Shown piece by piece: positions 1 to 64,000 of a DNA stretch of 64,000 nucleotides. Each line of letters starts with the position of its first letter. Within the stretch, counting starts at the first letter, position 1. The notes beneath the pieces were generated by a model that saw only the letters and a program-made list of their open reading frames with translations, was not told the DNA's origin and ran no database searches. The stretch covers positions 105,313 through 169,312 of the forward strand of contig CANNZV010001113.1 of NCBI GenBank assembly GCA_947561585.1. The letters run 5' to 3'. The stretch comes from Caprella mutica (Eukaryota > Arthropoda > Malacostraca > Amphipoda > Caprellidae). Made by a program: the position numbers and the translations under genes.

Positions 1-248
1 ATACTGTTGATGTCATACTCAACAAACAAAAGAAAATAACACTAAATATGCTAGAACCTCTAAACTAGCAATAATAACTTAACTAAGAAATGGCAGTTCT
101 TTAGAATACACAGAGTGCATTCTTTGTTAGGAACTTTGACTGTTTTTAGTGAACAAAAAGTAAAGACTCAAAGTTAAAGCAATCTAAACTGTTCATCCAC
201 TACTACCATCTCTCTAAAACTTTTTGTTATATCGAATGCTATGATGAG

Positions 249-425
249 TACATTATGTACTTAATGTACTTTCATAGTGCATTATGTACTTAATGTACTT
301 TCATAGTACATTAAGTACTTCCATAGTACCTTATGTACTTAATGTACTTTCATAGTACATTAAGTACTTCCATAGTACCTTATGTACTTAATGTACTTTC
401 ATAGTACATTATGTACTTAAAAGAG
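249..425. repeat. Short tandem repeat, 29-bp and 20-bp units
   Basis: Imperfect tandem array built from a 29-bp unit starting TACTTAATGTACTTTCATAG and a shortened 20-bp version starting TACTTCCATAG, about seven units in all. The two unit lengths partly alternate. No coding potential is seen. Confidence 0.85.
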
Positions 426-587
426 GTTCCACAGAGCTATATTGACGATAAAATAATTCCTCAGGCCGATTATTTGATAGACAAAATGTCCCCTTAATGG
501 ACTCTACTAAAATATAAACTTTATATTAAAAACTTTATGAATTAAGATAATCATATTTTATGGCATGGAACGCCGATATAATTTAGC

Positions 588-940
588 TATTATTACCTTC
601 GCAGATTGCGGTAGGTTATGCTTTAAGCGGCATTTTTTTATTTGTCACCTTGTTACTTGTATAACTTAAAAAATATTAAACCAACTTACCGGGAAATTGG
701 TGGGACGATTGGTCAATGTCCAAAAACTATTAGGTTATTTTATGAGTGATCAGGTTGCAGGACAAGGTCAAGGTCATTTTTAGCTCAATAACTCAAAAAG
801 TATTCAACAGATGTCTGAAATTTGGTATGACGAATACAGGAACTAATTTATTAAATTTTGGGATCGAACAAGTTAAAGGTCAAGGTCAATTATAAGCGGC
901 AGCGAATGTATGCACTCTATGAGTGCCCGTCATCTAGTTA
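588..940 (+). repeat. Dispersed AAGGTCAAGGTCA repeat, copy 1
   Basis: First of five copies in the window of an interspersed element. It begins with ATTACCTTCGC...TTGCGG, has a central AAGGTCAAGGTCA segment and ends with a CTCTATGAGTGCCCGT motif. The other copies are at 2856-3150 (minus), 30283-30630 (minus), 37181-37444 (plus) and 50576-50827 (minus). It encodes nothing visible and is probably a non-autonomous transposon. Its class is not resolved from sequence alone. Confidence 0.75.
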
Positions 941-2855
941 CAATATATTATATACTTCTTGTAGTAGCCCCTTGGTTATATTACACTACATTAAATACGT
1001 ATTAATGAATGAAGTCTTTTAAATTACACCAATTAGACAAGATGTTGAGAACACAAAGTACTTCTATATTTAATTGGAACATTAATAGGAAATTTATGAA
1101 GTATTAAATGAAAAAAGTAATATTCCAGGTTCGTTAATTAATTATTTGATAGTTAGAAAATACTACAATGAGTCAAATTAATTTAGAAATTGAAAATAAA
1201 GTGGTTGTTTCATTAGATTTTTTAACATTATGAAAAATTAGTCATTTAGTATAGAAACTTCAATTCATCTTTAATATTTATCTAACATTAAAATCAATTA
1301 AATTAGAAATGTGTGGGAAATCCTTTTTCTATTGTTAATTAATTTTTCTGTCACACTTCATATTTTTTTTAAATCACAAATCACAAACGCGATGAAGAAT
1401 TATTAAAACTTTAATAATTAGTTTATTGGAAACTCTTAACTTCTACGGTCCTATTATTTTTTGATTTACTTGTACGGTCCGAACTTTTTTTATTATTTAC
1501 TTTTACGATCTGATTTTCTTGCGATTTACTTTATGGTCCGAACTTTTTACTCGGACTATAAAAGTAAAAATTTCCGCTTATTGAAGTCACGAGAGAAAAA
1601 GATAATTTTGAAAATTAAGCCAAATTGATGCTGCATCAGAAATATTTCATAATTTATATTTTAAATATTAGATAGGTAGTAAAACAATGTTTTCCATTTC
1701 ACCATCTTACAAAATGACTTTATACTTTATGTGTATTTTATTCATGCGACTTGTGTTCTGGTTATGAATTATTGCTTACAAGAGTCTCTTTATGGTCCTA
1801 AAATGTAGCCTCTTATTCAAGAGACATATTTAAGAGCTATGACAAAGAGTGTCAATTAAAGAGGCTTTTAAGAGGTGGAAAAATGATTTTCCTGACATTA
1901 AAGGTTGGCTTATGAGGTACTGTTGGCTAGACGGAAAAACTGTGATTTTAATTTTCCTCTGAGCACTTCTCCCTTCGGCAATCCATCTTCCTCCCCTCCC
2001 TCTCCCCCTCATCGTCAATAGCTAGAAAATGAGGGAGATTTATGGTAAGAAGAATAATAGAATCAATATCTAACAATGGACGCTGAAGACAAAAGACAAT
2101 GGATCATTTCGGAGCTCCTGACGGTTTCGTTTAACCAAAAACAAGAGTCTTGATTTCACACCAACTTACTACTCTGAAATACAGCCAAAAACAACCATAA
2201 CTTTTATGCCATGTGACGTCATATATCTCCGAACAAGTGCCGCCTTATTTTTCTCAACGTAAAAACTTCTCGGAAAAATGATCACCAGCGCTACTATTAA
2301 TTTCTTATGTGCGGCAAAATTGGTAAAGGTTATAATTCTTGCTTTACAGATATCTTACACGAGTTATAAAGTAATGGTAAGTAATGTAAGAACTAAACGG
2401 AAAAATAAGATGTTTATAATTGCTAGGAAGGAAAAGCCTTTGATATTATTTACAATAAAATGTTCACATGCTTGTTTTATTCGATTGAGTTGCTACAAAT
2501 TACAGTGAATATATAATATTTTAATGCAATTTTATGCTGCAACTTTCAATAAAGTTGCATCCATTTTTATATTTTACTGAAAATATATGGAATTTTATGA
2601 ATGAAGAAACCTCGTCCAATTACAATTGCTCAGCATCACAGATGTATTTATAAGTAACATATATCAATTCTCAGTACCACATATGTTTCCGTTTTTATCA
2701 TTTACTTAATTATAAATATCATATAACTTCTTTCTAATTGTCAAATGTAATTGAAACAATTATACCCTTTATTAATATAGTAAAAATAAGATATTCATCC
2801 ATGTAACAAATGCATTGTTTTATTGAAATATCTTGGACACATCTTCTAATTAGAG
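941..2855. other. AT-rich gene-free stretch
   Basis: No exon, RNA gene or tandem array that I can support. Short open frames at 1830-2018 (minus) and 2278-2508 (plus) have no recognisable motif, no codon-like composition and no convincing splice context. Confidence 0.6.
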
Positions 2856-3150
2856 AACTAGAACGGGCACTCGTAGCACGCATACCTTCGCCGCTACTAT
2901 TGAATACTTCTTTAGCTATAAATGACCTTGACCTTGACCTTTGACCCAATCACTTCCAAAATCTAGCAGATTGCCTGGACAATGACCAATAGCTCTACCA
3001 AGTTTCAGACAATTTGGTGGAATAGTTTTTGAGTTATTCGAATAACAAGATTACAAATATATTAATTGGTAAAAATATTCCTATGTTATTCGTACGGGGA
3101 AAATATTGCCGATCAAAACATTACTTTCCGCAATTTTGCAAATGTAATTA
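2856..3150 (-). repeat. Dispersed AAGGTCAAGGTCA repeat, copy 2
   Basis: Reverse-oriented copy of the element at 588-940. It starts with GAACGGGCACTCGTAG, contains TGACCTTGACCTTGACC and then the shared ACCAAGTTTCAGACAATTTG stretch, and fades out near 3150. Confidence 0.75.
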
Positions 3151-4149
3151 TACGTTCATATCCTCCTCAGTGTAACCATTAATTCTAACAATGAGTATAA
3201 TTACGATACCTTTGTAATTATACGATTAATAAGAGTTATTTTATATGCAAAGGTATTTATTATCAATAAAACTGACTTGAGTGAATATCTTATTGGATAA
3301 TTATATAATAAACATATCTATTGACTGGATATAAACATTCGCCCTTTTATTATTATACTAACATTGTATGTGTGAGGAGATGAATTGAACATTGCATGGA
3401 TAACGTTAGTGAAGATGTAAGAAATAGACACTATAAATAAATCACTGTCATTTGACATACTAATACGCTTTTATTTTTAAAGAAAATTATATTTTTATTT
3501 TGAACAAAGTAATTGTCTGATTTGACATATAAATACGTTCATATTTCTAAAGATAATATAGTTTGTGTATAACAAAGAAATAGCATATGCCTATAATAAT
3601 AATGACCTAAAATGTGGTGCCATAGTCCTAAGTGTGACTGCGACCCTTTGCAGTGTTTATTCCCACCAATTGGGGGGCAAATCACCTCCACTTTATCTGA
3701 ATGACTTCATCCCCTCTCTCTCTCTCTCTTGAGGACATCGTCAGGGTAAAGGGGAAAAATCCTCAATAGCCAGACTCAATCCCACCCATGGATCTTTTCA
3801 GGCTGAATCATTACCAATATATTGGTGGATGTGCCTCGATCCTTTCTAATGAGCATTCGATCCTCTAAATTTAATCTTTAGGCCAAATCATCATTTGATA
3901 ATGGACTTTTCGTGTTAGTTCATTTGGCCATTTTAATTTGCCAGCTGTTTCAGTTAATCAGCTTTTGAATTGGTGAATAAACTGGCAAGGGATTTATTGA
4001 TATCCTTTCTCTAGCAAGACTCAATAGCATTTCGCTCCATTTGCTTTGTATTTCTTAAGAAGCAATTAATAACATTGCATTTCTCTTGCTTCAACTTGCT
4101 ATAAATTAAGTGGTAAACAAGCTATAACTTGCACCTCTGAGGTACTATC
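3151..4149. other. Gene-free stretch with a short CT tract
   Basis: AT-rich sequence with a short (CT)n run at about 3715-3730. The region 3600-3800 is slightly GC-richer, but no frame with good splice borders or a known motif was found. Confidence 0.5.
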
Positions 4150-4409
4150 GCGCAAATAACTGCATGTAGTACTATCGTACTAAGAACTACCTGTGCTACT
4201 ATAGCATGAGGAAGTACCTGTACTACTATCGTACAAAGAAATACCTGTAGTACTATCGTACAAATAACTACCTGTACTACTATCGTACAAATAACTACCT
4301 GTAGTACTATCGTACAAATAACTGCCTGTACTACTATCGTACAAATAACTACCTGTAGTACTATCGTACAAATAACTGCCTGTACTACTATCGTACAAAG
4401 AAATACCTG
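4150..4409. repeat. 27-bp minisatellite
   Basis: About nine copies of a 27-bp unit containing CTACCTGTAGTACTATCGTA. Because 27 is a multiple of three, the minus strand reads as a nine-residue protein repeat (SYLYDSSTG). I regard this as incidental, since no flanking coding sequence exists. Confidence 0.85.
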
Positions 4410-4411
4410 TA

Positions 4412-4815
4412 CCGTAGAACCCCTCTATAATGAACTCCTGTACAGGGAACCAACCTGTACGGTAGAACACTGTAGTGAACTTACCTCTATTGTGAACATA
4501 TTTAGTTTAGTCTGCCACAAATATTTCTAAGTTTTATATGAATCTCTACAAAGTAAATTAGTTATATTTCGCGAGAGAGCAGTTCTACCAGTGCAACTCC
4601 TCTATAGTGAAGTCATATGTAGCGAACCATCCTGATTTGTAACAGTTCTGAGAAATGAAATACCCTGTATAATGATTTTATTTGAAAAAGAAAGAAAATA
4701 TTTTGTATAGTGTGCCATGAAAAGTCCAGTTTTCTGTTCTTCTCTTATATCCTGTACAGTGAACTAGATCCTCTATAGTGAACTAGTTGAAGTTCACTAT
4801 AGAGGAGTTATACTG
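4412..4815. mobile_element. pogo/Tigger-like MITE with TA duplications
   Basis: Left end CCGTAGAACCCCTCTATAAT and the reverse complement of the right end, CAGTATAACTCCTCTATAGT, are imperfect inverted repeats (about 22 of 26 positions including the flanking TA). The element is flanked by TA at 4410-4411 and 4816-4817, as expected for Tc1/mariner-type insertion. A near-perfect hairpin (CTCTATAGTGAACT arms) lies at its right end. No transposase is present, so it is non-autonomous. It abuts the 27-bp minisatellite, so the left border could be blurred. Confidence 0.65.
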
Positions 4816-5209
4816 TATTACTATCCTTTCTAGCCAAACTTTTTGACGTGCTGTTATTAGAAACTTTTCAGACTGTAAAGCAACTCCATTGAAATATATT
4901 TATTTTCTTATAGAAGTTGAGAAGACAATTGAAAAGTGAACAAAAATTAATAAATAATAGAATATAAGTTATGATGTGAAAAATATATAATTATATAATG
5001 TAATAACATTTTAAATAGTATTTTAGTGACCTAGATTTACTCGTTACTTACATTTTAACTATATAGAGACAAAGATAACAATATATATGCAGGGGAAATT
5101 ATTGTACTCAGACACTCACAGCACTCGGTAAGTGGGTGCTAAAATAGGTCTTCACTTATATGTTAACACGCAGCTGCCGAATACTGTGAGTGTCTAAGTC
5201 AACTCCGAC

Positions 5210-5596
5210 GAGTCTAGGAAAATTGATCGAAAGGAAAATTGATCGAATGGATCAGCTACTAAACACAAAGCGATAAATAATAATTTATATATATATAAAT
5301 TATTATTATATATTATATAAATTATTACTATATATCATATAAATTATTATTACATAATATATAAATTATTGTTATTATTATATATAAATCATGGTAACAA
5401 AATCTACTAGCTGTAATATATTGCAAGTAAGTTTCTCTGGTAATCCATGGTTTTAGTTATCATTGTCAGTTAGTGTAGCTAAATCGATCAATTATTATTT
5501 TCGTTCAATTTTGGTTCGACCAATTTTCTATTCGTTCAATTTTCTATTCAATCAATTGCTTTCGGTCAATTGTTTTCGATCAATTTTCCGGATCCC
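5210..5596. mobile_element. Foldback-like element G (387 bp)
   Basis: Short member of the eight-element family described in the findings. The left end GAGTCTAGGAAAATTGATCG and right end (reverse complement GGGATCCGGAAAATTGATCG) are inverted repeats. The right arm carries several degenerate copies of a TTCGATCAATTTTC-type unit and the left arm carries two. The flanking 9-mers AACTCCGAC (5201-5209) and AGCTCCGAC (5597-5605) match at 8 of 9 positions and look like a target-site duplication. The core is nearly pure A+T (TATATAAATTATTATT-like). No coding capacity. Confidence 0.75.
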
Positions 5597-5605
5597 AGCT
5601 CCGAC

Positions 5606-6629
5606 TTCACTCTAACTGATATACTTACGGCAGCTGTCACCGGTGTATCTACTGAGGAGCTTTTCATCAGTTAAACTTTACCAATTGTTTTCCTCTCAAA
5701 AAGTAAATAAGTCAAACAAATTGAGTGTCATCGAAATAATAATTTATATCTGTTTATGATAGCACTTGTTTTTTACTTCTCTAAATTTAGACGCGACCTT
5801 TTAGAAAAAAAAATATAATCTTTAATTTATTTTGATTGAATTTTCTTCGTAAAATATCAAAATTTCAGTTATTTTCGACTAGTTTTTTTGCCAGAATGTT
5901 CAACAAAAGATGATAGACGATAACTGTTATTAATTTAAGATGAATTACCTTTGTATTTTTATTGTATCACTTTTTTTGATAGATGATGTATTTGTCATAG
6001 ATTATAAGTAATCGTAATTATTATTTTCTAACTCGTAAGCTCAATTCTGACGAATTATCATAACTTCAGAGGCTTATCTCTACTGTAAATACGATATAGC
6101 ACAATAACATTGTACTGTTCTTTTAAATGCTCTTGTTATTTAGAGAATTGAAATCCTCTTGTGAATAGTTGTAACTAATCTCAATTTAAATGTTTCTACT
6201 GCAATGGCTATTTGAAATAAATAAAGAATGATATCAGATAAATAATGGGTGTGATTTAGAATATTTCTCATAGATGATCTAACGATTATATAAAATTGTT
6301 TGTTTTATTTAATATGGCTTGCATTCAGTTATTTCTTGAATTATTATCTCATTACTTATCATTTATACTTATTATGATCATAATTATATATCATAAATTA
6401 TTGAAACAGTAATATAACTATCTTTATATTGAATCATTCTAAATTCTATACCATATCTCAACATTCCTAGCTATAATAACCTTATACATTGTAGCATAAG
6501 TACGTAAGTGCACCAATGTTTAACATAGGATATTTGAATGCAATTGCTACTGACAGTGTTATTCCCCTGATAACTGTAAATAATCGCTTACTCAGCATAA
6601 CTTCAAAGTGTGTTTTCTTTCTTTTTCAG
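5606..6629. other. AT-rich stretch, possible intron
   Basis: No gene seen. If the exon starting at 6630 is real, this region is at least partly its upstream intron. A pyrimidine tract precedes the AG at 6628-6629. Confidence 0.4.
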
Positions 6630-6775
6630 GTGACAAGCCAGCAGCAATTCAGAGGCTAGGCTCCGGATGCTCCCATCTGCCTCTCTGCAACCTATACTTC
6701 ATCTCAATATTTTTCCTGATGCAGCTCTTACTGCTGTTTGACGTGCCCACCAGTTTTCAGAGCAACTTGACATGA
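6630..6775 (+). CDS. Possible 3'-terminal exon, membrane-segment protein, unidentified
   Basis: A strong acceptor (TTTTCTTTCTTTTTCAG) ends at 6629. Only one frame stays open, giving 47 codons (6632-6772) and then TGA at 6773-6775. The peptide begins DKPAAIQRLGSGCSHLPLCN and continues into a hydrophobic stretch (YFISIFFLMQLLLLF), compatible with a membrane segment, then a short polar tail. Base composition is clearly GC-richer than the flanks. The upstream exons are not recognised and would lie to the left, beyond an intron. The YFIS-hydrophobic pattern faintly recalls the S6-end segments of voltage-gated channels, but this is too weak for a name. It could also be a chance open stretch. Confidence 0.45.
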
Positions 6776-7530
6776 TGTGTGAAGCAAGGCACTATGCAAT
6801 GGAGTGCTTAGAGTGTACATAGGTAGTGGAAAAGGTGCTCTAGATTAATCTTTTTATTCTGTTCAGCATCTCAAGGTTACTACATCGAAGAGACTGTCCA
6901 AAATTGGTGAAAAACTATTTTATGAATTAGGTGAAATGTTGTAATATTTCTTGTAAATATCCGTTCGTAATTTTTATTGTAAATTGTTATTTGTGATATT
7001 ATCAGAAGTGTGAAAAGGGAGTATTGAATAATTAGGATCTGCATTATTGTTCGAAATCATTCTGAAGCTCGTGTCGGATCAGAATAGCCAATTGAGCGAT
7101 GTTCGTGCATTTTAAGAAGCATAATATAGTAGTTCGTAACTGGAATCATTTTAAAATGCTTTGGAAAACATGCTTTTCATTGAAAAAAAGATTGGCAATT
7201 GAATGAAAATAGAGCTGCCAATTCTAATACACACATTTATTTCTGAAACTGTTTTCGAAAGCGTGTTATGTAAATAGAGAAAATGTAAATGATACTAAGG
7301 TACATACTCTTTAACAAACAGAATGTTGTAAAGATTCTAAAGAACTACCTACATAACAACAAACAACTACTGAGGTTGTAAACATTACAAATATGAATTG
7401 AAATAAAGTACAACAGTTCAAAATTTGTATTTCTTCTGGCAGAAATTATAATAATGTTCAACTAGTGTACTTGCCTTTCAAGTATGACCTGATCTCCATA
7501 ACTAATTTCAAATAAAGTTATTAGATGAAT
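6776..7530 (+). other. Putative 3' UTR with polyadenylation signals
   Basis: This follows the TGA of the putative terminal exon. AATAAA hexamers occur at 7402-7407 and 7511-7516, giving a plausible 3' UTR of about 650-760 nt. Its status depends entirely on whether the 6630 exon is real. Confidence 0.35.
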
Positions 7531-8597
7531 AATTATTATACAATTAATGTAAATAGTATATATATAAATGGTAAGGAATGTAAAATATAGTATATTATAT
7601 TAATTTCAATCTGTTTTCTATTTGTTTCAGAATTAGTAAACATGTCACCTTCTAATTTATGATTTTATAGTGAGTTTTTTAATTTAGTTTATTTCTTCCT
7701 TTATGGTTACTTGGATGGAACATTTTATGTACTGGACCTTTTTTATTTATAATATAAACTTTTAACACTTTATGAGCAAGTTTTGAAACTATTTTGACTC
7801 GTTTATCTTGACGGGAGAGTAAACTAGTTTCAAATAATATTCAAAAATGAAATTGAAATTCAAGTCAGTATTTTGTAGTCCAATTCATCCTTGAATGTTG
7901 GAATAATTTTCGTTGATATTTAATTAAACTTAAGCTATACCTGTTTTTATTATAATTTGCGATAACAAATCAGTATGAAATAGTATAGAAACTTAAAGTT
8001 TTATTAATGAATCTAAATTTAAATCCGGAATATTTACTTTAAATAATTGAGAAAACTCTAAATTCAAAATGTTTCTTTTTGTAGCCAATTATTTACGAAA
8101 TAGAAGGTGACGGACATTTTGTCACCTGAATATATAAAAAAGTAACCCGATAGCTACGAGTCTTCTCACAATGTAAACAACAGACAATGTTCAGCTATAA
8201 AAATTCATTAGCAAGTTAATTATGATGAAATTATAGTTACACTCGCCACTAATTATTGAAATAGTGATTTAAATTCATTTAATTAATATACAAGAATATA
8301 GCACAGTTTGCACTCAGAATATAGATACAACGTCAAAACATCACTGACTTAAATAATATTTAAATAATTCCATTTGAAAGTATTTCTCAAAGTATTTTCT
8401 ATCAGACACATTTACTTCACTTTGTATCTGGAAGAACATACACAAATGTAACTCAAATGATGTTTGCATATTATTAAATGTTTTCTTATGTAAATCGTAA
8501 CCTTTTGTACATTATACCTACCTACTCCACTGACTAAAACGGCTAACATGTGTCATCTGAGGAACTAAAAACACTGATAATGCTAAAACATGATCTG
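7531..8597. other. AT-rich gene-free stretch
   Basis: Nothing beyond low-complexity A+T sequence was seen here on either strand. Confidence 0.6.
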
Positions 8598-9075
8598 ACC
8601 AGTTGTAAAAGTACTGCCTGGTTATCTTACCAGTTGTAATGGTACTGCCTGGTTATATTACCAGTTGTAAAGGTACTGAAAAGCTATCTTACCAGTTGTA
8701 AAGGTTCTCCCTGGCTATCTTACCAGTTGTAAAGGTACTGCCTGGCTATCTTACCAGTTGTAAAGGTACTGCCTGGCTATCTTACCAGTTGTATATGTAC
8801 TCCCTGGCTATCTTATCAGTTGTAAAGGTACTGCCTGGCTATCTTACCAGTTGTAAAGGTACTGATAAGCTATCATACCAGTTGTAAAGATACTGCCTGG
8901 CTATCTTACCAGTTGTATAGGTTCTGCCTGGCTATCTTACCAGTTGTAAAGGTACTGCCTGGCTATATTACTAGTTGCAAAGGTACTGCCTGGTTATCTT
9001 ACCAGTTGTAAAGGTACTGATAAGCTATCATACCAGTTGTAAAGATACTGCCTGGCTATCTTACCAGTTGTACAT
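8598..9075. repeat. 31-bp minisatellite
   Basis: About 15 copies of a 31-bp unit containing ACCAGTTGTAAAGGTACTGC followed by CTGGCTATCTT. Copies are 85-100% alike, with recurrent variants (GATAAGCTATCATACC). Confidence 0.95.
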
Positions 9076-9701
9076 TCTCTCCCTCTCCTTTCCATCTCTC
9101 CATTTTCTCTTCTCTATGTGCTGTACTCGTGTCTATGTTATACATTGTTTAACTTAAGTCAGATGTGTTCTATATTTGAAATGGTCTATAATTATCAATG
9201 TAAAATATCGATTTAGTTCAATTTGTTTATATCCTATAGCTATATGTAAATTAATCAAATAAAGTTTATAGTAAAATTTATGTTTTATTTAATCGCATTT
9301 CACTAACTACATAATATTACTATTCGAAAATAGTATTCGATTTTAAAGTGTCTCCGCACAATTATATCTGTGTTACTCCACCAGTTAAAAAAATAGTGAA
9401 AATGAGCAGTAAAATAGAAAAACTATTAAAATATTTTTCTTGTTGCAAAGTTGTGCCTATGTAACTCCTTTGAGATGGAATTCTTTCATGAAAATGAAAC
9501 TGAAAATTGCTATTTCTCCTCAAAAAAACATTTGCTTAATTTCCATCATGTCTCTGGTGCTGAAAATTGAAAATGTAATTAAGTTGAAATAATATCCCAA
9601 ATGATTCACAGCCCACTAATTAAATGGGTTAACCTTTTCTAATATTACCCAAAGGTTAGTCAGAGAAAAGTCTGTTTCACTTATTCGCATCACTAACCTT
9701 T

Positions 9702-9975
9702 AAAGGGCCGTACACACGTAGGGTTTTTGTAGTCTTTCCACCAGACTTTTTGCTAAGCTCCTCCTACTTTTTCCACGAGAATATAAGAAAAAAAGATAGA
9801 ATAATTATGTATTTATTTTAGTTGGTGTCCATGATACCTGAAAGTATCATGGATACCAACTGAAATAAATAATATTTATATCGTTTTTTCTTATATTCTC
9901 GTGGAAAAAGTAGGAGGAGCTAAGCAAAAAGTCTGGTGGAAAGACTAAAAAAAACCTACGTGTGTACGGCCCTTT
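9702..9975. mobile_element. Palindromic MITE family 1, copy 1
   Basis: The termini AAAGGGCCGTACACACGTAG and its reverse complement bound a long imperfect palindrome. Arms include TAGTCTTTCCACCAGAC and CTCCTCCTACTTTTTCCACG, and the loop holds TTGGTGTCCATGATACC and its inverse. Other copies lie at 36230-36498 and 59325-59586. No coding capacity; a MITE or the remnant of a TIR transposon. Confidence 0.85.
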
Positions 9976-10689
9976 AGAAAGAATATGGCAGTTGGAGGAG
10001 ACCTACAGCCACATATCTACATACAAACATCAAAGAGGTGAAGAACTGAGTAAGTAATAATTATATTTGAAAAAATTGTAATTGCTTCATTATAAACATA
10101 TATTACCATTTAATAAAGAGAATCAAATTGATATGTAGAACAGTGTAAAATGTACAAAATCTTATGGAGCATAAATTATGATTATAATTTTTTTTAAACT
10201 AGTTAACTTAGTAATAAAATGGGCATAGTGTAATTTTTCCCTTGCTTCATTCTATAACATTAACTAATACTCATTTATTAATTATTTGAACACATTATAG
10301 ACCTATATATAATGAAATCAACGAAAAATTAGGGTTTGTTGAAATGGATAGATGATCGGTTGTACCGCTAAATGGTGTTGCACAATTTTTGGCCAAAATT
10401 ATAAACTCAAAAGGGACAAAAGCATGCACTGAGCTAGACGTTTTCACCGCTAGATGGCGTATTTATGTAAGGTAAGAAAGCTTTTATAAAAATAAAGTAA
10501 ATCAAATTATACAATATTTGATGTTCCCGAATAGATTTATTCACAGTTAAGTGAGAGTATACAAATTTGCACTGGCGTTTTAAGTACACACTGAGTAATA
10601 TCTTCAAGATTTTTTAATTACACTGTGTGAATGATGTAAATTACTTCACTGAGGATATACTCTAAACCAAGTATATCCCTTATTCACGC
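9976..10689. other. Gene-free stretch
   Basis: AT-rich. Two CGCTA(G/A)ATGG-like words occur at about 10370 and 10450, but no element borders could be set. Confidence 0.4.
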
Positions 10690-10990
10690 AGAGTAATAGA
10701 AGTTTGGCATATCCCATTTGTATTGATGGAAACGAAATAGATAATACCAATTCAATAAAATTCTTGGGGATTGTTTTTTCCAATAATTTTACCTTTAAGT
10801 ACCATAAAAATCACATTTCTCATTTCTTAAATTGTCGAAATCAAACATCAATACATATAAATATATATGATCTTCCTATTTCATACCCTCTGTATTATTC
10901 CATGACTATTCCATATCTATTTTACGCTCTGAAAGTTTGGCGCAGCTGACCCTCATGTCTGTTTGATAAAAAAAAGTTTTGCAGAAGAAG
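10690..10990 (+). pseudogene. LINE reverse-transcriptase C-terminal remnant
   Basis: Translation from about 10704 shows a block typical of the region following the RT domain in Jockey/CR1-like non-LTR retrotransposons: IDGNEIDNTNSIKFLGIVFS, followed by a HI motif and then PLYYSMTIPYLFYALKVW. The frame breaks at about 10948 and a frameshifted LQKKAV follows. There is no RT catalytic core, so this is a short dead fragment. A longer related relic is at 39725-40800. Confidence 0.65.
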
Positions 10991-11477
10991 GCTGTGTAGT
11001 AGGGTGACAATAAAAAGTCAAAGTTTTTACTTTCAGATGGCCATTTGTCCAATACTGCGTACCCGTGAAAATATAACAGGCGAAATCCTAGGTCATTAGG
11101 ACAATAGAATTTTATCCTTATAGATATACAATTATACATTATGCATATATGCTGGTTTATTTACATCATAATGATCAAGTTTATGAATAATTATTCTTTT
11201 ATAAATACATGATTAATTCCTTTTTTCAATAGAAACTGCAGAATGAACTCTAACAATAGCACTGGAAGAAATAGGAGGGCCAAAAACCCGGTGCAAAAAA
11301 TGAGATCGGCTGACAGAAATAACACTTTCATAGTTTTTTCTAACTAGGTTCTGTTTTGGATTATAGGACAAAAAAAACCTGTGTTTGAAACTCCCAGCTT
11401 GTAAAAAAATGCAATGAAAAAACCTGTCAAAAACCCTGGTGCAAAAACAAAACCAGGTCCATCCAATTCATATTCAC

Positions 11478-13093
11478 GGTGCTAGGAAAATTGCCACCGG
11501 GAAAACTGCCACTAGGAAAATGGCCACTCTGAGAAAACTGCCACTGTGGGATGATTGCCACCCGGATAATTGCTACTGAGGAAAATTGCCACTGTGGTAA
11601 AACTGCCACCCGGAAAATTGCAACTGTACATATACAAATTCATACTGAATTTTTGTTTCGAAAATCACCAAAATCATAGGTATTGAATGCAATGTTGATC
11701 AGAATATAATATATAAGAATTTTTACAATGTGGCAATCTCATTTTGACAAGTTATACGATATAAGTGAATTCCTCCGTCTGTGGGTGTGAGTGTGCTGAT
11801 ACGCAATTAATTCTTAGCTAAATGTGTTTAATTGTTCCCTGAAGAGGTTAAGCCAATTGTAAACATAATCTTGTTGCATTAGTTTCAAAAATAAATAAAA
11901 TTTTGTTGCATTATAGTTTTAATAATACAAAAAATCTTGCTACATTAATTTCACGATAAACAACAAAATATATTGCACCAGTTTCAAAGGAAATAGTTAC
12001 GTCTTATGCCCTGTACACACTAGGCACTAAAAATTACTAGATGCGGGACATCAGCCACATGGCTAGGCATTAAAAAGAGTGCGATGTGTACACACTAGGC
12101 ATGAAGAGATGCTGTACTTTTAACTGAGAATGTCATTGTAATTTCAAAAATGAACCATGTAAAACTTTTCATTTCTAAGAGTAAAAAGTAGAAAAATAGG
12201 TAGTTGCTAATGAAGATATTAAATACGTAAGTAGGTACTTAACTAAAGGGATCCTGCCTTGTTTTCATTAAACTGATGCAGCAAAACAATAATATGTTTA
12301 TTTTTTACCTCTTCATTTGCATTATTTAAATTAATTGATATTTGATTTCAATATTTTTGTGAGCTTTCTTCCCCCTTTTTTATCATAAAAGACCGTTTAT
12401 ATTAGCCACAGACAAGGAAAATCGTGGTGAAATCCAATGAGCTATTAGATTTTTATACTGAAAGTTGCAGCATCAGACTCAAAAGAATGCCAACTTTCGA
12501 TACTATCTTGGACACATAAAGTTGCTCGATTTGGCACTAAATCAGCCAGTTTTTAGTGTGTGTTGCGGGATCATTCACTTTTTAGTGCCTATAGTGTGTA
12601 CGGGACATAAGACAATAAAAGTCAAAGAATTTCAGTAACTCAAATCAATTAGTTATTAAATTATGCTTAAATTTTCAAACTAAAATGTGCCACTCAGGCT
12701 CATTGATCGTTCATTGGTTGAATATTATTTTTTAACTTGTCAATGAAAGATGAACGCACAGTGAAAATTTTCTTTACTTAAAATTCGAATACTTTTGTAT
12801 TCATTTCGGTATTTTTTTATAGAGTAAAATATTTTTTCAGATTGTTAATATATAGTTAATATATTTTATAGTGGCAATTTACCACAGTGGCAATTTTCCT
12901 CAGTGGCAATTTTCCGAGTGGCAGTTTTCCCACAGTGGAAGTTTTCCCACAGTGGCAATTTTCCCAGTGCAATCTTCTCAGTGGCAATTTACCCACAGTG
13001 GCAGTTTTCCCAGTGGCAATTTTCCCAGTGCAATCTTCTCAGTGGCAATTTACCCACAGTGGCAATCTACCCAGTGGCAATTTTCCGCGCACG
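11478..13093. mobile_element. Foldback-like element D (1616 bp)
   Basis: The left arm (11478-11625) has about nine copies of a unit like GGAAAATTGCCACT, and the right arm (12870-13093) has about fourteen copies in inverse orientation (AGTGGCAATTTTCC). The left end is GGTGCTAGGAAAATTGCCAC; the right end reads CGTGCGCGGAAAATTGCCAC on the opposite strand. The flanking 9-mers CATATTCAC (11469-11477) and TATATTCAC (13094-13102) match at 8 of 9. Another MITE (12001-12613) sits in the core. No transposase frame is present. The right arm has three overlapping open frames that are only repeat translations. Confidence 0.85.
12001..12613. mobile_element. TIR element nested in element D
   Basis: The left end GTCTTATGCCCTGTACACAC, followed by TAGGCACTAAAAA, is matched in inverse by the right end (reverse complement GTCTTATGTCCCGTACACAC, then TATAGGCACTAAAAA). 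The ~600-bp interior has no gene. The shared GTACACAC word suggests a distant relation to MITE family 1 termini, but this is not established. Direct duplications could not be fixed because the flanks are palindromic. Confidence 0.7.
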
Positions 13094-13102
13094 TATATTC
13101 AC

Positions 13103-16006
13103 ACCATTTTTACTCGAATTCAATTACCAAATTCAAAACACAATAAAAATAGAAGAAGTACGTAGTTTTTGCAATTAATATATTTAGCACTATGCGTTGA
13201 TATGAATATAATTAACATTATTAATTTCTAACAAATGAATGTAAACTGTAACTAGTTTTTGCTGTTAAAATGTTAAACAAAAGGAATTCCTAACAGTAAA
13301 CTAGTGTACATCGCCTTGTGGTTACTTTGTGCTATATTTTCAACAGCTTATTTTTAATATTTCATTTTCTTTTAATTACCTAATAGAGTTAGTTCCTCCA
13401 TTAACAGACATGAATTTCAAGAGTTTAAATTTCAAATTCAGTCCTTCAAACTTATGAAATGACGTCATTTGTTATTTTTCTGCTGTACTTTACTCAATGC
13501 TTCGTACAATATCTTCACACTTCCATTGTTGGCCTTTTATATTTTCTACTTTTGGAAGTTTTAATTAAAAACCTAAATTTTGGCAATTGATGTCTGTTGG
13601 ACATTGCTTAATGAAGCCAAGTAAATAAAAATACATCACAAAGTGGACACAAGGCCAAAGACATCATACAATTTACGTATTGTTTCATCACCAATCTTAA
13701 ATTAAGTATTTCAAGGCATAATATAATACATGAGCTCGAAGAACTAAATTTTAAATTCAAATTTTAAATATTCATGTCAGTTAAAGGATGAAATTAGATA
13801 ATTAAGCCCGAATACAATATTGGAATTAAGCTACTGAATATATAACACTAAGTAACCACTAGTCGATGAACACTAGTTTCTGGTTAGCAATGACTTTTGC
13901 TTAATATTTTAACTGCAAAAACTAGTTATAGTTTGCATTAATTTGTAACCACAATGAATGATGTTACCTACATTAATGTCAACGCATTTTGGTAAATATA
14001 TTAATTGCAAAAACTACGTATTATACCCTGCAGTTCAATGTTAAAAAAGAATGAATCATTTATTTACAGTGTACACATAAACTTGCTCAATATGGAAATT
14101 TTAAAATAAACTAGCATAAGAATATTCATTTTTTTTTATCTTTAAGGATAAAATGTCAAGTGATGAGTCACTTCTAAATATTGTCCAAATGACCCAGGAT
14201 TTTGCCTGTGTTAATTTTTTAGTGGGTACACAGTATTGGACAGATCGCCATTCGATTCAATAAATTTTTCAAATTGACTCCTATGTGCCATTGTCACTCT
14301 AATGCAGGATGTGTTAATTGACTGAGTTATAATGATCATACAGATTCTACTTTCAAAGATACTAAGTGACTATAAAATATATGGATGGTGTATTTATGTA
14401 TAAAATAATTAAATCTGATAATTTTGATTCTAACTTGTTCAATGTACTTGTTTCGTTCGATGATCATCCCAATTACGGTACTAGAAGTGGTCAAAAATGT
14501 GTAATACCGAAGTATAGAAGAGCTAAGTGCCAGGCAAGTGGTAGCGGTGTGGAATGAGATGGATGAGGATATTAAAAACTGCACATCTTTAAAAGAAGCG
14601 CCTGCCGTCTGAGATATTTTTTTCATTAATATTCTGAGAGTTATGAAATTTGGTATACATGTGGAACAGGAAAAATAAATGTTTTTTGATAGTGCTAAGA
14701 TTTGGCTATAGACAATAGAAAACGAGTTTTTAATAAAAAACGAATATTTTAGGGGTAACTTCAACGATGAATGAACAGTTTCAAATTTTCATTTAGAGAG
14801 ACGAGACAGGGTTCATTTGAAAGAAGAAGAATAAACTGCTCTAAGAATTAACATAGATATATTTAAAATAGATTCTTTTATTTTTTAAAATATTTATTTT
14901 TTAAATTTTATTTAGAATAAATTATTTGAAAAAAAAAAAAAAAAAAAAATTGAAACCCCTATTTTTTGCATATTTTGCACATTCTTCTCTATAAAGATAA
15001 TTAAAAAAATTCGATGTTAAATTAAAAAGCTCCTCTTCCTCTTCCAAACGAGTTCTTCTACTTTTCTCCAATTGAAATTGTTTAATCATTGTTGAAGTAG
15101 CATCAACTATCAAAAACGTAAATGTTCAGGTGAGACTAAAACAGCTGTACCATCAGGTCATCTCGCTCCAGAAGTATGTGTAACTTAAAAATGACACATC
15201 TCATTCTTACAAATGTTAGTGCGGCACCGATTGCTTAGTGGAGCATAGAGTGCAGGGTTGGTTTGCTTCCACCGAATAACCCCCAAATCGACTCCCTCAC
15301 CCTTTATTGGGTATGGGAGGGCGAATATGTACTCCTAGCCACCTCGTTACCTTCCAACCCCCCCCCCCTCCCCTCTTGTATACGCGCTACAGACAAGCCT
15401 TGACTATATTATTCACACAGTGTGTTCTACACATCTGCAGGCATGTCTTAGGCGAATAAAAAATTTGTTAGACATTTTTTTCGATTGTAGGATTTTCTGA
15501 AGGCAGGTGATGCCATTAAATATATTTTAAACGAAATGTAAGAAACTTCTTTAGTGGAGACCCGAATAATTGAGATCGCTATTTTTTCTCTTGGTGTGAT
15601 TAATTGATAAGAGATTGGAAAGGGATAGTTACGTTCCTTTATTTTTTGCTCTGTATTTGGAGGTTTGTATTTAAAATCGTTCATTTTAACTTTTAAATAC
15701 GTATTAGCTATTTGGTATGTTTTATTTGGTAATTACTCTTTATTTAGACTTATATTATAGCTAGTTCATTTCAATTATTGGTGTATTAGGTCAAAATTAT
15801 TAGGTTAAATTTTATTAGTTTATTTTTATTAGGGAATTACTCTGCATTTAGCAGCATTCATTTTAAATTTATAGCTAGGATGCTCTTGAAGCTAAATCTT
15901 AGCGAGCCCCAAATTTTCTAATTCGATTAGGAATTCACAATAGAATTTATACATTACATATACAATGCAATAGTGCGAATATACTCATAAAATAATTACA
16001 TGTAAC
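13103..16006. other. Gene-free, AT-rich stretch
   Basis: No supported gene. It contains a run of about 20 A at 14931-14949, a C-run at about 15357-15368, and weakly tRNA-like sequence at about 15210-15300 (see rejected). The open frame at 14336-14764 (minus) has no recognisable motif and an AT-driven composition. Confidence 0.5.
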
Positions 16007-16015
16007 AATTTTAAG

Positions 16016-17863
16016 GGTATCCGGTTAATTCATCGGCGTAAATTTATCGCATGGTAAATTCATCGCATGGTAAATTCATCGCATAGTAAATTCATCGCTT
16101 GGTAAATTCATCGCATGGTACATTATAAAATTAAATTAATAAACTTGAATAAACTCTTTGCAAATTATCACGCCGACCTCACTTTATTTTTCGCTGGATT
16201 AGGGTAACTTAATTGTTTGTGCGAATCTGTGCTGTTAGTTTATTTTAAATGATTGGATTTTTAGTAATAGAATGTCCTTAATTTAAATTTATGTTAATTC
16301 TCAAATTACGTATTTGTGTAGCTACTCATAGTTTGAAGAACAACATAACTGTAAATGCTACACTCTTTGAAAATATGATCAGCAAAGCATAATTGCCTCA
16401 GTAAATGGGAACCAGGTTTTCTAATTATTTAAGAGGTATTGCTTACAATTTATCTTATTAAAATTAATTTAGATATATTTTTTGTGCAGTTATAACGATA
16501 GAATTTTAATTTTAATATTAACATTTTGACATATATTATTTCGTGGACCGACAATATTGGGACCAGACAATTGGGCCCCAAGACAATTGGTCCCACGAAA
16601 ATGGGGTCCAATGACCATTATAATATTGGTCCATTTTTTCAGAGTGTAATGTATTAACTTAATCAAAGACCATTGCTACCGTAATGAATTCGGATGTGAC
16701 AATATGCGTTTTGCATAAAAATATAGTTTTGTGCATAATTTAAATAAAGAATATTCCTAATATGAAAAAAATCTTCTTGTTATAAAAAATATTTATTTTT
16801 TAATAGAACACATTCATTTTATGAATAAATACTATTATAAAATAAGAATGTGGGTATTTAAAGAAGGCCGTGGCCCACCAAGACATGCTGAAATCATTGG
16901 AACATACGAGTTGAATTAAAATAAATGTGAATTTGTTGAAGCCTTTTCACTGTTCAATGTTCAATATAGAAAAGTTTTATAAATTATTATTACAAAATTT
17001 ATTCTCATAATATCATTTTATCCCAACAACTGTTCAATATTTCTTAGTTCAATTTAACGAAAATCTTAAAAATCACCCATTTTATTTACTAAATATCAGT
17101 GTTGTCCTTTGTCAGACGATGACAAAGGACATTATTCAAGTTAATATACGACTTATTTAGATATTTCAAATATTTTCATTACACCGAAACATGAGATTAG
17201 TATCCAAAAGTGATTTAATAGGATTTCTATTATATACCTTATCAAGTAAATCAATCGAATTAAGAAATTATAAACATATTTTTAGATAAAATAAAACATA
17301 ATTCAAAGATAATATTGGCACTACCCTAGTAATAACAAAGTAACACTTCTTTATTGTGTCTTCTTTCTATTTTTTTTCTGACTCAATCATTTTGGGGCCC
17401 AATTGTCACGGCCCAATTGTCGGTGCACCATATTATTTGTAACGTACAATGTCTTTTTTTGAAAAAACATCTATTATTTACCTCTCCATTATTTGTATTA
17501 TCTACATTCCTGTTATATAGCACCGATGATTTACTATATATGCAATGAATTTACATACCTGCGATGAAATTACCATGCGATGAATTTACCATGAGATGAA
17601 TTTACCATGAGATGAGTTTACCATGCGATGAGTTTACCATGCGATGAATTTACTGCGATGAATTTACCCTCGATGAATTTACCATTCGATGAATTTACCA
17701 TGCGATGAATTTACTGCGATGAATTTACCATTCGATGAATTTTACCATGCGATGAGTTTACCATGCGATGAACTTACCATGCAATGAATTTACCATGCGA
17801 TGAATTTACCCGCAATGAATTTACCATGCGATGAATTTACCCGCAATGAATTTACACTGATCC
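16016..17863. mobile_element. Foldback-like element C (1848 bp), host of element A
   Basis: The left arm (16016-16130) has five copies of a GGTAAATTCATCGCAT unit. The right arm (17540-17863) has about 18 copies in inverse orientation (ATGCGATGAATTTACC). The left terminus is GGTATCCGGTTAATTCATCG. The flanking 9-mers AATTTTAAG (16007-16015) and AATTCTAAG (17864-17872) match at 8 of 9. The core contains a second complete element of the same family (A, 16542-17429). No coding capacity seen. Confidence 0.85.
16542..17429. mobile_element. Foldback-like element A (888 bp), nested in C
   Basis: The ends CGTGGACCGACAATATTGGG and (reverse complement of the right end) GGTGCACCGACAATTGGGCC are inverted, followed by further GACAATTGGGCCC-type units in each arm. 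A perfect 9-bp duplication, ATATTATTT, lies at 16533-16541 and 17430-17438. The core resembles that of element B (26767-27826) in reverse orientation, for example the ACAATATGCGTTTTGCATAA stretch. No transposase. Confidence 0.88.
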
Positions 17864-17891
17864 AATTCTAAGAGGTGCTCGGACACTCATA

Positions 17892-18931
17892 CCCAGGGAG
17901 AATATTATGGTGGGGTCATAGAAGATTATGGTGGACAGACATTATGGGGGGCTAGATCTTACGTGATTATAGATAATATTCGATAAATATCAACCTTGTG
18001 CAAAACATCCTATAAACATCTATAATCACCGTAATACTTGCCAACCATGATGTATAGTATATTACATCAACCAAAATATCCGAATATTTTCTGATAATGT
18101 TCCTTATATGAACTTCTATGAATGAACCATCTTAAATCTTCGAAGATTTAAGATGGTTCAGTCATAGAAGTTCATATAAGAAATACCATCAGAAAATCTT
18201 CGAAGATTTAAGATGGTTCAGTCATAGAAGTTCATATAAGAAATACCATCAGAAAATCTTCGAAGATTTAAGATGGTTCAGTCATAGAAGTTCATATAAG
18301 AAATACCATCAGAAAATCTTCGAAGATTTAAGATGGTTCAGTCATGGAAGTTCATATAAGAAATACAATCAGAAAATATTAGAAGATTTAGGATGGTTCA
18401 GTCATAGAAGTTCATATAAGAAATACCATCAGAAAATATTAGAAGATTTAAGATGATTCAATCATAGAAGTTCATATAAGAAATACCATCAGAAAATATT
18501 AGAAGATTTAGGATGGTTCAATCATAGAAGTTCATATAAGTAATATTATCAGAAAATATTAGAAGATTTAAGATGATTCAATCATAGAAGTTCATATAAG
18601 AAATACAATCAGAAAATCTCTCCAGATTTAAGATGTTACAGCCATTCAAATTCATAGTAGGATTATTATCAGAAAATCTTCGTAGATTTAAGATGGTTCA
18701 TTCATAGAAGTTCATATAAGGAACATTATCAGAAAATATTCGGATATTTTGGTTGATATAATCTACTATACATCATGGTTGGGAAATATTACGGTGATTA
18801 TAGATGTTTATAGGATGTTTTGCACAAGGTTGATATTTATCGAATAATATCTATAATCACGTAAGATCTAGCCCCCTATAATGTCGGTCCACCATAATCT
18901 TCTATGACCCCACCATAATATTTTCCTTGGG
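17892..18931. mobile_element. TIR element Z with ~250-bp inverted arms and internal 60-bp repeats
   Basis: The left arm starts CCCAGGGAGAATATTATGGT. The reverse complement of the right end starts CCCAAGGAAAATATTATGGT, and the two arms stay more than 90% alike for over 100 bases (to about 18140 and from about 18683). TA dinucleotides flank both ends (17890-17891, 18932-18933). The centre is a tandem array of a 60-bp unit that itself continues the arm sequence. No open frame of note. A third related terminus (TTTTCTCCCTGGGTA) lies at 19740-19754 without a visible partner. Confidence 0.8.
18145..18745. repeat. 60-bp tandem repeat inside element Z
   Basis: About ten copies of a 60-bp unit containing ATTTAAGATGGTTCAGTCAT and then AGAAGTTCATATAAG. 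Copies at the left side are nearly identical and those to the right are more diverged. The unit is the same sequence as the inner part of the element's inverted arms. Confidence 0.95.
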
Positions 18932-18940
18932 TAACGATAT

Positions 18941-19100
18941 CGAGGAAATATTCCAAGAATTACTGAAAATTTGTTGATCCACTAAAAATATCGTAGTAAT
19001 ATTCCAGGAATTACTAAAAATAAGTTGATTCCCTAACAATATCGGGTGAATATTCCAGGAATTAGTGAAAAATAGTTAATCCCCTAAAAATTATAAAAGA
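18941..19100. repeat. Three diverged ~60-bp repeats
   Basis: Three successive copies of a segment containing AATATTCCAGGAATTACT followed by AAAAATAAGTTGATTCCCTA. They start just outside the right end of element Z. Confidence 0.65.
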
Positions 19101-19226
19101 AACGAATATAAAAGAAAAAAAGAAATAATCTATGAAATATGAAACTATATTTATCGATGATAACCTAAAGATAAAATTGAGTTATCATATTGCATTAACG
19201 TCATTAAAAATCCTACTTCTACTGTG

Positions 19227-19300
19227 TCCAGGATGGTCGAGTGGTTAGCGTCGCAAGCAGAAGTCAACAAGGTGCTGGTTCGAGACCAGGCAACATCACT
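19227..19300 (+). repeat. tRNA-derived SINE-like remnant (A and B boxes)
   Basis: TGGTCGAGTGG (19234-19244) fits the RNA polymerase III A box and GGTTCGAGACC (19277-19287) fits the B box exactly, with tRNA-like spacing of 43 bases. The T-arm pairs for four or five base pairs, but the would-be acceptor stem (TCCAGGA against CAACATC) does not pair and the D-stem is poor. I therefore call it a tRNA-derived SINE head or tRNA pseudogene, not a working tRNA. Confidence 0.6.
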
Positions 19301-19428
19301 TCATTTCTTTCACCATTTCTTTCCATTTAATTTGTATATAACAATATGTATCATTCAACTAATTCATGTAAAGTCAAACGTACACGTACAAATGCAGTAT
19401 ATGCTAGGAAATATTAATTTTGGTATTC

Positions 19429-19754
19429 TTCTATGATTATGGGTGAAATCATCTGATAGTATAGGAGATTCTCCCCTTTAATTATAGGAGTGAACATGGT
19501 AGAAAACTTGGACATGAGCACCCCCAATTCTCTTCTATGATTATGGTAGAAAGACTCCTTTAATCTGCCAACATTTTCTATGATTATGGGTGAAATCATC
19601 TGATAGTATAGGAGATTCCCCCCTTTAATTATAGGAGTGAACATGGTAGAAAATTTGGACATAAGCACCCCCAATTCTCTTCTATGATTATGGTAGAAAG
19701 GCTCCTTTAATCTCCCAAAATCTTCAATGTTCCCCCTATAATTTTCTCCCTGGG
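19429..19754. repeat. Duplicated ~150-bp segment ending in a Z-like terminus
   Basis: Two direct copies (about 19429-19560 and 19579-19720) share CTATGATTATGGGTGAAATC and GGAGTGAACATGGTAGAAAA. The stretch ends with TTTTCTCCCTGGGTA, which matches the terminus of element Z, so it is probably a truncated relative. The minus-strand open frame here is just the repeat read through. Confidence 0.7.
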
Positions 19755-19827
19755 TAGTACTTGGAAAGCTCATGACCCAATCTGACCTTTATAAATTTAT
19801 AATCGTTCTATCACTTATGTTAAAAGG

Positions 19828-20932
19828 GGTTCTAGGACAACTCGCTGCTGGACAATTCGCCGCCGGACAACTCGCCGCGGACAATTCGCCGTGCGGACAA
19901 CTCGTCGCCAGGACAACTCACTGCCAGGATAACTCACTGCATGATTTATGTTTTAATAACGTATATACTATAATATCATTTACATTTTACATAATATTTT
20001 ATATTGAAAAATATTATAAATTTTAACTAAGATATATTTCTAGAAATACGCCTAAGAGTGACGTAAAACAGTATTTGACAAATTTCATTATTTCAATTTT
20101 TTTTTCATATTTTTCTCTGTGAAAATATTTCAGACCGCAAAAATATTAGAGTTATTATTCTAAAATTTAGTAGCGTTTAAAGTGTGCCTCAAATAGAAGG
20201 GCCTTGTCGTTGACATCAAAAGGAAATTAAATAAATATCAAAAGTCAGAAAGCAAACTGGCTCCTTGAACCAAAACACAAACCACCAGTCAGTGACAAGC
20301 TCATGGATGCAGAAAAGCTACTTCGTGAATGCAGTTAAATACCCAGGAATGAGATGAAAAAAGACAAAAGCACCTGGGTCTACACCCAAGAAAAGAAGAG
20401 GAAAATGAAGAGGTCATTAGTTAGTGTTATTAGCCTACCTAGCACAAAAATATAATACCTCGTAGTTAAAGAAGCTTTCATTTGCACTGATGTACTATAG
20501 TACTAGTTTTAACATTTAAACAAAAGTAATTTTTATAAATCATTAAATGTATTAGGAAGACATTTGAACTTGTTTTCTTTCCAATCGCAACTTATTTTTA
20601 GCATAATAGTTTCAAATAGAACAAAGAAAATTTATTGTTAGTTTACAACACTCACTATGTTTATAATAGTTTAGGTTATATTTCCATTAAAAAAATATTT
20701 CATTTAACTTTTGAAAAGGAAAAGAAAACATTTTCAAATAGGGCTAAGAAAATTTGATAATTAATTTACAACACGCAGTTTATACTTATATTTTTATAAA
20801 TAAATGGTGTATACGGCGGTAAAATATAAATCCCACGGCAAGTTGTTTTGGCGGCGAATTGTCCTAGCGGCGAATTGTCCTCACGGCGAATTGTCCGCGT
20901 CGAATTGTCCGGCGGCGAGTAGTCCGGTCACC
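19828..20932. mobile_element. Foldback-like element E (1105 bp)
   Basis: The left arm (to about 19945) has about seven GGACAACTCGCCGC-type units. The right arm (20825-20932) has inverse units (GGCGGCGAATTGTCC). The ends GGTTCTAGGACAACTCGCTG and (reverse complement of right) GGTGACCGGACTACTCGCCG fit the family consensus. The flanking 9-mers GTTAAAAGG (19819-19827) and GTTTAAATG (20933-20941) match at 7 of 9. The core includes a copy of another dispersed repeat (20190-20475). No transposase. Confidence 0.8.
20190..20475. repeat. Dispersed ~290-bp repeat, copy within element E
   Basis: Matches 56893-57190 over most of its length, for example ACCACCAGTCAGTGACAAGC, AAAAGCTACTTCGTGAATGC and AGAGGAAAATGAAGAGGT. 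A short piece (about 49385-49440) also occurs in PUS3 intron 5. Function and class are unknown. Its position inside element E means either insertion or capture. Confidence 0.75.
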
Positions 20933-21000
20933 GTTTAAATGCACTATCTGAGTACTGTGCGTGTGCAACTAGAACCCTCTGCCAGGTCAAAGAACAATCA

Positions 21001-21135
21001 TGAAGTGTGAAGTTCAACAAGCTAGCGGATACAACAAACTACATAATAACCATTTACGTTGAGAGGTCATTTATCATTCCGAGACCAAGAGTTCTGAGAC
21101 CCAAATTTGCGAGATCGAAATTTCCGGCCACCAGC
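21001..21135. repeat. Dispersed repeat, first of a pair
   Basis: Shares CTAGCGGATAC, ACTACATAA, GTTGAGAGGTCATTTAT and TTTCCGGC with 25030-25145 in the same order. A non-coding interspersed repeat of unknown class. Confidence 0.65.
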
Positions 21136-21374
21136 ACTCAGTGTCAGTCACATCACTCGCTGTACAAGAACACGATTTAGAGTGTGCACACTCTTATAGG
21201 TAACTTATCATACCATTTGTAATGTGACAGAGTCCAGCTTAGTACCTACCTAGAGTATGATTGTTCTTATTCTTGGTGATATCTAATTTTTTTTTCAAGA
21301 GATCACTTTTAGTGACCTATATGTTGACGAATAATTTGTATTAAAATATACCGCTGTTTGAATTTTCCCTGTGT

Positions 21375-21411
21375 GTGTGTAATGTGTACCCCAAGGGTAC
21401 ACATTACACAC
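21375..21411. repeat. Perfect 17-bp hairpin
   Basis: GTGTGTAATGTGTACCC is followed by a three-base loop and its exact reverse complement. It sits in otherwise unique AT-rich sequence and could be a MITE relic or a structure-forming site. Confidence 0.8.
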
Positions 21412-21564
21412 CGTTATAAAGTCACTTATAATGCATATATCTGCTTTCTGTTTATATTTCTGGATTGTCAAAGGAGAAAATAATTGCCATTCTTCTGTTT
21501 CAAACACTTCCTGTCACAGATCCGATATCAAAGCCATTTTTCAACAAATATTTTCAGTCAGGCT

Positions 21565-21830
21565 AAGTATTGGATAAAACATAGGTACTAGGAAGTATTG
21601 GATAAAACATAGGTACTAGGATGTATTGGGTAAAACATAGGTACTAGGAAGCGTTTGATAAAACATAGGTACTAGAAAGTATTGGGTAAAACATAGGTAC
21701 TAGGAAGTGTTGGATGAAACATAGGTACTAGGAAGTGTTGGATGAAACATAGGTACTAGGAAGCGTTGGATAAAACATAGGTACTATGAAGTACTGGGTA
21801 AAACATAGGTATTAGGAAGAATTGGATTAA
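21565..21830. repeat. 28-bp minisatellite
   Basis: About nine copies of a 28-bp unit, AAGTATTGGATAAAACATAG plus GTACTAGG, with single-base variants. Confidence 0.92.
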
Positions 21831-22085
21831 ATGTTCAGTCAAGAATTGTTTTGGTTTAACATCTAATTTAATATTAATGATAAAATTGAAGCTCACTGTA
21901 TTTAATTGCAATATAATATTGGTGAAAAATTAAATTGTTTTATCGTGAATATTTCAGATCAAAGGTTTAAGTTTTTCGAATTGTTTTTGTTGAAAATAGA
22001 AACATTTAATCATTTACAAAAATAGAAAGACTGACGCATTAATTATTCCTAATCTCCAAGGTATAATTACATTATTCTGTTTAGT

Positions 22086-22206
22086 GAGCAAAGCATTTCA
22101 TATCACAAGTCCAAAGCATTTCATATCACAAGTCCAAAGCATTTCATATCACAAGTTCAAAGCATTTCATATCACAAGTCCAAAGCATTTCATATCACAA
22201 GTCCAT
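22086..22206. repeat. 23-bp minisatellite
   Basis: Five nearly identical copies of AAAGCATTTCATATCACAAG plus TCC. Confidence 0.92.
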
Positions 22207-22841
22207 TGATTATCAGTCATATAAATAAAGATAACAAGCCAGTCATTTCGCTCATTATATAATTAACTGAATAATAAGTATCGACGGTACAATAAGTTGC
22301 CATAATCATAAACTTATCAGACTAATTTTATTATATTTAATCATTTCCTTATTAACCAGTTTTATAATACGGTGTGATATTCATTAAATGATACCTTCTA
22401 TGCAGTTTTTTATTGTTCAATCTCAAGGGAACGTTCCATTTAGTGTGTTTTTCTCTTTAAATTCTTAGAAAGATAACAAGTGGGAGATTTTTGTGAGACA
22501 ATATAGCTAAGTAGGTAACTGGAGCAGCTTGCCTGAAATCTACCTCCTATTAGCAAAATGACACCACAGAAAAAGAAACTTAAACAAAGAGATAATGTAT
22601 TTAACACTTTATAACATATTGTACAGAAAATATATTCATAATAATTACTATTCTTGAAATAATGAGTTGGATTCACGAAAGGAAGAGAGAAAAAAAACGA
22701 GATGAATGTAAGTGAAAACTCTACGGAGATATCTCAGACATTCCTGGTATCTCCTCTTCCCCGAAATCAAGCAGGCTTTAAGGCTGGAATAACTTTAATA
22801 TTTCTAGCAGTAAGGTATGACCTGAATAAAATTGGTTTGTT

Positions 22842-23102
22842 ATGGAGGGTATGCGTGAGAGATTTGAATCGCAAAATAGTGCAAATACTACCCTAAAATC
22901 TCACGGTGCGATTACATTTGGAGAGAATGATTTAGATGATTTAGAAAGTAGTGATGTAGCTACAGTCAGTGGAAAAAGTACACTAATGATATTTTCACTG
23001 TTTACTAATTTCACAATTCCTAAGAGAAACTTTGCTAATTGTAATACTTGTAGATATATTAAAATTGGTTTGGAAACACACCAACAAATTTGTGAGAATT
23101 GA
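22842..23102 (+). CDS. Unrecognised open frame with a C-x2-C...H-x4-C pattern
   Basis: 86-codon open frame. The composition is less repetitive than the flanks, and the C-terminal part reads CNTCRYIKIGLETHQQIC, which could be a decayed zinc-binding motif of the BED/C2H2 kind found in DNA-transposon proteins. I do not recognise the protein, the frame has no splice or homologous neighbours, and it may be chance. A minisatellite starts 50 bases downstream. Confidence 0.15.
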   Translation: MEGMRERFESQNSANTTLKSHGAITFGENDLDDLESSDVATVSGKSTLMIFSLFTNFTIPKRNFANCNTCRYIKIGLETHQQICEN

Positions 23103-23149
23103 AAATAATAGAAAAGTAGATAACTGTGATGAGAGAAATTAATATCTTG

Positions 23150-23366
23150 CAGTGACTCTTTCCTCTGATAGTACATCATCACAGTGACTCTTTTCTCTGA
23201 TAGTACATCATCACAGTGACTCTTTTCTCTGATAGTACATCATCACAGTGACTCTTTTCTCTGATAGTACATCATCACAGTGACTCTTTCCTCTGATAGT
23301 ACATCATCACAGTGACTCTTTCCTCTGATAGTACATCATCACAGTGACTCTTTCCTCTGATAGTAT
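23150..23366. repeat. 32-bp minisatellite
   Basis: About seven copies of a 32-bp unit containing CAGTGACTCTTTTCTCTGAT and AGTACATCATCA. C/T variation at one position splits the array into an earlier and a later block. Confidence 0.93.
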
Positions 23367-25019
23367 CGGAATGTTTTTTACATCAAATTGGTCTTAAGAA
23401 TTAGGTAGTGTAATATAAAATTTGAAAATTCATTAATTTCATATTAATTTGCTGCAATAGATGAATTATGTTGAGCGTAGTCTGTAGATAATATAGAAAT
23501 TAATCGTTATATTTTGAAATCATATAGGGTTACATAACATAGGAATATTAAAGAGATTTACATTTGTAAGAATCTATTATTTTCTTCATTAGTTGGGTGC
23601 ATTAGAATCAAAAGAATGATTGTGATTTGCATCTAAAGCTTATTAATTGAGTGAGAATTAATCAGTCTATGGTTATATCCTTCGGAAATCCGCCATTTAG
23701 TTTAATTCGTTACTATTCTTTCAATTCCACTCACCCAATTAAGGAAAGTTTTACAAACTTCAAACATGTATGATATTATTATATTAGAATTTATACATCA
23801 TAGAGTTTGTGTATTTTGCTCCAAGGTTATTTTATTATAATATTGTTTGAGTAGCTCGGCCAGAAATTGCTACAAAATTATAAATGTGAAAATATCGAAT
23901 TTCTACATAAGTTCAAATTACAACAGTTCGATGCGAAATTAACTCTATGTATTAAAATAAAAGATACACAGTAATTAACTACGTATATTAAATATACCCC
24001 TTTTCTAATGACTAATCAGAACTCTACTGTTAGTTTCAGTAATTATTCATTATTCCAGTGTATCTTGTATGCGAAATTAATTGAAAAGATGGATTTATTG
24101 CGGAAGATAAAAGATGTAATTAACCAATGAATTAATTAGAGAAACACAATGAGAATATCTCTCACAATATAATAATAGGAAACAGTAATTCAAATGGTAG
24201 CTTCATTATCACTGTTATTATTCGCTAAAATATAAACAATATAAACAATAATGGAGTTCAAATTGACATTGCACTTAATTAAGTGTAGTGTTAATTGAGT
24301 GTTATTAATTAATACATGGAGTGATTTCAATTGATTGCTAATTATTATTGTATTTATCAATTGCTTTTAACATCATTCACGCTTTATGAAGTAGGTAGGT
24401 AGAGCTAAAATTATTACGATTCTATTTAACTCATTTGGATTTCTAAATAATGATTCATATAATTTATTTATATTGTATTAGTACCATTATGGTAACAACT
24501 ATCAAAATTATATTCCTTGAATAGTTCAGTTGCTAAATCATTTACAAGTTGAGAATTATTGATTTATATTATTTTAATGGTAATGAAATTAAATTGCAAA
24601 TGTATCTACCTACAAGTTGGCATCGCTAAATAATGTATGGCTATATTCATATTACATTATTTTTAGATTTGATCGAAATCAGATTTTCTTAATTGGATAG
24701 CGTAATAAAAATATACTCTACTTATATCCTAAACAGTTCTATGAAAATTCAGTCTCAGAAGACTCAGTCTCAGTTTATAATGGTGCTATTGAAGAACAAT
24801 AATAGAAAAAGTTGAAATTACGAATAATAAAATGTGTAGTGTATTTATTAACAGCGAATAACATCATTAACTGTTTTAAAATGATTCGTAACATTAGTAA
24901 GTTTGACATTTATGTCATGAGATTTGAGAGGAAAATTCGGTTTCTGAACTTTCAGACTGAGGTATAAATAAAACTTATAAATTAGATGTATCGGGGATCG
25001 TGCCTCACCCCTTATACAT
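23367..25019. other. AT-rich gene-free stretch
   Basis: Very A+T-rich, with no array, element borders or exons that I can support. Confidence 0.6.
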
Positions 25020-25029
25020 CTAATAATCA

Positions 25030-25145
25030 TAAAGTGTACAGTACAACAAACTAGCGGATACAGCAAACTACATAAGTACCATTTATGTTGAGAGGTCATT
25101 TATAAATCCGAGGCTAAAATCTCCGAGACAGAATTTTCCGGCTAC
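25030..25145. repeat. Dispersed repeat, second of a pair
   Basis: Partner of 21001-21135, with the same order of words including ACTAGCGGATAC and GTTGAGAGGTCATTTAT. Confidence 0.65.
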
Positions 25146-25182
25146 CATCCTAATCTCCTAAACAGTATCTAAAATATATCCG

Positions 25183-25570
25183 TCCCAAGCAACACAAGTT
25201 AATGGGGCCCATGTGGGTACTAGGTTGACAAACGTATTGGTACTGTGTGGTTATTTGCAAAATGGCCCAACATAGTGACAGCATGGGCTGTTATGTTGAA
25301 ACAATCTTAGCCCAATATGTTGCCAATGTGTTAACCAAGTTTCAGCCCTATAGTGTTGATAGGCTATATTTTAATCAGGTTGGGCCAATGTGACAATTCA
25401 ATGGGATGGATTCGACACATTGAACCAACCTTCTCCCAATGATTCATTACATGATAATGGAAAACCACATTATCCCCATGTAATTTCTAGGCTACTTTCC
25501 AGACTGCCATCTCTTGCCCATCTAACCATCTAGTGCCCATGTTGGCACAATGTGTCATGGTTGCCTGGGG
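25183..25570. mobile_element. Probable TIR element rich in TGGGC/GCCCA
   Basis: Starts TCCCAAGCAACACAAG and ends with TGTCATGGTTGCCTGGGG, which are imperfect inverse matches (CCCARGCAAC). The interior has many GCCCA and TGGGC words and local G+C richness unlike the flanks. Target duplications were not resolved. Probably a non-autonomous DNA element. Confidence 0.5.
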
Positions 25571-26696
25571 TATAGATTGTATTTAATTATAGTAATTGAA
25601 TATATAAATTAATTAGGTTAGAGCATGGCTTACGTAATATACATATTATACATCAAGTAAACCATATTGTAACAATTAAATATATCCCTGTGATATTATC
25701 ATGTAGCACTTTCTTGTTTGTCTTCTGGAGTCCCTTGTATTCATCTTTCCGTGTTTTGTTCATCAAAACATGTATTCATGGAAGAAACCTTCTATTCTAT
25801 TTAAATGCAATTAAATGTCCTCTTGACTACCGAATAAACAAATATAGAGAAAGATATTTTGACGGAGCATTCCATACGTAGCCGTAGTTAAAGAGACAGC
25901 GCCACGGCAACTTTTGAGTGTATATCTTTGATCAATTAGTGCTGTCAACACTTAGTCCGTAAAATGGTAGCGTTATTTATTCAATCAGTTTTAATCATTG
26001 CGATATCTACCAATCTGTGATTAAAGGAGTTATATAAATATTGTAATTGGATTGTAGATAGCTTTTCATATTAACTCTTTATGCCAACAGTTAATCTGAG
26101 TGTGTAAAATAGAGATTTTCTATTATGATAGTCTTATAATGAAAAATTGATAATTTTCATTGGTAAAAAGAGCATTTTAAACAATGTAAACACTCACAAT
26201 AATTCTGCTTGACTGATGTAAACGTACACATGTTCTCTAATATTTTAAAGAAAACATCCGATTGTTTATAGATAATATATCAAAAAATGTACAAAACACA
26301 TCCCTTGAAGGGGACATATATGTCACCTTAGGACATAAAGGGTTAAGTGATACAATGAAAAATCAACTAAAAATTACGTGTGAAAAATTTAATTTCACAT
26401 CACCTGAAAATTTTGATCGTAAGTAAAGTAACACCAAATGTATTGTATCTCTACTTTCATTCGTAATTGTTATACTGTATAACAGATCAGATTTATTGAT
26501 ATTAAATATTCAGTCTGAAAATGTTGAATAATTAAATATAATCAGGCATAACAAATTTGTTGCATGAATTATTCACATATATAATTATTCACTTATATCC
26601 ACATTCTTTATGCATATATATAGTGTGCCCAAAAAAATGTATTCACTTCCATTTAATATAAATAAGTATTATGTATAATTTATTAATTAATGTAGT
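25571..26696. other. AT-rich gene-free stretch
   Basis: No supported feature. The open frame at 25690-25881 has no recognisable motif. Confidence 0.55.
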
Positions 26697-27879
26697 AGGG
26701 TAAGTTACGAATGATCGGTCAGTACTACATCTTCGGTCATATAAGAAATAACTATACAAATATTATGGTGCACAGACAATTAGACTCGCCGACAATTGGG
26801 CCCGCGACAATTGGACCCCGGATAATTAAGTCCAGAAAAAGATTGGGCAGAAGACACAATAAAGAAGTTTTACTTTGTTATTACTATGGTAGTGACAATA
26901 TTATCTTTGGATTATTCTTCATATTCTCTAAAAATATGTTAATATTTTTTTAATTCGATTGATATACTTGATAAGGTATAAGCAAGCCCCTTAAATCACA
27001 TTTGGATGCTAATCTCATGTTTCAATGTAATGAAAATCTTTGAAGTATATGAATAGATCGTATTATTTTGATCATGTCATATGGATCCAATGTGTAGTGT
27101 ACATCGTCTGACAAAGACTAATATTTAGTAAAAAAAATGGGTAAATTTTAAAGGTTATACGTTACATTGAATTGTTGTTGCGATAAAATGAGATTAATAG
27201 AATAAATTTTATAATAATAATTCATAAAACTCTTAAATATTGAACACTGAACAGGCCTTAAAAAATTTACATCAATTTTAATTCAATTTGTATGTTCCAA
27301 TAATTTCGGCATATCTAATATACCTACATTATTATTTTCTATTGACTACATCCTAACTCATTCACTATGCAGGAGTTCACTATATAGACTCATATAGGTA
27401 CTGTAACTAGGAACAGAAAATTCTATCTCAGCAGAACAGAAAATTATTTTAGTTTAAAATAATAATAGTATTTATTCAAGCAAAGAATATGTTCAATTAA
27501 AAAAAAAATTTCATAATGAGAATATTTTTTTTATGTAAGGAATATTCTTTATTTTAAATATGCTCAAGACTATATTTTTATACAAAACGCATATTGTCAC
27601 AACCGTAGTTATGACAGTAGCAAGGATCTTTAATTAAGTTAATACAGTAAACTCTGAAAAATGGGCAAATAATATAATTGTCTTTGGACCTAATTGTCGT
27701 CAGCCCAATTGTCCGGAACCCAATTGTCGGGGGCTCAATTTTCCTGAGCCCAATTTTCCTGAGCCAAATTGTCGGCGGGCCCGATTGTCGGGACCCAATT
27801 GTCTTGGGCCCAATTGTCGGTCCACCAAAAATTATATGTCCCAAAATGTAGGGCTGACCGATAATTCATAACTTACCCT
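26697..27879. mobile_element. MITE family 2 copy interrupted by element B
   Basis: Left terminus AGGGTAAGTTACGAATGATC, then GGTCAG...CTTCGGTCATATAAG; right terminus on the opposite strand AGGGTAAGTTATGAATTATC. These match the element at 59601-59829. Nearly all of the interior is element B (26767-27826), which apparently inserted into this MITE and replaced or split its centre. Confidence 0.7.
26767..27826. mobile_element. Foldback-like element B (1060 bp)
   Basis: The left end GGTGCACAGACAATTAGACT and right end (reverse complement GGTGGACCGACAATTGGGCC) are followed by further GACAATTGGGCCC-type units, three on the left and about eight on the right. The flanking 9-mers AAATATTAT (26758-26766) and AAAAATTAT (27827-27835) match at 8 of 9. 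The core is related to that of element A in inverse orientation. The minus-strand open frame over the right arm (27578-27844) is a repeat translation. Confidence 0.87.
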
Positions 27880-28325
27880 GTTTATGGTTCCAATATATCA
27901 TGCATAATATCCTAGATTAATGAACATTATATTGTAGAATCCTATAACTGGATACACTTATACTGCAAGTGTATATGCTTCTATTCCTTATAAATACATT
28001 TTATCAGGTAGGCTTCAGATAAGAGATTCAATTTTCGATCAATTATATTTAAGCGCTGGAGATTAAGTAAAGAGATATACAAACAATTATCCATATTAAT
28101 AGTATTCTATTCTGGCGTACTGTACTGAAAAATTGTGTATCTTTTTTTGTAAATTTTATCATTCAAATATTTTCTCAGAAGAAATTTTGTTTAACCAGAA
28201 ATTTTTTTTGTAATTGTTTATTTGTAAATCAACATTTACACTAGAGTTGTGTTCATCGTTAGCACATTCCATATTGATGTGTACACAACTCAATTATCGG
28301 CAATTACAACTTAATCTGTACTTTG
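27880..28325. other. AT-rich gene-free stretch
   Basis: Nothing supported here. Confidence 0.5.
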
Positions 28326-28327
28326 TA

Positions 28328-28722
28328 TTACCGATACAAAGTATCGGTATAGGCAATTTTTCTGGTATCGGTTTTCGGTATCGGTATCAGCCTTTTTTTC
28401 TGGTATCGGGAGCTTCTCGGTATCGGTATTAGCAAAAAAGTGCTGATACTTTGCCGATACCACTAGTAATTAAAAAAACTATAATGTAATTTATCATCTA
28501 TTATTTATCTATTACAAAGAAATGTAACAATGATTCGGTGAAAATCTTGGTATCGGTATCGGTGAAAATCTAGGTATCGGTATCGGTGAAAATCTAGGGA
28601 TCGGTATCGGTGAAAATCTAGGGATCGGTATCGGTGAAAATCTAGGGATCGGTATCGGTGAAAATCTAGGTATCAGTATTGGAAAAGTATCGGTATCGGT
28701 GAAAACTCTGGTATCGTTCCGT
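28328..28722. repeat. GGTATC-rich degenerate repeats
   Basis: Begins with a palindrome, ACCGATACAAAGTATCGGT, and continues with irregular GGTATCGG words. From 28540 there is a 24-bp unit (GGTATCGGTGAAAATCTAGG plus four bases) in about seven copies, ending in GTATCGTTCCGTCCCTA. The terminal words suggest a decayed TIR transposon, but no partner terminus was fixed. Confidence 0.7.
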
Positions 28723-28865
28723 CCCTAATAAATACAATTGAATTTTATATACAATTCAATTGTATTACATTTCATATGAGTTTTCTTCGGTAGCATTTAA
28801 TTTACTTATTCGGTTTTATTTGTTTTAGATTGAATCAAATAGAACATAAAGGTCAATAAATTGTA

Positions 28866-29480
28866 AAATGGTGTAGTCTCAGTACATCAAATGGTGTAGT
28901 CTCAGTACATCAAATGGTGTAGTCTCAGTACATCAAATGGTATAGTCTCAGCACATCAAATGGTGTAGTCTCAGTACATCAAATGGTGTAGTCTCAGTAC
29001 ATCAAATGGTGTAGTCTCAGTACATCAAATGGTGTAGTCTCAGTACATCAAATGGTGTAGTCTCAGCACATCAAATGGTGTAGTCTCAGTACATTAAATG
29101 GTGTAGTCTCAGTACATCAAATGGTGTAGTCTCAGTACATCAAATGGTGTAGTCTCAGTACATCAAATGGTGTAGTCTCAGTACATCAAATGGTGTAGTC
29201 TCAGTACATCAAATGGTGTAGTCTCAGTACATCAAATGGTGTAGTCTCAGTACATCAAATGGTGTAGTCTCAGTACATCAAATGGTGTAGTCTCAGTACA
29301 TCAAAAGGTATAGTCTCAGTACATCAAATGGTGTAGTCTCAGTACATCAAATGGTATAGTCTCAGTACATCAAATGGTGTAGTCTCAGTACATCAAATGG
29401 TGTAGTCTCAGTACATCAAATGGTGTAGTCTCAGTACATCAAATGGTATAGTCTCAGTACATCAAAAGGTATAGTCTCAG
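28866..29480. repeat. 23-bp minisatellite, ~27 copies
   Basis: Highly homogeneous array of AAATGGTGTAGTCTCAGTAC plus ATC. Only scattered variants (TATAG, GCACATC, AAAAGG) break it, suggesting recent expansion. Confidence 0.97.
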
Positions 29481-30282
29481 TACTTTTTTCCCATTAGTAA
29501 CTTGCTAATTGAAGACTAATTATAATCTGCTTAATTTTGTGACCTAATAAGGTTTTTAATTAACCAATATTGCATTTCACTAATATTAATAGTTACTCGC
29601 TACCATTAAAATATTATCATTCATGCATCAATATTAAAGAATATGTTTTAAAACTTTATTCCAGTAATTTGAAATTATTCACAGGAAAGTGATATTTTGA
29701 ATTAATTAAAAGCATTTTGTTGGTATTTTCAGTTGTTATGGAAACCGCATAACAAATAATGAAAATATTCTCAACTAGACCCTGGAATCCTAGAATATTT
29801 TTAGAAATTGTGACCAACAAAATTTCAATAACAGAACATGGAAAAATGAAAACAAAAAAACAGACAAACAAAAATATGATATTTTTAAAATTGAATTATT
29901 TCTATATAACTATTTTTCATCGAATTGTGGACGAATCTAGTTAAAATTCAGTTTTAGGTTATTTTTAAATTGTCATTTTTAATAGATATAAATTCATATT
30001 TATAGTATTTTCATATATTATCATAATTTTCTTCGTTAAACTAAACCTTAGGGTTATTTAGTTGTATATTTCCAAAGTATCCCATTATGGAATATACTAA
30101 GATTTTTCTATTTTACTTTTGATTTTTGCTTGTAAAATATTAATGTGAATTGGATTCAGGACAGAAATGGGGAGGTACAGTCAAAATGAAATCTTTCCAC
30201 GAAATCAATTCAGAACATTTAATTATGTAATACTTATAAATTTATTACTATATCTCTCATTCGTGAAAAAGCTTTTATAACT
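29481..30282. other. AT-rich gene-free stretch
   Basis: No supported feature. Two overlapping opposite-strand open frames at 29656-29944 have no motif. Confidence 0.55.
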
Positions 30283-30630
30283 GCAACAGGCACTCGTAGA
30301 GTGCATACCTTCATCGGCGCTACATTTTTTTGTTCATTTTAACCTTTCGTTACCTTGAGTTTGACCTTTGACCCGATAGCTCCCAAAATATAATGAAATG
30401 GTTCCTGGATAATGACCAATCGTCTTTTTGTAATGAATTGGTTTATACTAAGAGAGCTCATATAACAGAGTTAAGTGGGACACTTTAACACAGTTAAGTG
30501 AGTCACTTTAACACAGTTAAGTGTGTCACTTTAACAGAGTTAACACAGTTAAGTGTGTCACATTTAAAATAGTCCCACCAAATTTCAGGCAATCTGATTA
30601 AATGTTTTTTGATTCATAAATGATGCTGAT
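30283..30630 (-). repeat. Dispersed AAGGTCAAGGTCA repeat, copy 3, interrupted
   Basis: Minus-oriented copy starting CAGGCACTCGTAGAGTGCAT, with TTTGACCTTTGACCCGATAG and GACCAATCGTC. The expected continuation (CCACCAAATTTCAGGCAATC) resumes only at about 30570 after an inserted segment. Confidence 0.75.
30432..30569. repeat. Insertion with 20-bp tandem repeats inside copy 3
   Basis: About four copies of a TTAACACAGTTAAGTGTGTC-type unit separate two halves of the dispersed repeat. They seem to have arisen or landed there after the repeat inserted. Confidence 0.65.
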
Positions 30631-30835
30631 ATCACAAACGCTATTGTGCATTGCATAGGAGATGGTCAGACTTTGAAGAGGTAATACTGACAGTGTCTTT
30701 TTATTGTAATGGATATAAATAAATTGACATAGTTCTAGAAAAAGAATTTTCTCGGCATTAGCTTTAGTTACTTGGAAAATCCAATACTCTATATTTGATT
30801 TCAAAATTTTAAAATAAAATGATATAATAAAATAT

Positions 30836-31429
30836 CGTGCACGGACACTTGGCCGACCGATCATTTAGCCGAAAGCAGATTTGGCGTAAATTTGGCCGAA
30901 CGGACATTTGGCTGAAAGACTGACTTTTATTCAATAAAAATCCACATTACGAACTACAGCCTCCATTTAATTTAATTACAATTTTTATTTTCAAGGAATT
31001 GAAAGTTATTTTATAAAAGGAAATCAAATTTTAATATGTACATAATGTGTATCCATAATACGAACTGCAACCTCCGGTTAATTATTAAATATACGTTTTT
31101 TTTTTCTATCGAATTTTAAGTCATTTTCTATAAAAAAAAGGAAAATTTATTTTAGTGTGTACAAAATGCGTTTCCATATTATGAACGGCAAGCATATATT
31201 GCTCAACAATTTGAATTTTTTCATAATCATGGATTTCATCGGAAATATAAGGAGTGGAAAAAAGCTTCTCTTCCTACTTTCGAACTTGTTATCATTGGTT
31301 ATTATATTATTCAAAGTTATTATTTTAATTACTAATAATACTATCTCATTTTTTTTTTTTTTTCAAAATAAATATATTTCGGCCAAATGTGTTTCGGCGA
31401 AGTGTCAGTCAGCCAAGTGTACGTCAACC
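30836..31429. mobile_element. Foldback-like element F (594 bp)
   Basis: The left arm carries CGTGCACGGACACTTGGCCG and further ACATTTGGCCGAA-type units to about 30920. The right arm (31378-31429) has inverse units (TTCGGCCAAATGT). A perfect 9-bp duplication, ATAAAATAT, lies at 30827-30835 and 31430-31438. The core is A+T-rich with a T-run at about 31351. No gene. The plus-strand open frame 31157-31507 runs through the arm and looks incidental. Confidence 0.87.
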
Positions 31430-31438
31430 ATAAAATAT

Positions 31439-32435
31439 TGGATGGGAAGAAAGATAACTTCTTTAGAAAGAAGTTATCCAGCATATGACAATTGGCCGAA
31501 AAAGTAATTGTTTGCTTTGCTTTATGTTCCTTTCCTGACGATGAATGGATATCTTTCTATTCGAAAACTCGGAACCTAAAATAATTTACAGACTTTCTAA
31601 TCACCTCTTGAAAATAGACCTTTCTTTATTAGTTTCTAATTAATTAAAGCCTAATATGATATCATTGAAACTAGTCTGCTCTTGCATTATATCTTCACAG
31701 TCAATTAAAATGATGAACATTATAAATTTCTGTCTAGATAAGCCTGATGATGAAAAGCGTCGATGAGTTGATAGTTGGTGGAGTTAATTGCTTGTGTGGC
31801 TAAAGTTAATTAATGAAGATAGTCATTGCCATGGCAATATGCGCACCTTCCCATTTTAAAGATAATTGAAAAAGCATGTGAGAACTTCAGCCCAAATGAA
31901 GGAGATAGGAAGGTAAATAAGAAAAAATAGGAAACATATGTGAGTAAAGGATCTATCATTCGGTAGATACTTTACTCACAAACATTTGATGTTGTTTAAG
32001 TGTGAGTAAAGGCATGAATTAAGGGTAGAGAGTTAGTCCCTGCCTATGCACTATCAGAGAAAAGAGTTTGGCAATCTTGTCATATTTTCCAAATGTACAT
32101 TTCAAATGGTTAATATAGTAATCTTCCATAGAGAATACAATAAATCTTTCTACAGTTTGCGATAGTTAACATTAGTAATAGATACATTAGACACAGCCAA
32201 AGAGTTGTGGGTATCTTAGTCTATTGACACTAGTCAATGTTTTACTTCTTCAGAGTCACTTTACAGTCACTATGAGGATTCATTGGGTAGTGTATGTCAC
32301 ATTGTTTGCATTCTACCTCTTAATGAATTGTTCTACTTTATAGTGTTACTATTAACCTTCTGTGAGTAATAACAGTAAGGTGAAGGTATGTTTGGAAGGA
32401 AAGGTGAATAGTGTATAGGAAAGGCATGTATAGTT
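31439..32435. other. Gene-free stretch
   Basis: Apart from the GAGTAAAGG palindrome at 31940-31980, nothing supported. Confidence 0.5.
31940..31980. repeat. GAGTAAAGG palindromic word, copy 1
   Basis: TGAGTAAAGGATCTAT...ATACTTTACTCACA forms an imperfect palindrome. It recurs at 50121-50160, 57503-57543 and 62568-62613. Confidence 0.7.
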
Positions 32436-33168
32436 AGTCAGTTCACATTATTTAACACATAGTTCACATTATTTAACACACAGTTCACATTATTTAACAC
32501 ACAGTTCACATTATTTAACACACAGTTCACATTATTTAACACACAGTTCACATTATTTAACACATAGTTCACATTATTTAACACACAGTTCACATTATTT
32601 AACACACAGTTCACATTATTTAACACACAGTTCACATTATTTAACACATAGTTCACATTATTTAACACATAGTTCACATTATTTAACACACAGTTCACAT
32701 TATTTAACACACAGTTCACATTATTTAACACACAGTTCACATTATTTAACACATAGTTCACATTATTTAACACACAGTTCACATTATTTAACACATAGTT
32801 CACATTATTTAACACACAGTTCACATTATTTAACACACAGTTCACATTATTTAACACACAGTTCACATTATTTAACACATAGTTCACATTATTTAACACA
32901 CAGTTCACATTATTTAACACATAGTTCACATTATTTAACACATAGTTCACATTATTTAACACATAGTTCACATTATTTAACACATAGTTCACATTATTTA
33001 ACACATAGTTCACATTATTTAACACATAGTTCACATTATTTAGCACATAGTTCACATTATTTGACACATAGTTCACATTATTTAACACATAGTTCACATT
33101 ATTTAGCACATAGTTCACATTATTTAACACATAGTTCACATTATTTAACACATAGTTCACATTATTTG
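32436..33168. repeat. 21-bp minisatellite, ~35 copies
   Basis: Homogeneous array of ATAGTTCACATTATTTAACA plus C, with CACAG/CATAG variants intermixed. The 21-bp period gives a 240-codon minus-strand open frame of a seven-residue repeat (NYVLNNV). I regard it as non-coding, since it begins and ends with the array. Confidence 0.97.
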
Positions 33169-33374
33169 CCTATATATGTACATATACCATAGTTTCTATT
33201 TTTCATTGTTTACGAAGTGTTTCATTAGATGCCTCTACACGGTAGATTTTAATTAAGAACTATAAGGACTTAACTACTCAGTTTAATGACTATTTATCTA
33301 TTAGTAATACAAAATATATTCTACTAATTACAGTAATTAATGTGAGTGATACATAATATACTATATAGGGAATA

Positions 33375-34745
33375 CAATACATACACATAGTTAATGAAAT
33401 ACATAGTTAAAGAAATACATAGTTAATGAAATACATACACATAGTTAATGAAATACATACACATAGTTAATGAAATGCATACACATAGTTAATGAAATAC
33501 ATACACATAGTTAATGAAATACATACACATAGTTAATGAAATGCATACACATAGTTAATGAAATACATACACATAGTTAATGAAATACATACACATAGTT
33601 AATGAAATACATACACATAGTTAATGAAATGCATACACATAGTTAATGAAATACATACACATAGTTAATGAAATGCATACACATAGTTAATGAAATACAT
33701 ACACATAGTTAATGAAATACATACACATAGTTAATGAAATACATACACATAGTTAATGAAATGCATACACATAGTTAATGAAATGCATACACATAGTTAA
33801 TGAAATACATACACATAGTTAATGAAATACATACACATAGTTAATGAAATGCATACACATAGTTAATGAAATGCATACACATAGTTAATGAAATGCATAC
33901 ACATAGTTAATGAAATGCATACACATAGTTAATGAAATGCATACACATAGTTAATGAAATACATACACATAGTTAATGAAATACATACACATAGTTAATG
34001 AAATGCATACACATAGTTAATGAAATGCATACACATAGTTAATGAAATACATACACATAGTTAATGAAATGCATACACATAGTTAATGAAATGCATACAC
34101 ATAGTTAATGAAATGCATACACATAGTTAATGAAATGCATACACATAGTTAATGAAATGCATACACATAGTTAATGAAATGCATACACATAGTTAATGAA
34201 ATGCATACACATAGTTAATGAAATACATACACATAGTTAATGAAATGCATACACATAGTTAATGAAATGCATACACATAGTTAATGAAATGCATACACAT
34301 AGTTAATGAAATACATACACATAGTTAATGAAATTCATACACATAGTTAATGAAATGCATACACATAGTTAATGAAATGCATACACATAGTTAATGAAAT
34401 GCATACACATAGTTAATGAAATGCATACACATAGTTAATGAAATGCATACACATAGTTAATGAAATGCATACACATAGTTAATGAAATGCATACACATAG
34501 TTAATGAAATGCATACACATAGTTAATGAAATGCATACACATAGTTAATGAAATGCATACACATAGTTAATGAAATGCATACACATAGTTAATGAAATGC
34601 ATACACATAGTTAATGAAATGCATACACATAGTTAATGAAATGCATACACATAGTTAATGAAATGCATACACATAGTTAATGAAATGCATACACATAGTT
34701 AATGAAATGCATACCTGTTGTTAGTTAATGAAATGCATACATGTT
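33375..34745. repeat. 22-bp minisatellite, ~61 copies
   Basis: Array of ACACATAGTTAATGAAATGC plus AT. The left third alternates ACATAC and GCATAC versions, whereas the right part (from about 34325) is almost purely the GCATAC version, pointing to recent homogenisation there. The last copies carry ATACCTGTTGTTAGTTAATG variants. It shares ACACATAGTT with the 21-bp array 200 bases upstream. Confidence 0.97.
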
Positions 34746-36229
34746 GTTAGTGAATGAAATACATAGATTATTAATAAATTACATATACGAGTGGATTACC
34801 TAATTCATTTTCAGCAGAAACCCGTAGTTCAATAATAAGGTAGTGTCATTTATAACAATATGATATATGTATAGAATGAATTAATGAAAAACCTAACTTT
34901 AAATTGGTTTGGATCAAAATTATTCATGTGATAATTTTCATTAAAATAGTACTGTTTTGGGGTATTTTTCAACAATTTATTTCAATTTTGACATATTAAA
35001 TCATGAAAAAAAAATCCGAATATTGAAAAAAAGTTACGAAGAAAAAAACTTGTTTGTGTTACAACAGAAAGAGTGGTAATGTTATCTGCGATGTTTTTAA
35101 AGGAGAGTACAGCCTAGTTACTCATATTCTAGCCACTCAATTGTATGTCATTTTAAAGGACCTAACCTAATTAATTGTCCTAATATTCACCTTTTGCAAT
35201 TTACATGAACGACAGGTGTAAAGTTTTACAATATTTTGTACATTTAAATATAAGAGAAAATACTGTATTAATGAAATAGATGACTAATTGGTTGCATTCC
35301 TCATGTGTTTTTGTACGAAATTGTTAGGAATAAAAAATGCGATAGTCACTAATATCTAAATTAAAGAATGAATATCTTTTGTTCTAAGAGCTTTTAAATA
35401 TATTAATGCTTAACTAATATATTTAATAATGGTAATAAACTTAAATGCATATAAGTACAAATATTAGTAACATTTACCATTGCAATAGCATTTAAAATAG
35501 GCATTATTCAGAGGTTACATGACAGCATTACATAGTAATGTTACTTCTCATATAGGACACACATTTACTCACTAGTCAATATGATTATATTAGAGTTATA
35601 GCATAACAATGTTCACATTAATAAATGACTCCTTTGCGAGAAAGCTATGTGTTGAATTAATTATTTACTTCCCATTCATCATTAATTCTCTCTCTTACGT
35701 ACTTAGTAATAAAAGATTTGTTTGTTTTTTCTATTGCCTCATCTGATAAAATATTAAAACAGGGAAGAGAGATATTGAGAAAATATTTATTTACTTTATT
35801 AAGACTTCATTTTTCCATTAATTTTTCTTTCAATTCAAATAACGATTAATATTCCAGAGGTATACAGTTATTCATATTTGATGAACTCAATATTATATAT
35901 GAATAAAGCAATGAATAATAGCAAATAATATATCATCTTCATAGTGAAAAGATAGACAATAATCTGTTCAATTCCTTCCACTTTATTTGTTTTATTTTCC
36001 CGAACACAAAAAAGCAAATATTTCAGTAATGCTACCGTAGAAAAAGGCAATGGTAGAAATATCATCTATGAATTTAATGAGCTTTTCAAGGGATAGCCCC
36101 GGGACATGAGAATTATTGGCAGATAATCTCGACTTCTCCTTAGTTTTAAAGAGAAAACTTATATCTTATATGGTGAGTTGTACTGATCTATGGGGTGTGT
36201 TTTTTACCCCTTTTTCTATTTCTCACAGT
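34746..36229. other. AT-rich gene-free stretch
   Basis: Nothing supported. Confidence 0.55.
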
Positions 36230-36498
36230 AAAGGGCCGTACACACGCAAGGATTTTTAGTCTTTCCACCAGACTTTTTGCTAAGCTCCTCCTACTTTTTC
36301 CACGAGACCAATGAATTATATAAGAAAAAAATGATAAAATTATTATTTATTTTAGTTGGTATCCATGATACCTAAATTTAAATAATAATTTTATCGTTTT
36401 TTTCTTATATAATTTAAAAGTCTCGTGGAAAAAGTAGGAGGAGCTTAGCAAAAGTATGATGGAAAAACTTAGAAAACCCTTCGTGTGTACGGCCTTTT
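36230..36498. mobile_element. Palindromic MITE family 1, copy 2
   Basis: Starts AAAGGGCCGTACACACGCAA and ends with the inverse (GTGTGTACGGCCTTTT). It has the same arms and TTGGTATCCATGATACC loop as 9702-9975. Confidence 0.85.
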
Positions 36499-37180
36499 AG
36501 TGTAAAATAAACTCTTGAAAATTTAAGAATAGTTAGTTTGAAAATCTTGTGGAATTTACTGTAGAATGGAATGCGAGTATATTCATATTTAATTTTTATG
36601 TATTTTGTATAAATAAAGTTCAATTGTTTGTTTAATTGTAACATTAATCCCATTATTTCAATAGCTAAATCTCTCAGAATCATTAATTTGGTCGTATATT
36701 TATATTTTAATATTGCATATTTTTGTTGTCATATTTAATAAAGTTTGATGTAATGCATCGGTTGATTGGATTTGATTCAGACTGTTGGTACGTAAAAATA
36801 TCTCCTAACGAGCAAAGTTAGAAAATCGTAACATTTCAATATGTTTTGAAACAATCTACATTAATTCGGGGAGAAATACAGTACATCATTTTATGTTTTA
36901 CGTTTGTGAAATGTGTATCTAGATAAAAAAATATGAATAAATCAATTAACAGTTTGTTAACCCTAATTGAACTGACAAAATTTAAGAGGATTCTTTACAC
37001 AATGATATTTAGGAAATCAGCAGCTCGAATTATATGATTGTTTGTCAGTTCGTAGCTTTTATCGTATAAATGTACTGTGCAAAATTTTATTTATACAAGA
37101 TTGATAAGAATAGTGTTATTATATTGAATGAATTTGGTTTGTCGAGCTAAAACTCCACAGTCAGTCTTTTAAAGGTTAAG
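36499..37180. other. AT-rich gene-free stretch
   Basis: Nothing supported. Confidence 0.5.
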
Positions 37181-37444
37181 TTAATTACCTTCGCCAAATT
37201 GCGGAAAGATATGTTTTCATCGGCATTTTTTCATTATTTATTTATTTGCAATTTTGCTATATCATAAATTGGTAAAAAAATTATACAACCAAATTGCCTG
37301 AAATTTAGTGGGACGATTGGTTATTATCCAGTAACCATTTGATTAGATTTTGGGAGCGATCAGATCAAAGGTCAAGGTCATGAAAAGGACAAAATCGTTT
37401 GAAGTGGCGGTGAAGGAATGCGCTCTACGAGTGCCCGTTCTAGT
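37181..37444 (+). repeat. Dispersed AAGGTCAAGGTCA repeat, copy 4
   Basis: Begins TTAATTACCTTCGCCAAATT, contains AAAGGTCAAGGTCATGAAAA and ends CTCTACGAGTGCCCGTTCTA. This is the most complete copy and defines the element's ends. Confidence 0.8.
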
Positions 37445-37605
37445 TAGATCTTGTTTTGAGACTATTGTGTATCTTGTATCTAACAATTCCAAGTTTTCCT
37501 CAGAATAATGAGCTAGCTACATGCAAGAAGTTAATTATTTCGTTGAAAAGAATGTCTCAAACCAAACAGATGAAAAGAAATAATAGAGAATTAAGAACAC
37601 CAACA

Positions 37606-38038
37606 CACCAGTGGTTTACCATCACACCAGTGGTTTACCAACACACCAGTGGTTTACCATTACACCAGTGGTTTACCAACACACCAGTGGTTTACCAACA
37701 CACCAGTGGTTTACCATTACACCAGTGGTTTACCATTACACCAGTGGTTTACCATTACACCAGTGGTTTACCATCACACCAGTGGTTTACCAACACACCA
37801 GTGGTTTACCATTACACCAGTGGTTTACCAACACACCAGTGGTTTACCAACACACCAGTGGTTTACCATTACACCAGTGGTTTACCATTACACCAGTGGT
37901 TTACCATTACACCAGTGGTTTACCATCACACCAGTGGTTTACCATCACACCAGTGGTTTACCATCACACCAGTGGTTTACCATCACACCAGTGGTTTACC
38001 ATCACACCAGTGGTTTACCATCACACCAGTGGTTTACA
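37606..38038. repeat. 19-bp minisatellite, ~23 copies
   Basis: Array of CACACCAGTGGTTTACCAT-type units in three variants (CATCAC, CAACAC, CATTAC). The unit has no stop in any plus-strand frame, so three overlapping long open frames arise. None has coding context. Confidence 0.97.
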
Positions 38039-38534
38039 TAATGTAAAATTATATCACTGTAAAAAACATATGGACATGCTTTGTTTAATATTAGTGTACA
38101 ATATAGTTAGCAGAGTAGGAGGCAGAGTTAATGTCAGTTACCATACTAATGTACTGATCTCTACTCTCACTAAATATATCGCTGACGCAGCAAATTACAA
38201 CAGTGCGGATATGCTGACTTTGCTCTAAGTTGTTATTACCTTAACTTGACTTAATGTTTGCCTTAATTGAGATCCTAAAAGTTACTTTCTAATTTACAAA
38301 AATGTGAAAATATATTACTAATAAAAATAATATTAAAAAATCATTGCGTATGGTACACAATGGTAAATAAATTGGATAAAACACAACCGTTGCAGCCACA
38401 ACCCTCACATATTTATGATCTGCATCTCGTGACCATCATTAGAAATAAAAAATATATTTCATTCAATCTATTGTTTTTATTGAGTTACTAGCCGGAGAAA
38501 AAAATAATATGAAACTTTTAACTGACTGGTGTAA

Positions 38535-39308
38535 TGAGTAAAAGTGTAGTAAATATGTAGTAAAAGTGTAGTGAATGTGTAGTAAATATGTAGTAAAAGT
38601 GTAGTAAATGTGTAGTAAAAGTGTAGTGAATGTGTAGTAAATATGTAGTAAATATGTAGTAAAAGTGTAGTGAATGTGTAGTAAAAGTGTAGTAAATGTG
38701 TAGTAAATATGTAGTAAATGTGTAGTAAATTTGTAGTAAATATGTAGTACATGAGTAGTAAATATATAGTAAATGTGTAGTAAATGTGTAGTAAATGTGT
38801 AGTAAATATGTAGTACATGTGTAGTAAATGTGTAGTAAATATGTAGTAAATGTGTAGTAAATATGTAGTAAATATGTAGTAAAAGTGTAGTAAATGTGTA
38901 GTAAAAGTGTAGTAAAAGTGTAGTAAATATGTAGTAAATATGTAGTAAAAGTGTAGTAAATGTGTAGTAAATATGTAGTAAATGTGTAGTAAATGTGTAG
39001 TAAATATGTAGTACATGAGTAGTAAATATATAGTAAATGTGTAGTAAATGTGTAGTAAATATGTAGTACATGTGTAGTAAATGTGTAGTAAATATGTAGT
39101 AAATGTGTAGTAAATATGTAGTAAATATGTAGTAAATGTGTAGTAAATGTGTAGTAAATGTGTAGTAAATATGTAGTAAATGTGTAGTAAATATGTAGTA
39201 AATATGTAGTACATGTGTAGTAAATGTGTAGTAAATGTGTAGTAAATATGTAGTACATGTGTAGTAAATGTGTAGTAAATGTGTAGTAAATATGTAGTAA
39301 ATGTATAA
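38535..39308. repeat. 11-bp minisatellite, ~70 copies, with 264-bp higher-order repeat
   Basis: Array of GTAGTAAATGT/GTAGTAAATAT. The marker GTACATGAGTAGTAAATATA recurs 264 bases apart (near 38748 and 39012), which is 24 units, showing a segmental duplication inside the array. The minus strand is open in three frames purely because of the unit. Confidence 0.96.
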
Positions 39309-39724
39309 TATAGTTACTAATGCTATTTAGTGAGTTTCAATCAACTTCCTCTGCTAATATGCAACATTTTCTCTTCAATTCTCCTCTCAAATCTCTGAGA
39401 GAAATGCCACAACCTAAAGCACGGAGAGTTCCATTAGACTGTTCCCAGTCGAGTGTTTATATCACTTTAATAATAAATGGGAGAGTGGGTCCTTCGTACA
39501 AACAAATAAAAACACAAAAAACCATTGAAACCACAAAAAAATAAAAGAGCGAGTGATGAAAATCTATTAAGTTACACTTAACTAGGAGTATTTTAGTTAC
39601 TCTTAATTAAAGACAGTCTACGGACTTGACTAAGAGCATTTCAGTTACTCTTAATTAAGAATCATTTTACAGGCCTTTAAGCACCTATAATCTTGATTGG
39701 AAGATAATAATATCTTAAATGATG
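39309..39724. other. Gene-free stretch
   Basis: A short open frame (39320-39544) has no known motif. Two copies of an ACTTAACTAGGAGTATTTTAG-like phrase (about 39575 and 39625) resemble the 25-bp unit at 42362. Confidence 0.4.
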
Positions 39725-40800
39725 CTCAATTCTGGTTCAGAAGGAACAGAGATACCACTCAGGCAATTGTTAGGCATTGAATTTATATCTATAATAATTT
39801 TGATAATGATGATTTGGTATTTTCTTTGTATCTTGATTTCCAGAAAGCCTTCGATAGCGTAGACCACAATATATTGATGGAAAATTTATATTTTTTTGGT
39901 GTGAGGGGCCATCCCTATTATTGGTTAAAATCCTATTAGAGGGACAGGAAGCAAGATGTTAATAACAATAATGAACAGTCACAAACTAGATCCATAACTC
40001 ATTCTGTTTATCAAGGGAGCAACTTATGCCCCTTATTATTTCTGACTACGGGAATGACTTGCCATCATGCAATAATTTCTTTAACTTTGTCATGTTTGCT
40101 GATGATTGTACATTACCATGTCCAATTCAACGTGATAACTTAGACAATGCTTACCAAACTATTAATGCTAATTGGTTGTGAGTATATAGTTTGACCAGAT
40201 CAAACAAAATAAAAATAAATGTACAAAAAATTAAAGTTATGGTATTTTCATATAGAGGTGAATTCCATCGAAGGCAGCCGGTTTTGATTGGTGGTGATGC
40301 TGTTGAACAGAATAATTTTATCAAGTTTTTAGGAATCACTTTCTCGCCATGTACATTGTATTTCAAGTAGTATCTCACGAACCTTAGGTATGTTATACAA
40401 ACTACGTGATTTCTTTCCTTTAACAATAATGAAATGTTTCTATTATTCTCCAGTATTTCCTTTCATTAACCAAGGCACATAAGTATGGTTTAATGCAGCA
40501 CCAAACTATGTGGTGGAAGAAGTGGAAATTCTGCAGAGGAAGATTATTAGAGTGTTAAAATTCTTGCCTCATAATGACCACACCTTGCAGCATTTCATGA
40601 ATATGAAGCTTGTACCAGTCAAAGCTACATATATGTTAAGCATGTACAAAGCTCTGAAAATAGATGGATTTGACACAGATTTGTCTAGCAAATCACTGCA
40701 CTGTTAAAATTTGGAACTTTGTACCTGAGGATTTAAAATTTCTGTATACTGTCATAGCATTTTCACGTAATTAAAAGTATATTTGTTGTCTAGCTTACAG
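39725..40800 (+). pseudogene. Degenerate non-LTR retrotransposon reverse transcriptase
   Basis: Translated pieces show successive motifs of a Jockey/CR1-type LINE reverse transcriptase. They are a GFR-like WFRRNRDTTQAIV, then LDFQKAFDSVDHNILMENLY (39828 on), SVYQGSNLCPLLFL, the catalytic-type VMFADDCTL, then NNFIKFLGITFSP, and the C-terminal VEILQRKIIRVLKFL. In-frame stops (after QAIVRH and WLKSY) and frameshifts (after CPLLFL) show that it is dead. The 5' part of the element is missing. The FADD box retains both aspartates, although the reading frame around it is broken. Confidence 0.85.
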
Positions 40801-40887
40801 GAATTAGACTTTGTTGTTTGATCTAAGTTTATTGAAAGATTAACATGTATCAACTGCATTACCATAATATTTACAGACATTCTTATC

Positions 40888-42024
40888 GGTAGCCGGTGAA
40901 TTCCTCGAAGAAACAATTGCTAGGATGAACATTGCTCGAATTATCGATCGCTCCAATAATTCAAAGAAATGTAATATAGGTATTATCAATCAATAATTAT
41001 AATCAGTGACGTTTAGCGGCAGCTAATCGAATTGATTCCACTTCCTGATTAACTGACTTTTTACAATTCATCAAATAAACAATTGTCGAATAATGAATTT
41101 CTCAAATAATCAAATTTCGTATAACCAATTACTTAATTTAAAAGAAGAGGAAGAGTAAACAAGATAAGGACTACAGCAAAGGCAATTTTAAAAAGCAAGT
41201 GGCTCGAATATCAGAGGTCATGCTAAATGTTTCGAGTTCACCCTATGGTTTTGTCTCCAAAGCGAGACACTTTAGTGCATATACTTATAGTTTGGATGCA
41301 CTAAAGTGTATCAGTTCGATGCACTTTAGTTTTTCAGAAATAAGTTGTTAAAATAATGAGGAAATTATTCTCATCATTTTAGCAAAGGAAAATTTGAGAC
41401 ACTAAAGTGCATCGAACGGATGCACCTTCAAGCCTGAGTGCATCCAAACTATAGTTTGATGCACTAAAGTATTTCGCTTTAGAGACAAAGCCATAAGGTG
41501 AACTCGAAACACCTGGGTGCATCAGAGTGTGTCTCATGAACAACCACTCCTCCTGATACCGACAGTTCCCATAACCCAAGTTGCTTAAACCTAACAACTA
41601 TAACCTAGCCATAAGAATATCTCGTCGGAGCTCACTGGAGCGATTGACCGACGAAAAAACGAAAATTGTAGAACTGAAATTTGCTGCAGTTATTCCAGTT
41701 TTATAGAAATAAGAAAATCAGAAAAAGTAAGAATAGTAATTAGTGATAAAAAAAATGTAATACAGATACTATTAATTACTAATTAGAAACCAGAACAGTT
41801 AAGTGAAGCTAATTGAAGTGATTCAACTTCATATAATTAACTGACTTTTAAAAATTGGTTTATGTAACCAATTTGAATATTCGAGCGATTGTTCATTCAA
41901 TCAATTGTTTGTTCGATCAATTGTTTGTTCGATCAATTGTTCGTTCGATCAATTGTTTATTCGAGCAATTGTCCTTAGAGCAATTTTTTTCGAGTAATTA
42001 TTTTTCAAGCAATTTACCCAGTAC
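40888..42024. mobile_element. Foldback-like element H (1137 bp)
   Basis: The left terminus GGTAGCCGGTGAATTCCTCG is followed by degenerate CAATTG...TCGAA units. The right arm (41870-42024) has about ten TCGATCAATTGTTTGT-type inverse units and ends ATTTACCCAGTAC. The flanking 9-mers ATTCTTATC (40879-40887) and ATTCTCATC (42025-42033) match at 8 of 9. A further palindromic element (41227-41512) lies inside. It starts about 90 bases after the LINE relic. Confidence 0.82.
41227..41512. mobile_element. Palindromic MITE nested in element H
   Basis: The arms TTCGAGTTCACCCTATGGTT and GTCTCCAAAGCGA at the left return in inverse at 41450-41512. Multiple GTGCATC/GATGCAC words fill the interior. No coding capacity. 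Confidence 0.7.
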
Positions 42025-42361
42025 ATTCTCATCATTCTTTTCACTTTAGATCATTAGTCATGACTGTACGTGTCTTCTTGCCTAATGCATATGTTTATTT
42101 AATTGCCATGAAGATTTATATGAATTGTTATATACGTTACATATATTTTTTCAATGTATTCTTTAACTAGATTTCCCTTGAAGCCTAGTGCTTTTCCGGC
42201 CTTACAACATTCAAAAACTTACTGTAAGAACTATTAGCATGAGGGAGGCCCGGCCCTGAATCAACTGAAAAAGATGTTATTTGAGAGAATAAATAAATAA
42301 ATATAATATATAAATATTTCAGTCATTATCAAGTACACTGTCAAAGTCTACGGATATAACT

Positions 42362-42960
42362 AAGAGCATTTCAGTCACTCTTCACTAAGAGCATTTCAGT
42401 CACTCTTCACTAAGAGCATTTCAGTCACTCTTCACTAAGAGCATTTCATTCACTCTTCACTAAGAGCATTTCAGTCACTCTTCACTAAGAGCATTTCAGT
42501 CACTCTTCACTAAGAGCATTTCAGTCACTCTTCACTAAGAGCATTTCAGTCACTCTTCACTAAGAGCATTTCATTCACTCTTCACTAAGAGCATTTCAGT
42601 CACTCTTCACTAAGAGCATTTCAGTCACTCTTCACTAAGAGCATTTCAGTCACTCTTCACTAAGAGCATTTCAGTCACTCTTCACTAAGAGCATTTCAGT
42701 CACTCTTCACTAAGAGCATTTCAGTCACTCTTCACTAAGAGCATTTCAGTCACTCTTCACTAAGAGCATTTCAGTCACTCTTCACTAAGAGCATTTCATT
42801 CACTCTTCACTAAGAGCATTTCAGTCACTCTTCACTAAGAGCATTTCAGTCACTCTTCACTAAGAGCATTTCAGTCACTCTTCACTAAGAGCATTTCAGT
42901 CACTCTTCACTAAGAGCATTTCAGTCACTCTTCACTAAGAGCATTTCAGTCACTCTTCAC
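42362..42960. repeat. 25-bp minisatellite, ~24 copies
   Basis: Very homogeneous array of CACTAAGAGCATTTCAGTCA plus CTCTT. The only frequent variant is CATTCACTC in three copies spaced through the array. Confidence 0.97.
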
Positions 42961-43087
42961 TCTCCAGACTTCCAATCAAGGTTGCTAACATATCCACTAC
43001 ATGTTAAATCAAATTGAAAGTGTTGCAGCAAATCTAAAGTCATCACTGCGTGTATAGTGTCACAGGTAACATGTGATGAGGTGTGGA

Positions 43088-43730
43088 GTGCGAGTGGTGA
43101 GTGGATTGCCTGTGATGAGTGGTGAGTGGATTGCCTGTGATGAGTGGTGAGTGGATTGCCTGTGATGAGTGGTGAGTGGATTGATGAGATGAGTGGTGAG
43201 TGGATTGCCTGTGATGAGTGGTGAGTGGATTGCCTGTGATGAGTGGTGATAGGATTGCCTGTGATGAGTGGTGAGTGGATTGCCTGTGATGAGTGGTGAG
43301 TGGATTGCCTGTGATGAGTGGTGAGGGGATTGCCTGTGATGAGTGGTGAGTGGATTGCCTGTGATGAGTGGTGAGTGGATTGCCTGTGATGAGTGGTGAG
43401 GGGATTGATGAGATGAGTGGTGAGTGGATTGCCTGTGATGAGTGGTGAGTGGATTGCCTGTGATGAGTGGTGATAGGATTGCCTGTGATGAGTGGTGAGT
43501 GGATTGATGAGATGAGTGGTGAGTGGATTGCCTGTGATGAGTGGTGAGTGGATTGCCTGTGATGAGTGGTGATAGGATTGCCTGTGATGAGTGGTGAGTG
43601 GATTGCCTGTGATGAGTGGTGAGTGGATTGCCTGTGATGAGTGGTGATAGGATTGCCTGTGATGAGTTGTGAGTGGATTGATGAGATGAGTGGTGAGTGG
43701 ATTGATGAGATGAGTGGTGAGTGGTACAAT
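43088..43730. repeat. 25/20-bp minisatellite
   Basis: About 26 units of GATGAGTGGTGAGTGGATTG plus CCTGT, with interspersed 20-base versions in which the CCTGT part is lost (GGATTGATGAGATGAG) and GATAGG variants. The order of variants repeats, indicating block duplication. Three minus-strand frames are open. Confidence 0.96.
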
Positions 43731-44015
43731 ACATTGAATAATGGTTGGGACAGTCCTAGAATGGTGTTCTATGGTTCTACTATAATATTTTAATGGCACA
43801 ACTATATCTTATACTTTCATAGCATTGACTGTTATCATTTATATTTTATTACTGCTCTAAGAGTCACAATAACACTATAGTAGCCAATCAAGACCATTAT
43901 ATATAAATGGAGAGATGTCTCTCTCACTTTTTTCGATATGAGCTAAAGTGTCAACAGAGAGAGACAAATACCAGTGGCGTGAGAGCTGACAAGCTATTTA
44001 TAGGGGTATTATAGT

Positions 44016-45372
44016 GTAGGAGGTAGGCTTATAGTATATAGGAGATAGGTTTAGAGTATAGGAGATAGGTTTAGAGTATAGGAGATAGGTTTATAGTATA
44101 TAGGAGATAGGTTTAGAGTATAGGAGATAGGTTTATAGTATATAGGAGATAGGTTTATAGTATATAGGAGATAGGTTTATAGTATATAGGAGATAGGTTT
44201 CTAGTATAGGAGATAGGTTTATAGTATAGGAGATAGGCTTATAGTATATAGGAGATAGATTTAGAGTATAGGAGATAGGTTTAGAGTATAGGAGATAGGT
44301 TTAGAGTATAGGAGATAGGTTTATAGTATATAGGAGATAGGTTTAGAGTATAGGAGATAGGTTTAGAGTATAGGAGATAGGTTTATAGTATATAGGAGAT
44401 AGGTTTATAGTATATAGGAGATAGGTTTATAGTATATAGGAGATAGGTTTCTAGTATAGGAGATAGGTTTATAGTATAGGAGATAGGTTTATAGTATATA
44501 GGAGATAGATTTAGAGTATAGGAGATAGGTTTAGAGTATAGGAGATAGGTTTATAGTATATAGGAGATAGGTTTAGAGTATAGGAGATGGGTTTAGAGTA
44601 TAGGAGATAGGTTTATAGTATATAGGAGATAGGTTTATAGTATATAGGAGATAGGTTTATAGTATATAGGAGATAGGTTTCTAGTATAGGAGATAGGTTT
44701 ATAGTATAGGAGATAGGCTTATAGTATATAGGAGATAGGTTTAGAGTATAGGAGATAGGTTTATAGTATATAGGAGATAGATTTAGAGTATAGGAGATAG
44801 GTTTATAGTATATAGGAGATAGGTTTAGAGTATAGGAGATAGGTTTATAGTATATAGGAGATAGGTTTCTAGTATATAGGAGATAGGTTTATAGTATATA
44901 CATAGGAGATAGGTTTCTAGTATAGGAGATAGGTTTATAGTATAGGAGATAGGTTTATAGTATAGGAGATAGGCTTATAGTATATAGGAGATAGGTTTAG
45001 AGTATAGGAGATAGGTTTATAGTATATAGGAGATAGGTTTCTAGTATATAGGAGATATAGGTTTATAGTATATACATAGGAGATAGGTTTATAGTATAGG
45101 AGATAGGTTTATAGTATAGGAGATAGGCTTATAGTATATAGGAGATAGGTTTAGAGTATAGAAGATGGGTTTATAGTATATAGGAGATAGGTTTATAGTA
45201 TATAGGAGATAGGTTTAGAGTATAGGAGATAGGTTTATAGTATATAGGAGATGGGTTTATAGTATATAGGAGATAGGTTTATAGTATATAGGAGATGGGT
45301 TTATAGTATATAGGAGATAGGTTTATAGTATATAGGAGATGGGTTTATAGTATATAGGAGATATATGTATAG
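44016..45372. repeat. 20/22-bp minisatellite with higher-order repeat
   Basis: About 63 units of TATAGGAGATAGGTTTAGAG and TATATAGGAGATAGGTTTATAG types. A block of about 230 bases with a fixed order of variants (including the rarer GGTTTCTAGTATAGG and GGCTTATAG forms) recurs at about 44030, 44250, 44485 and beyond. The array is interrupted at its right end by a LINE fragment and resumes at 45970. Confidence 0.96.
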
Positions 45373-45385
45373 GGGATACATATTT

Positions 45386-45960
45386 AAGAACTGAATAACA
45401 TGTACAGTAAATTGAATATTTTGAAATTTGATGAATTGTTTAACTATTTTTTAATGAAATTTTTACGTGAAGCCCAATTCAACAACGAAAATATTTTTCA
45501 AAAAATATTTTAGCACCCACATTTCAGATCATAGCCACAATGCGAACATTTTTTAACAACACCAATCTAAACCTTCCCCACATTAAAACAGAAGTAGAAC
45601 GTAATTCCCCCTTTTTTAGATCTATTGAACTCTGGCGAAGTTTACCCTCCATTTTTATTAGTACCCATGTCTGATTTTAAATTCAAAAACTTTTTTAAAA
45701 ATATTGCATTGATAACTATGTCGATGAATAGTGTCTTAAAATCAGCATCGTGGGCTTTTGTATTTTTTACTGTATCAATTTTAATTTAGAACTTTATAAT
45801 GAAATTTTTGATTTTGGTAATTTTTAGGTTCTATTAGATTTTAATTATTTTAGGAACCAACACTGTACAATTGTTTTAGTAACTGTTTAGCATGATTTAA
45901 TTGAAAAAAATTAAAAGAGTAAAATGTAAATAAAAATAAATAAATAAAATATAGTAAAGG
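45386..45960 (+). pseudogene. 5'-truncated LINE tail inserted in the minisatellite
   Basis: The first part reads NMYSKLNILKFDELFNYFLM. After a frameshift, the next part has LPHIKTEVERN and FFRSIELWRSLPS, the characteristic C-terminus of Jockey/CR1-like LINE ORF2 proteins (the R-x-I-x-x-W-x-x-L-P box). It ends in a (TAAA)n-like tail at about 45930-45955. GGAGATA repeat units flank it on both sides, so it inserted into an existing array. Confidence 0.8.
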
Positions 45961-45969
45961 ATGTATATA

Positions 45970-46115
45970 TATTATATAGGAGATACGTTTATAGGGACCA
46001 TTAATTTTATAGTATAGGAGATATATCTATAAGGAAAATACATATTATAGTAAATGATATATATATATATAGAAAGAATATATATTTTTATAGTATAGGA
46101 GATATATTTACAGGG
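45970..46115. repeat. Remnant of the GGAGATA minisatellite
   Basis: Diverged units TATAGGAGATACGTTTATAG, GTATAGGAGATATATCTATA and GTATAGGAGATATATTTACA continue the array beyond the LINE insertion. Confidence 0.8.
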
Positions 46116-47853
46116 CAACTTTCATTAATGGGTGGCACTAAATGTAATAAAGGCCTGATAAAAGCCCAAAATGATATATTTAAAGACACTATTTTGAAAT
46201 GAAGGAGTTTCGATGATTGGACATACAGTATAGTTATTCTGGCGTTAATACCTTCTGATTCAAAGAATAACTAATTGGTGTCATTTAATTCCAATTCAAT
46301 TCATTTTAGTATTCGATTAAATGAAAATTAATAATTTGATTTCGTTAGGTAGGTAGGTACAAAAGTTTCTTTGAATTTTTCCACCAAGTCTACTCTGACT
46401 ATATACAATATTATTTTTATCCTTTATATAATACTAGTGTATTACCCATCAAAAATAACCTGACTCTAGTTTTTCTCTTAACCGATTCTCGGTATTTTTC
46501 TGCATTTCCGGGCTTTCTGTTTTCATGTTTTTGATTTTCAATTTTTCGAATATTCATTCTTAAATATTTTCAAATTATTCTGCTATTATTTTCTCAGTTT
46601 CCCTAATTTTCCTGTCTAGTAACCTGTCAAGAATAACGGACTAGAATTTTTTCTGTTAACAGATAACTTTTTTTTTCTGAAATTATTTTTCTGCTTTTTC
46701 AGATTACAGGATCTTATTTTTTTTAGATTTTCAGTTCTTCACGGATATTATTTTCTGGAAATTTCGGTTTTCCAGGATAGTCGGTTTACCGGATGTTCGT
46801 TTTTTGGCTTTTCATTTTAACAAGTTTTTCGTTTTTTCCGGATTCTCATTACTTCCGGATTTTCTGAATAGTATTTTAAGCATGAGAGAGTTATGTAACT
46901 TACTAGAATTGCATAACTGAATTCCATTAACAATTATAATGTCAGCACCAATGATCAAAATGTCACTGGTTACCATTTTCTTCAATGTAATTTAAATATA
47001 TATAGAGACTTTCCGAGCCTTTAGATTGATAATAAATAATTAAAACACCAGCAAATGTCACAGGGTAGAAATTGGCGTTTCTTACTGGAAATCACCCTAT
47101 TTACAAATACCGCGTGTAGTTGTATATTGGTTGGTCACGCTTTAACATCAATATATATAGTTTTCATATAGGCATATTTTTTCTTTTACTATTGATGTTT
47201 CGTTAATTTTAATGGGGTAGTACACAAGGCTAGTAGGATTATATTAAGGCGAGATGCTTTTCCATGATCTTTGTTGCCACTAAAGGGCACATCTGCCCAA
47301 TTTTAGAGCTATAATTTGCACTAAATGTTAGTGCTAAATACAGAACGAATTCTTCAATTAACGTAAGAAAATCGACTTTTAAATGTTAAGATACCAAACC
47401 TATCAGTAAATGATAGATATGTTAACTGAACTTTCTTATTAATGATAACCAGTCCACGAGATATTTGGAGTTGATAAATTGTTTTAATAAACTTTTAATA
47501 TCTAGCATTAATTCACTGGAATTAAATCCAAGAGAAAAAAAGAAAGCAATTAAATTCGTGAAAATTTACCGCAATATTTAATTTGGTATTACAGCAAATA
47601 ATATTAATTTTAGCAAACAAAGCTATATTAATTTATTTATCTAAAGATGTTTTGTGTAACAAAAAGTGGGTTCATGAACAAAGTTTCTAACCAAAAACAG
47701 TAACTAAATACATTTGTTCCCCAAGATCTAATATTTTTCTCTAAAAAGTTTGAACAGAAAAATAAGACTGGAAATAATCCTTTTCACACCATATCAATTT
47801 CTAAATGTTATAGAAAATTAGATATTATTCATAGGGTAATCAAAGTATTTTTT
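46116..47853. other. Gene-free stretch downstream of PUS3
   Basis: A T-rich section (46440-46870) holds two diverged copies of a phrase containing TCAAAAATAACCTGACTCTAG or its variant and TTTCCGG words. The rest is AT-rich and includes the PUS3 3' UTR at its right end. Confidence 0.5.
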
Positions 47854-48059
47854 TTAATTATCTTTATTGTTTTCCAGGTGACATTTAATACTCTCTGTAG
47901 ATTCTTTTTTCTCTTCTATAGGAACTGCATTAATTCTTTGCGCATCAGTCTCTTCTATGTCAGAATCTTCTTCAGTTGGTACATAGTTGACACTGTCCAG
48001 AAAATCAGCGTCCAACCTCCTTCTTTTGACGTAGTGCTGAACTTTCTTATCTAGACTCT
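47854..48059 (-). CDS. PUS3: PUS3 exon 8 (stop)
   Basis: Starts with ESLDKKVQHYVKRRRLDADF, matching the conserved Q-H-(F/Y)-V-(K/R)-R box near the C-terminus of the family. It then has an acidic tail and TAA at 47856-47854. The acceptor is TTTTAATTTTCAG. Confidence 0.93.
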
Positions 48060-51000
48060 CTGAAAATTAAAAAACGCACAACTATTAATTAATATCTCTC
48101 CGCTTTTGAAGGAAGCAACGGTATATAGCATTGAAATTTCAAAAAATTGGAAAAAAACAAAAAATAAGAGATTAGCTATAAAAAAAATTGGATTTTTTAA
48201 AAAATCCGGAAAAATTATATTTATAAAATACGGGTAGTTACTTAAAATGTAGTCCGTATTTTTTTAACGGGTGATACACTAGAGAAATCTTGTTGACTAA
48301 ATAACAAATATGAATAACAAAGCAATCTGAATACAAATTCCCAATTTTATTAAAAAATCCGGCAATTTAAAAAGTAACCAAAAATTTATGGCTCGTCATT
48401 TTTGCCGGATAACTCACTAGTCAGTAATAGCGGATACTTTAGGTAATACTCACCGCAAGTGTCTCGGCTTAAGAGGGGGGTGTGTACCCTGGCGGAGGGG
48501 GCTCCTCTGAGGCAAAGATGCTGAGTCACGGTACTATCAGAGGAGTTACAGCTGATGTGGTGCAGCATGGACCTGATCATTGAACCCCTGAGGAATAAAG
48601 AGCCTGTCAGTGTGTCTTTGGGGGTAATTCTAACATTTGTAAAACAATAAACTGTTCAGTAGTGTTAATAAGAATAGTTAACTATTTAATTCTCAAGCTT
48701 AGTAATAATTTGACACTGAAAATTGGATAATTACTCTAGTATCTAATTAAATATTCATACTATATTGTTTTAAGAGAGTAATTCCATGACTCACTTTATA
48801 GCGTGCTGTGCCCACATATTCTGCAGAGAAGTCACCACCCTAGTGAGTGTTTCATGACACACCCGCCACTGTACTTTGTGAGGCTCGTAGTCAGCCTCAA
48901 AGAGGCACAGAGGCAATTCACTCGCCAGGGGGTACTGAGGCTTGCAGGGGTGCCTCTCTACATCCATTAGCTGCCTCACCACCTCAGGTTGCTCCTTCCC
49001 TTCCCCCACTAGTAGCAGCACCGCCATGATGGCCCTGATCTGGTGCCAGAGGAAGCCCTTACACTGCAGCGTGGTCACACACATCGTGTAACTGTCCGTC
49101 TCTTTGTCTTCTTCAGCATCATAGACTAGGGGGTCTAACGTTACTCTGTCCACCGTCCGAACGAAATTAACCACCCCGTTACCTACGTCCATCTTGCAGA
49201 GATTTCTGAAGTCGTGGGTACCCATCAGGTAGCTTGCAGCTTCTTGCATTGGCTGGTAACGGAATGCAGTAGGATATATTAAAAAAAAACATACTGATAT
49301 AAAATTTAAGTTGAAATATCATCATCAGGAGGTTTAACTCCAGCAGGATTGTATCACTAATGTCAAAGGGAAGATACATGGAACTTTGTGAAGAAGTAGT
49401 CAGATAGAAAAGTGGTTCCATGAACAAATTCACCTACAACCTTTAGATGTACGTAATATGTCATTGATTAATGTTAATTAAAGATAAACCTTTTCTGTAC
49501 CCTATCTCTAAGTAGACAAATTTGATTATTTGAAAGAGTAAACCTTACCTTCAATGCCAGTGAACCAAGGGGGAAGAAATATTTATATGTTCTGGACACA
49601 CAGTCAAAACGAGCGGACATATCAGGGTTCACTGGACTCCAAGCCAACATTCGAATTTCCGGGGGTAAAACTAGAACAAAGAAATTAACAATATTAACCC
49701 TCGCTGTTTTCAACTAATTATAATTCGTGGAAATAAAAATATTATCCAACAACAACGAAATCTCTCTTCAGACTTATATAACTTCACTATTTTAATAAGA
49801 GTTACTACAATTAGAGTAATGAGCTGTAGTTTGAGAGTGTACATTGTTATTTACAGTTTTATTAACTAGCTTTTGAAAGCTCTTTAATCGTGTTCATTAC
49901 ATTTGGAAAATATTAAAGAGTTCATAGACTAAACCATTCAGCAACTTTACATTGAAGGTTTAATACACTACAAAGCTATGTTCTAATAATACGAACGAAT
50001 AGAAAGAAAAATAGATATTTTCTGTTTTACAATACATCAAAAGAAGGGCTAATGGGGCAAAGGAAATAACAATTTGAACGTTTTTCTTAGTCACTCTTTA
50101 CTCCAGCTACCTTACTCAGTGAGTAAAGGCTCTATTGTACGACAGACCCTTTACTCACACAAGTTAGATGTATCCTTTACCCTTTATTCTATATCTAGGT
50201 AAGAATGAAAAATAAATAGACTTACTGATATAGAATTAAGATAACTGCACCTTTTACACTTAAATTCGATCCAAATAAAAACCTTCACTTAATTACTACA
50301 ATATATTATCATCTAATAGCCGTTTTCATATTAAAATAATATAATAATTTATTTATTCGAAGGACTTTAGGATACTAGGAGTAAGAATGGAAACACATTA
50401 AACAATTAGATTCTTCAAAGAGGAATAATGAAATTCCTTTGTCGGCAATTCAACTCAAACCCTACACACAGATCATCAGTTACACTAATAATAGCATTAG
50501 CGCTATTTATTTGTATACTCTACTTATTGACAAATAAGTCGAATAATAATAGTGCAGAAAAGGACAGCGTATTTAGGTGACGGGCATACCTTCGCCGCCG
50601 CTTTAAATGACCTAGATAATTCCATGATCCTTGAGTTACAAATGACCTTGACCTTTAACCCAATCGCTCACAAATTCTAAGGGTTCCTGGATAATGACCA
50701 ATCGTCTCACCAAATTTTCATTCAATTTAGTTAAATACTTTTTGAGTTATGCGAATAACAAGACTACAAACAAATAAATAAATAAATGCTCCTTAAAACG
50801 ATACCTTCCGTAATTTACGAAGGTAATAGTATTAGGATAGTGTAATAGTATTAGGATAGTGTAATAGTATTAGGATAGTGTAATAGTATGTGTAAATTCA
50901 GCCATATTGGACTGTAAATTAATAAACGAGTAGAAACAATAAATAAAAACGATTCATCCCATGAAGAAACATGAAGTTTCTTCAGGAAAGAAAAGTGCCT

Positions 51001-54000
51001 AAATTCATTTTCATGGCAGACATGAAAATGAAGAACACAGTCATGCAAAATATGACGTGACATTTTTTCGACTCTTTCGCTGTACGCCCCTTTACTGATC
51101 TGTAGGGTCGGGGCTGAATTCCGACAAAGGAATTTCATTATTTCTCTTTGAAGAGTGTAATTGTTTAATGTGTTGTCATTCTTACTCCAAGTAACCCAAA
51201 GTCCTTCGAATATATAAATTATTTATTTATCTAAATTATATATTAAAAAAAATAGATTTGATGATAACATAGTGCAGTACTAAATGGAATTTCTGTAAGA
51301 TAAGATATTTTTATTTGGATCATAGCTATAAAGTTTCACAAAAATTAATTTCAATTTCATGAGAATCAAATTCAATTGAAATAAATCGAACTGTTTAGAT
51401 ATAGCTAGTACGACTCACCTACAGCCAACCTACAGTCACACTACTGAGTCACCTACAGTCACACTACAGAGTCACCTACAGTCACACTACAGAGTCACCT
51501 ACAGTCACACTACAGAGTCACCTACAGTCACACTACAGAGTCACCTACAGTCACACTACAGAGTCACCTACAGTCACACTACAGAGTCACCTACAGTCAG
51601 ACTACAGAGTCACCTACAGTCAGACTACAGAGTCACCTACAGTCACACTACAGAGTCACCTACAGTCACACTACAGAGTCACCTACAGTCACACTACAGA
51701 GTCACCTACAGTCACACTACAGAGTCACCTACAGTCACACTACAGAGTCACCTACAGTCACACTACAGAGTCACCTACAGTCACACTACAGAGTCACCTA
51801 CAGTCACACTACAGAGTCACCTACAGTCACACTACAGAGTCACCTACAGTCACACTACAGAGTCACCTACAGTCACACTACACAGTCACCTACAGTCACA
51901 CTACACAGTCACCTACAGTCACACTACAGAGTCACCTACAGTCACACTACAGAGTCACACTACAGAGTCACACTACAGAGTCACACTACAGAGTCACCTA
52001 CAGTCACACTACAGAGTCACCTACAGTCACACTACAGAGTCACCTACAGTCACACTACAGAGTCACCTACAGTCACATTACAGAGTCACCTACAGTCACA
52101 CTACAGAGTCACCTACAGTCACACTACAGAGTCACCTACAGTCACACTACAGAGTCACCTACAGTCACACTACAGAGTCACCTACAGTCACACTACAGAG
52201 TCACCTACAGTCACACTACAGAGTCACCTACAGTCACACTACAGAGTCACCTACAGTCACACTACAGAGTCACCTACAGTCACACTACAGAGTCACCTAC
52301 AGTCACACTACAGAGTCACCTACAGTCACACTACAGAGTCACCTACAGTCACACTACAGAGTCACCTACAGTCACACTACAGAGTCACCTACAGTCACAC
52401 TACACAGTCACCTACAGTCACACTACAGAGTCACCTACAGTCACACTACAGAGTCACACTACAGAGTCACACTACAGAGTCACACTACAGAGTCACCTAC
52501 AGTCACACTACAGAGTCACCTACAGTCACACTACAGAGTCACCTACAGTCACACTACAGAGTCACCTACAGTCACACTACAGAGTCACACTGCAGTCACA
52601 CTACAGAGTCACACTGCAGTCACACTACAGAGTCACCTACAGTCACACTACAGAGTCACCTACAGTCACACTACAGAGTCACCTACAGTCACACTACACA
52701 GTCACCTACAGTCACACTACAGAGTCACCTACAGTCACACAACAGAGTCACCTACAGTCACACTACAGAGTCACCTACAGTCACACTACACTGTCACACT
52801 ACACAGTCACACTACACAGTCACACTACACAGTCACACTACACAGTCACCTACAGTCACACTACAGAGTCACCTACAGTCACACTACAGAGTCACCTACA
52901 GTCACACTACACAGTCACACTACAGAGTCACACTACAGAGTCACACTACAGAGTCACACTACAGAGTCACACTACAGTCACACTACACAGTCACCTACAG
53001 TCACACTACACAGTCACCTACAGTCACACTACAGAGTCACCTACAGTCACACTACAGAGTCACACTACAGAGTCACACTACAGAGTCACACTACAGAGTC
53101 ACACTACAGAGTCACCTACAGTCACACTACAGAGTCACCTACAGTCACACTACAGAGTCACACTACAGTCACACTACAGAGTCACACTACAGTCACACTA
53201 CAGAGTCACACTACAGAGTCACATTACAGAGTCACACTACAGAGTCACACTACAGAGTCACACTGCAGAGTCACACTACAGTCACACTACAGAGTCACAC
53301 TACAGTCACACTACAGAGTCACACTACAGTCACACTACAGAGTCACACTACAGAGTCACCTACGGTCACATTACAGAGTCACCTACAGCCACACTACAGA
53401 GTCACCTACAGTCACACTACAGAGTCACACTACAGAGTCACACTACAGAGTCACACTACAGTCACACTACACAGTCACCTACAGTCACACTACACAGTCA
53501 CCTACAGTCACACTACAGAGTCACCTACAGTCACACTACAGAGTCACACTACAGAGTCACACTACAGAGTCACACTACAGAGTCACACTACAGAGTCACA
53601 CTACAGAGTCACACTACAGAGTCACACTACAGAGTCACCTACAGTCACACTACAGAGTCACCTACAGTCACACTACAGAGTCACACTACAGTCACACTAC
53701 AGAGTCACACTACAGTCACACTACAGAGTCACACTACAGAGTCACATTACAGAGTCACACTACAGAGTCACACTACAGAGTCACACTGCAGAGTCACACT
53801 ACAGTCACACTACAGAGTCACACTACAGTCACACTACAGAGTCACACTACAGTCACACTACAGAGTCACACTACAGAGTCACCTACGGTCACATTACAGA
53901 GTCACCTACAGCCACACTACAGAGTCACCTACAGTCACACTACAGAGTCACCTACAGTCACATTACAGAGTCTACTTCAGACTCAGTTCCAGTGTGTTGA

Positions 54001-56775
54001 GGCGTTAAGATAACTGTTAATTTAATTAATCACTCTTCTCATCTGTAGCTATACAAAGTGAATAGGATAACATTATACAGTGGCTACTCTATATAAATCA
54101 CACAGCTACAGTGCATCAGTTTGGTGCAAATGCTAGAGGTTGTTAAGAGTACAATTAGTTAATAAAAAAATCTAACAAATTTTATATAAATTTAAATTTA
54201 ATTAAATCATAATTCAGATTTTCGTATCAGAATTATGCACTTAAAATAGTACTCATTTAAATGCATTTTGCAGAATTTATGATAGTCTAATAACTAGCTA
54301 TATCTCTACTTTTCTAGTTACTAGTTACTTCACCTAATGAGAATGAAAAAGAGAAAATGGTCATGGCTGCAAAATAAGAAATAACTAGAATAATATTTTG
54401 TTTCTATCCTATATTTTATAACAATACAATAATATTTAAAAACACATTACTATTTATTATTAGAGAGAGACTATCAGTATTACTAATTTTAAAACCTCAT
54501 TCATTAGCCAAATGTTTGATATTTGTTTAAAGTTTCTCAATTTAGTTTTGTGTTTTCACTGTTAGTTAAATTCTACTCATGTCAACACTTGAAAAACACG
54601 AAGCATCTTAGTGTTATACATTTCACTTTTGAACCTTTCCTTTCTCTCTCGCTTATTAGAAAATGTATATAGGATGTATATTGTATATATTTTGTAAATA
54701 TTAATATTAGGTATTTTTGCTTAATAATAACAAAAAATTTCATATAAAATCATCATTAGATATATGATAAGTCCTAATTTTAAAAACTATACCACCAGAT
54801 GGCATTCACATCACTTTGTTTTTTGAATAAGGCCTACTTCTTTAGCAGTAGAGCCAGTTATCACTCCGTACCAAATGAGCTCTCGTCTGATTAGCATCTA
54901 GCTTGTGCTGATCTAAAACTACCTCTCTAGTGTACGTGTTACTAACCTTACACTCTAAAACTTTAAAACCTTCGCTCTAAGAGGCAACTCTTCAAATCGA
55001 TCTTAGCCATTCGGTCTGTTCAGTCTAAAAACTCAAAGTACTAAGGTACAAATTACTTAACTAGATAGAGATCTGTTCTAAGTTAAATCTTTCCTTTCTA
55101 ATTTCCTCTCCGTCTTACTAAATTTATTTGGAAGACTCTTGAAACTATTGTCTTAACCACTAAAATTTAAGGTTTATAACAGAGGAAATATGTGATGTGA
55201 TTATTTAGCTGGTGGTACATTCAATTTAACTTTATCTTTATTCTCTCTAGAATAAAACCAACCTGTTCACTTAAACCTTCATTAGACGATTACCCACCCT
55301 AACTTCTAATTGGCTTACGGGCCCATTTGTAATTTAAGTATAGGTACGTCGTTTGAAATTTGGATCTCCTAATTTTTGGTAGAACCGGTAACACAGTTAT
55401 TAATAGTTACCTTCTTGTCTTCCATCAGAGTCCCTAATAAAGCGAGGTCACCGTTACCTCTTGTTTCAATTATTCCTCAACCCATTTAATTAAAACTCTC
55501 ATAGAATTCCTAACACACTCCATTCGCCCTCTCTCCTCTCACTCTCCTCCTTTTTCTCCTCTTACCTCTATTCAAAGTCTCGACGTAGTTAATCTCCTCC
55601 TCCTCCTCTTTTATCTCCTCTCCTCTTAGTGCCTTGCTCCTCACAGTGAGGGAAATAACTTGAGAGAATGCACTCACACCTTTGTCTGTCCTGCCACACC
55701 TGTAGGTTCATAGGTAACAAACTCAATGTAATCACGATAATAATTTAAAATAAATTATTTTTATTAATCCATGATACATGCAGGTATCATGGATAGCAAT
55801 AAAAAATATATAAAAATAATTTTATTGTTTTATCTTATATGACCAAAGATGTGAAACCAACCGATAATTCGTGAGTTACCCTAATTAAAAAAGATCATAT
55901 CATGGAAATACCCCACACCAACCTGTGATAGTTTGCCGTCTGTCTGTCCCGTAGCAGTTTAGTTTTCAGGAGAGACTCAAAGACAACATGTTCGATGGTG
56001 TTGAGAGTATCCTCTTGTACAGCGTAGCCACTGTAGTCCCACCCCAGGTAAGCGAACTTCAGGAAGATGTGGCGACTGTTGTACCTGAACATGGTGAACT
56101 TAGTTATTTTGTCATCTTGTGAATAATCAATAATAAAGTAATAATTTAATCATTTTAAAGGTAGTTAGCTACGTATTCCAGTGCTTCCCATACATTACAC
56201 AAGGTTATTTCGTGGAAAACTATAGCTATTAAAGAAGTTTTACAACCATTAAAGTGAATACCCACTGTGACAAGTTTCTATCAAACTCCTAGTATATTTA
56301 TATAACAAGTAGCAAATGTAGTGATGTGAATAATGTAAGTAGTTAGCTACATTTAAATATTCTCACTTTTCAAAGCTGAAAGGTCTCTCCTTGTACTTCT
56401 TCTTCTTAGATCCCTTACCCTCCTCCAAAGTCTTCTTAAGCAATGCACGCAGTTGAATGTTGTGAGCTGTCAGTTGAATGGCTAACAACTCTAGGTCCTA
56501 TTACACAGGTAAAATCAAATGTTATTGATTTAAAGGTTGAACAACATAATATATGTCATCAAAATAAAGGAAAATATTTGTGTAAGATATTTTACATTCC
56601 CTAAATGAGAATTCTTCTAGTCTTAATTCATCTCAAAAGTGATATTGGTCAAATAGGGAAACTGTTCTAATTTTTAACTATTTAAATTCTAAGATATACC
56701 ACAGCTAAGGTAACTACTTACATTTCGACTGAGATTTTTCACTTCTTCTTTGGTGTAATCTTTTCGCTTATTCAT
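47854..56775 (-). CDS. PUS3: tRNA pseudouridine(38/39) synthase, eight exons, complete
   Basis: TruA-family enzyme that isomerises uridines 38/39 in the tRNA anticodon stem (family knowledge). Exons, minus strand: 56775-56722, 56497-56367, 56084-55923, 55699-55566, 49670-49549, 49252-48795, 48587-48454, 48059-47854. All phases agree, and they give 466 codons plus TAA, close to the usual ~480. The start MNKRKDY lies in a CCAAAAATGA context. Visible landmarks: a helical, charged N-terminus (residues 1-50); KFAYLGWDYSGYAVQEDTLN; the catalytic GRTDKGVSA with Asp121; RTYKYFFP (187-194); GTHDFRNLCKMDV (212-224); and the family-typical FLWHQIRAIMAVL. The C-terminal tail is acidic. Intron 4 (5895 bp) holds a large minisatellite, and the others are 207-394 bp. 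The exons are much GC-richer than the introns. HLCS lies upstream on the same strand. All exons look intact. Confidence 0.96.
47863..47868 (-). promoter_or_regulatory. AATAAA hexamer overlapping the PUS3 C-terminal codons
   Basis: AATAAA occurs on the minus strand within the last codons (AAC AAT AAA GAT). It is a candidate polyadenylation signal only if cleavage occurs just past the stop, and downstream AT-rich sequence offers alternatives. Confidence 0.3.
48454..48587 (-). CDS. PUS3: PUS3 exon 7
   Basis: GSMIRSMLHHISCNSSDS, then HTPLLSRDTC. It aligns with the variable C-terminal extension of animal PUS3 (the ...Y-K-P-L-x-x-R... region). Acceptor TTTATTCCTCAG, donor GTGAGT. Confidence 0.9.
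48795..49252 (-). CDS. PUS3: PUS3 exon 6
   Basis: Largest exon (152 codons). It contains GTHDFRNLCKMDVGNGVVNF, the FLWHQIRAIMAVLLLVGEGK core helix, PCKPQYPLASELPL and the WAQHAI segment that ends the TruA fold. The donor is GTGAGTC. A TGA that looks like a stop in the open frame is inside this donor, so it does not end the protein. Confidence 0.96.
49549..49670 (-). CDS. PUS3: PUS3 exon 5
   Basis: LPPEIRMLAWSPVNPDMSAR followed by FDCVSRTYKYFFPLGSLALK. Acceptor TTTGTTCTAG, donor GTAAGG, exit phase 0. It is separated from exon 4 by the 5.9-kb intron. Confidence 0.95.
50121..50160. repeat. GAGTAAAGG palindromic word, copy 2 (PUS3 intron 4)
   Basis: GTGAGTAAAGGCTCTATTGT...CCCTTTACTCACA, an imperfect inverted repeat shared with 31940, 57503 and 62568. 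Confidence 0.75.
50576..50827 (-). repeat. Dispersed AAGGTCAAGGTCA repeat, copy 5 (PUS3 intron 4)
   Basis: Minus-oriented copy from GGTGACGGGCATACCTTCGC through TGACCTTGACCTTTAACCC to CCGTAATTTACGAAGGTAAT. Confidence 0.8.
50824..50890. repeat. 19-bp tandem repeat at the end of copy 5
   Basis: About 3.5 copies of TAATAGTATTAGGATAGTG starting exactly at the terminus of the dispersed repeat, as if seeded by its end or its target duplication. Confidence 0.85.
51416..53990. repeat. 2.6-kb minisatellite in PUS3 intron 4
   Basis: Array built from a 23-bp unit (CACCTACAGTCACACTACAG plus AGT) and shorter 12-bp derivatives (CACTACAGAGTC). The left half is mostly regular 23-mers and the right half is mixed. 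Rare variants (CACTGCAGAG near 53261 and 53784; CTACGGTCACATTACAG near 53360 and 53883) recur about 523 bases apart, so a ~0.5-kb block was duplicated. Confidence 0.97.
53991..55565. other. Unique part of PUS3 intron 4
   Basis: No array or element borders. Near the donor (55500-55565) the minus strand is purine-rich (GAGGAG, GAGAGGAG), which may act as a splicing context for exon 4. Confidence 0.5.
55566..55699 (-). CDS. PUS3: PUS3 exon 4 (catalytic Asp)
   Basis: Opens with CGRTDKGVSAFSQVISLTVR, carrying the catalytic aspartate (residue 121). It continues through a glutamate run (EEIKEEEEEINY) to LNR and exits in phase 1 at a strong GGTAAG donor. The exon has no long open frame of its own and was located from the preceding exon. 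Confidence 0.95.
55735..55885. mobile_element. MITE family 2 fragment filling PUS3 intron 3
   Basis: Contains the palindromic core TCCATGATACATGCAGGTAT, and then CTTATATGACCAAAGATGTG followed by the terminus ...CGATAATTCGTGAGTTACCCT, matching 59601-59829. The left end is truncated. It makes up about two thirds of this 223-bp intron. Confidence 0.75.
55923..56084 (-). CDS. PUS3: PUS3 exon 3
   Basis: Encodes the first beta strand and helix of the catalytic fold (KFAYLGWDYSGYAVQEDTLN) and ends in RQTANYHR, immediately before the catalytic loop. The donor is GTTGGTGTG, weaker than the others. The junction codon AG/G makes arginine 116. Confidence 0.95.
56367..56497 (-). CDS. PUS3: PUS3 exon 2
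   Basis: Encodes the leucine-rich, probably coiled helix (DLELLAIQLTAHNIQLRALL) and a lysine cluster (GSKKKKYKERPFSFE). Acceptor ...GTGTAATAG, donor GTGAGA, phase 2 exit. Confidence 0.9.
56722..56775 (-). CDS. PUS3: PUS3 exon 1 (start)
   Basis: 18 codons, MNKRKDYTKEEVKNLSRN, followed by donor GTAAGT. It joins in phase 0 to exon 2. The N-terminus of the family starts with such a short charged helix, which supports this ATG. No earlier in-frame ATG was needed. Confidence 0.85.
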
Positions 56776-56892
56776 TTTTGGAAGAATTATATAGCTATTA
56801 CTATTTATTTAAATAGTTATCAATATTAGAACTAAAAATTATTTAGATCTAAAAAACTTAAATAAATCTAAGAAGTTAAAAAAAATGATCAA
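56776..56892. promoter_or_regulatory. Upstream region of PUS3
   Basis: About 115 bases of A+T-rich sequence lie between the start codon and the dispersed repeat at 56893. No clear TATA box or initiator could be singled out. The core promoter is presumably here or inside the repeat. Confidence 0.3.
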
Positions 56893-57190
56893 GTAATTTG
56901 CTTCGGAAACAAAGGCCATATCGCTGACGTCAAAAGGAAAGTAGCTACAAGGGACTAGAAGAAGTCAGAAAAGAAAGTAGCTCCATGAACAAAGTCACCT
57001 ACCACCAGTCGGTGACAATGCTCATGGATTCAAAAAAGCTACTCCGTGAATGCCGTGATGTAAGAAAAAGAGACACAAGCACCGGTGGCTGCACTCACGG
57101 ATGGAAGAGGAAAATGAAGAGGTAATAGTAAATGAAGCCTACGAGCCTACCTAACACAAAATCTAAGACCTCGTAGTTGAAGAGCATAAC
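56893..57190. repeat. Dispersed ~290-bp repeat next to the PUS3 5' end
   Basis: Copy of the repeat at 20190-20475 (shared ACCACCAGTCGGTGACAATG, AAAAGCTACTCCGTGAATGC, AGAGGAAAATGAAGAGGTAA and CTCGTAGTTGAAGA). Its edge is about 120 bases upstream of the PUS3 start codon. Confidence 0.8.
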
Positions 57191-57502
57191 CCTAGCGCTA
57201 TCCTCTAAAACTGCAAGTAGCTAGCGTTAAAAAAATGATAAACATGGTAAAAATGAAAGATAGACAATCCCTAATCCAAATTACAACATTTCGGGGTTCA
57301 AGGGAAGCCACCCGCCCCCCTTCTCTTCCATTCACCACAGACAGCTTCAGGATAGAGACCCTGTCACTGAAATATAAGCCCTCTGAAGACATATGAAAGG
57401 CAAGAAGGAAAAGGTTATATCACCACTTCCAACCATTTCATGGTCATATCGGGTAAAGGAACTGTCAACCACTCAGAGCCTTTACTCAAGTTTCATTTAT
57501 TG

Positions 57503-57543
57503 GAGAGTAAAGGATCTATTGCACGACAGACCCTTTACTCACA
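57503..57543. repeat. GAGTAAAGG palindromic word, copy 3
   Basis: GGAGAGTAAAGGATCTATTG...CCCTTTACTCACA. A degenerate half (CAGAGCCTTTACTC) lies just upstream at about 57474-57488. Confidence 0.75.
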
Positions 57544-57654
57544 AATATTAGATAGGGCATTTACTGTATATGCTCTTCAATAGATATTCATTCCTTAGCA
57601 TTATAGTGTAAGTACATGTTGTGATATTATGTACAAGGTATGTAGGTAGGTATG

Positions 57655-58738
57655 TAGGAAGTGTTCCATTACCTACAGTGAAGGTATGTGATGCTCCATT
57701 ACCTACAGTGTAGGTAATTGATGCCCCATTACCTACAGTTTAGGTATGTGATGCTCCATTACCTACAGTGTAGGTATGTGATGCTCCATTACCTACAGTG
57801 TAGGTAAGTAATGCTTCATCACCTACAGTGAAGGTATGTGATGCTCCATTACCTACAGTGTAGGTAATTGATGCCCCATTACCTACAGTGTAGGTAAGTG
57901 ATGCTCCATCACCTACAGTGTAGGTATGTGATGCTCCATCACCTACAGTGTAGGTATGTGATGTTCCATTACCTACAGTGTAGGTAAGTGATGCTCCATC
58001 ACCTACAGTGTAGGTATGTGATGCTCCATCACCTACAGTGTAGGTATGTGATGTTCCATTACCTGCAGTGTAGGTATGTGATGCTCCATCACCTACAGTG
58101 TAGGTATGTGATGTTCCATTACCTACAGTGTAGGTATGTGATGCTCCATTACCTACAGTGTAGGTAAGTGATGTTCCATCACCTACAGTGTAGGTAAGTG
58201 ATGCTCCATTACCTACAGTGTAGGTAATTGATGCCCCATTACCTACAGTGTAGGTAAGTGATGCTCCATCACCTACAGTGTAGGTATGTGATGCTCCATC
58301 ACCTACAGTGTAGGTATGTGATGTTCCATTACCTACAGTGTAGGTAAGTGATGCTCCATCACCTACAGTGTAGGTATGTGATGCTCCATTACCTACAGTG
58401 TAGGTATGTGATGCTCCATCACCTACAGTGTAGGTATGTGATGCTCCATCACCTACAGTGTAGGTATGTGATGTTCCATTACCTACAGTGTAGGTATGTG
58501 ATGCTCCATTACCTACAGTGTAGGTATGTGATGCTCCATCACCTACAGTGTAGGTATGTGATGCTCCATCACCTACAGTGTAGGTATGTGATGCTCCATC
58601 ACCTACAGTGTAGGTATGTGATGTTCCATTACCTACAGTGTAGGTATGTGATGCTCCATTACCTACAGTGTAGGTATGTGATGCTCCATCACCTACAGTG
58701 TAGGTATGTGATGCTCCATCACCTACAGTGTAGGTTCT
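57655..58738. repeat. 30-bp minisatellite, ~36 copies
   Basis: Unit GTGTAGGTATGTGATGCTCC plus ATCACCTACA. Each unit contains a partial inverse (TAGGT...ACCTA), so the array could fold. The 30-bp period makes a ten-residue protein repeat open frame (58348-58806) that I consider incidental. Confidence 0.97.
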
Positions 58739-58806
58739 ATCGTGACATGACTTATCCTCTGGGGAGCGTCAATTCCCCGGTCCTGCACACTGAACTCTCT
58801 GTCTAA

Positions 58807-59324
58807 AACACGAAACACAATCTAAAAATTATAGTGTCCAATTAGTAATTTATAAACTGGAATTCCTTTTTAGATAGCTAGATATTACTAATTGGAAACA
58901 TTTTTTAGATAGCTATTAGCTACTAATTGGAATTAGTTTTTAGATAGCTATTGCTAATATAAAATAGCCAAGGGTGACTAATATGCCTGTAGTTACTAAT
59001 AAAGAGTCAGTGCGCAGGTTTCCATCTGAGAGGCATAGGGTCGAATAAGATAATATCAGAGTAACAGTTTACTATGGCGGAGTAGTGACTTAGAAGCGAG
59101 CAAGAGAACATTCGAGTGACAACATCACAACTCACTAATAACAAATTCACCTGATTAGAATTTAATATATCTATCTCCTTAAGATGTCTTTTCCTATTAC
59201 CTTAGAGTTAATTACATAAATGCATAGATCATCTCAATAAAATTCAACAACATTCCTAACAACAATTGACGTGATCGAGAAACCACGAGTGTAAGCATGG
59301 GAGAAAGTGCATCACAATATTCTC
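58807..59324. other. Gene-free stretch
   Basis: Three diverged copies of TTTTTAGATAGCTA with TACTAATTGGAA lie at 58850-58960. Nothing else is supported. Confidence 0.5.
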
Positions 59325-59586
59325 AAGGGCCGTACACACGTAGGGTTTTTTAAAGTCTTTCCACCAGACTTTTGGCTAAGCTCCTCCTACTTTTTCCACG
59401 AGAATATAAGAAAAAATGATATAATTGTTATTTATTTTAGTTGGTATCCATGATACCATGCCTATATTTAAATATTATTGTGTTTTTTTTCTAATATAAT
59501 TCAAATGTCTCGTGGAAAAACTAGGAGGAGCCTAGCAAAATGTCTGGTGGAAAGACTGAAAAAACCCTACATGTGTACGGCCCTTT
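59325..59586. mobile_element. Palindromic MITE family 1, copy 3
   Basis: AAGGGCCGTACACACGTAGG at the left and the inverse (CATGTGTACGGCCCTTT) at the right, with the same arms as 9702-9975 and a TTGGTATCCATGATACC loop. MITE family 2 follows 14 bases later. Confidence 0.88.
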
Positions 59587-59600
59587 ACACAGAACAGTAC

Positions 59601-59829
59601 AGTTCTTTTACGAAATATCGGTCAGTTTTACAACTTCGGTCATAGCTATAAGAAAAAAATACATAAAAATAGATTATTTCAATTTTTATCTTAATTGGTA
59701 TACATGATACCTGCAAGTATTATGGATACCAATAAAATAAAAATAAATAATTATTAGCTAGCCATATCGTTTTTTTCTTATAGCTATGACCGAAGATGTG
59801 AAACCGACCGATAACTCGTAACTTACCCT
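59601..59829. mobile_element. Palindromic MITE family 2, near-complete
   Basis: The arms ACGAAATATCGGTCAG, then CTTCGGTCATAGCTATAAG, are matched in inverse by CTTATAGCTATGACCGAAG, then CCGACCGATAACTCGTAA, and the terminus ACTTACCCT. The loop is TTGGTATACATGATACCTGC and its inverse. No gene. Confidence 0.82.
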
Positions 59830-60115
59830 AAATAGAATGTAACTAATACAACCGTTACACAGAATCTGTTAATAAAGTATGTCACATAGAATTTGATAAC
59901 TACAATTTATGTTACATAGAATTTGATAACAATTAGATTTAGGCATTTAGCTACGTATAATCTGAGAACTTTGAATGAAGTAAATAGAATTCTCATAATT
60001 TATCTCTCTTGTTGCTAAATAAATACGTTTCAACTGTATAATACTCTGCAGAGTTACCTAATAATTAGGCACCATGTTCTCCTAATTCTAACCTCATTTC
60101 TCACTAAGTCTAGAG

Positions 60116-60398
60116 CTGTGGTTCTTGAAGTATTTTTCTCGCACACCCCTTGCTTTTCTCAGGCACCCCCTGAGCATTGTATTGCATTGAAATAAATTGA
60201 AAAGATACAATTAGAATATATTTAGTTGCAATGATGTTAGAAAACGGAAAAGATACTTCATGTAGCTATATTCTGCATGATACTAACAAGAACCGAATTT
60301 ATAAGTAACGTATAAAACAGTCACCAGACAACACCTATAAACATTCCAGGATCCAAGGGCTCAAAGGGGTGCCGGGCACCCCACTTCAAGAACCACTG
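60116..60398. mobile_element. hAT-like MITE (283 bp)
   Basis: The left end CTGTGGTTCTTGAAGTAT and right end (reverse complement CAGTGGTTCTTGAAGTGG) are inverted. The flanking 8-mers GTCTAGAG (60108-60115) and GTCTAAAA (60399-60406) match at 6 of 8, as expected for a somewhat old 8-bp hAT duplication. The CAGNGGTTCTTNAA-type end is typical of hAT elements. Non-autonomous. Confidence 0.75.
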
Positions 60399-60406
60399 GT
60401 CTAAAA

Positions 60407-61611
60407 ACTAACTTAGGGCTAAGACTATGCTAGATAGACGCAAAGAAATATTTAGTCCCTCAAGCTACAAATACCTGAAATGTGCCTATGTTTCCAGTTA
60501 GACAGGAGGTTCTTTGATTAGAGCTGAATGACTGACTCTTTAGTTACAACTAATTAACTACACTATAGATTGTGCACCATTGAGTATATACCAAATATGG
60601 ATAGGAAGAAGAAGTAACTAGTTACTAGCTACAATGGGATAGGATACGGTCTATAGAACTCTAGATTGATTGGTTATAGTTATCAAACAAATATAGCAAC
60701 TAGAACATCTTAGAATTTCAAGTTTTTTCACTAAAAAAAAACAGTGAAAAAACTTTGAAGGACAACTAAAATATTAAGTACATGTTGCAGCTAGAGAGAA
60801 AAATCTTAAATTAAATAAAGTTAAATTTCTCCCCTAAAATTCTCTATGTTTTAATTTGGCATTCAATACTTCATTCCCACAACAGCAAACTGACAGTGAT
60901 CACCACTTTAAATTACCCGAGTAAACTATACAATAAACTGTAATGGAATCATAGTCAAACATCACTCAAAAGGATACTAATATCATCATCTTATTAAAAT
61001 TAAAGAGCTGCCTAAAGATGGAAGAAGAAAATAACTATTACAACAATAGATTTTGAATAGAGTAACTATAGTATTGAGATCAACAGGAAGAATCTAACAA
61101 GAGTATCTAACACTGAACATTTGGAGTCTATTAGGTTATTATTTACAGAAGCAGCACACTGTCTTTCTTGCAAACAACTACAACACAGCTATGTATGACA
61201 TCAGAGATCAGCCTTAACCCTAACTTGAACTGGTCACTGGATGAAGTAGAGGCCCTAGCTAAGAGAGTAGAGATACCATTGCAAACTAGGCAATGAGTAG
61301 TAACTAACTAACTAATGTTAGTGACAATTACTAAAGAACAAAACAGCTACATTAATTGTGAAGAGGACGGTGTTCTTCCCACAATTAATATATTGTAATG
61401 CTCATATTATGACAAGTTTTTCAATAATATTCAATTTAAATTTTCTCCGTTGTTCACTGCACATCTGGTTTACCCTAGTTACAGTGTGGCTGTACATGGC
61501 ACACGTAAACACTACCTGAAGCGTGACTAGAAAAGACACACACACACTTTAGTATAGATCTAATAGTTTGGTATAGAGTGGTAAACATAACTAAAGTAAC
61601 TACTAGCAAGT
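60407..61611. other. Gene-free stretch between PUS3 and HLCS
   Basis: AT-rich, with no supported exon or element. A short (AC)n run lies at about 61537-61546. Confidence 0.55.
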
Positions 61612-62335
61612 ACAATTTTTACTAGTAGCTAGTACAATTAATACTAGTAGCTAGTACAATTAATACTAGTAGCTAGTACAATTAATAGTAGGTAGTACAA
61701 TTAATAGTAGCTAGTACAATTAATAGTAGGTAGTACAATTAATAGTAGCAAGTACAATTAATAGTAGCTAGTACAATTAATAGTAGCTAGTACAATTAAT
61801 AGTAGGTAGTACAATTAATAGTAGCTAGTACAATTAATAGTAGCTAGTACAATTAATAGTAGGTAGTACAATTAATAGTAGCTAGTACAATTAATAGTAG
61901 GTAGTACAATTAATAGTAGCAAGTACACTTAATAGTAGGTAGTACAATTAATACTAGTAGCTAGTACAATTAATAGTAGCTAGTACAATTAATAGTAGCT
62001 AGTACAATTAATAGTAGCTAGTACAATTAATAGTAGCTAGTACAATTAATAGTAGCTAGTACAATTAATAGTAGCTAGTACAATTAATAGTAGCTAGTAC
62101 AATTAATAGTAGCTAGTACAATTAATACTAGTAGCTAGTACAATTAATAGTAGCTAGTACAATTAATAGTAGGTAGTACAATTAATAGTAGCTAGTACAA
62201 TTAATAGTAGCTAGTACAATTAATAGTAGCTAGTACAATTAAGAGTAGCTAGTACAATTAAGAGTAGCTAGTACAATTAAGAGTAGCTAGTACAATTAAG
62301 AGTAGCTAGTACACTTAATAGTAGGTAGTACAATT
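61612..62335. repeat. 19-bp minisatellite, ~37 copies
   Basis: Array of AGTAGCTAGTACAATTAAT with AGGTAGT, AGCAAGT and ACTAGTAGC variants. The rightmost copies carry AAGAG in place of AATAG. It lies about 340 bases past the HLCS stop codon. Confidence 0.97.
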
Positions 62336-62567
62336 TCTAATCATTTTTACTTAAATAGGTAACTAATTCAATCCATTGAATCAGTTACCATCAATTAACT
62401 TCTTACTACTTAAATCATCCCCAAAAAAAACAGATTATCTTGGCTAGTGATAACGCACAATTGAAGGCAAATTAAGGTAAAGGGACTAGCTAACTTTAGG
62501 AATTTCCCTTAGCTATAAGAGATAAAGGATCTATACCACTTAGACCCTTCACTCGCACTACATTTCT

Positions 62568-62613
62568 CAGCGAGTACCTTAAGGCTCTATTGTACGATAG
62601 ACCCTTTACTCAC
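62568..62613. repeat. GAGTAAAGG palindromic word, copy 4 (HLCS 3' flank)
   Basis: GCGAGTACCTTAAGGCTCTA...ACCCTTTACTCACA, with a second degenerate version at about 62519-62560. It lies within about 100 bases of the HLCS stop and may be in the 3' UTR. Confidence 0.7.
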
Positions 62614-62670
62614 AAATGTTAGATAGAGGCTTTAGCTACCCTTTTAACCCTGAACTGCACCCCTGTTGCC

Positions 62671-62792
62671 TCACTTCACTTTGGTGTACACTAGCCCCTC
62701 CATCATGTTGAAGGAGTTACCATCAGGGTGAATACTCAGCCTCTCGCCTGAGTCACAGTCAGTACCCTTCAGGAACCCGAATGAGTCAATGC
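62671..62792 (-). CDS. HLCS: HLCS last exon (stop)
   Basis: IDSFGFLKGTDCDSGERLSI, HPDGNSFNMMEGLVYTKVK, stop TGA at 62673-62671. Acceptor ACTTTGTTTCAG. Confidence 0.95.
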
Positions 62793-63941
62793 CTGAAACA
62801 AAGTGAATATCAATAACCATGATTTACCTCATAATTTCTTTTTACCATTGAATATTTCAAAACATTACTCAATAACAACTGTAGCCAAATCCTCCATACT
62901 TTTCATAGTTATACTTTTCAATCACTTTATTAGTTTGTTTCACGGTACTGACCACTAATGGAGACTGTTCTGTTTCGTCTGGTGATGTGTCCTGAGGCAG
63001 AGGGGTGACTGGGGACCTGACCATGCACCACATCAACAACAGCGCCCCTGTGGGGAAAAGAAAAACTAGAGGTAACATAGTATATTAATGTGATATGTAT
63101 TTATATTTAAACTTATAGATTGATTTGACATTAACAACCTGCAAATAAGTTATTTCTTGTAGCTAAGGTGAGCATGAAATATCTGAAAGTATTTCCATGC
63201 AACTACTGTAGCTAGCTATATCAGTTTATACCTAAATATTTTCATCTTTTTCAGTTCAAGATAACAATTTCCCGGATTAAATGAAATAGAGTCTCACGTG
63301 TGTCTCCAGTGTTTGCAGTACTCCTCTATGAAACACTCAGGCCCCTGACACTCTATTCTGAGAATGACACTCTCCAGCTCATTGAGAATGGAGGCGAGGG
63401 TGACTTCAGTGCTCAGGGCTGAGGGTGACTGACCCTCACTCAGTGCTGAGTGGATGCTAACCGTGGGGGCAGCGTTAGTTAAATTTATACCCATGCCTGC
63501 AGATGAGAAGGGAAACATTACTAATGGGGAAAATGGAGAGGTGACTATAGTCTATATTAATAACTAAATAGATAGTCATGCAAATTATTGTAATTCACAG
63601 TAGCAATCTAAAAGATCAGTGAAATAGTTTGAAAAGAATGTTAGCTACATCAAATTACAGGCAAGACATCTCACCAATGTTGACAATAGCGTGTTTGCCA
63701 CTGTGTGAGGTGGTGACAATGTTGCCCCCTATCTTGCTGTCCCCCAGCAGCAGGTCATTGGGCCACTTAATGGTGATGGAGGGTGTCATAGAGTGGTCTT
63801 TGAAGGCCCTCACCACCGCTAGAGAGGCCACGTGTTGGATGAGGGGGAGGTGACTGCCTAGGAAAGAGCTGAGTGGGAGATGGAGCTGTATGGAGAACAT
63901 CAGGCACCCCGGGGGAGAGAGCCACACATTCCCACCACGAC
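62671..63941 (-). CDS. HLCS: Holocarboxylase synthetase (biotin-protein ligase), last four exons; partial
   Basis: The enzyme attaches biotin to lysines of carboxylases via biotinyl-AMP (family knowledge). Exons on the minus strand: 63941-63675, 63496-63298, 63047-62953, 62792-62671, joining in phase. The 5' part lies beyond the right edge. Visible: the end of the GRGG biotin-binding loop (RGGNVWLSPPG), VKWPND-type SITIKWPNDLLL with its lysine, KIGGNIV, IGMGINLTN, WRHTG, and the C-terminal SH3-like part (TVSISGIDSFGFLKG, SIHPDGNSFNMMEGLVYTKV, stop). About 226 residues are present, covering most of the catalytic domain. The HPDGNSF box near the C-terminus is a family hallmark. No breaks are seen in the exons shown. 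PUS3 follows 5.9 kb downstream in the same orientation. Confidence 0.96.
62953..63047 (-). CDS. HLCS: HLCS penultimate exon
   Basis: In the phase fixed by its neighbours it reads GAVVDVVHGQVPSHPSASGH then ITRRNRTVSIS, leading directly into GIDSFGFL of the last exon. Another frame over the same bases is longer (62869-63050) but does not fit either neighbour. Acceptor TTTTCCCCACAG, donor GTCAGT. Confidence 0.9.
63298..63496 (-). CDS. HLCS: HLCS exon
   Basis: GMGINLTNAAPTVSIHSALS to CKHWRH. Acceptor CATCTGCAG, donor GTGAGA. A serine-rich insert (EGQSPSALSTEV) sits where family members carry a variable loop. Confidence 0.95.
63675..63941 (-). CDS. HLCS: HLCS exon (catalytic core)
   Basis: RGGNVWLSPPGCLMFSIQLH to SGKHAIVNI. 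Acceptor CCTCACCAG entering in phase 1 (a split glycine completes the GRGG motif), donor GTGAGA. Confidence 0.96.
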
Positions 63942-64000
63942 CTGGTGAGGATGAATTATTATAATACAGCAATGAGTTTATTATAAATAAGTTGATTCTA

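Follow-up and report, generated by a model that had tools for sequence, protein, structure and literature searches.

The Foldback (FB) elements of Drosophila have a core between inverted arms built from short tandem repeats, and produce 9-bp target duplications; by description only, they are like the Caprella mutica elements considered here in arm architecture and in duplication length. The Tm1 Mutator/Foldback elements of root-knot nematodes, according to the portions of their description available, carry asymmetric 7-bp outer motifs; inside these come GGA and a tandem array of 13-15 bp units whose number varies. Their duplications are mostly 9 bp long (45 of 53 measure 8-10 bp), and one long member encodes a FLYWCH+MULE transposase (PMC3169594). 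For Muta1-14 of Aedes aegypti, the corresponding portions give duplications of 8-9 bp; in 10 of 12 long-TIR families a short terminal motif is combined with 9-15 bp subterminal tandem repeats, and every family except one has gene-less derivatives; Muta1, a type 2 Foldback element, is mobile in yeast (PMC5225508). Phantom Mutator-like elements are described, in the sections available, as combining an N-terminal FLYWCH finger and a MULE domain with 9-bp duplications (PMC6446971, PMC3169594).

The window analysed here is a stretch of 64,000 nt from C. mutica (GCA_947561585.1, contig CANNZV010001113.1, positions 105,313-169,312, forward strand). It contains nine short elements with a common end design and 9-bp target duplications (Table 1), which are new members of the Foldback-like Mutator design already known from Tm1 and Muta. 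As in the available account of Tm1, the 7-bp ends are asymmetric and followed by GGA, but tip and unit sequences are different: the Tm1 motif C unit, CGATTCAGTATCCGC, is absent (compared by eye) from all 14 unit types distinguished in Caprella. Tm1 is also described there as one family, whereas this one genome has 14 unit types under one tip design. The likeness to Muta, as far as its account was available, extends to the 8-9 bp duplications, the terminal motif with subterminal repeats, and the gene-less derivatives; the rule of two unlike tips and the half-unit common across families, described below, are not reported for Muta in that part of the source (PMC5225508). The first-pass annotation listed eight of the elements. 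All eight hold, and their coordinates and flanking 9-mers were exact on recheck, but a ninth (element 9) had been overlooked.

Table 1. Foldback-like elements in the window, in order of position; tips, arrays and unit counts are given as left / right.
Element	Position	Strand	Length (bp)	Unit type	Unit	Target duplications (matching positions)	Tips	Arrays	Units
1	5210..5596	.	387	F1	GGAAAATTGATCGAA	5201-5209 + 5597-5605 (8/9)	GAGTCTA / GGGATCC	5216-5251 + 5484-5588	2/7
2	11478..13093	.	1616	F2	GGAAAATTGCCACTG	11469-11477 + 13094-13102 (8/9)	GGTGCTA / CGTGCGC	11485-11625 + 12870-13086	9/13
3	16016..17863	.	1848	F3	GGTAAATTCATCGCA	16007-16015 + 17864-17872 (8/9)	GGTATCC / GGATCAG	16038-16124 + 17556-17855	6/20
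4 (nested within element 3)	16542..17429	.	888	F4	GACAATTGGGCCC	16533-16541 + 17430-17438 (9/9)			2/2
5	19828..20932	.	1105	F5	GGACAATTCGCCGCC	19819-19827 + 20933-20941 (7/9)	GGTTCTA / GGTGACC	19834-19935 + 20851-20918	5/5
9	24735..25146	.	412	F8	GGAAAATTCTGTCTC	24726-24734 + 25147-25155 (8/9)	AGTTCTA / GGTAGCC		only 2/1
6	26767..27826	.	1060	F4		26758-26766 + 27827-27835 (8/9)		26775-26827 + 27692-27820	2/9
7	30836..31429	.	594	F6	GGACACTTGGCCGAC	30827-30835 + 31430-31438 (9/9)	CGTGCAC / GGTTGAC		4/3
8	40888..42024	.	1137	F7	AACAATTGCTCGAA	40879-40887 + 42025-42033 (8/9)	GGTAGCC / GTACTGG (one base short)	41880-42014	7/10

Inverted arrays are present, as first noted, in all eight of the elements originally listed, and their units are 14-16 bp long. 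Inside a 7-bp tip lies a tandem array of such units pointing inward: over the nine elements, 109 units are inward and 4 outward (2-3 mismatches allowed). Each unit consists of an outer half that stays near GGAMAATT across families, and a family-specific half; within a family, the two ends of an element carry similar units. The 14 unit types, of which 11 start with GGA, were sorted by hand and include the near-alike pairs F5/F9 and F2/F12. AATT is found at tip bases 12-15 exactly in 10 of 16 ends and with one mismatch in another 4; the end at 20932 has two mismatches, and at the right end 42024 the AATT comes one base earlier than in other ends. Since it sits at a fixed tip position in most ends, the element borders are largely set by sequence.

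A single terminal consensus of about 20 bases had been proposed; it masked two different 7-base tips, approximately GGTGNCC (CC) and GGTTCTA (TA), which are usually unlike at the two ends of an element. Unlike CC/TA tips occur in 16 of 25 bounded elements (15 of 24 insertions) and like tips in none; the tips of F4 and F6, types for which end labels are arbitrary, break the CC/TA rule, and F14, with a single known tip, was excluded from the family test. Eleven of the elements counted come from 20 loci chosen from pattern hits. These eleven, L016 excepted, were selected at 7/9 matches or better, so that their duplications are not independent evidence. L016 and L043 were retained with 9-mers of only 2/9 and 3/9 but an exact 8-bp duplication after a one-base shift. 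Three pairs dropped before the count (L014 105-709, 5/9; L021 4796-5778, 4/9; L025 3537-4616, 6/9) also pair a CC tip with a TA tip, and competing 7/9 pairs (L010 4147-5013, L018 3997-9104 and 4042-6228, and low-score pairs in the window) were left uncounted. L009 and L018 are one insertion within a duplicated segment, the copy alignment continuing beyond the tips.

A search for members encoding a MULE/Phantom-type transposase, proposed with the first description, found them in the same genome, with FLYWCH and MULE domains. The protein of one locus, C74, has at least 92 matches; 86 of 969 candidates were scored and 11 loci read, and most of the transposase matches listed have stops. Five of the 11 Phantom-type loci are bounded by tips and arrays of the kind seen in the window, together with 8-9 bp duplications: C74, a complete element with a 495-codon FLYWCH+MULE frame (duplication 9/9); C580, with both ends (9/9) and only a 250-codon transposase remnant; C2450, with a MULE frame cut at its N-terminus (8/9); C107 (8/9); and C884 (8 bp). 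A single matching end was found at each of C491, C3840, C5796, and C1458; C628 has a candidate array nearby; and at C1048 no matching end was seen. The C2450 element contains an extra TA-type end (L031:2472), but pairing there gives 2/9 rather than 8/9. The F2 unit of the window resembles the C2450 unit.

In a Pfam scan covering C74 and C2450 alone among the 11 loci, the C74 protein matched FLYWCH (PF04500, 1.6e-16) and MULE (PF10551, 2.4e-15) and nothing else, and the C2450 protein matched PF10551 only, its FLYWCH region being cut off. The same FLYWCH and MULE pair is found in 110 of 120 listed proteins, most of them nameless. C74 is Phantom-like in these two domains and in its 9-bp duplications, an assignment made by domains. 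In one alignment of 12 proteins and another of 53, the three residues that the MULE pattern suggests are the catalytic acidic ones, D217, D279, and E411, either never vary or are kept in at least 90% of sequences. The solved structure closest to the predicted C74 fold is that of ISCth4, a bacterial transposase of the IS256 family; identity is about 11%, and the match spans model residues 159-468, a range that excludes the FLYWCH finger.

Two of the nine window elements can be linked to these transposases directly, each through one identical tip and arm. Element 8 and the C74 element have the tip GGTAGCC in common, with arms 75-84% alike over 94-194 bases, and the right tip and array of element 3 are common to C491 and C3840 (read at that end only). 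Types F1, F2, F4, F5, F6, and F8 have no transposase partner among the 11 Phantom-type loci read. Because all nine share the end design, and these two share tip and array with transposase loci, the nine are judged, with a probability of roughly 0.92, to be non-autonomous elements of Phantom type that FLYWCH+MULE transposases mobilise in trans. The original suggestion of one hidden superfamily, with its transposase elsewhere, is supported by the five bounded FLYWCH+MULE loci, and by the copy borders and empty sites described below; the superfamily is not new, however, given Tm1 and Muta.

Alternatively, some of the nine might be moved by another Mutator-related transposase, their ends being shared by descent or by cross-mobilisation. 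The candidates would be MULE proteins with an adjoining Ulp1-protease/PHD frame (Rehavkus-like) or PHD+OTU frame. Such proteins are present in the genome (at C2013, C2488, and C6722), and six of the window's unit types are without a partner found; but no tip pair with flanks of at least 7/9 is listed for these three loci within the 7 kb read, against five bounded Phantom-type loci, and families that have a known partner do not differ in tip design from those that lack one. The Rehavkus PHD finger is also absent from the C74 protein, for which Pfam gives FLYWCH and MULE only. This alternative seems improbable.

The duplications bear on two further explanations. The flanking 9-mers had been said to match at 7-9 of 9 positions, with two perfect, and they do: in window order, the eight elements first listed give 8, 8, 8, 9, 7, 8, 9, and 8. 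The mean matched fraction of the flanks is 0.903 at a length of 9, 0.34 at 8, 0.33 at 10, and 0.375 at 7, and the duplication lengths (9 bp in the window and 8-9 bp at the transposase loci) lie within the 8-11 bp range of Phantom-type Mutator-like elements. Galileo, a Foldback of the P superfamily, has 7-bp duplications and a THAP-domain transposase. Its abstracts describe long, internally repetitive, Foldback-like arms, a likeness to the elements here; but an origin of this type is ruled out by the duplication length (0.375 at 7 vs. 0.903 at 9) and by the linked C74 protein, which matches FLYWCH and MULE but not THAP, and we give it next to no weight.

When left and right flanks are deliberately mispaired, matches average 3.05 of 9, and the observed sum is reached by one pairing in 40,320. 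The proposed comparison with randomly placed borders also favours the real 9-mers: 8 or more matches arise in 0.2% of random trials with zero jitter, and in 3.9% with 3-base jitter on both sides. A terminus model built from the window's own ends, run on the window plus the 20 fetched loci, found 11 pairs with 8-9/9 at scores of at least 12, where shifted frames gave 0. When the score threshold was lowered to 6 there were 15 pairs with 7/9, vs. 7.8 in shifted frames, so lone 7/9 pairs at that score are weak evidence. Genome-wide, the terminus pattern (up to 2 mismatches) has 2057 + 2191 occurrences, vs. 60 + 66 for the reversed control. For an additional tip at 21132, a left mate was sought over 15000-21100; the best 9-mers were four at 7/9, with no tip after any of them.

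Three window elements were tested for unbroken empty sites in the genome, and two of them have such sites. The target of element 4 is unbroken at 31 of 40 listed places, and the small palindromic repeat that holds element 6 is intact at 6 further places. Of the 40 rows listed for element 9, 2 are its own locus; the other 38 all lie in the right flank, and none of them spans the junction. Copy comparisons of the transposase loci stop within 1 base of the tips, and other copy comparisons end inside the arrays, short of the tip. That the elements are unrelated minisatellite-like inverted arrays, with 9-mers matching by chance in AT-rich DNA, has a negligible probability even in a window so rich in tandem arrays (77 rows), as the true pairing alone attains the observed match, and the empty sites, which refute such an origin, together with the copy-defined borders demonstrate insertion.

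A mechanism for the proposed movement in trans is suggested by the transposase domains, the predicted fold, and work on related elements. Binding of the transposase to the array units would probably be by way of its FLYWCH finger; cleavage at the tip, and joining of the element to a target with a 9-bp stagger, which gives the duplication, would be the work of its RNase H-like core. Loss of the gene from a long element would leave a short one; C580, with both ends and a remnant, may be such a copy. The family-specific unit would keep families apart.

A transposase-repeat code, in which each family's array would be recognised by its own transposase, is plausible. Among the titles and abstract openings searched, no description of such a code across families was found. 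The correlation of unit similarity with transposase similarity, taking one locus per group, is not significant for six groups, the sixth being the candidate C628 array (rho 0.25; 124 of 720 permutations as high); for five families rho is 0.12, with 42 of 120 permutations as high. On a more tentative reading, which we consider rather doubtful as a whole, the transposases and the DNA they recognise in this one genome would form a naturally occurring set of orthogonal pairs. In such a set the tips and the GGAMAATT half might be recognised by a common core, and the variable half might serve as the family key for a diverged FLYWCH finger; the unlike tips might mark left and right, making a polar synaptic complex; and families might split when the key changes at all repeats, both ends together. 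Mobilisation of one element by another would then cease even where their catalytic cores are close relatives.

Similarity-based annotation could scatter the Caprella elements over unrelated repeat families. What ties them together is the tip rule, the half-unit, and, where visible, one type of transposase, and a terminus model can detect such elements where no transposase remains. With 14 unit types and a diverged set of FLYWCH+MULE transposases in one genome, they offer a testable case of co-change between a transposase and the repeat it likely binds.

The first-pass annotation had described eight Foldback-like elements in the window with 9-bp target duplications, and these duplications stand up to closer analysis: all eight (8/8) flanking 9-mer pairs match at 7-9 positions, and the mean matched fraction of the flanks is 0.90 at a length of 9, vs. 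0.34 at a length of 8 and 0.33 at a length of 10. Among the 40,320 pairings of left with right flanks, the true one alone reaches the observed match sum. The borders are largely set by the sequence itself, since the position of AATT recurs across the 16 ends: it lies at tip bases 12-15 in 10 of them, with one mismatch in four more and two mismatches in one, and one base earlier in the last. A terminus-pair scan of the window and 20 fetched loci (using a model derived from the window's own ends, with the loci picked beforehand as pattern hits) gave 11 pairs with 8-9 matches, vs. 0 in shifted frames, and revealed a ninth window element, 24735-25146. Together the nine span 8,159 of 64,000 bases.

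The window elements are insertions. Empty sites, proposed at first pass as a check in related strains, were sought for three of them in the same genome (903 Mb in 7200 contigs) and found for two. Element 16542-17429 is nested inside element 16016-17863; a query made of its flanks and a single 9-mer copy is matched without interruption at 31 of the 40 places listed. At the window's own locus the match falls into two parts, 1-120 and 112-240, which overlap by exactly nine bases. Five of the 40 (on contigs C136, C507, C4094, C3855, and C1938) start exactly at base 112, as expected of copies that would already have the insert; two more match 1-107 only. The same five are copies of the core of element 16016-17863, as if the nested composite had moved or been duplicated together. 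Element 26767-27826 interrupts a small palindromic repeat; six other places (12 of 123 rows) have this repeat unbroken. For element 24735-25146, a search with its flanks found no empty site at 38 other places.

The single terminus consensus originally proposed is not borne out: there are two different tips (the outermost 7 bases), a CC-type near GGTGNCC and a TA-type near GGTTCTA. In 25 bounded elements (nine from the window, 11 from pattern-picked loci, and five with transposase), one tip of each type is found in 16 and two alike in none, while in nine one or both tips fit neither type. Two of the 25 lie in a duplicated segment and represent a single insertion; counted once, they leave 15 of 24 elements with a CC/TA pair. 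With one element per family, eight of 13 have it (permutation p 0.0014). Array units of about 15 bases come after the tip. Sorted by hand, they fall into 14 types, with bases 1-8 near GGAMAATT and bases 9-15 more variable; of the units counted in the nine window elements, 109 point inward and four outward.

The transposase was proposed to lie outside the window, possibly as a MULE/Phantom-type protein, and both suggestions are supported. Among the frames listed, none of at least 150 codons overlaps the nine window elements, and neither genome search (with the MULE domain or the C74 protein) lists a match on the window's own contig; Phantom-type loci are found on others. The MULE-domain search gave 59 matches, from which six loci were fetched. 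One, on C74, has a 495-codon open frame that encodes both a FLYWCH finger and a MULE domain; the surrounding element has GGTTCTA and GGTAGCC as its tips, its units are AACAATTGCTCGAA, and its 9-base duplication is perfect. Window element 40888-42024, whose second tip is degenerate, has the same GGTAGCC tip, and the arms of the two align. On C2450, a 430-codon MULE frame is bounded by tips CGTGACC and GGTGCTA (duplication 8/9), within a 44-base tandem array; the remaining units of this array show the site unbroken. Flanks paired with an extra TA-type end inside the element (L031:2472) match at only 2/9.

The C74-protein search gave at least 92 rows, most with stops (86 of 969 candidates scored). 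Nine further loci were read, and three are bounded at both ends, with tips GGTGCCC and GGCGCTA or GGCTCTA and duplications of 8/9 (C107), 8/8 when shifted by one base (C884), and 9/9 (C580). The C580 copy, with both ends kept and the gene reduced to 250 codons, is a gene-deleted intermediate between long and short elements. C491 and C3840, each reached at one end only, share end GGATCAG and units GGTAAATTCATCGCA with window element 16016-17863; C5796 (end read directly from its sequence) and C1458 each have one end with tip GGTGACA and a common array type. Of the last two loci, C628 has a nearby array that may belong to it, and C1048 shows no matching end.

Copy alignments also bear on the borders. 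C107 and C884 align tip to tip in two pieces, ending at most 1 base from both tips; the C491/C3840 alignment ends at the common tip, and that of element 16016-17863 with C3840 extends as far as it. Among pattern-picked copies, alignments end at the tips for L010/L014 and, at one end, for L010/L021 and L018/L025; others end short of them, within the arrays. L009/L018 continues beyond the tips because the whole segment is duplicated.

As to mechanism, the transposase would bind the array units and act in trans on the short elements, and the FLYWCH finger may read the variable half of the unit.

Other features of the window are collected in the table. Adjoining the Phantom-type element on C107, a 15-base unit, ACACTTGGCCCAATG, is repeated about 67 times (L037 282-1280). 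The unit is close to that of window element 30836-31429, and the array could be a satellite grown from a transposon array. C2013, C2488, and C6722 (L030, L034, L032) encode other MULE proteins, one adjoining a frame that matches Ulp1-protease and, under the Pfam cut-off, PHD (Rehavkus-like), another a PHD+OTU frame. The fetched C8 locus (L033, 192500-199500) is bacterial-looking, with a G+C of 0.59 vs. 0.325 in the window; this 1.34 Mb contig carries a Transposase_mut gene (9.1e-142) and is likely bacterial sequence in the assembly, from a symbiont or contaminant.

Other features in the window
Feature	Position	Strand	Remarks
Foldback-like structure	17890-18933		260-base arms, 96% complementary, enclosing a tandem array of ten 60-base repeats
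CC-type end GGTGGCC	21132	minus	followed by units resembling F8, the type of element 24735-25146; left mate searched for, not found
Large tandem arrays	33417-34714, 44009-45363, 51428-53972, 57665-58735		units of ~22-46 bases; by eye unrelated to the elements
tRNA pseudouridine synthase, exon-like frame	48794-49318	minus	PF01416, 3.4e-26; sole host-gene-like frame scanned

The hidden superfamily of the first-pass annotation is supported by the shared design and by Phantom-type transposase frames in bounded relatives, but is not new. In the sections of its description drawn on here, the ends of Tm1 from root-knot nematodes carry asymmetric 7-base motifs, then GGA and tandem units of 13-15 bases; its duplications are most often 9 bases long, and its transposase is FLYWCH + MULE (PMC3169594). 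The Caprella mutica elements resemble it in tip asymmetry, tandem units, duplication length, and transposase. Aedes aegypti Muta elements, likewise from part of their description, have 8-9 base duplications; among their long-TIR families, 10 of 12 carry subterminal tandem repeats, and Muta1 is mobile in yeast (PMC5225508); duplications and subterminal repeats are again as in C. mutica. Tm1 and Muta share this design, so the kind is already known and the C. mutica elements are further members. Two features go beyond those sections of the Tm1 and Muta descriptions: how many unit types share one tip rule within a single genome, and the conservation of half the unit.
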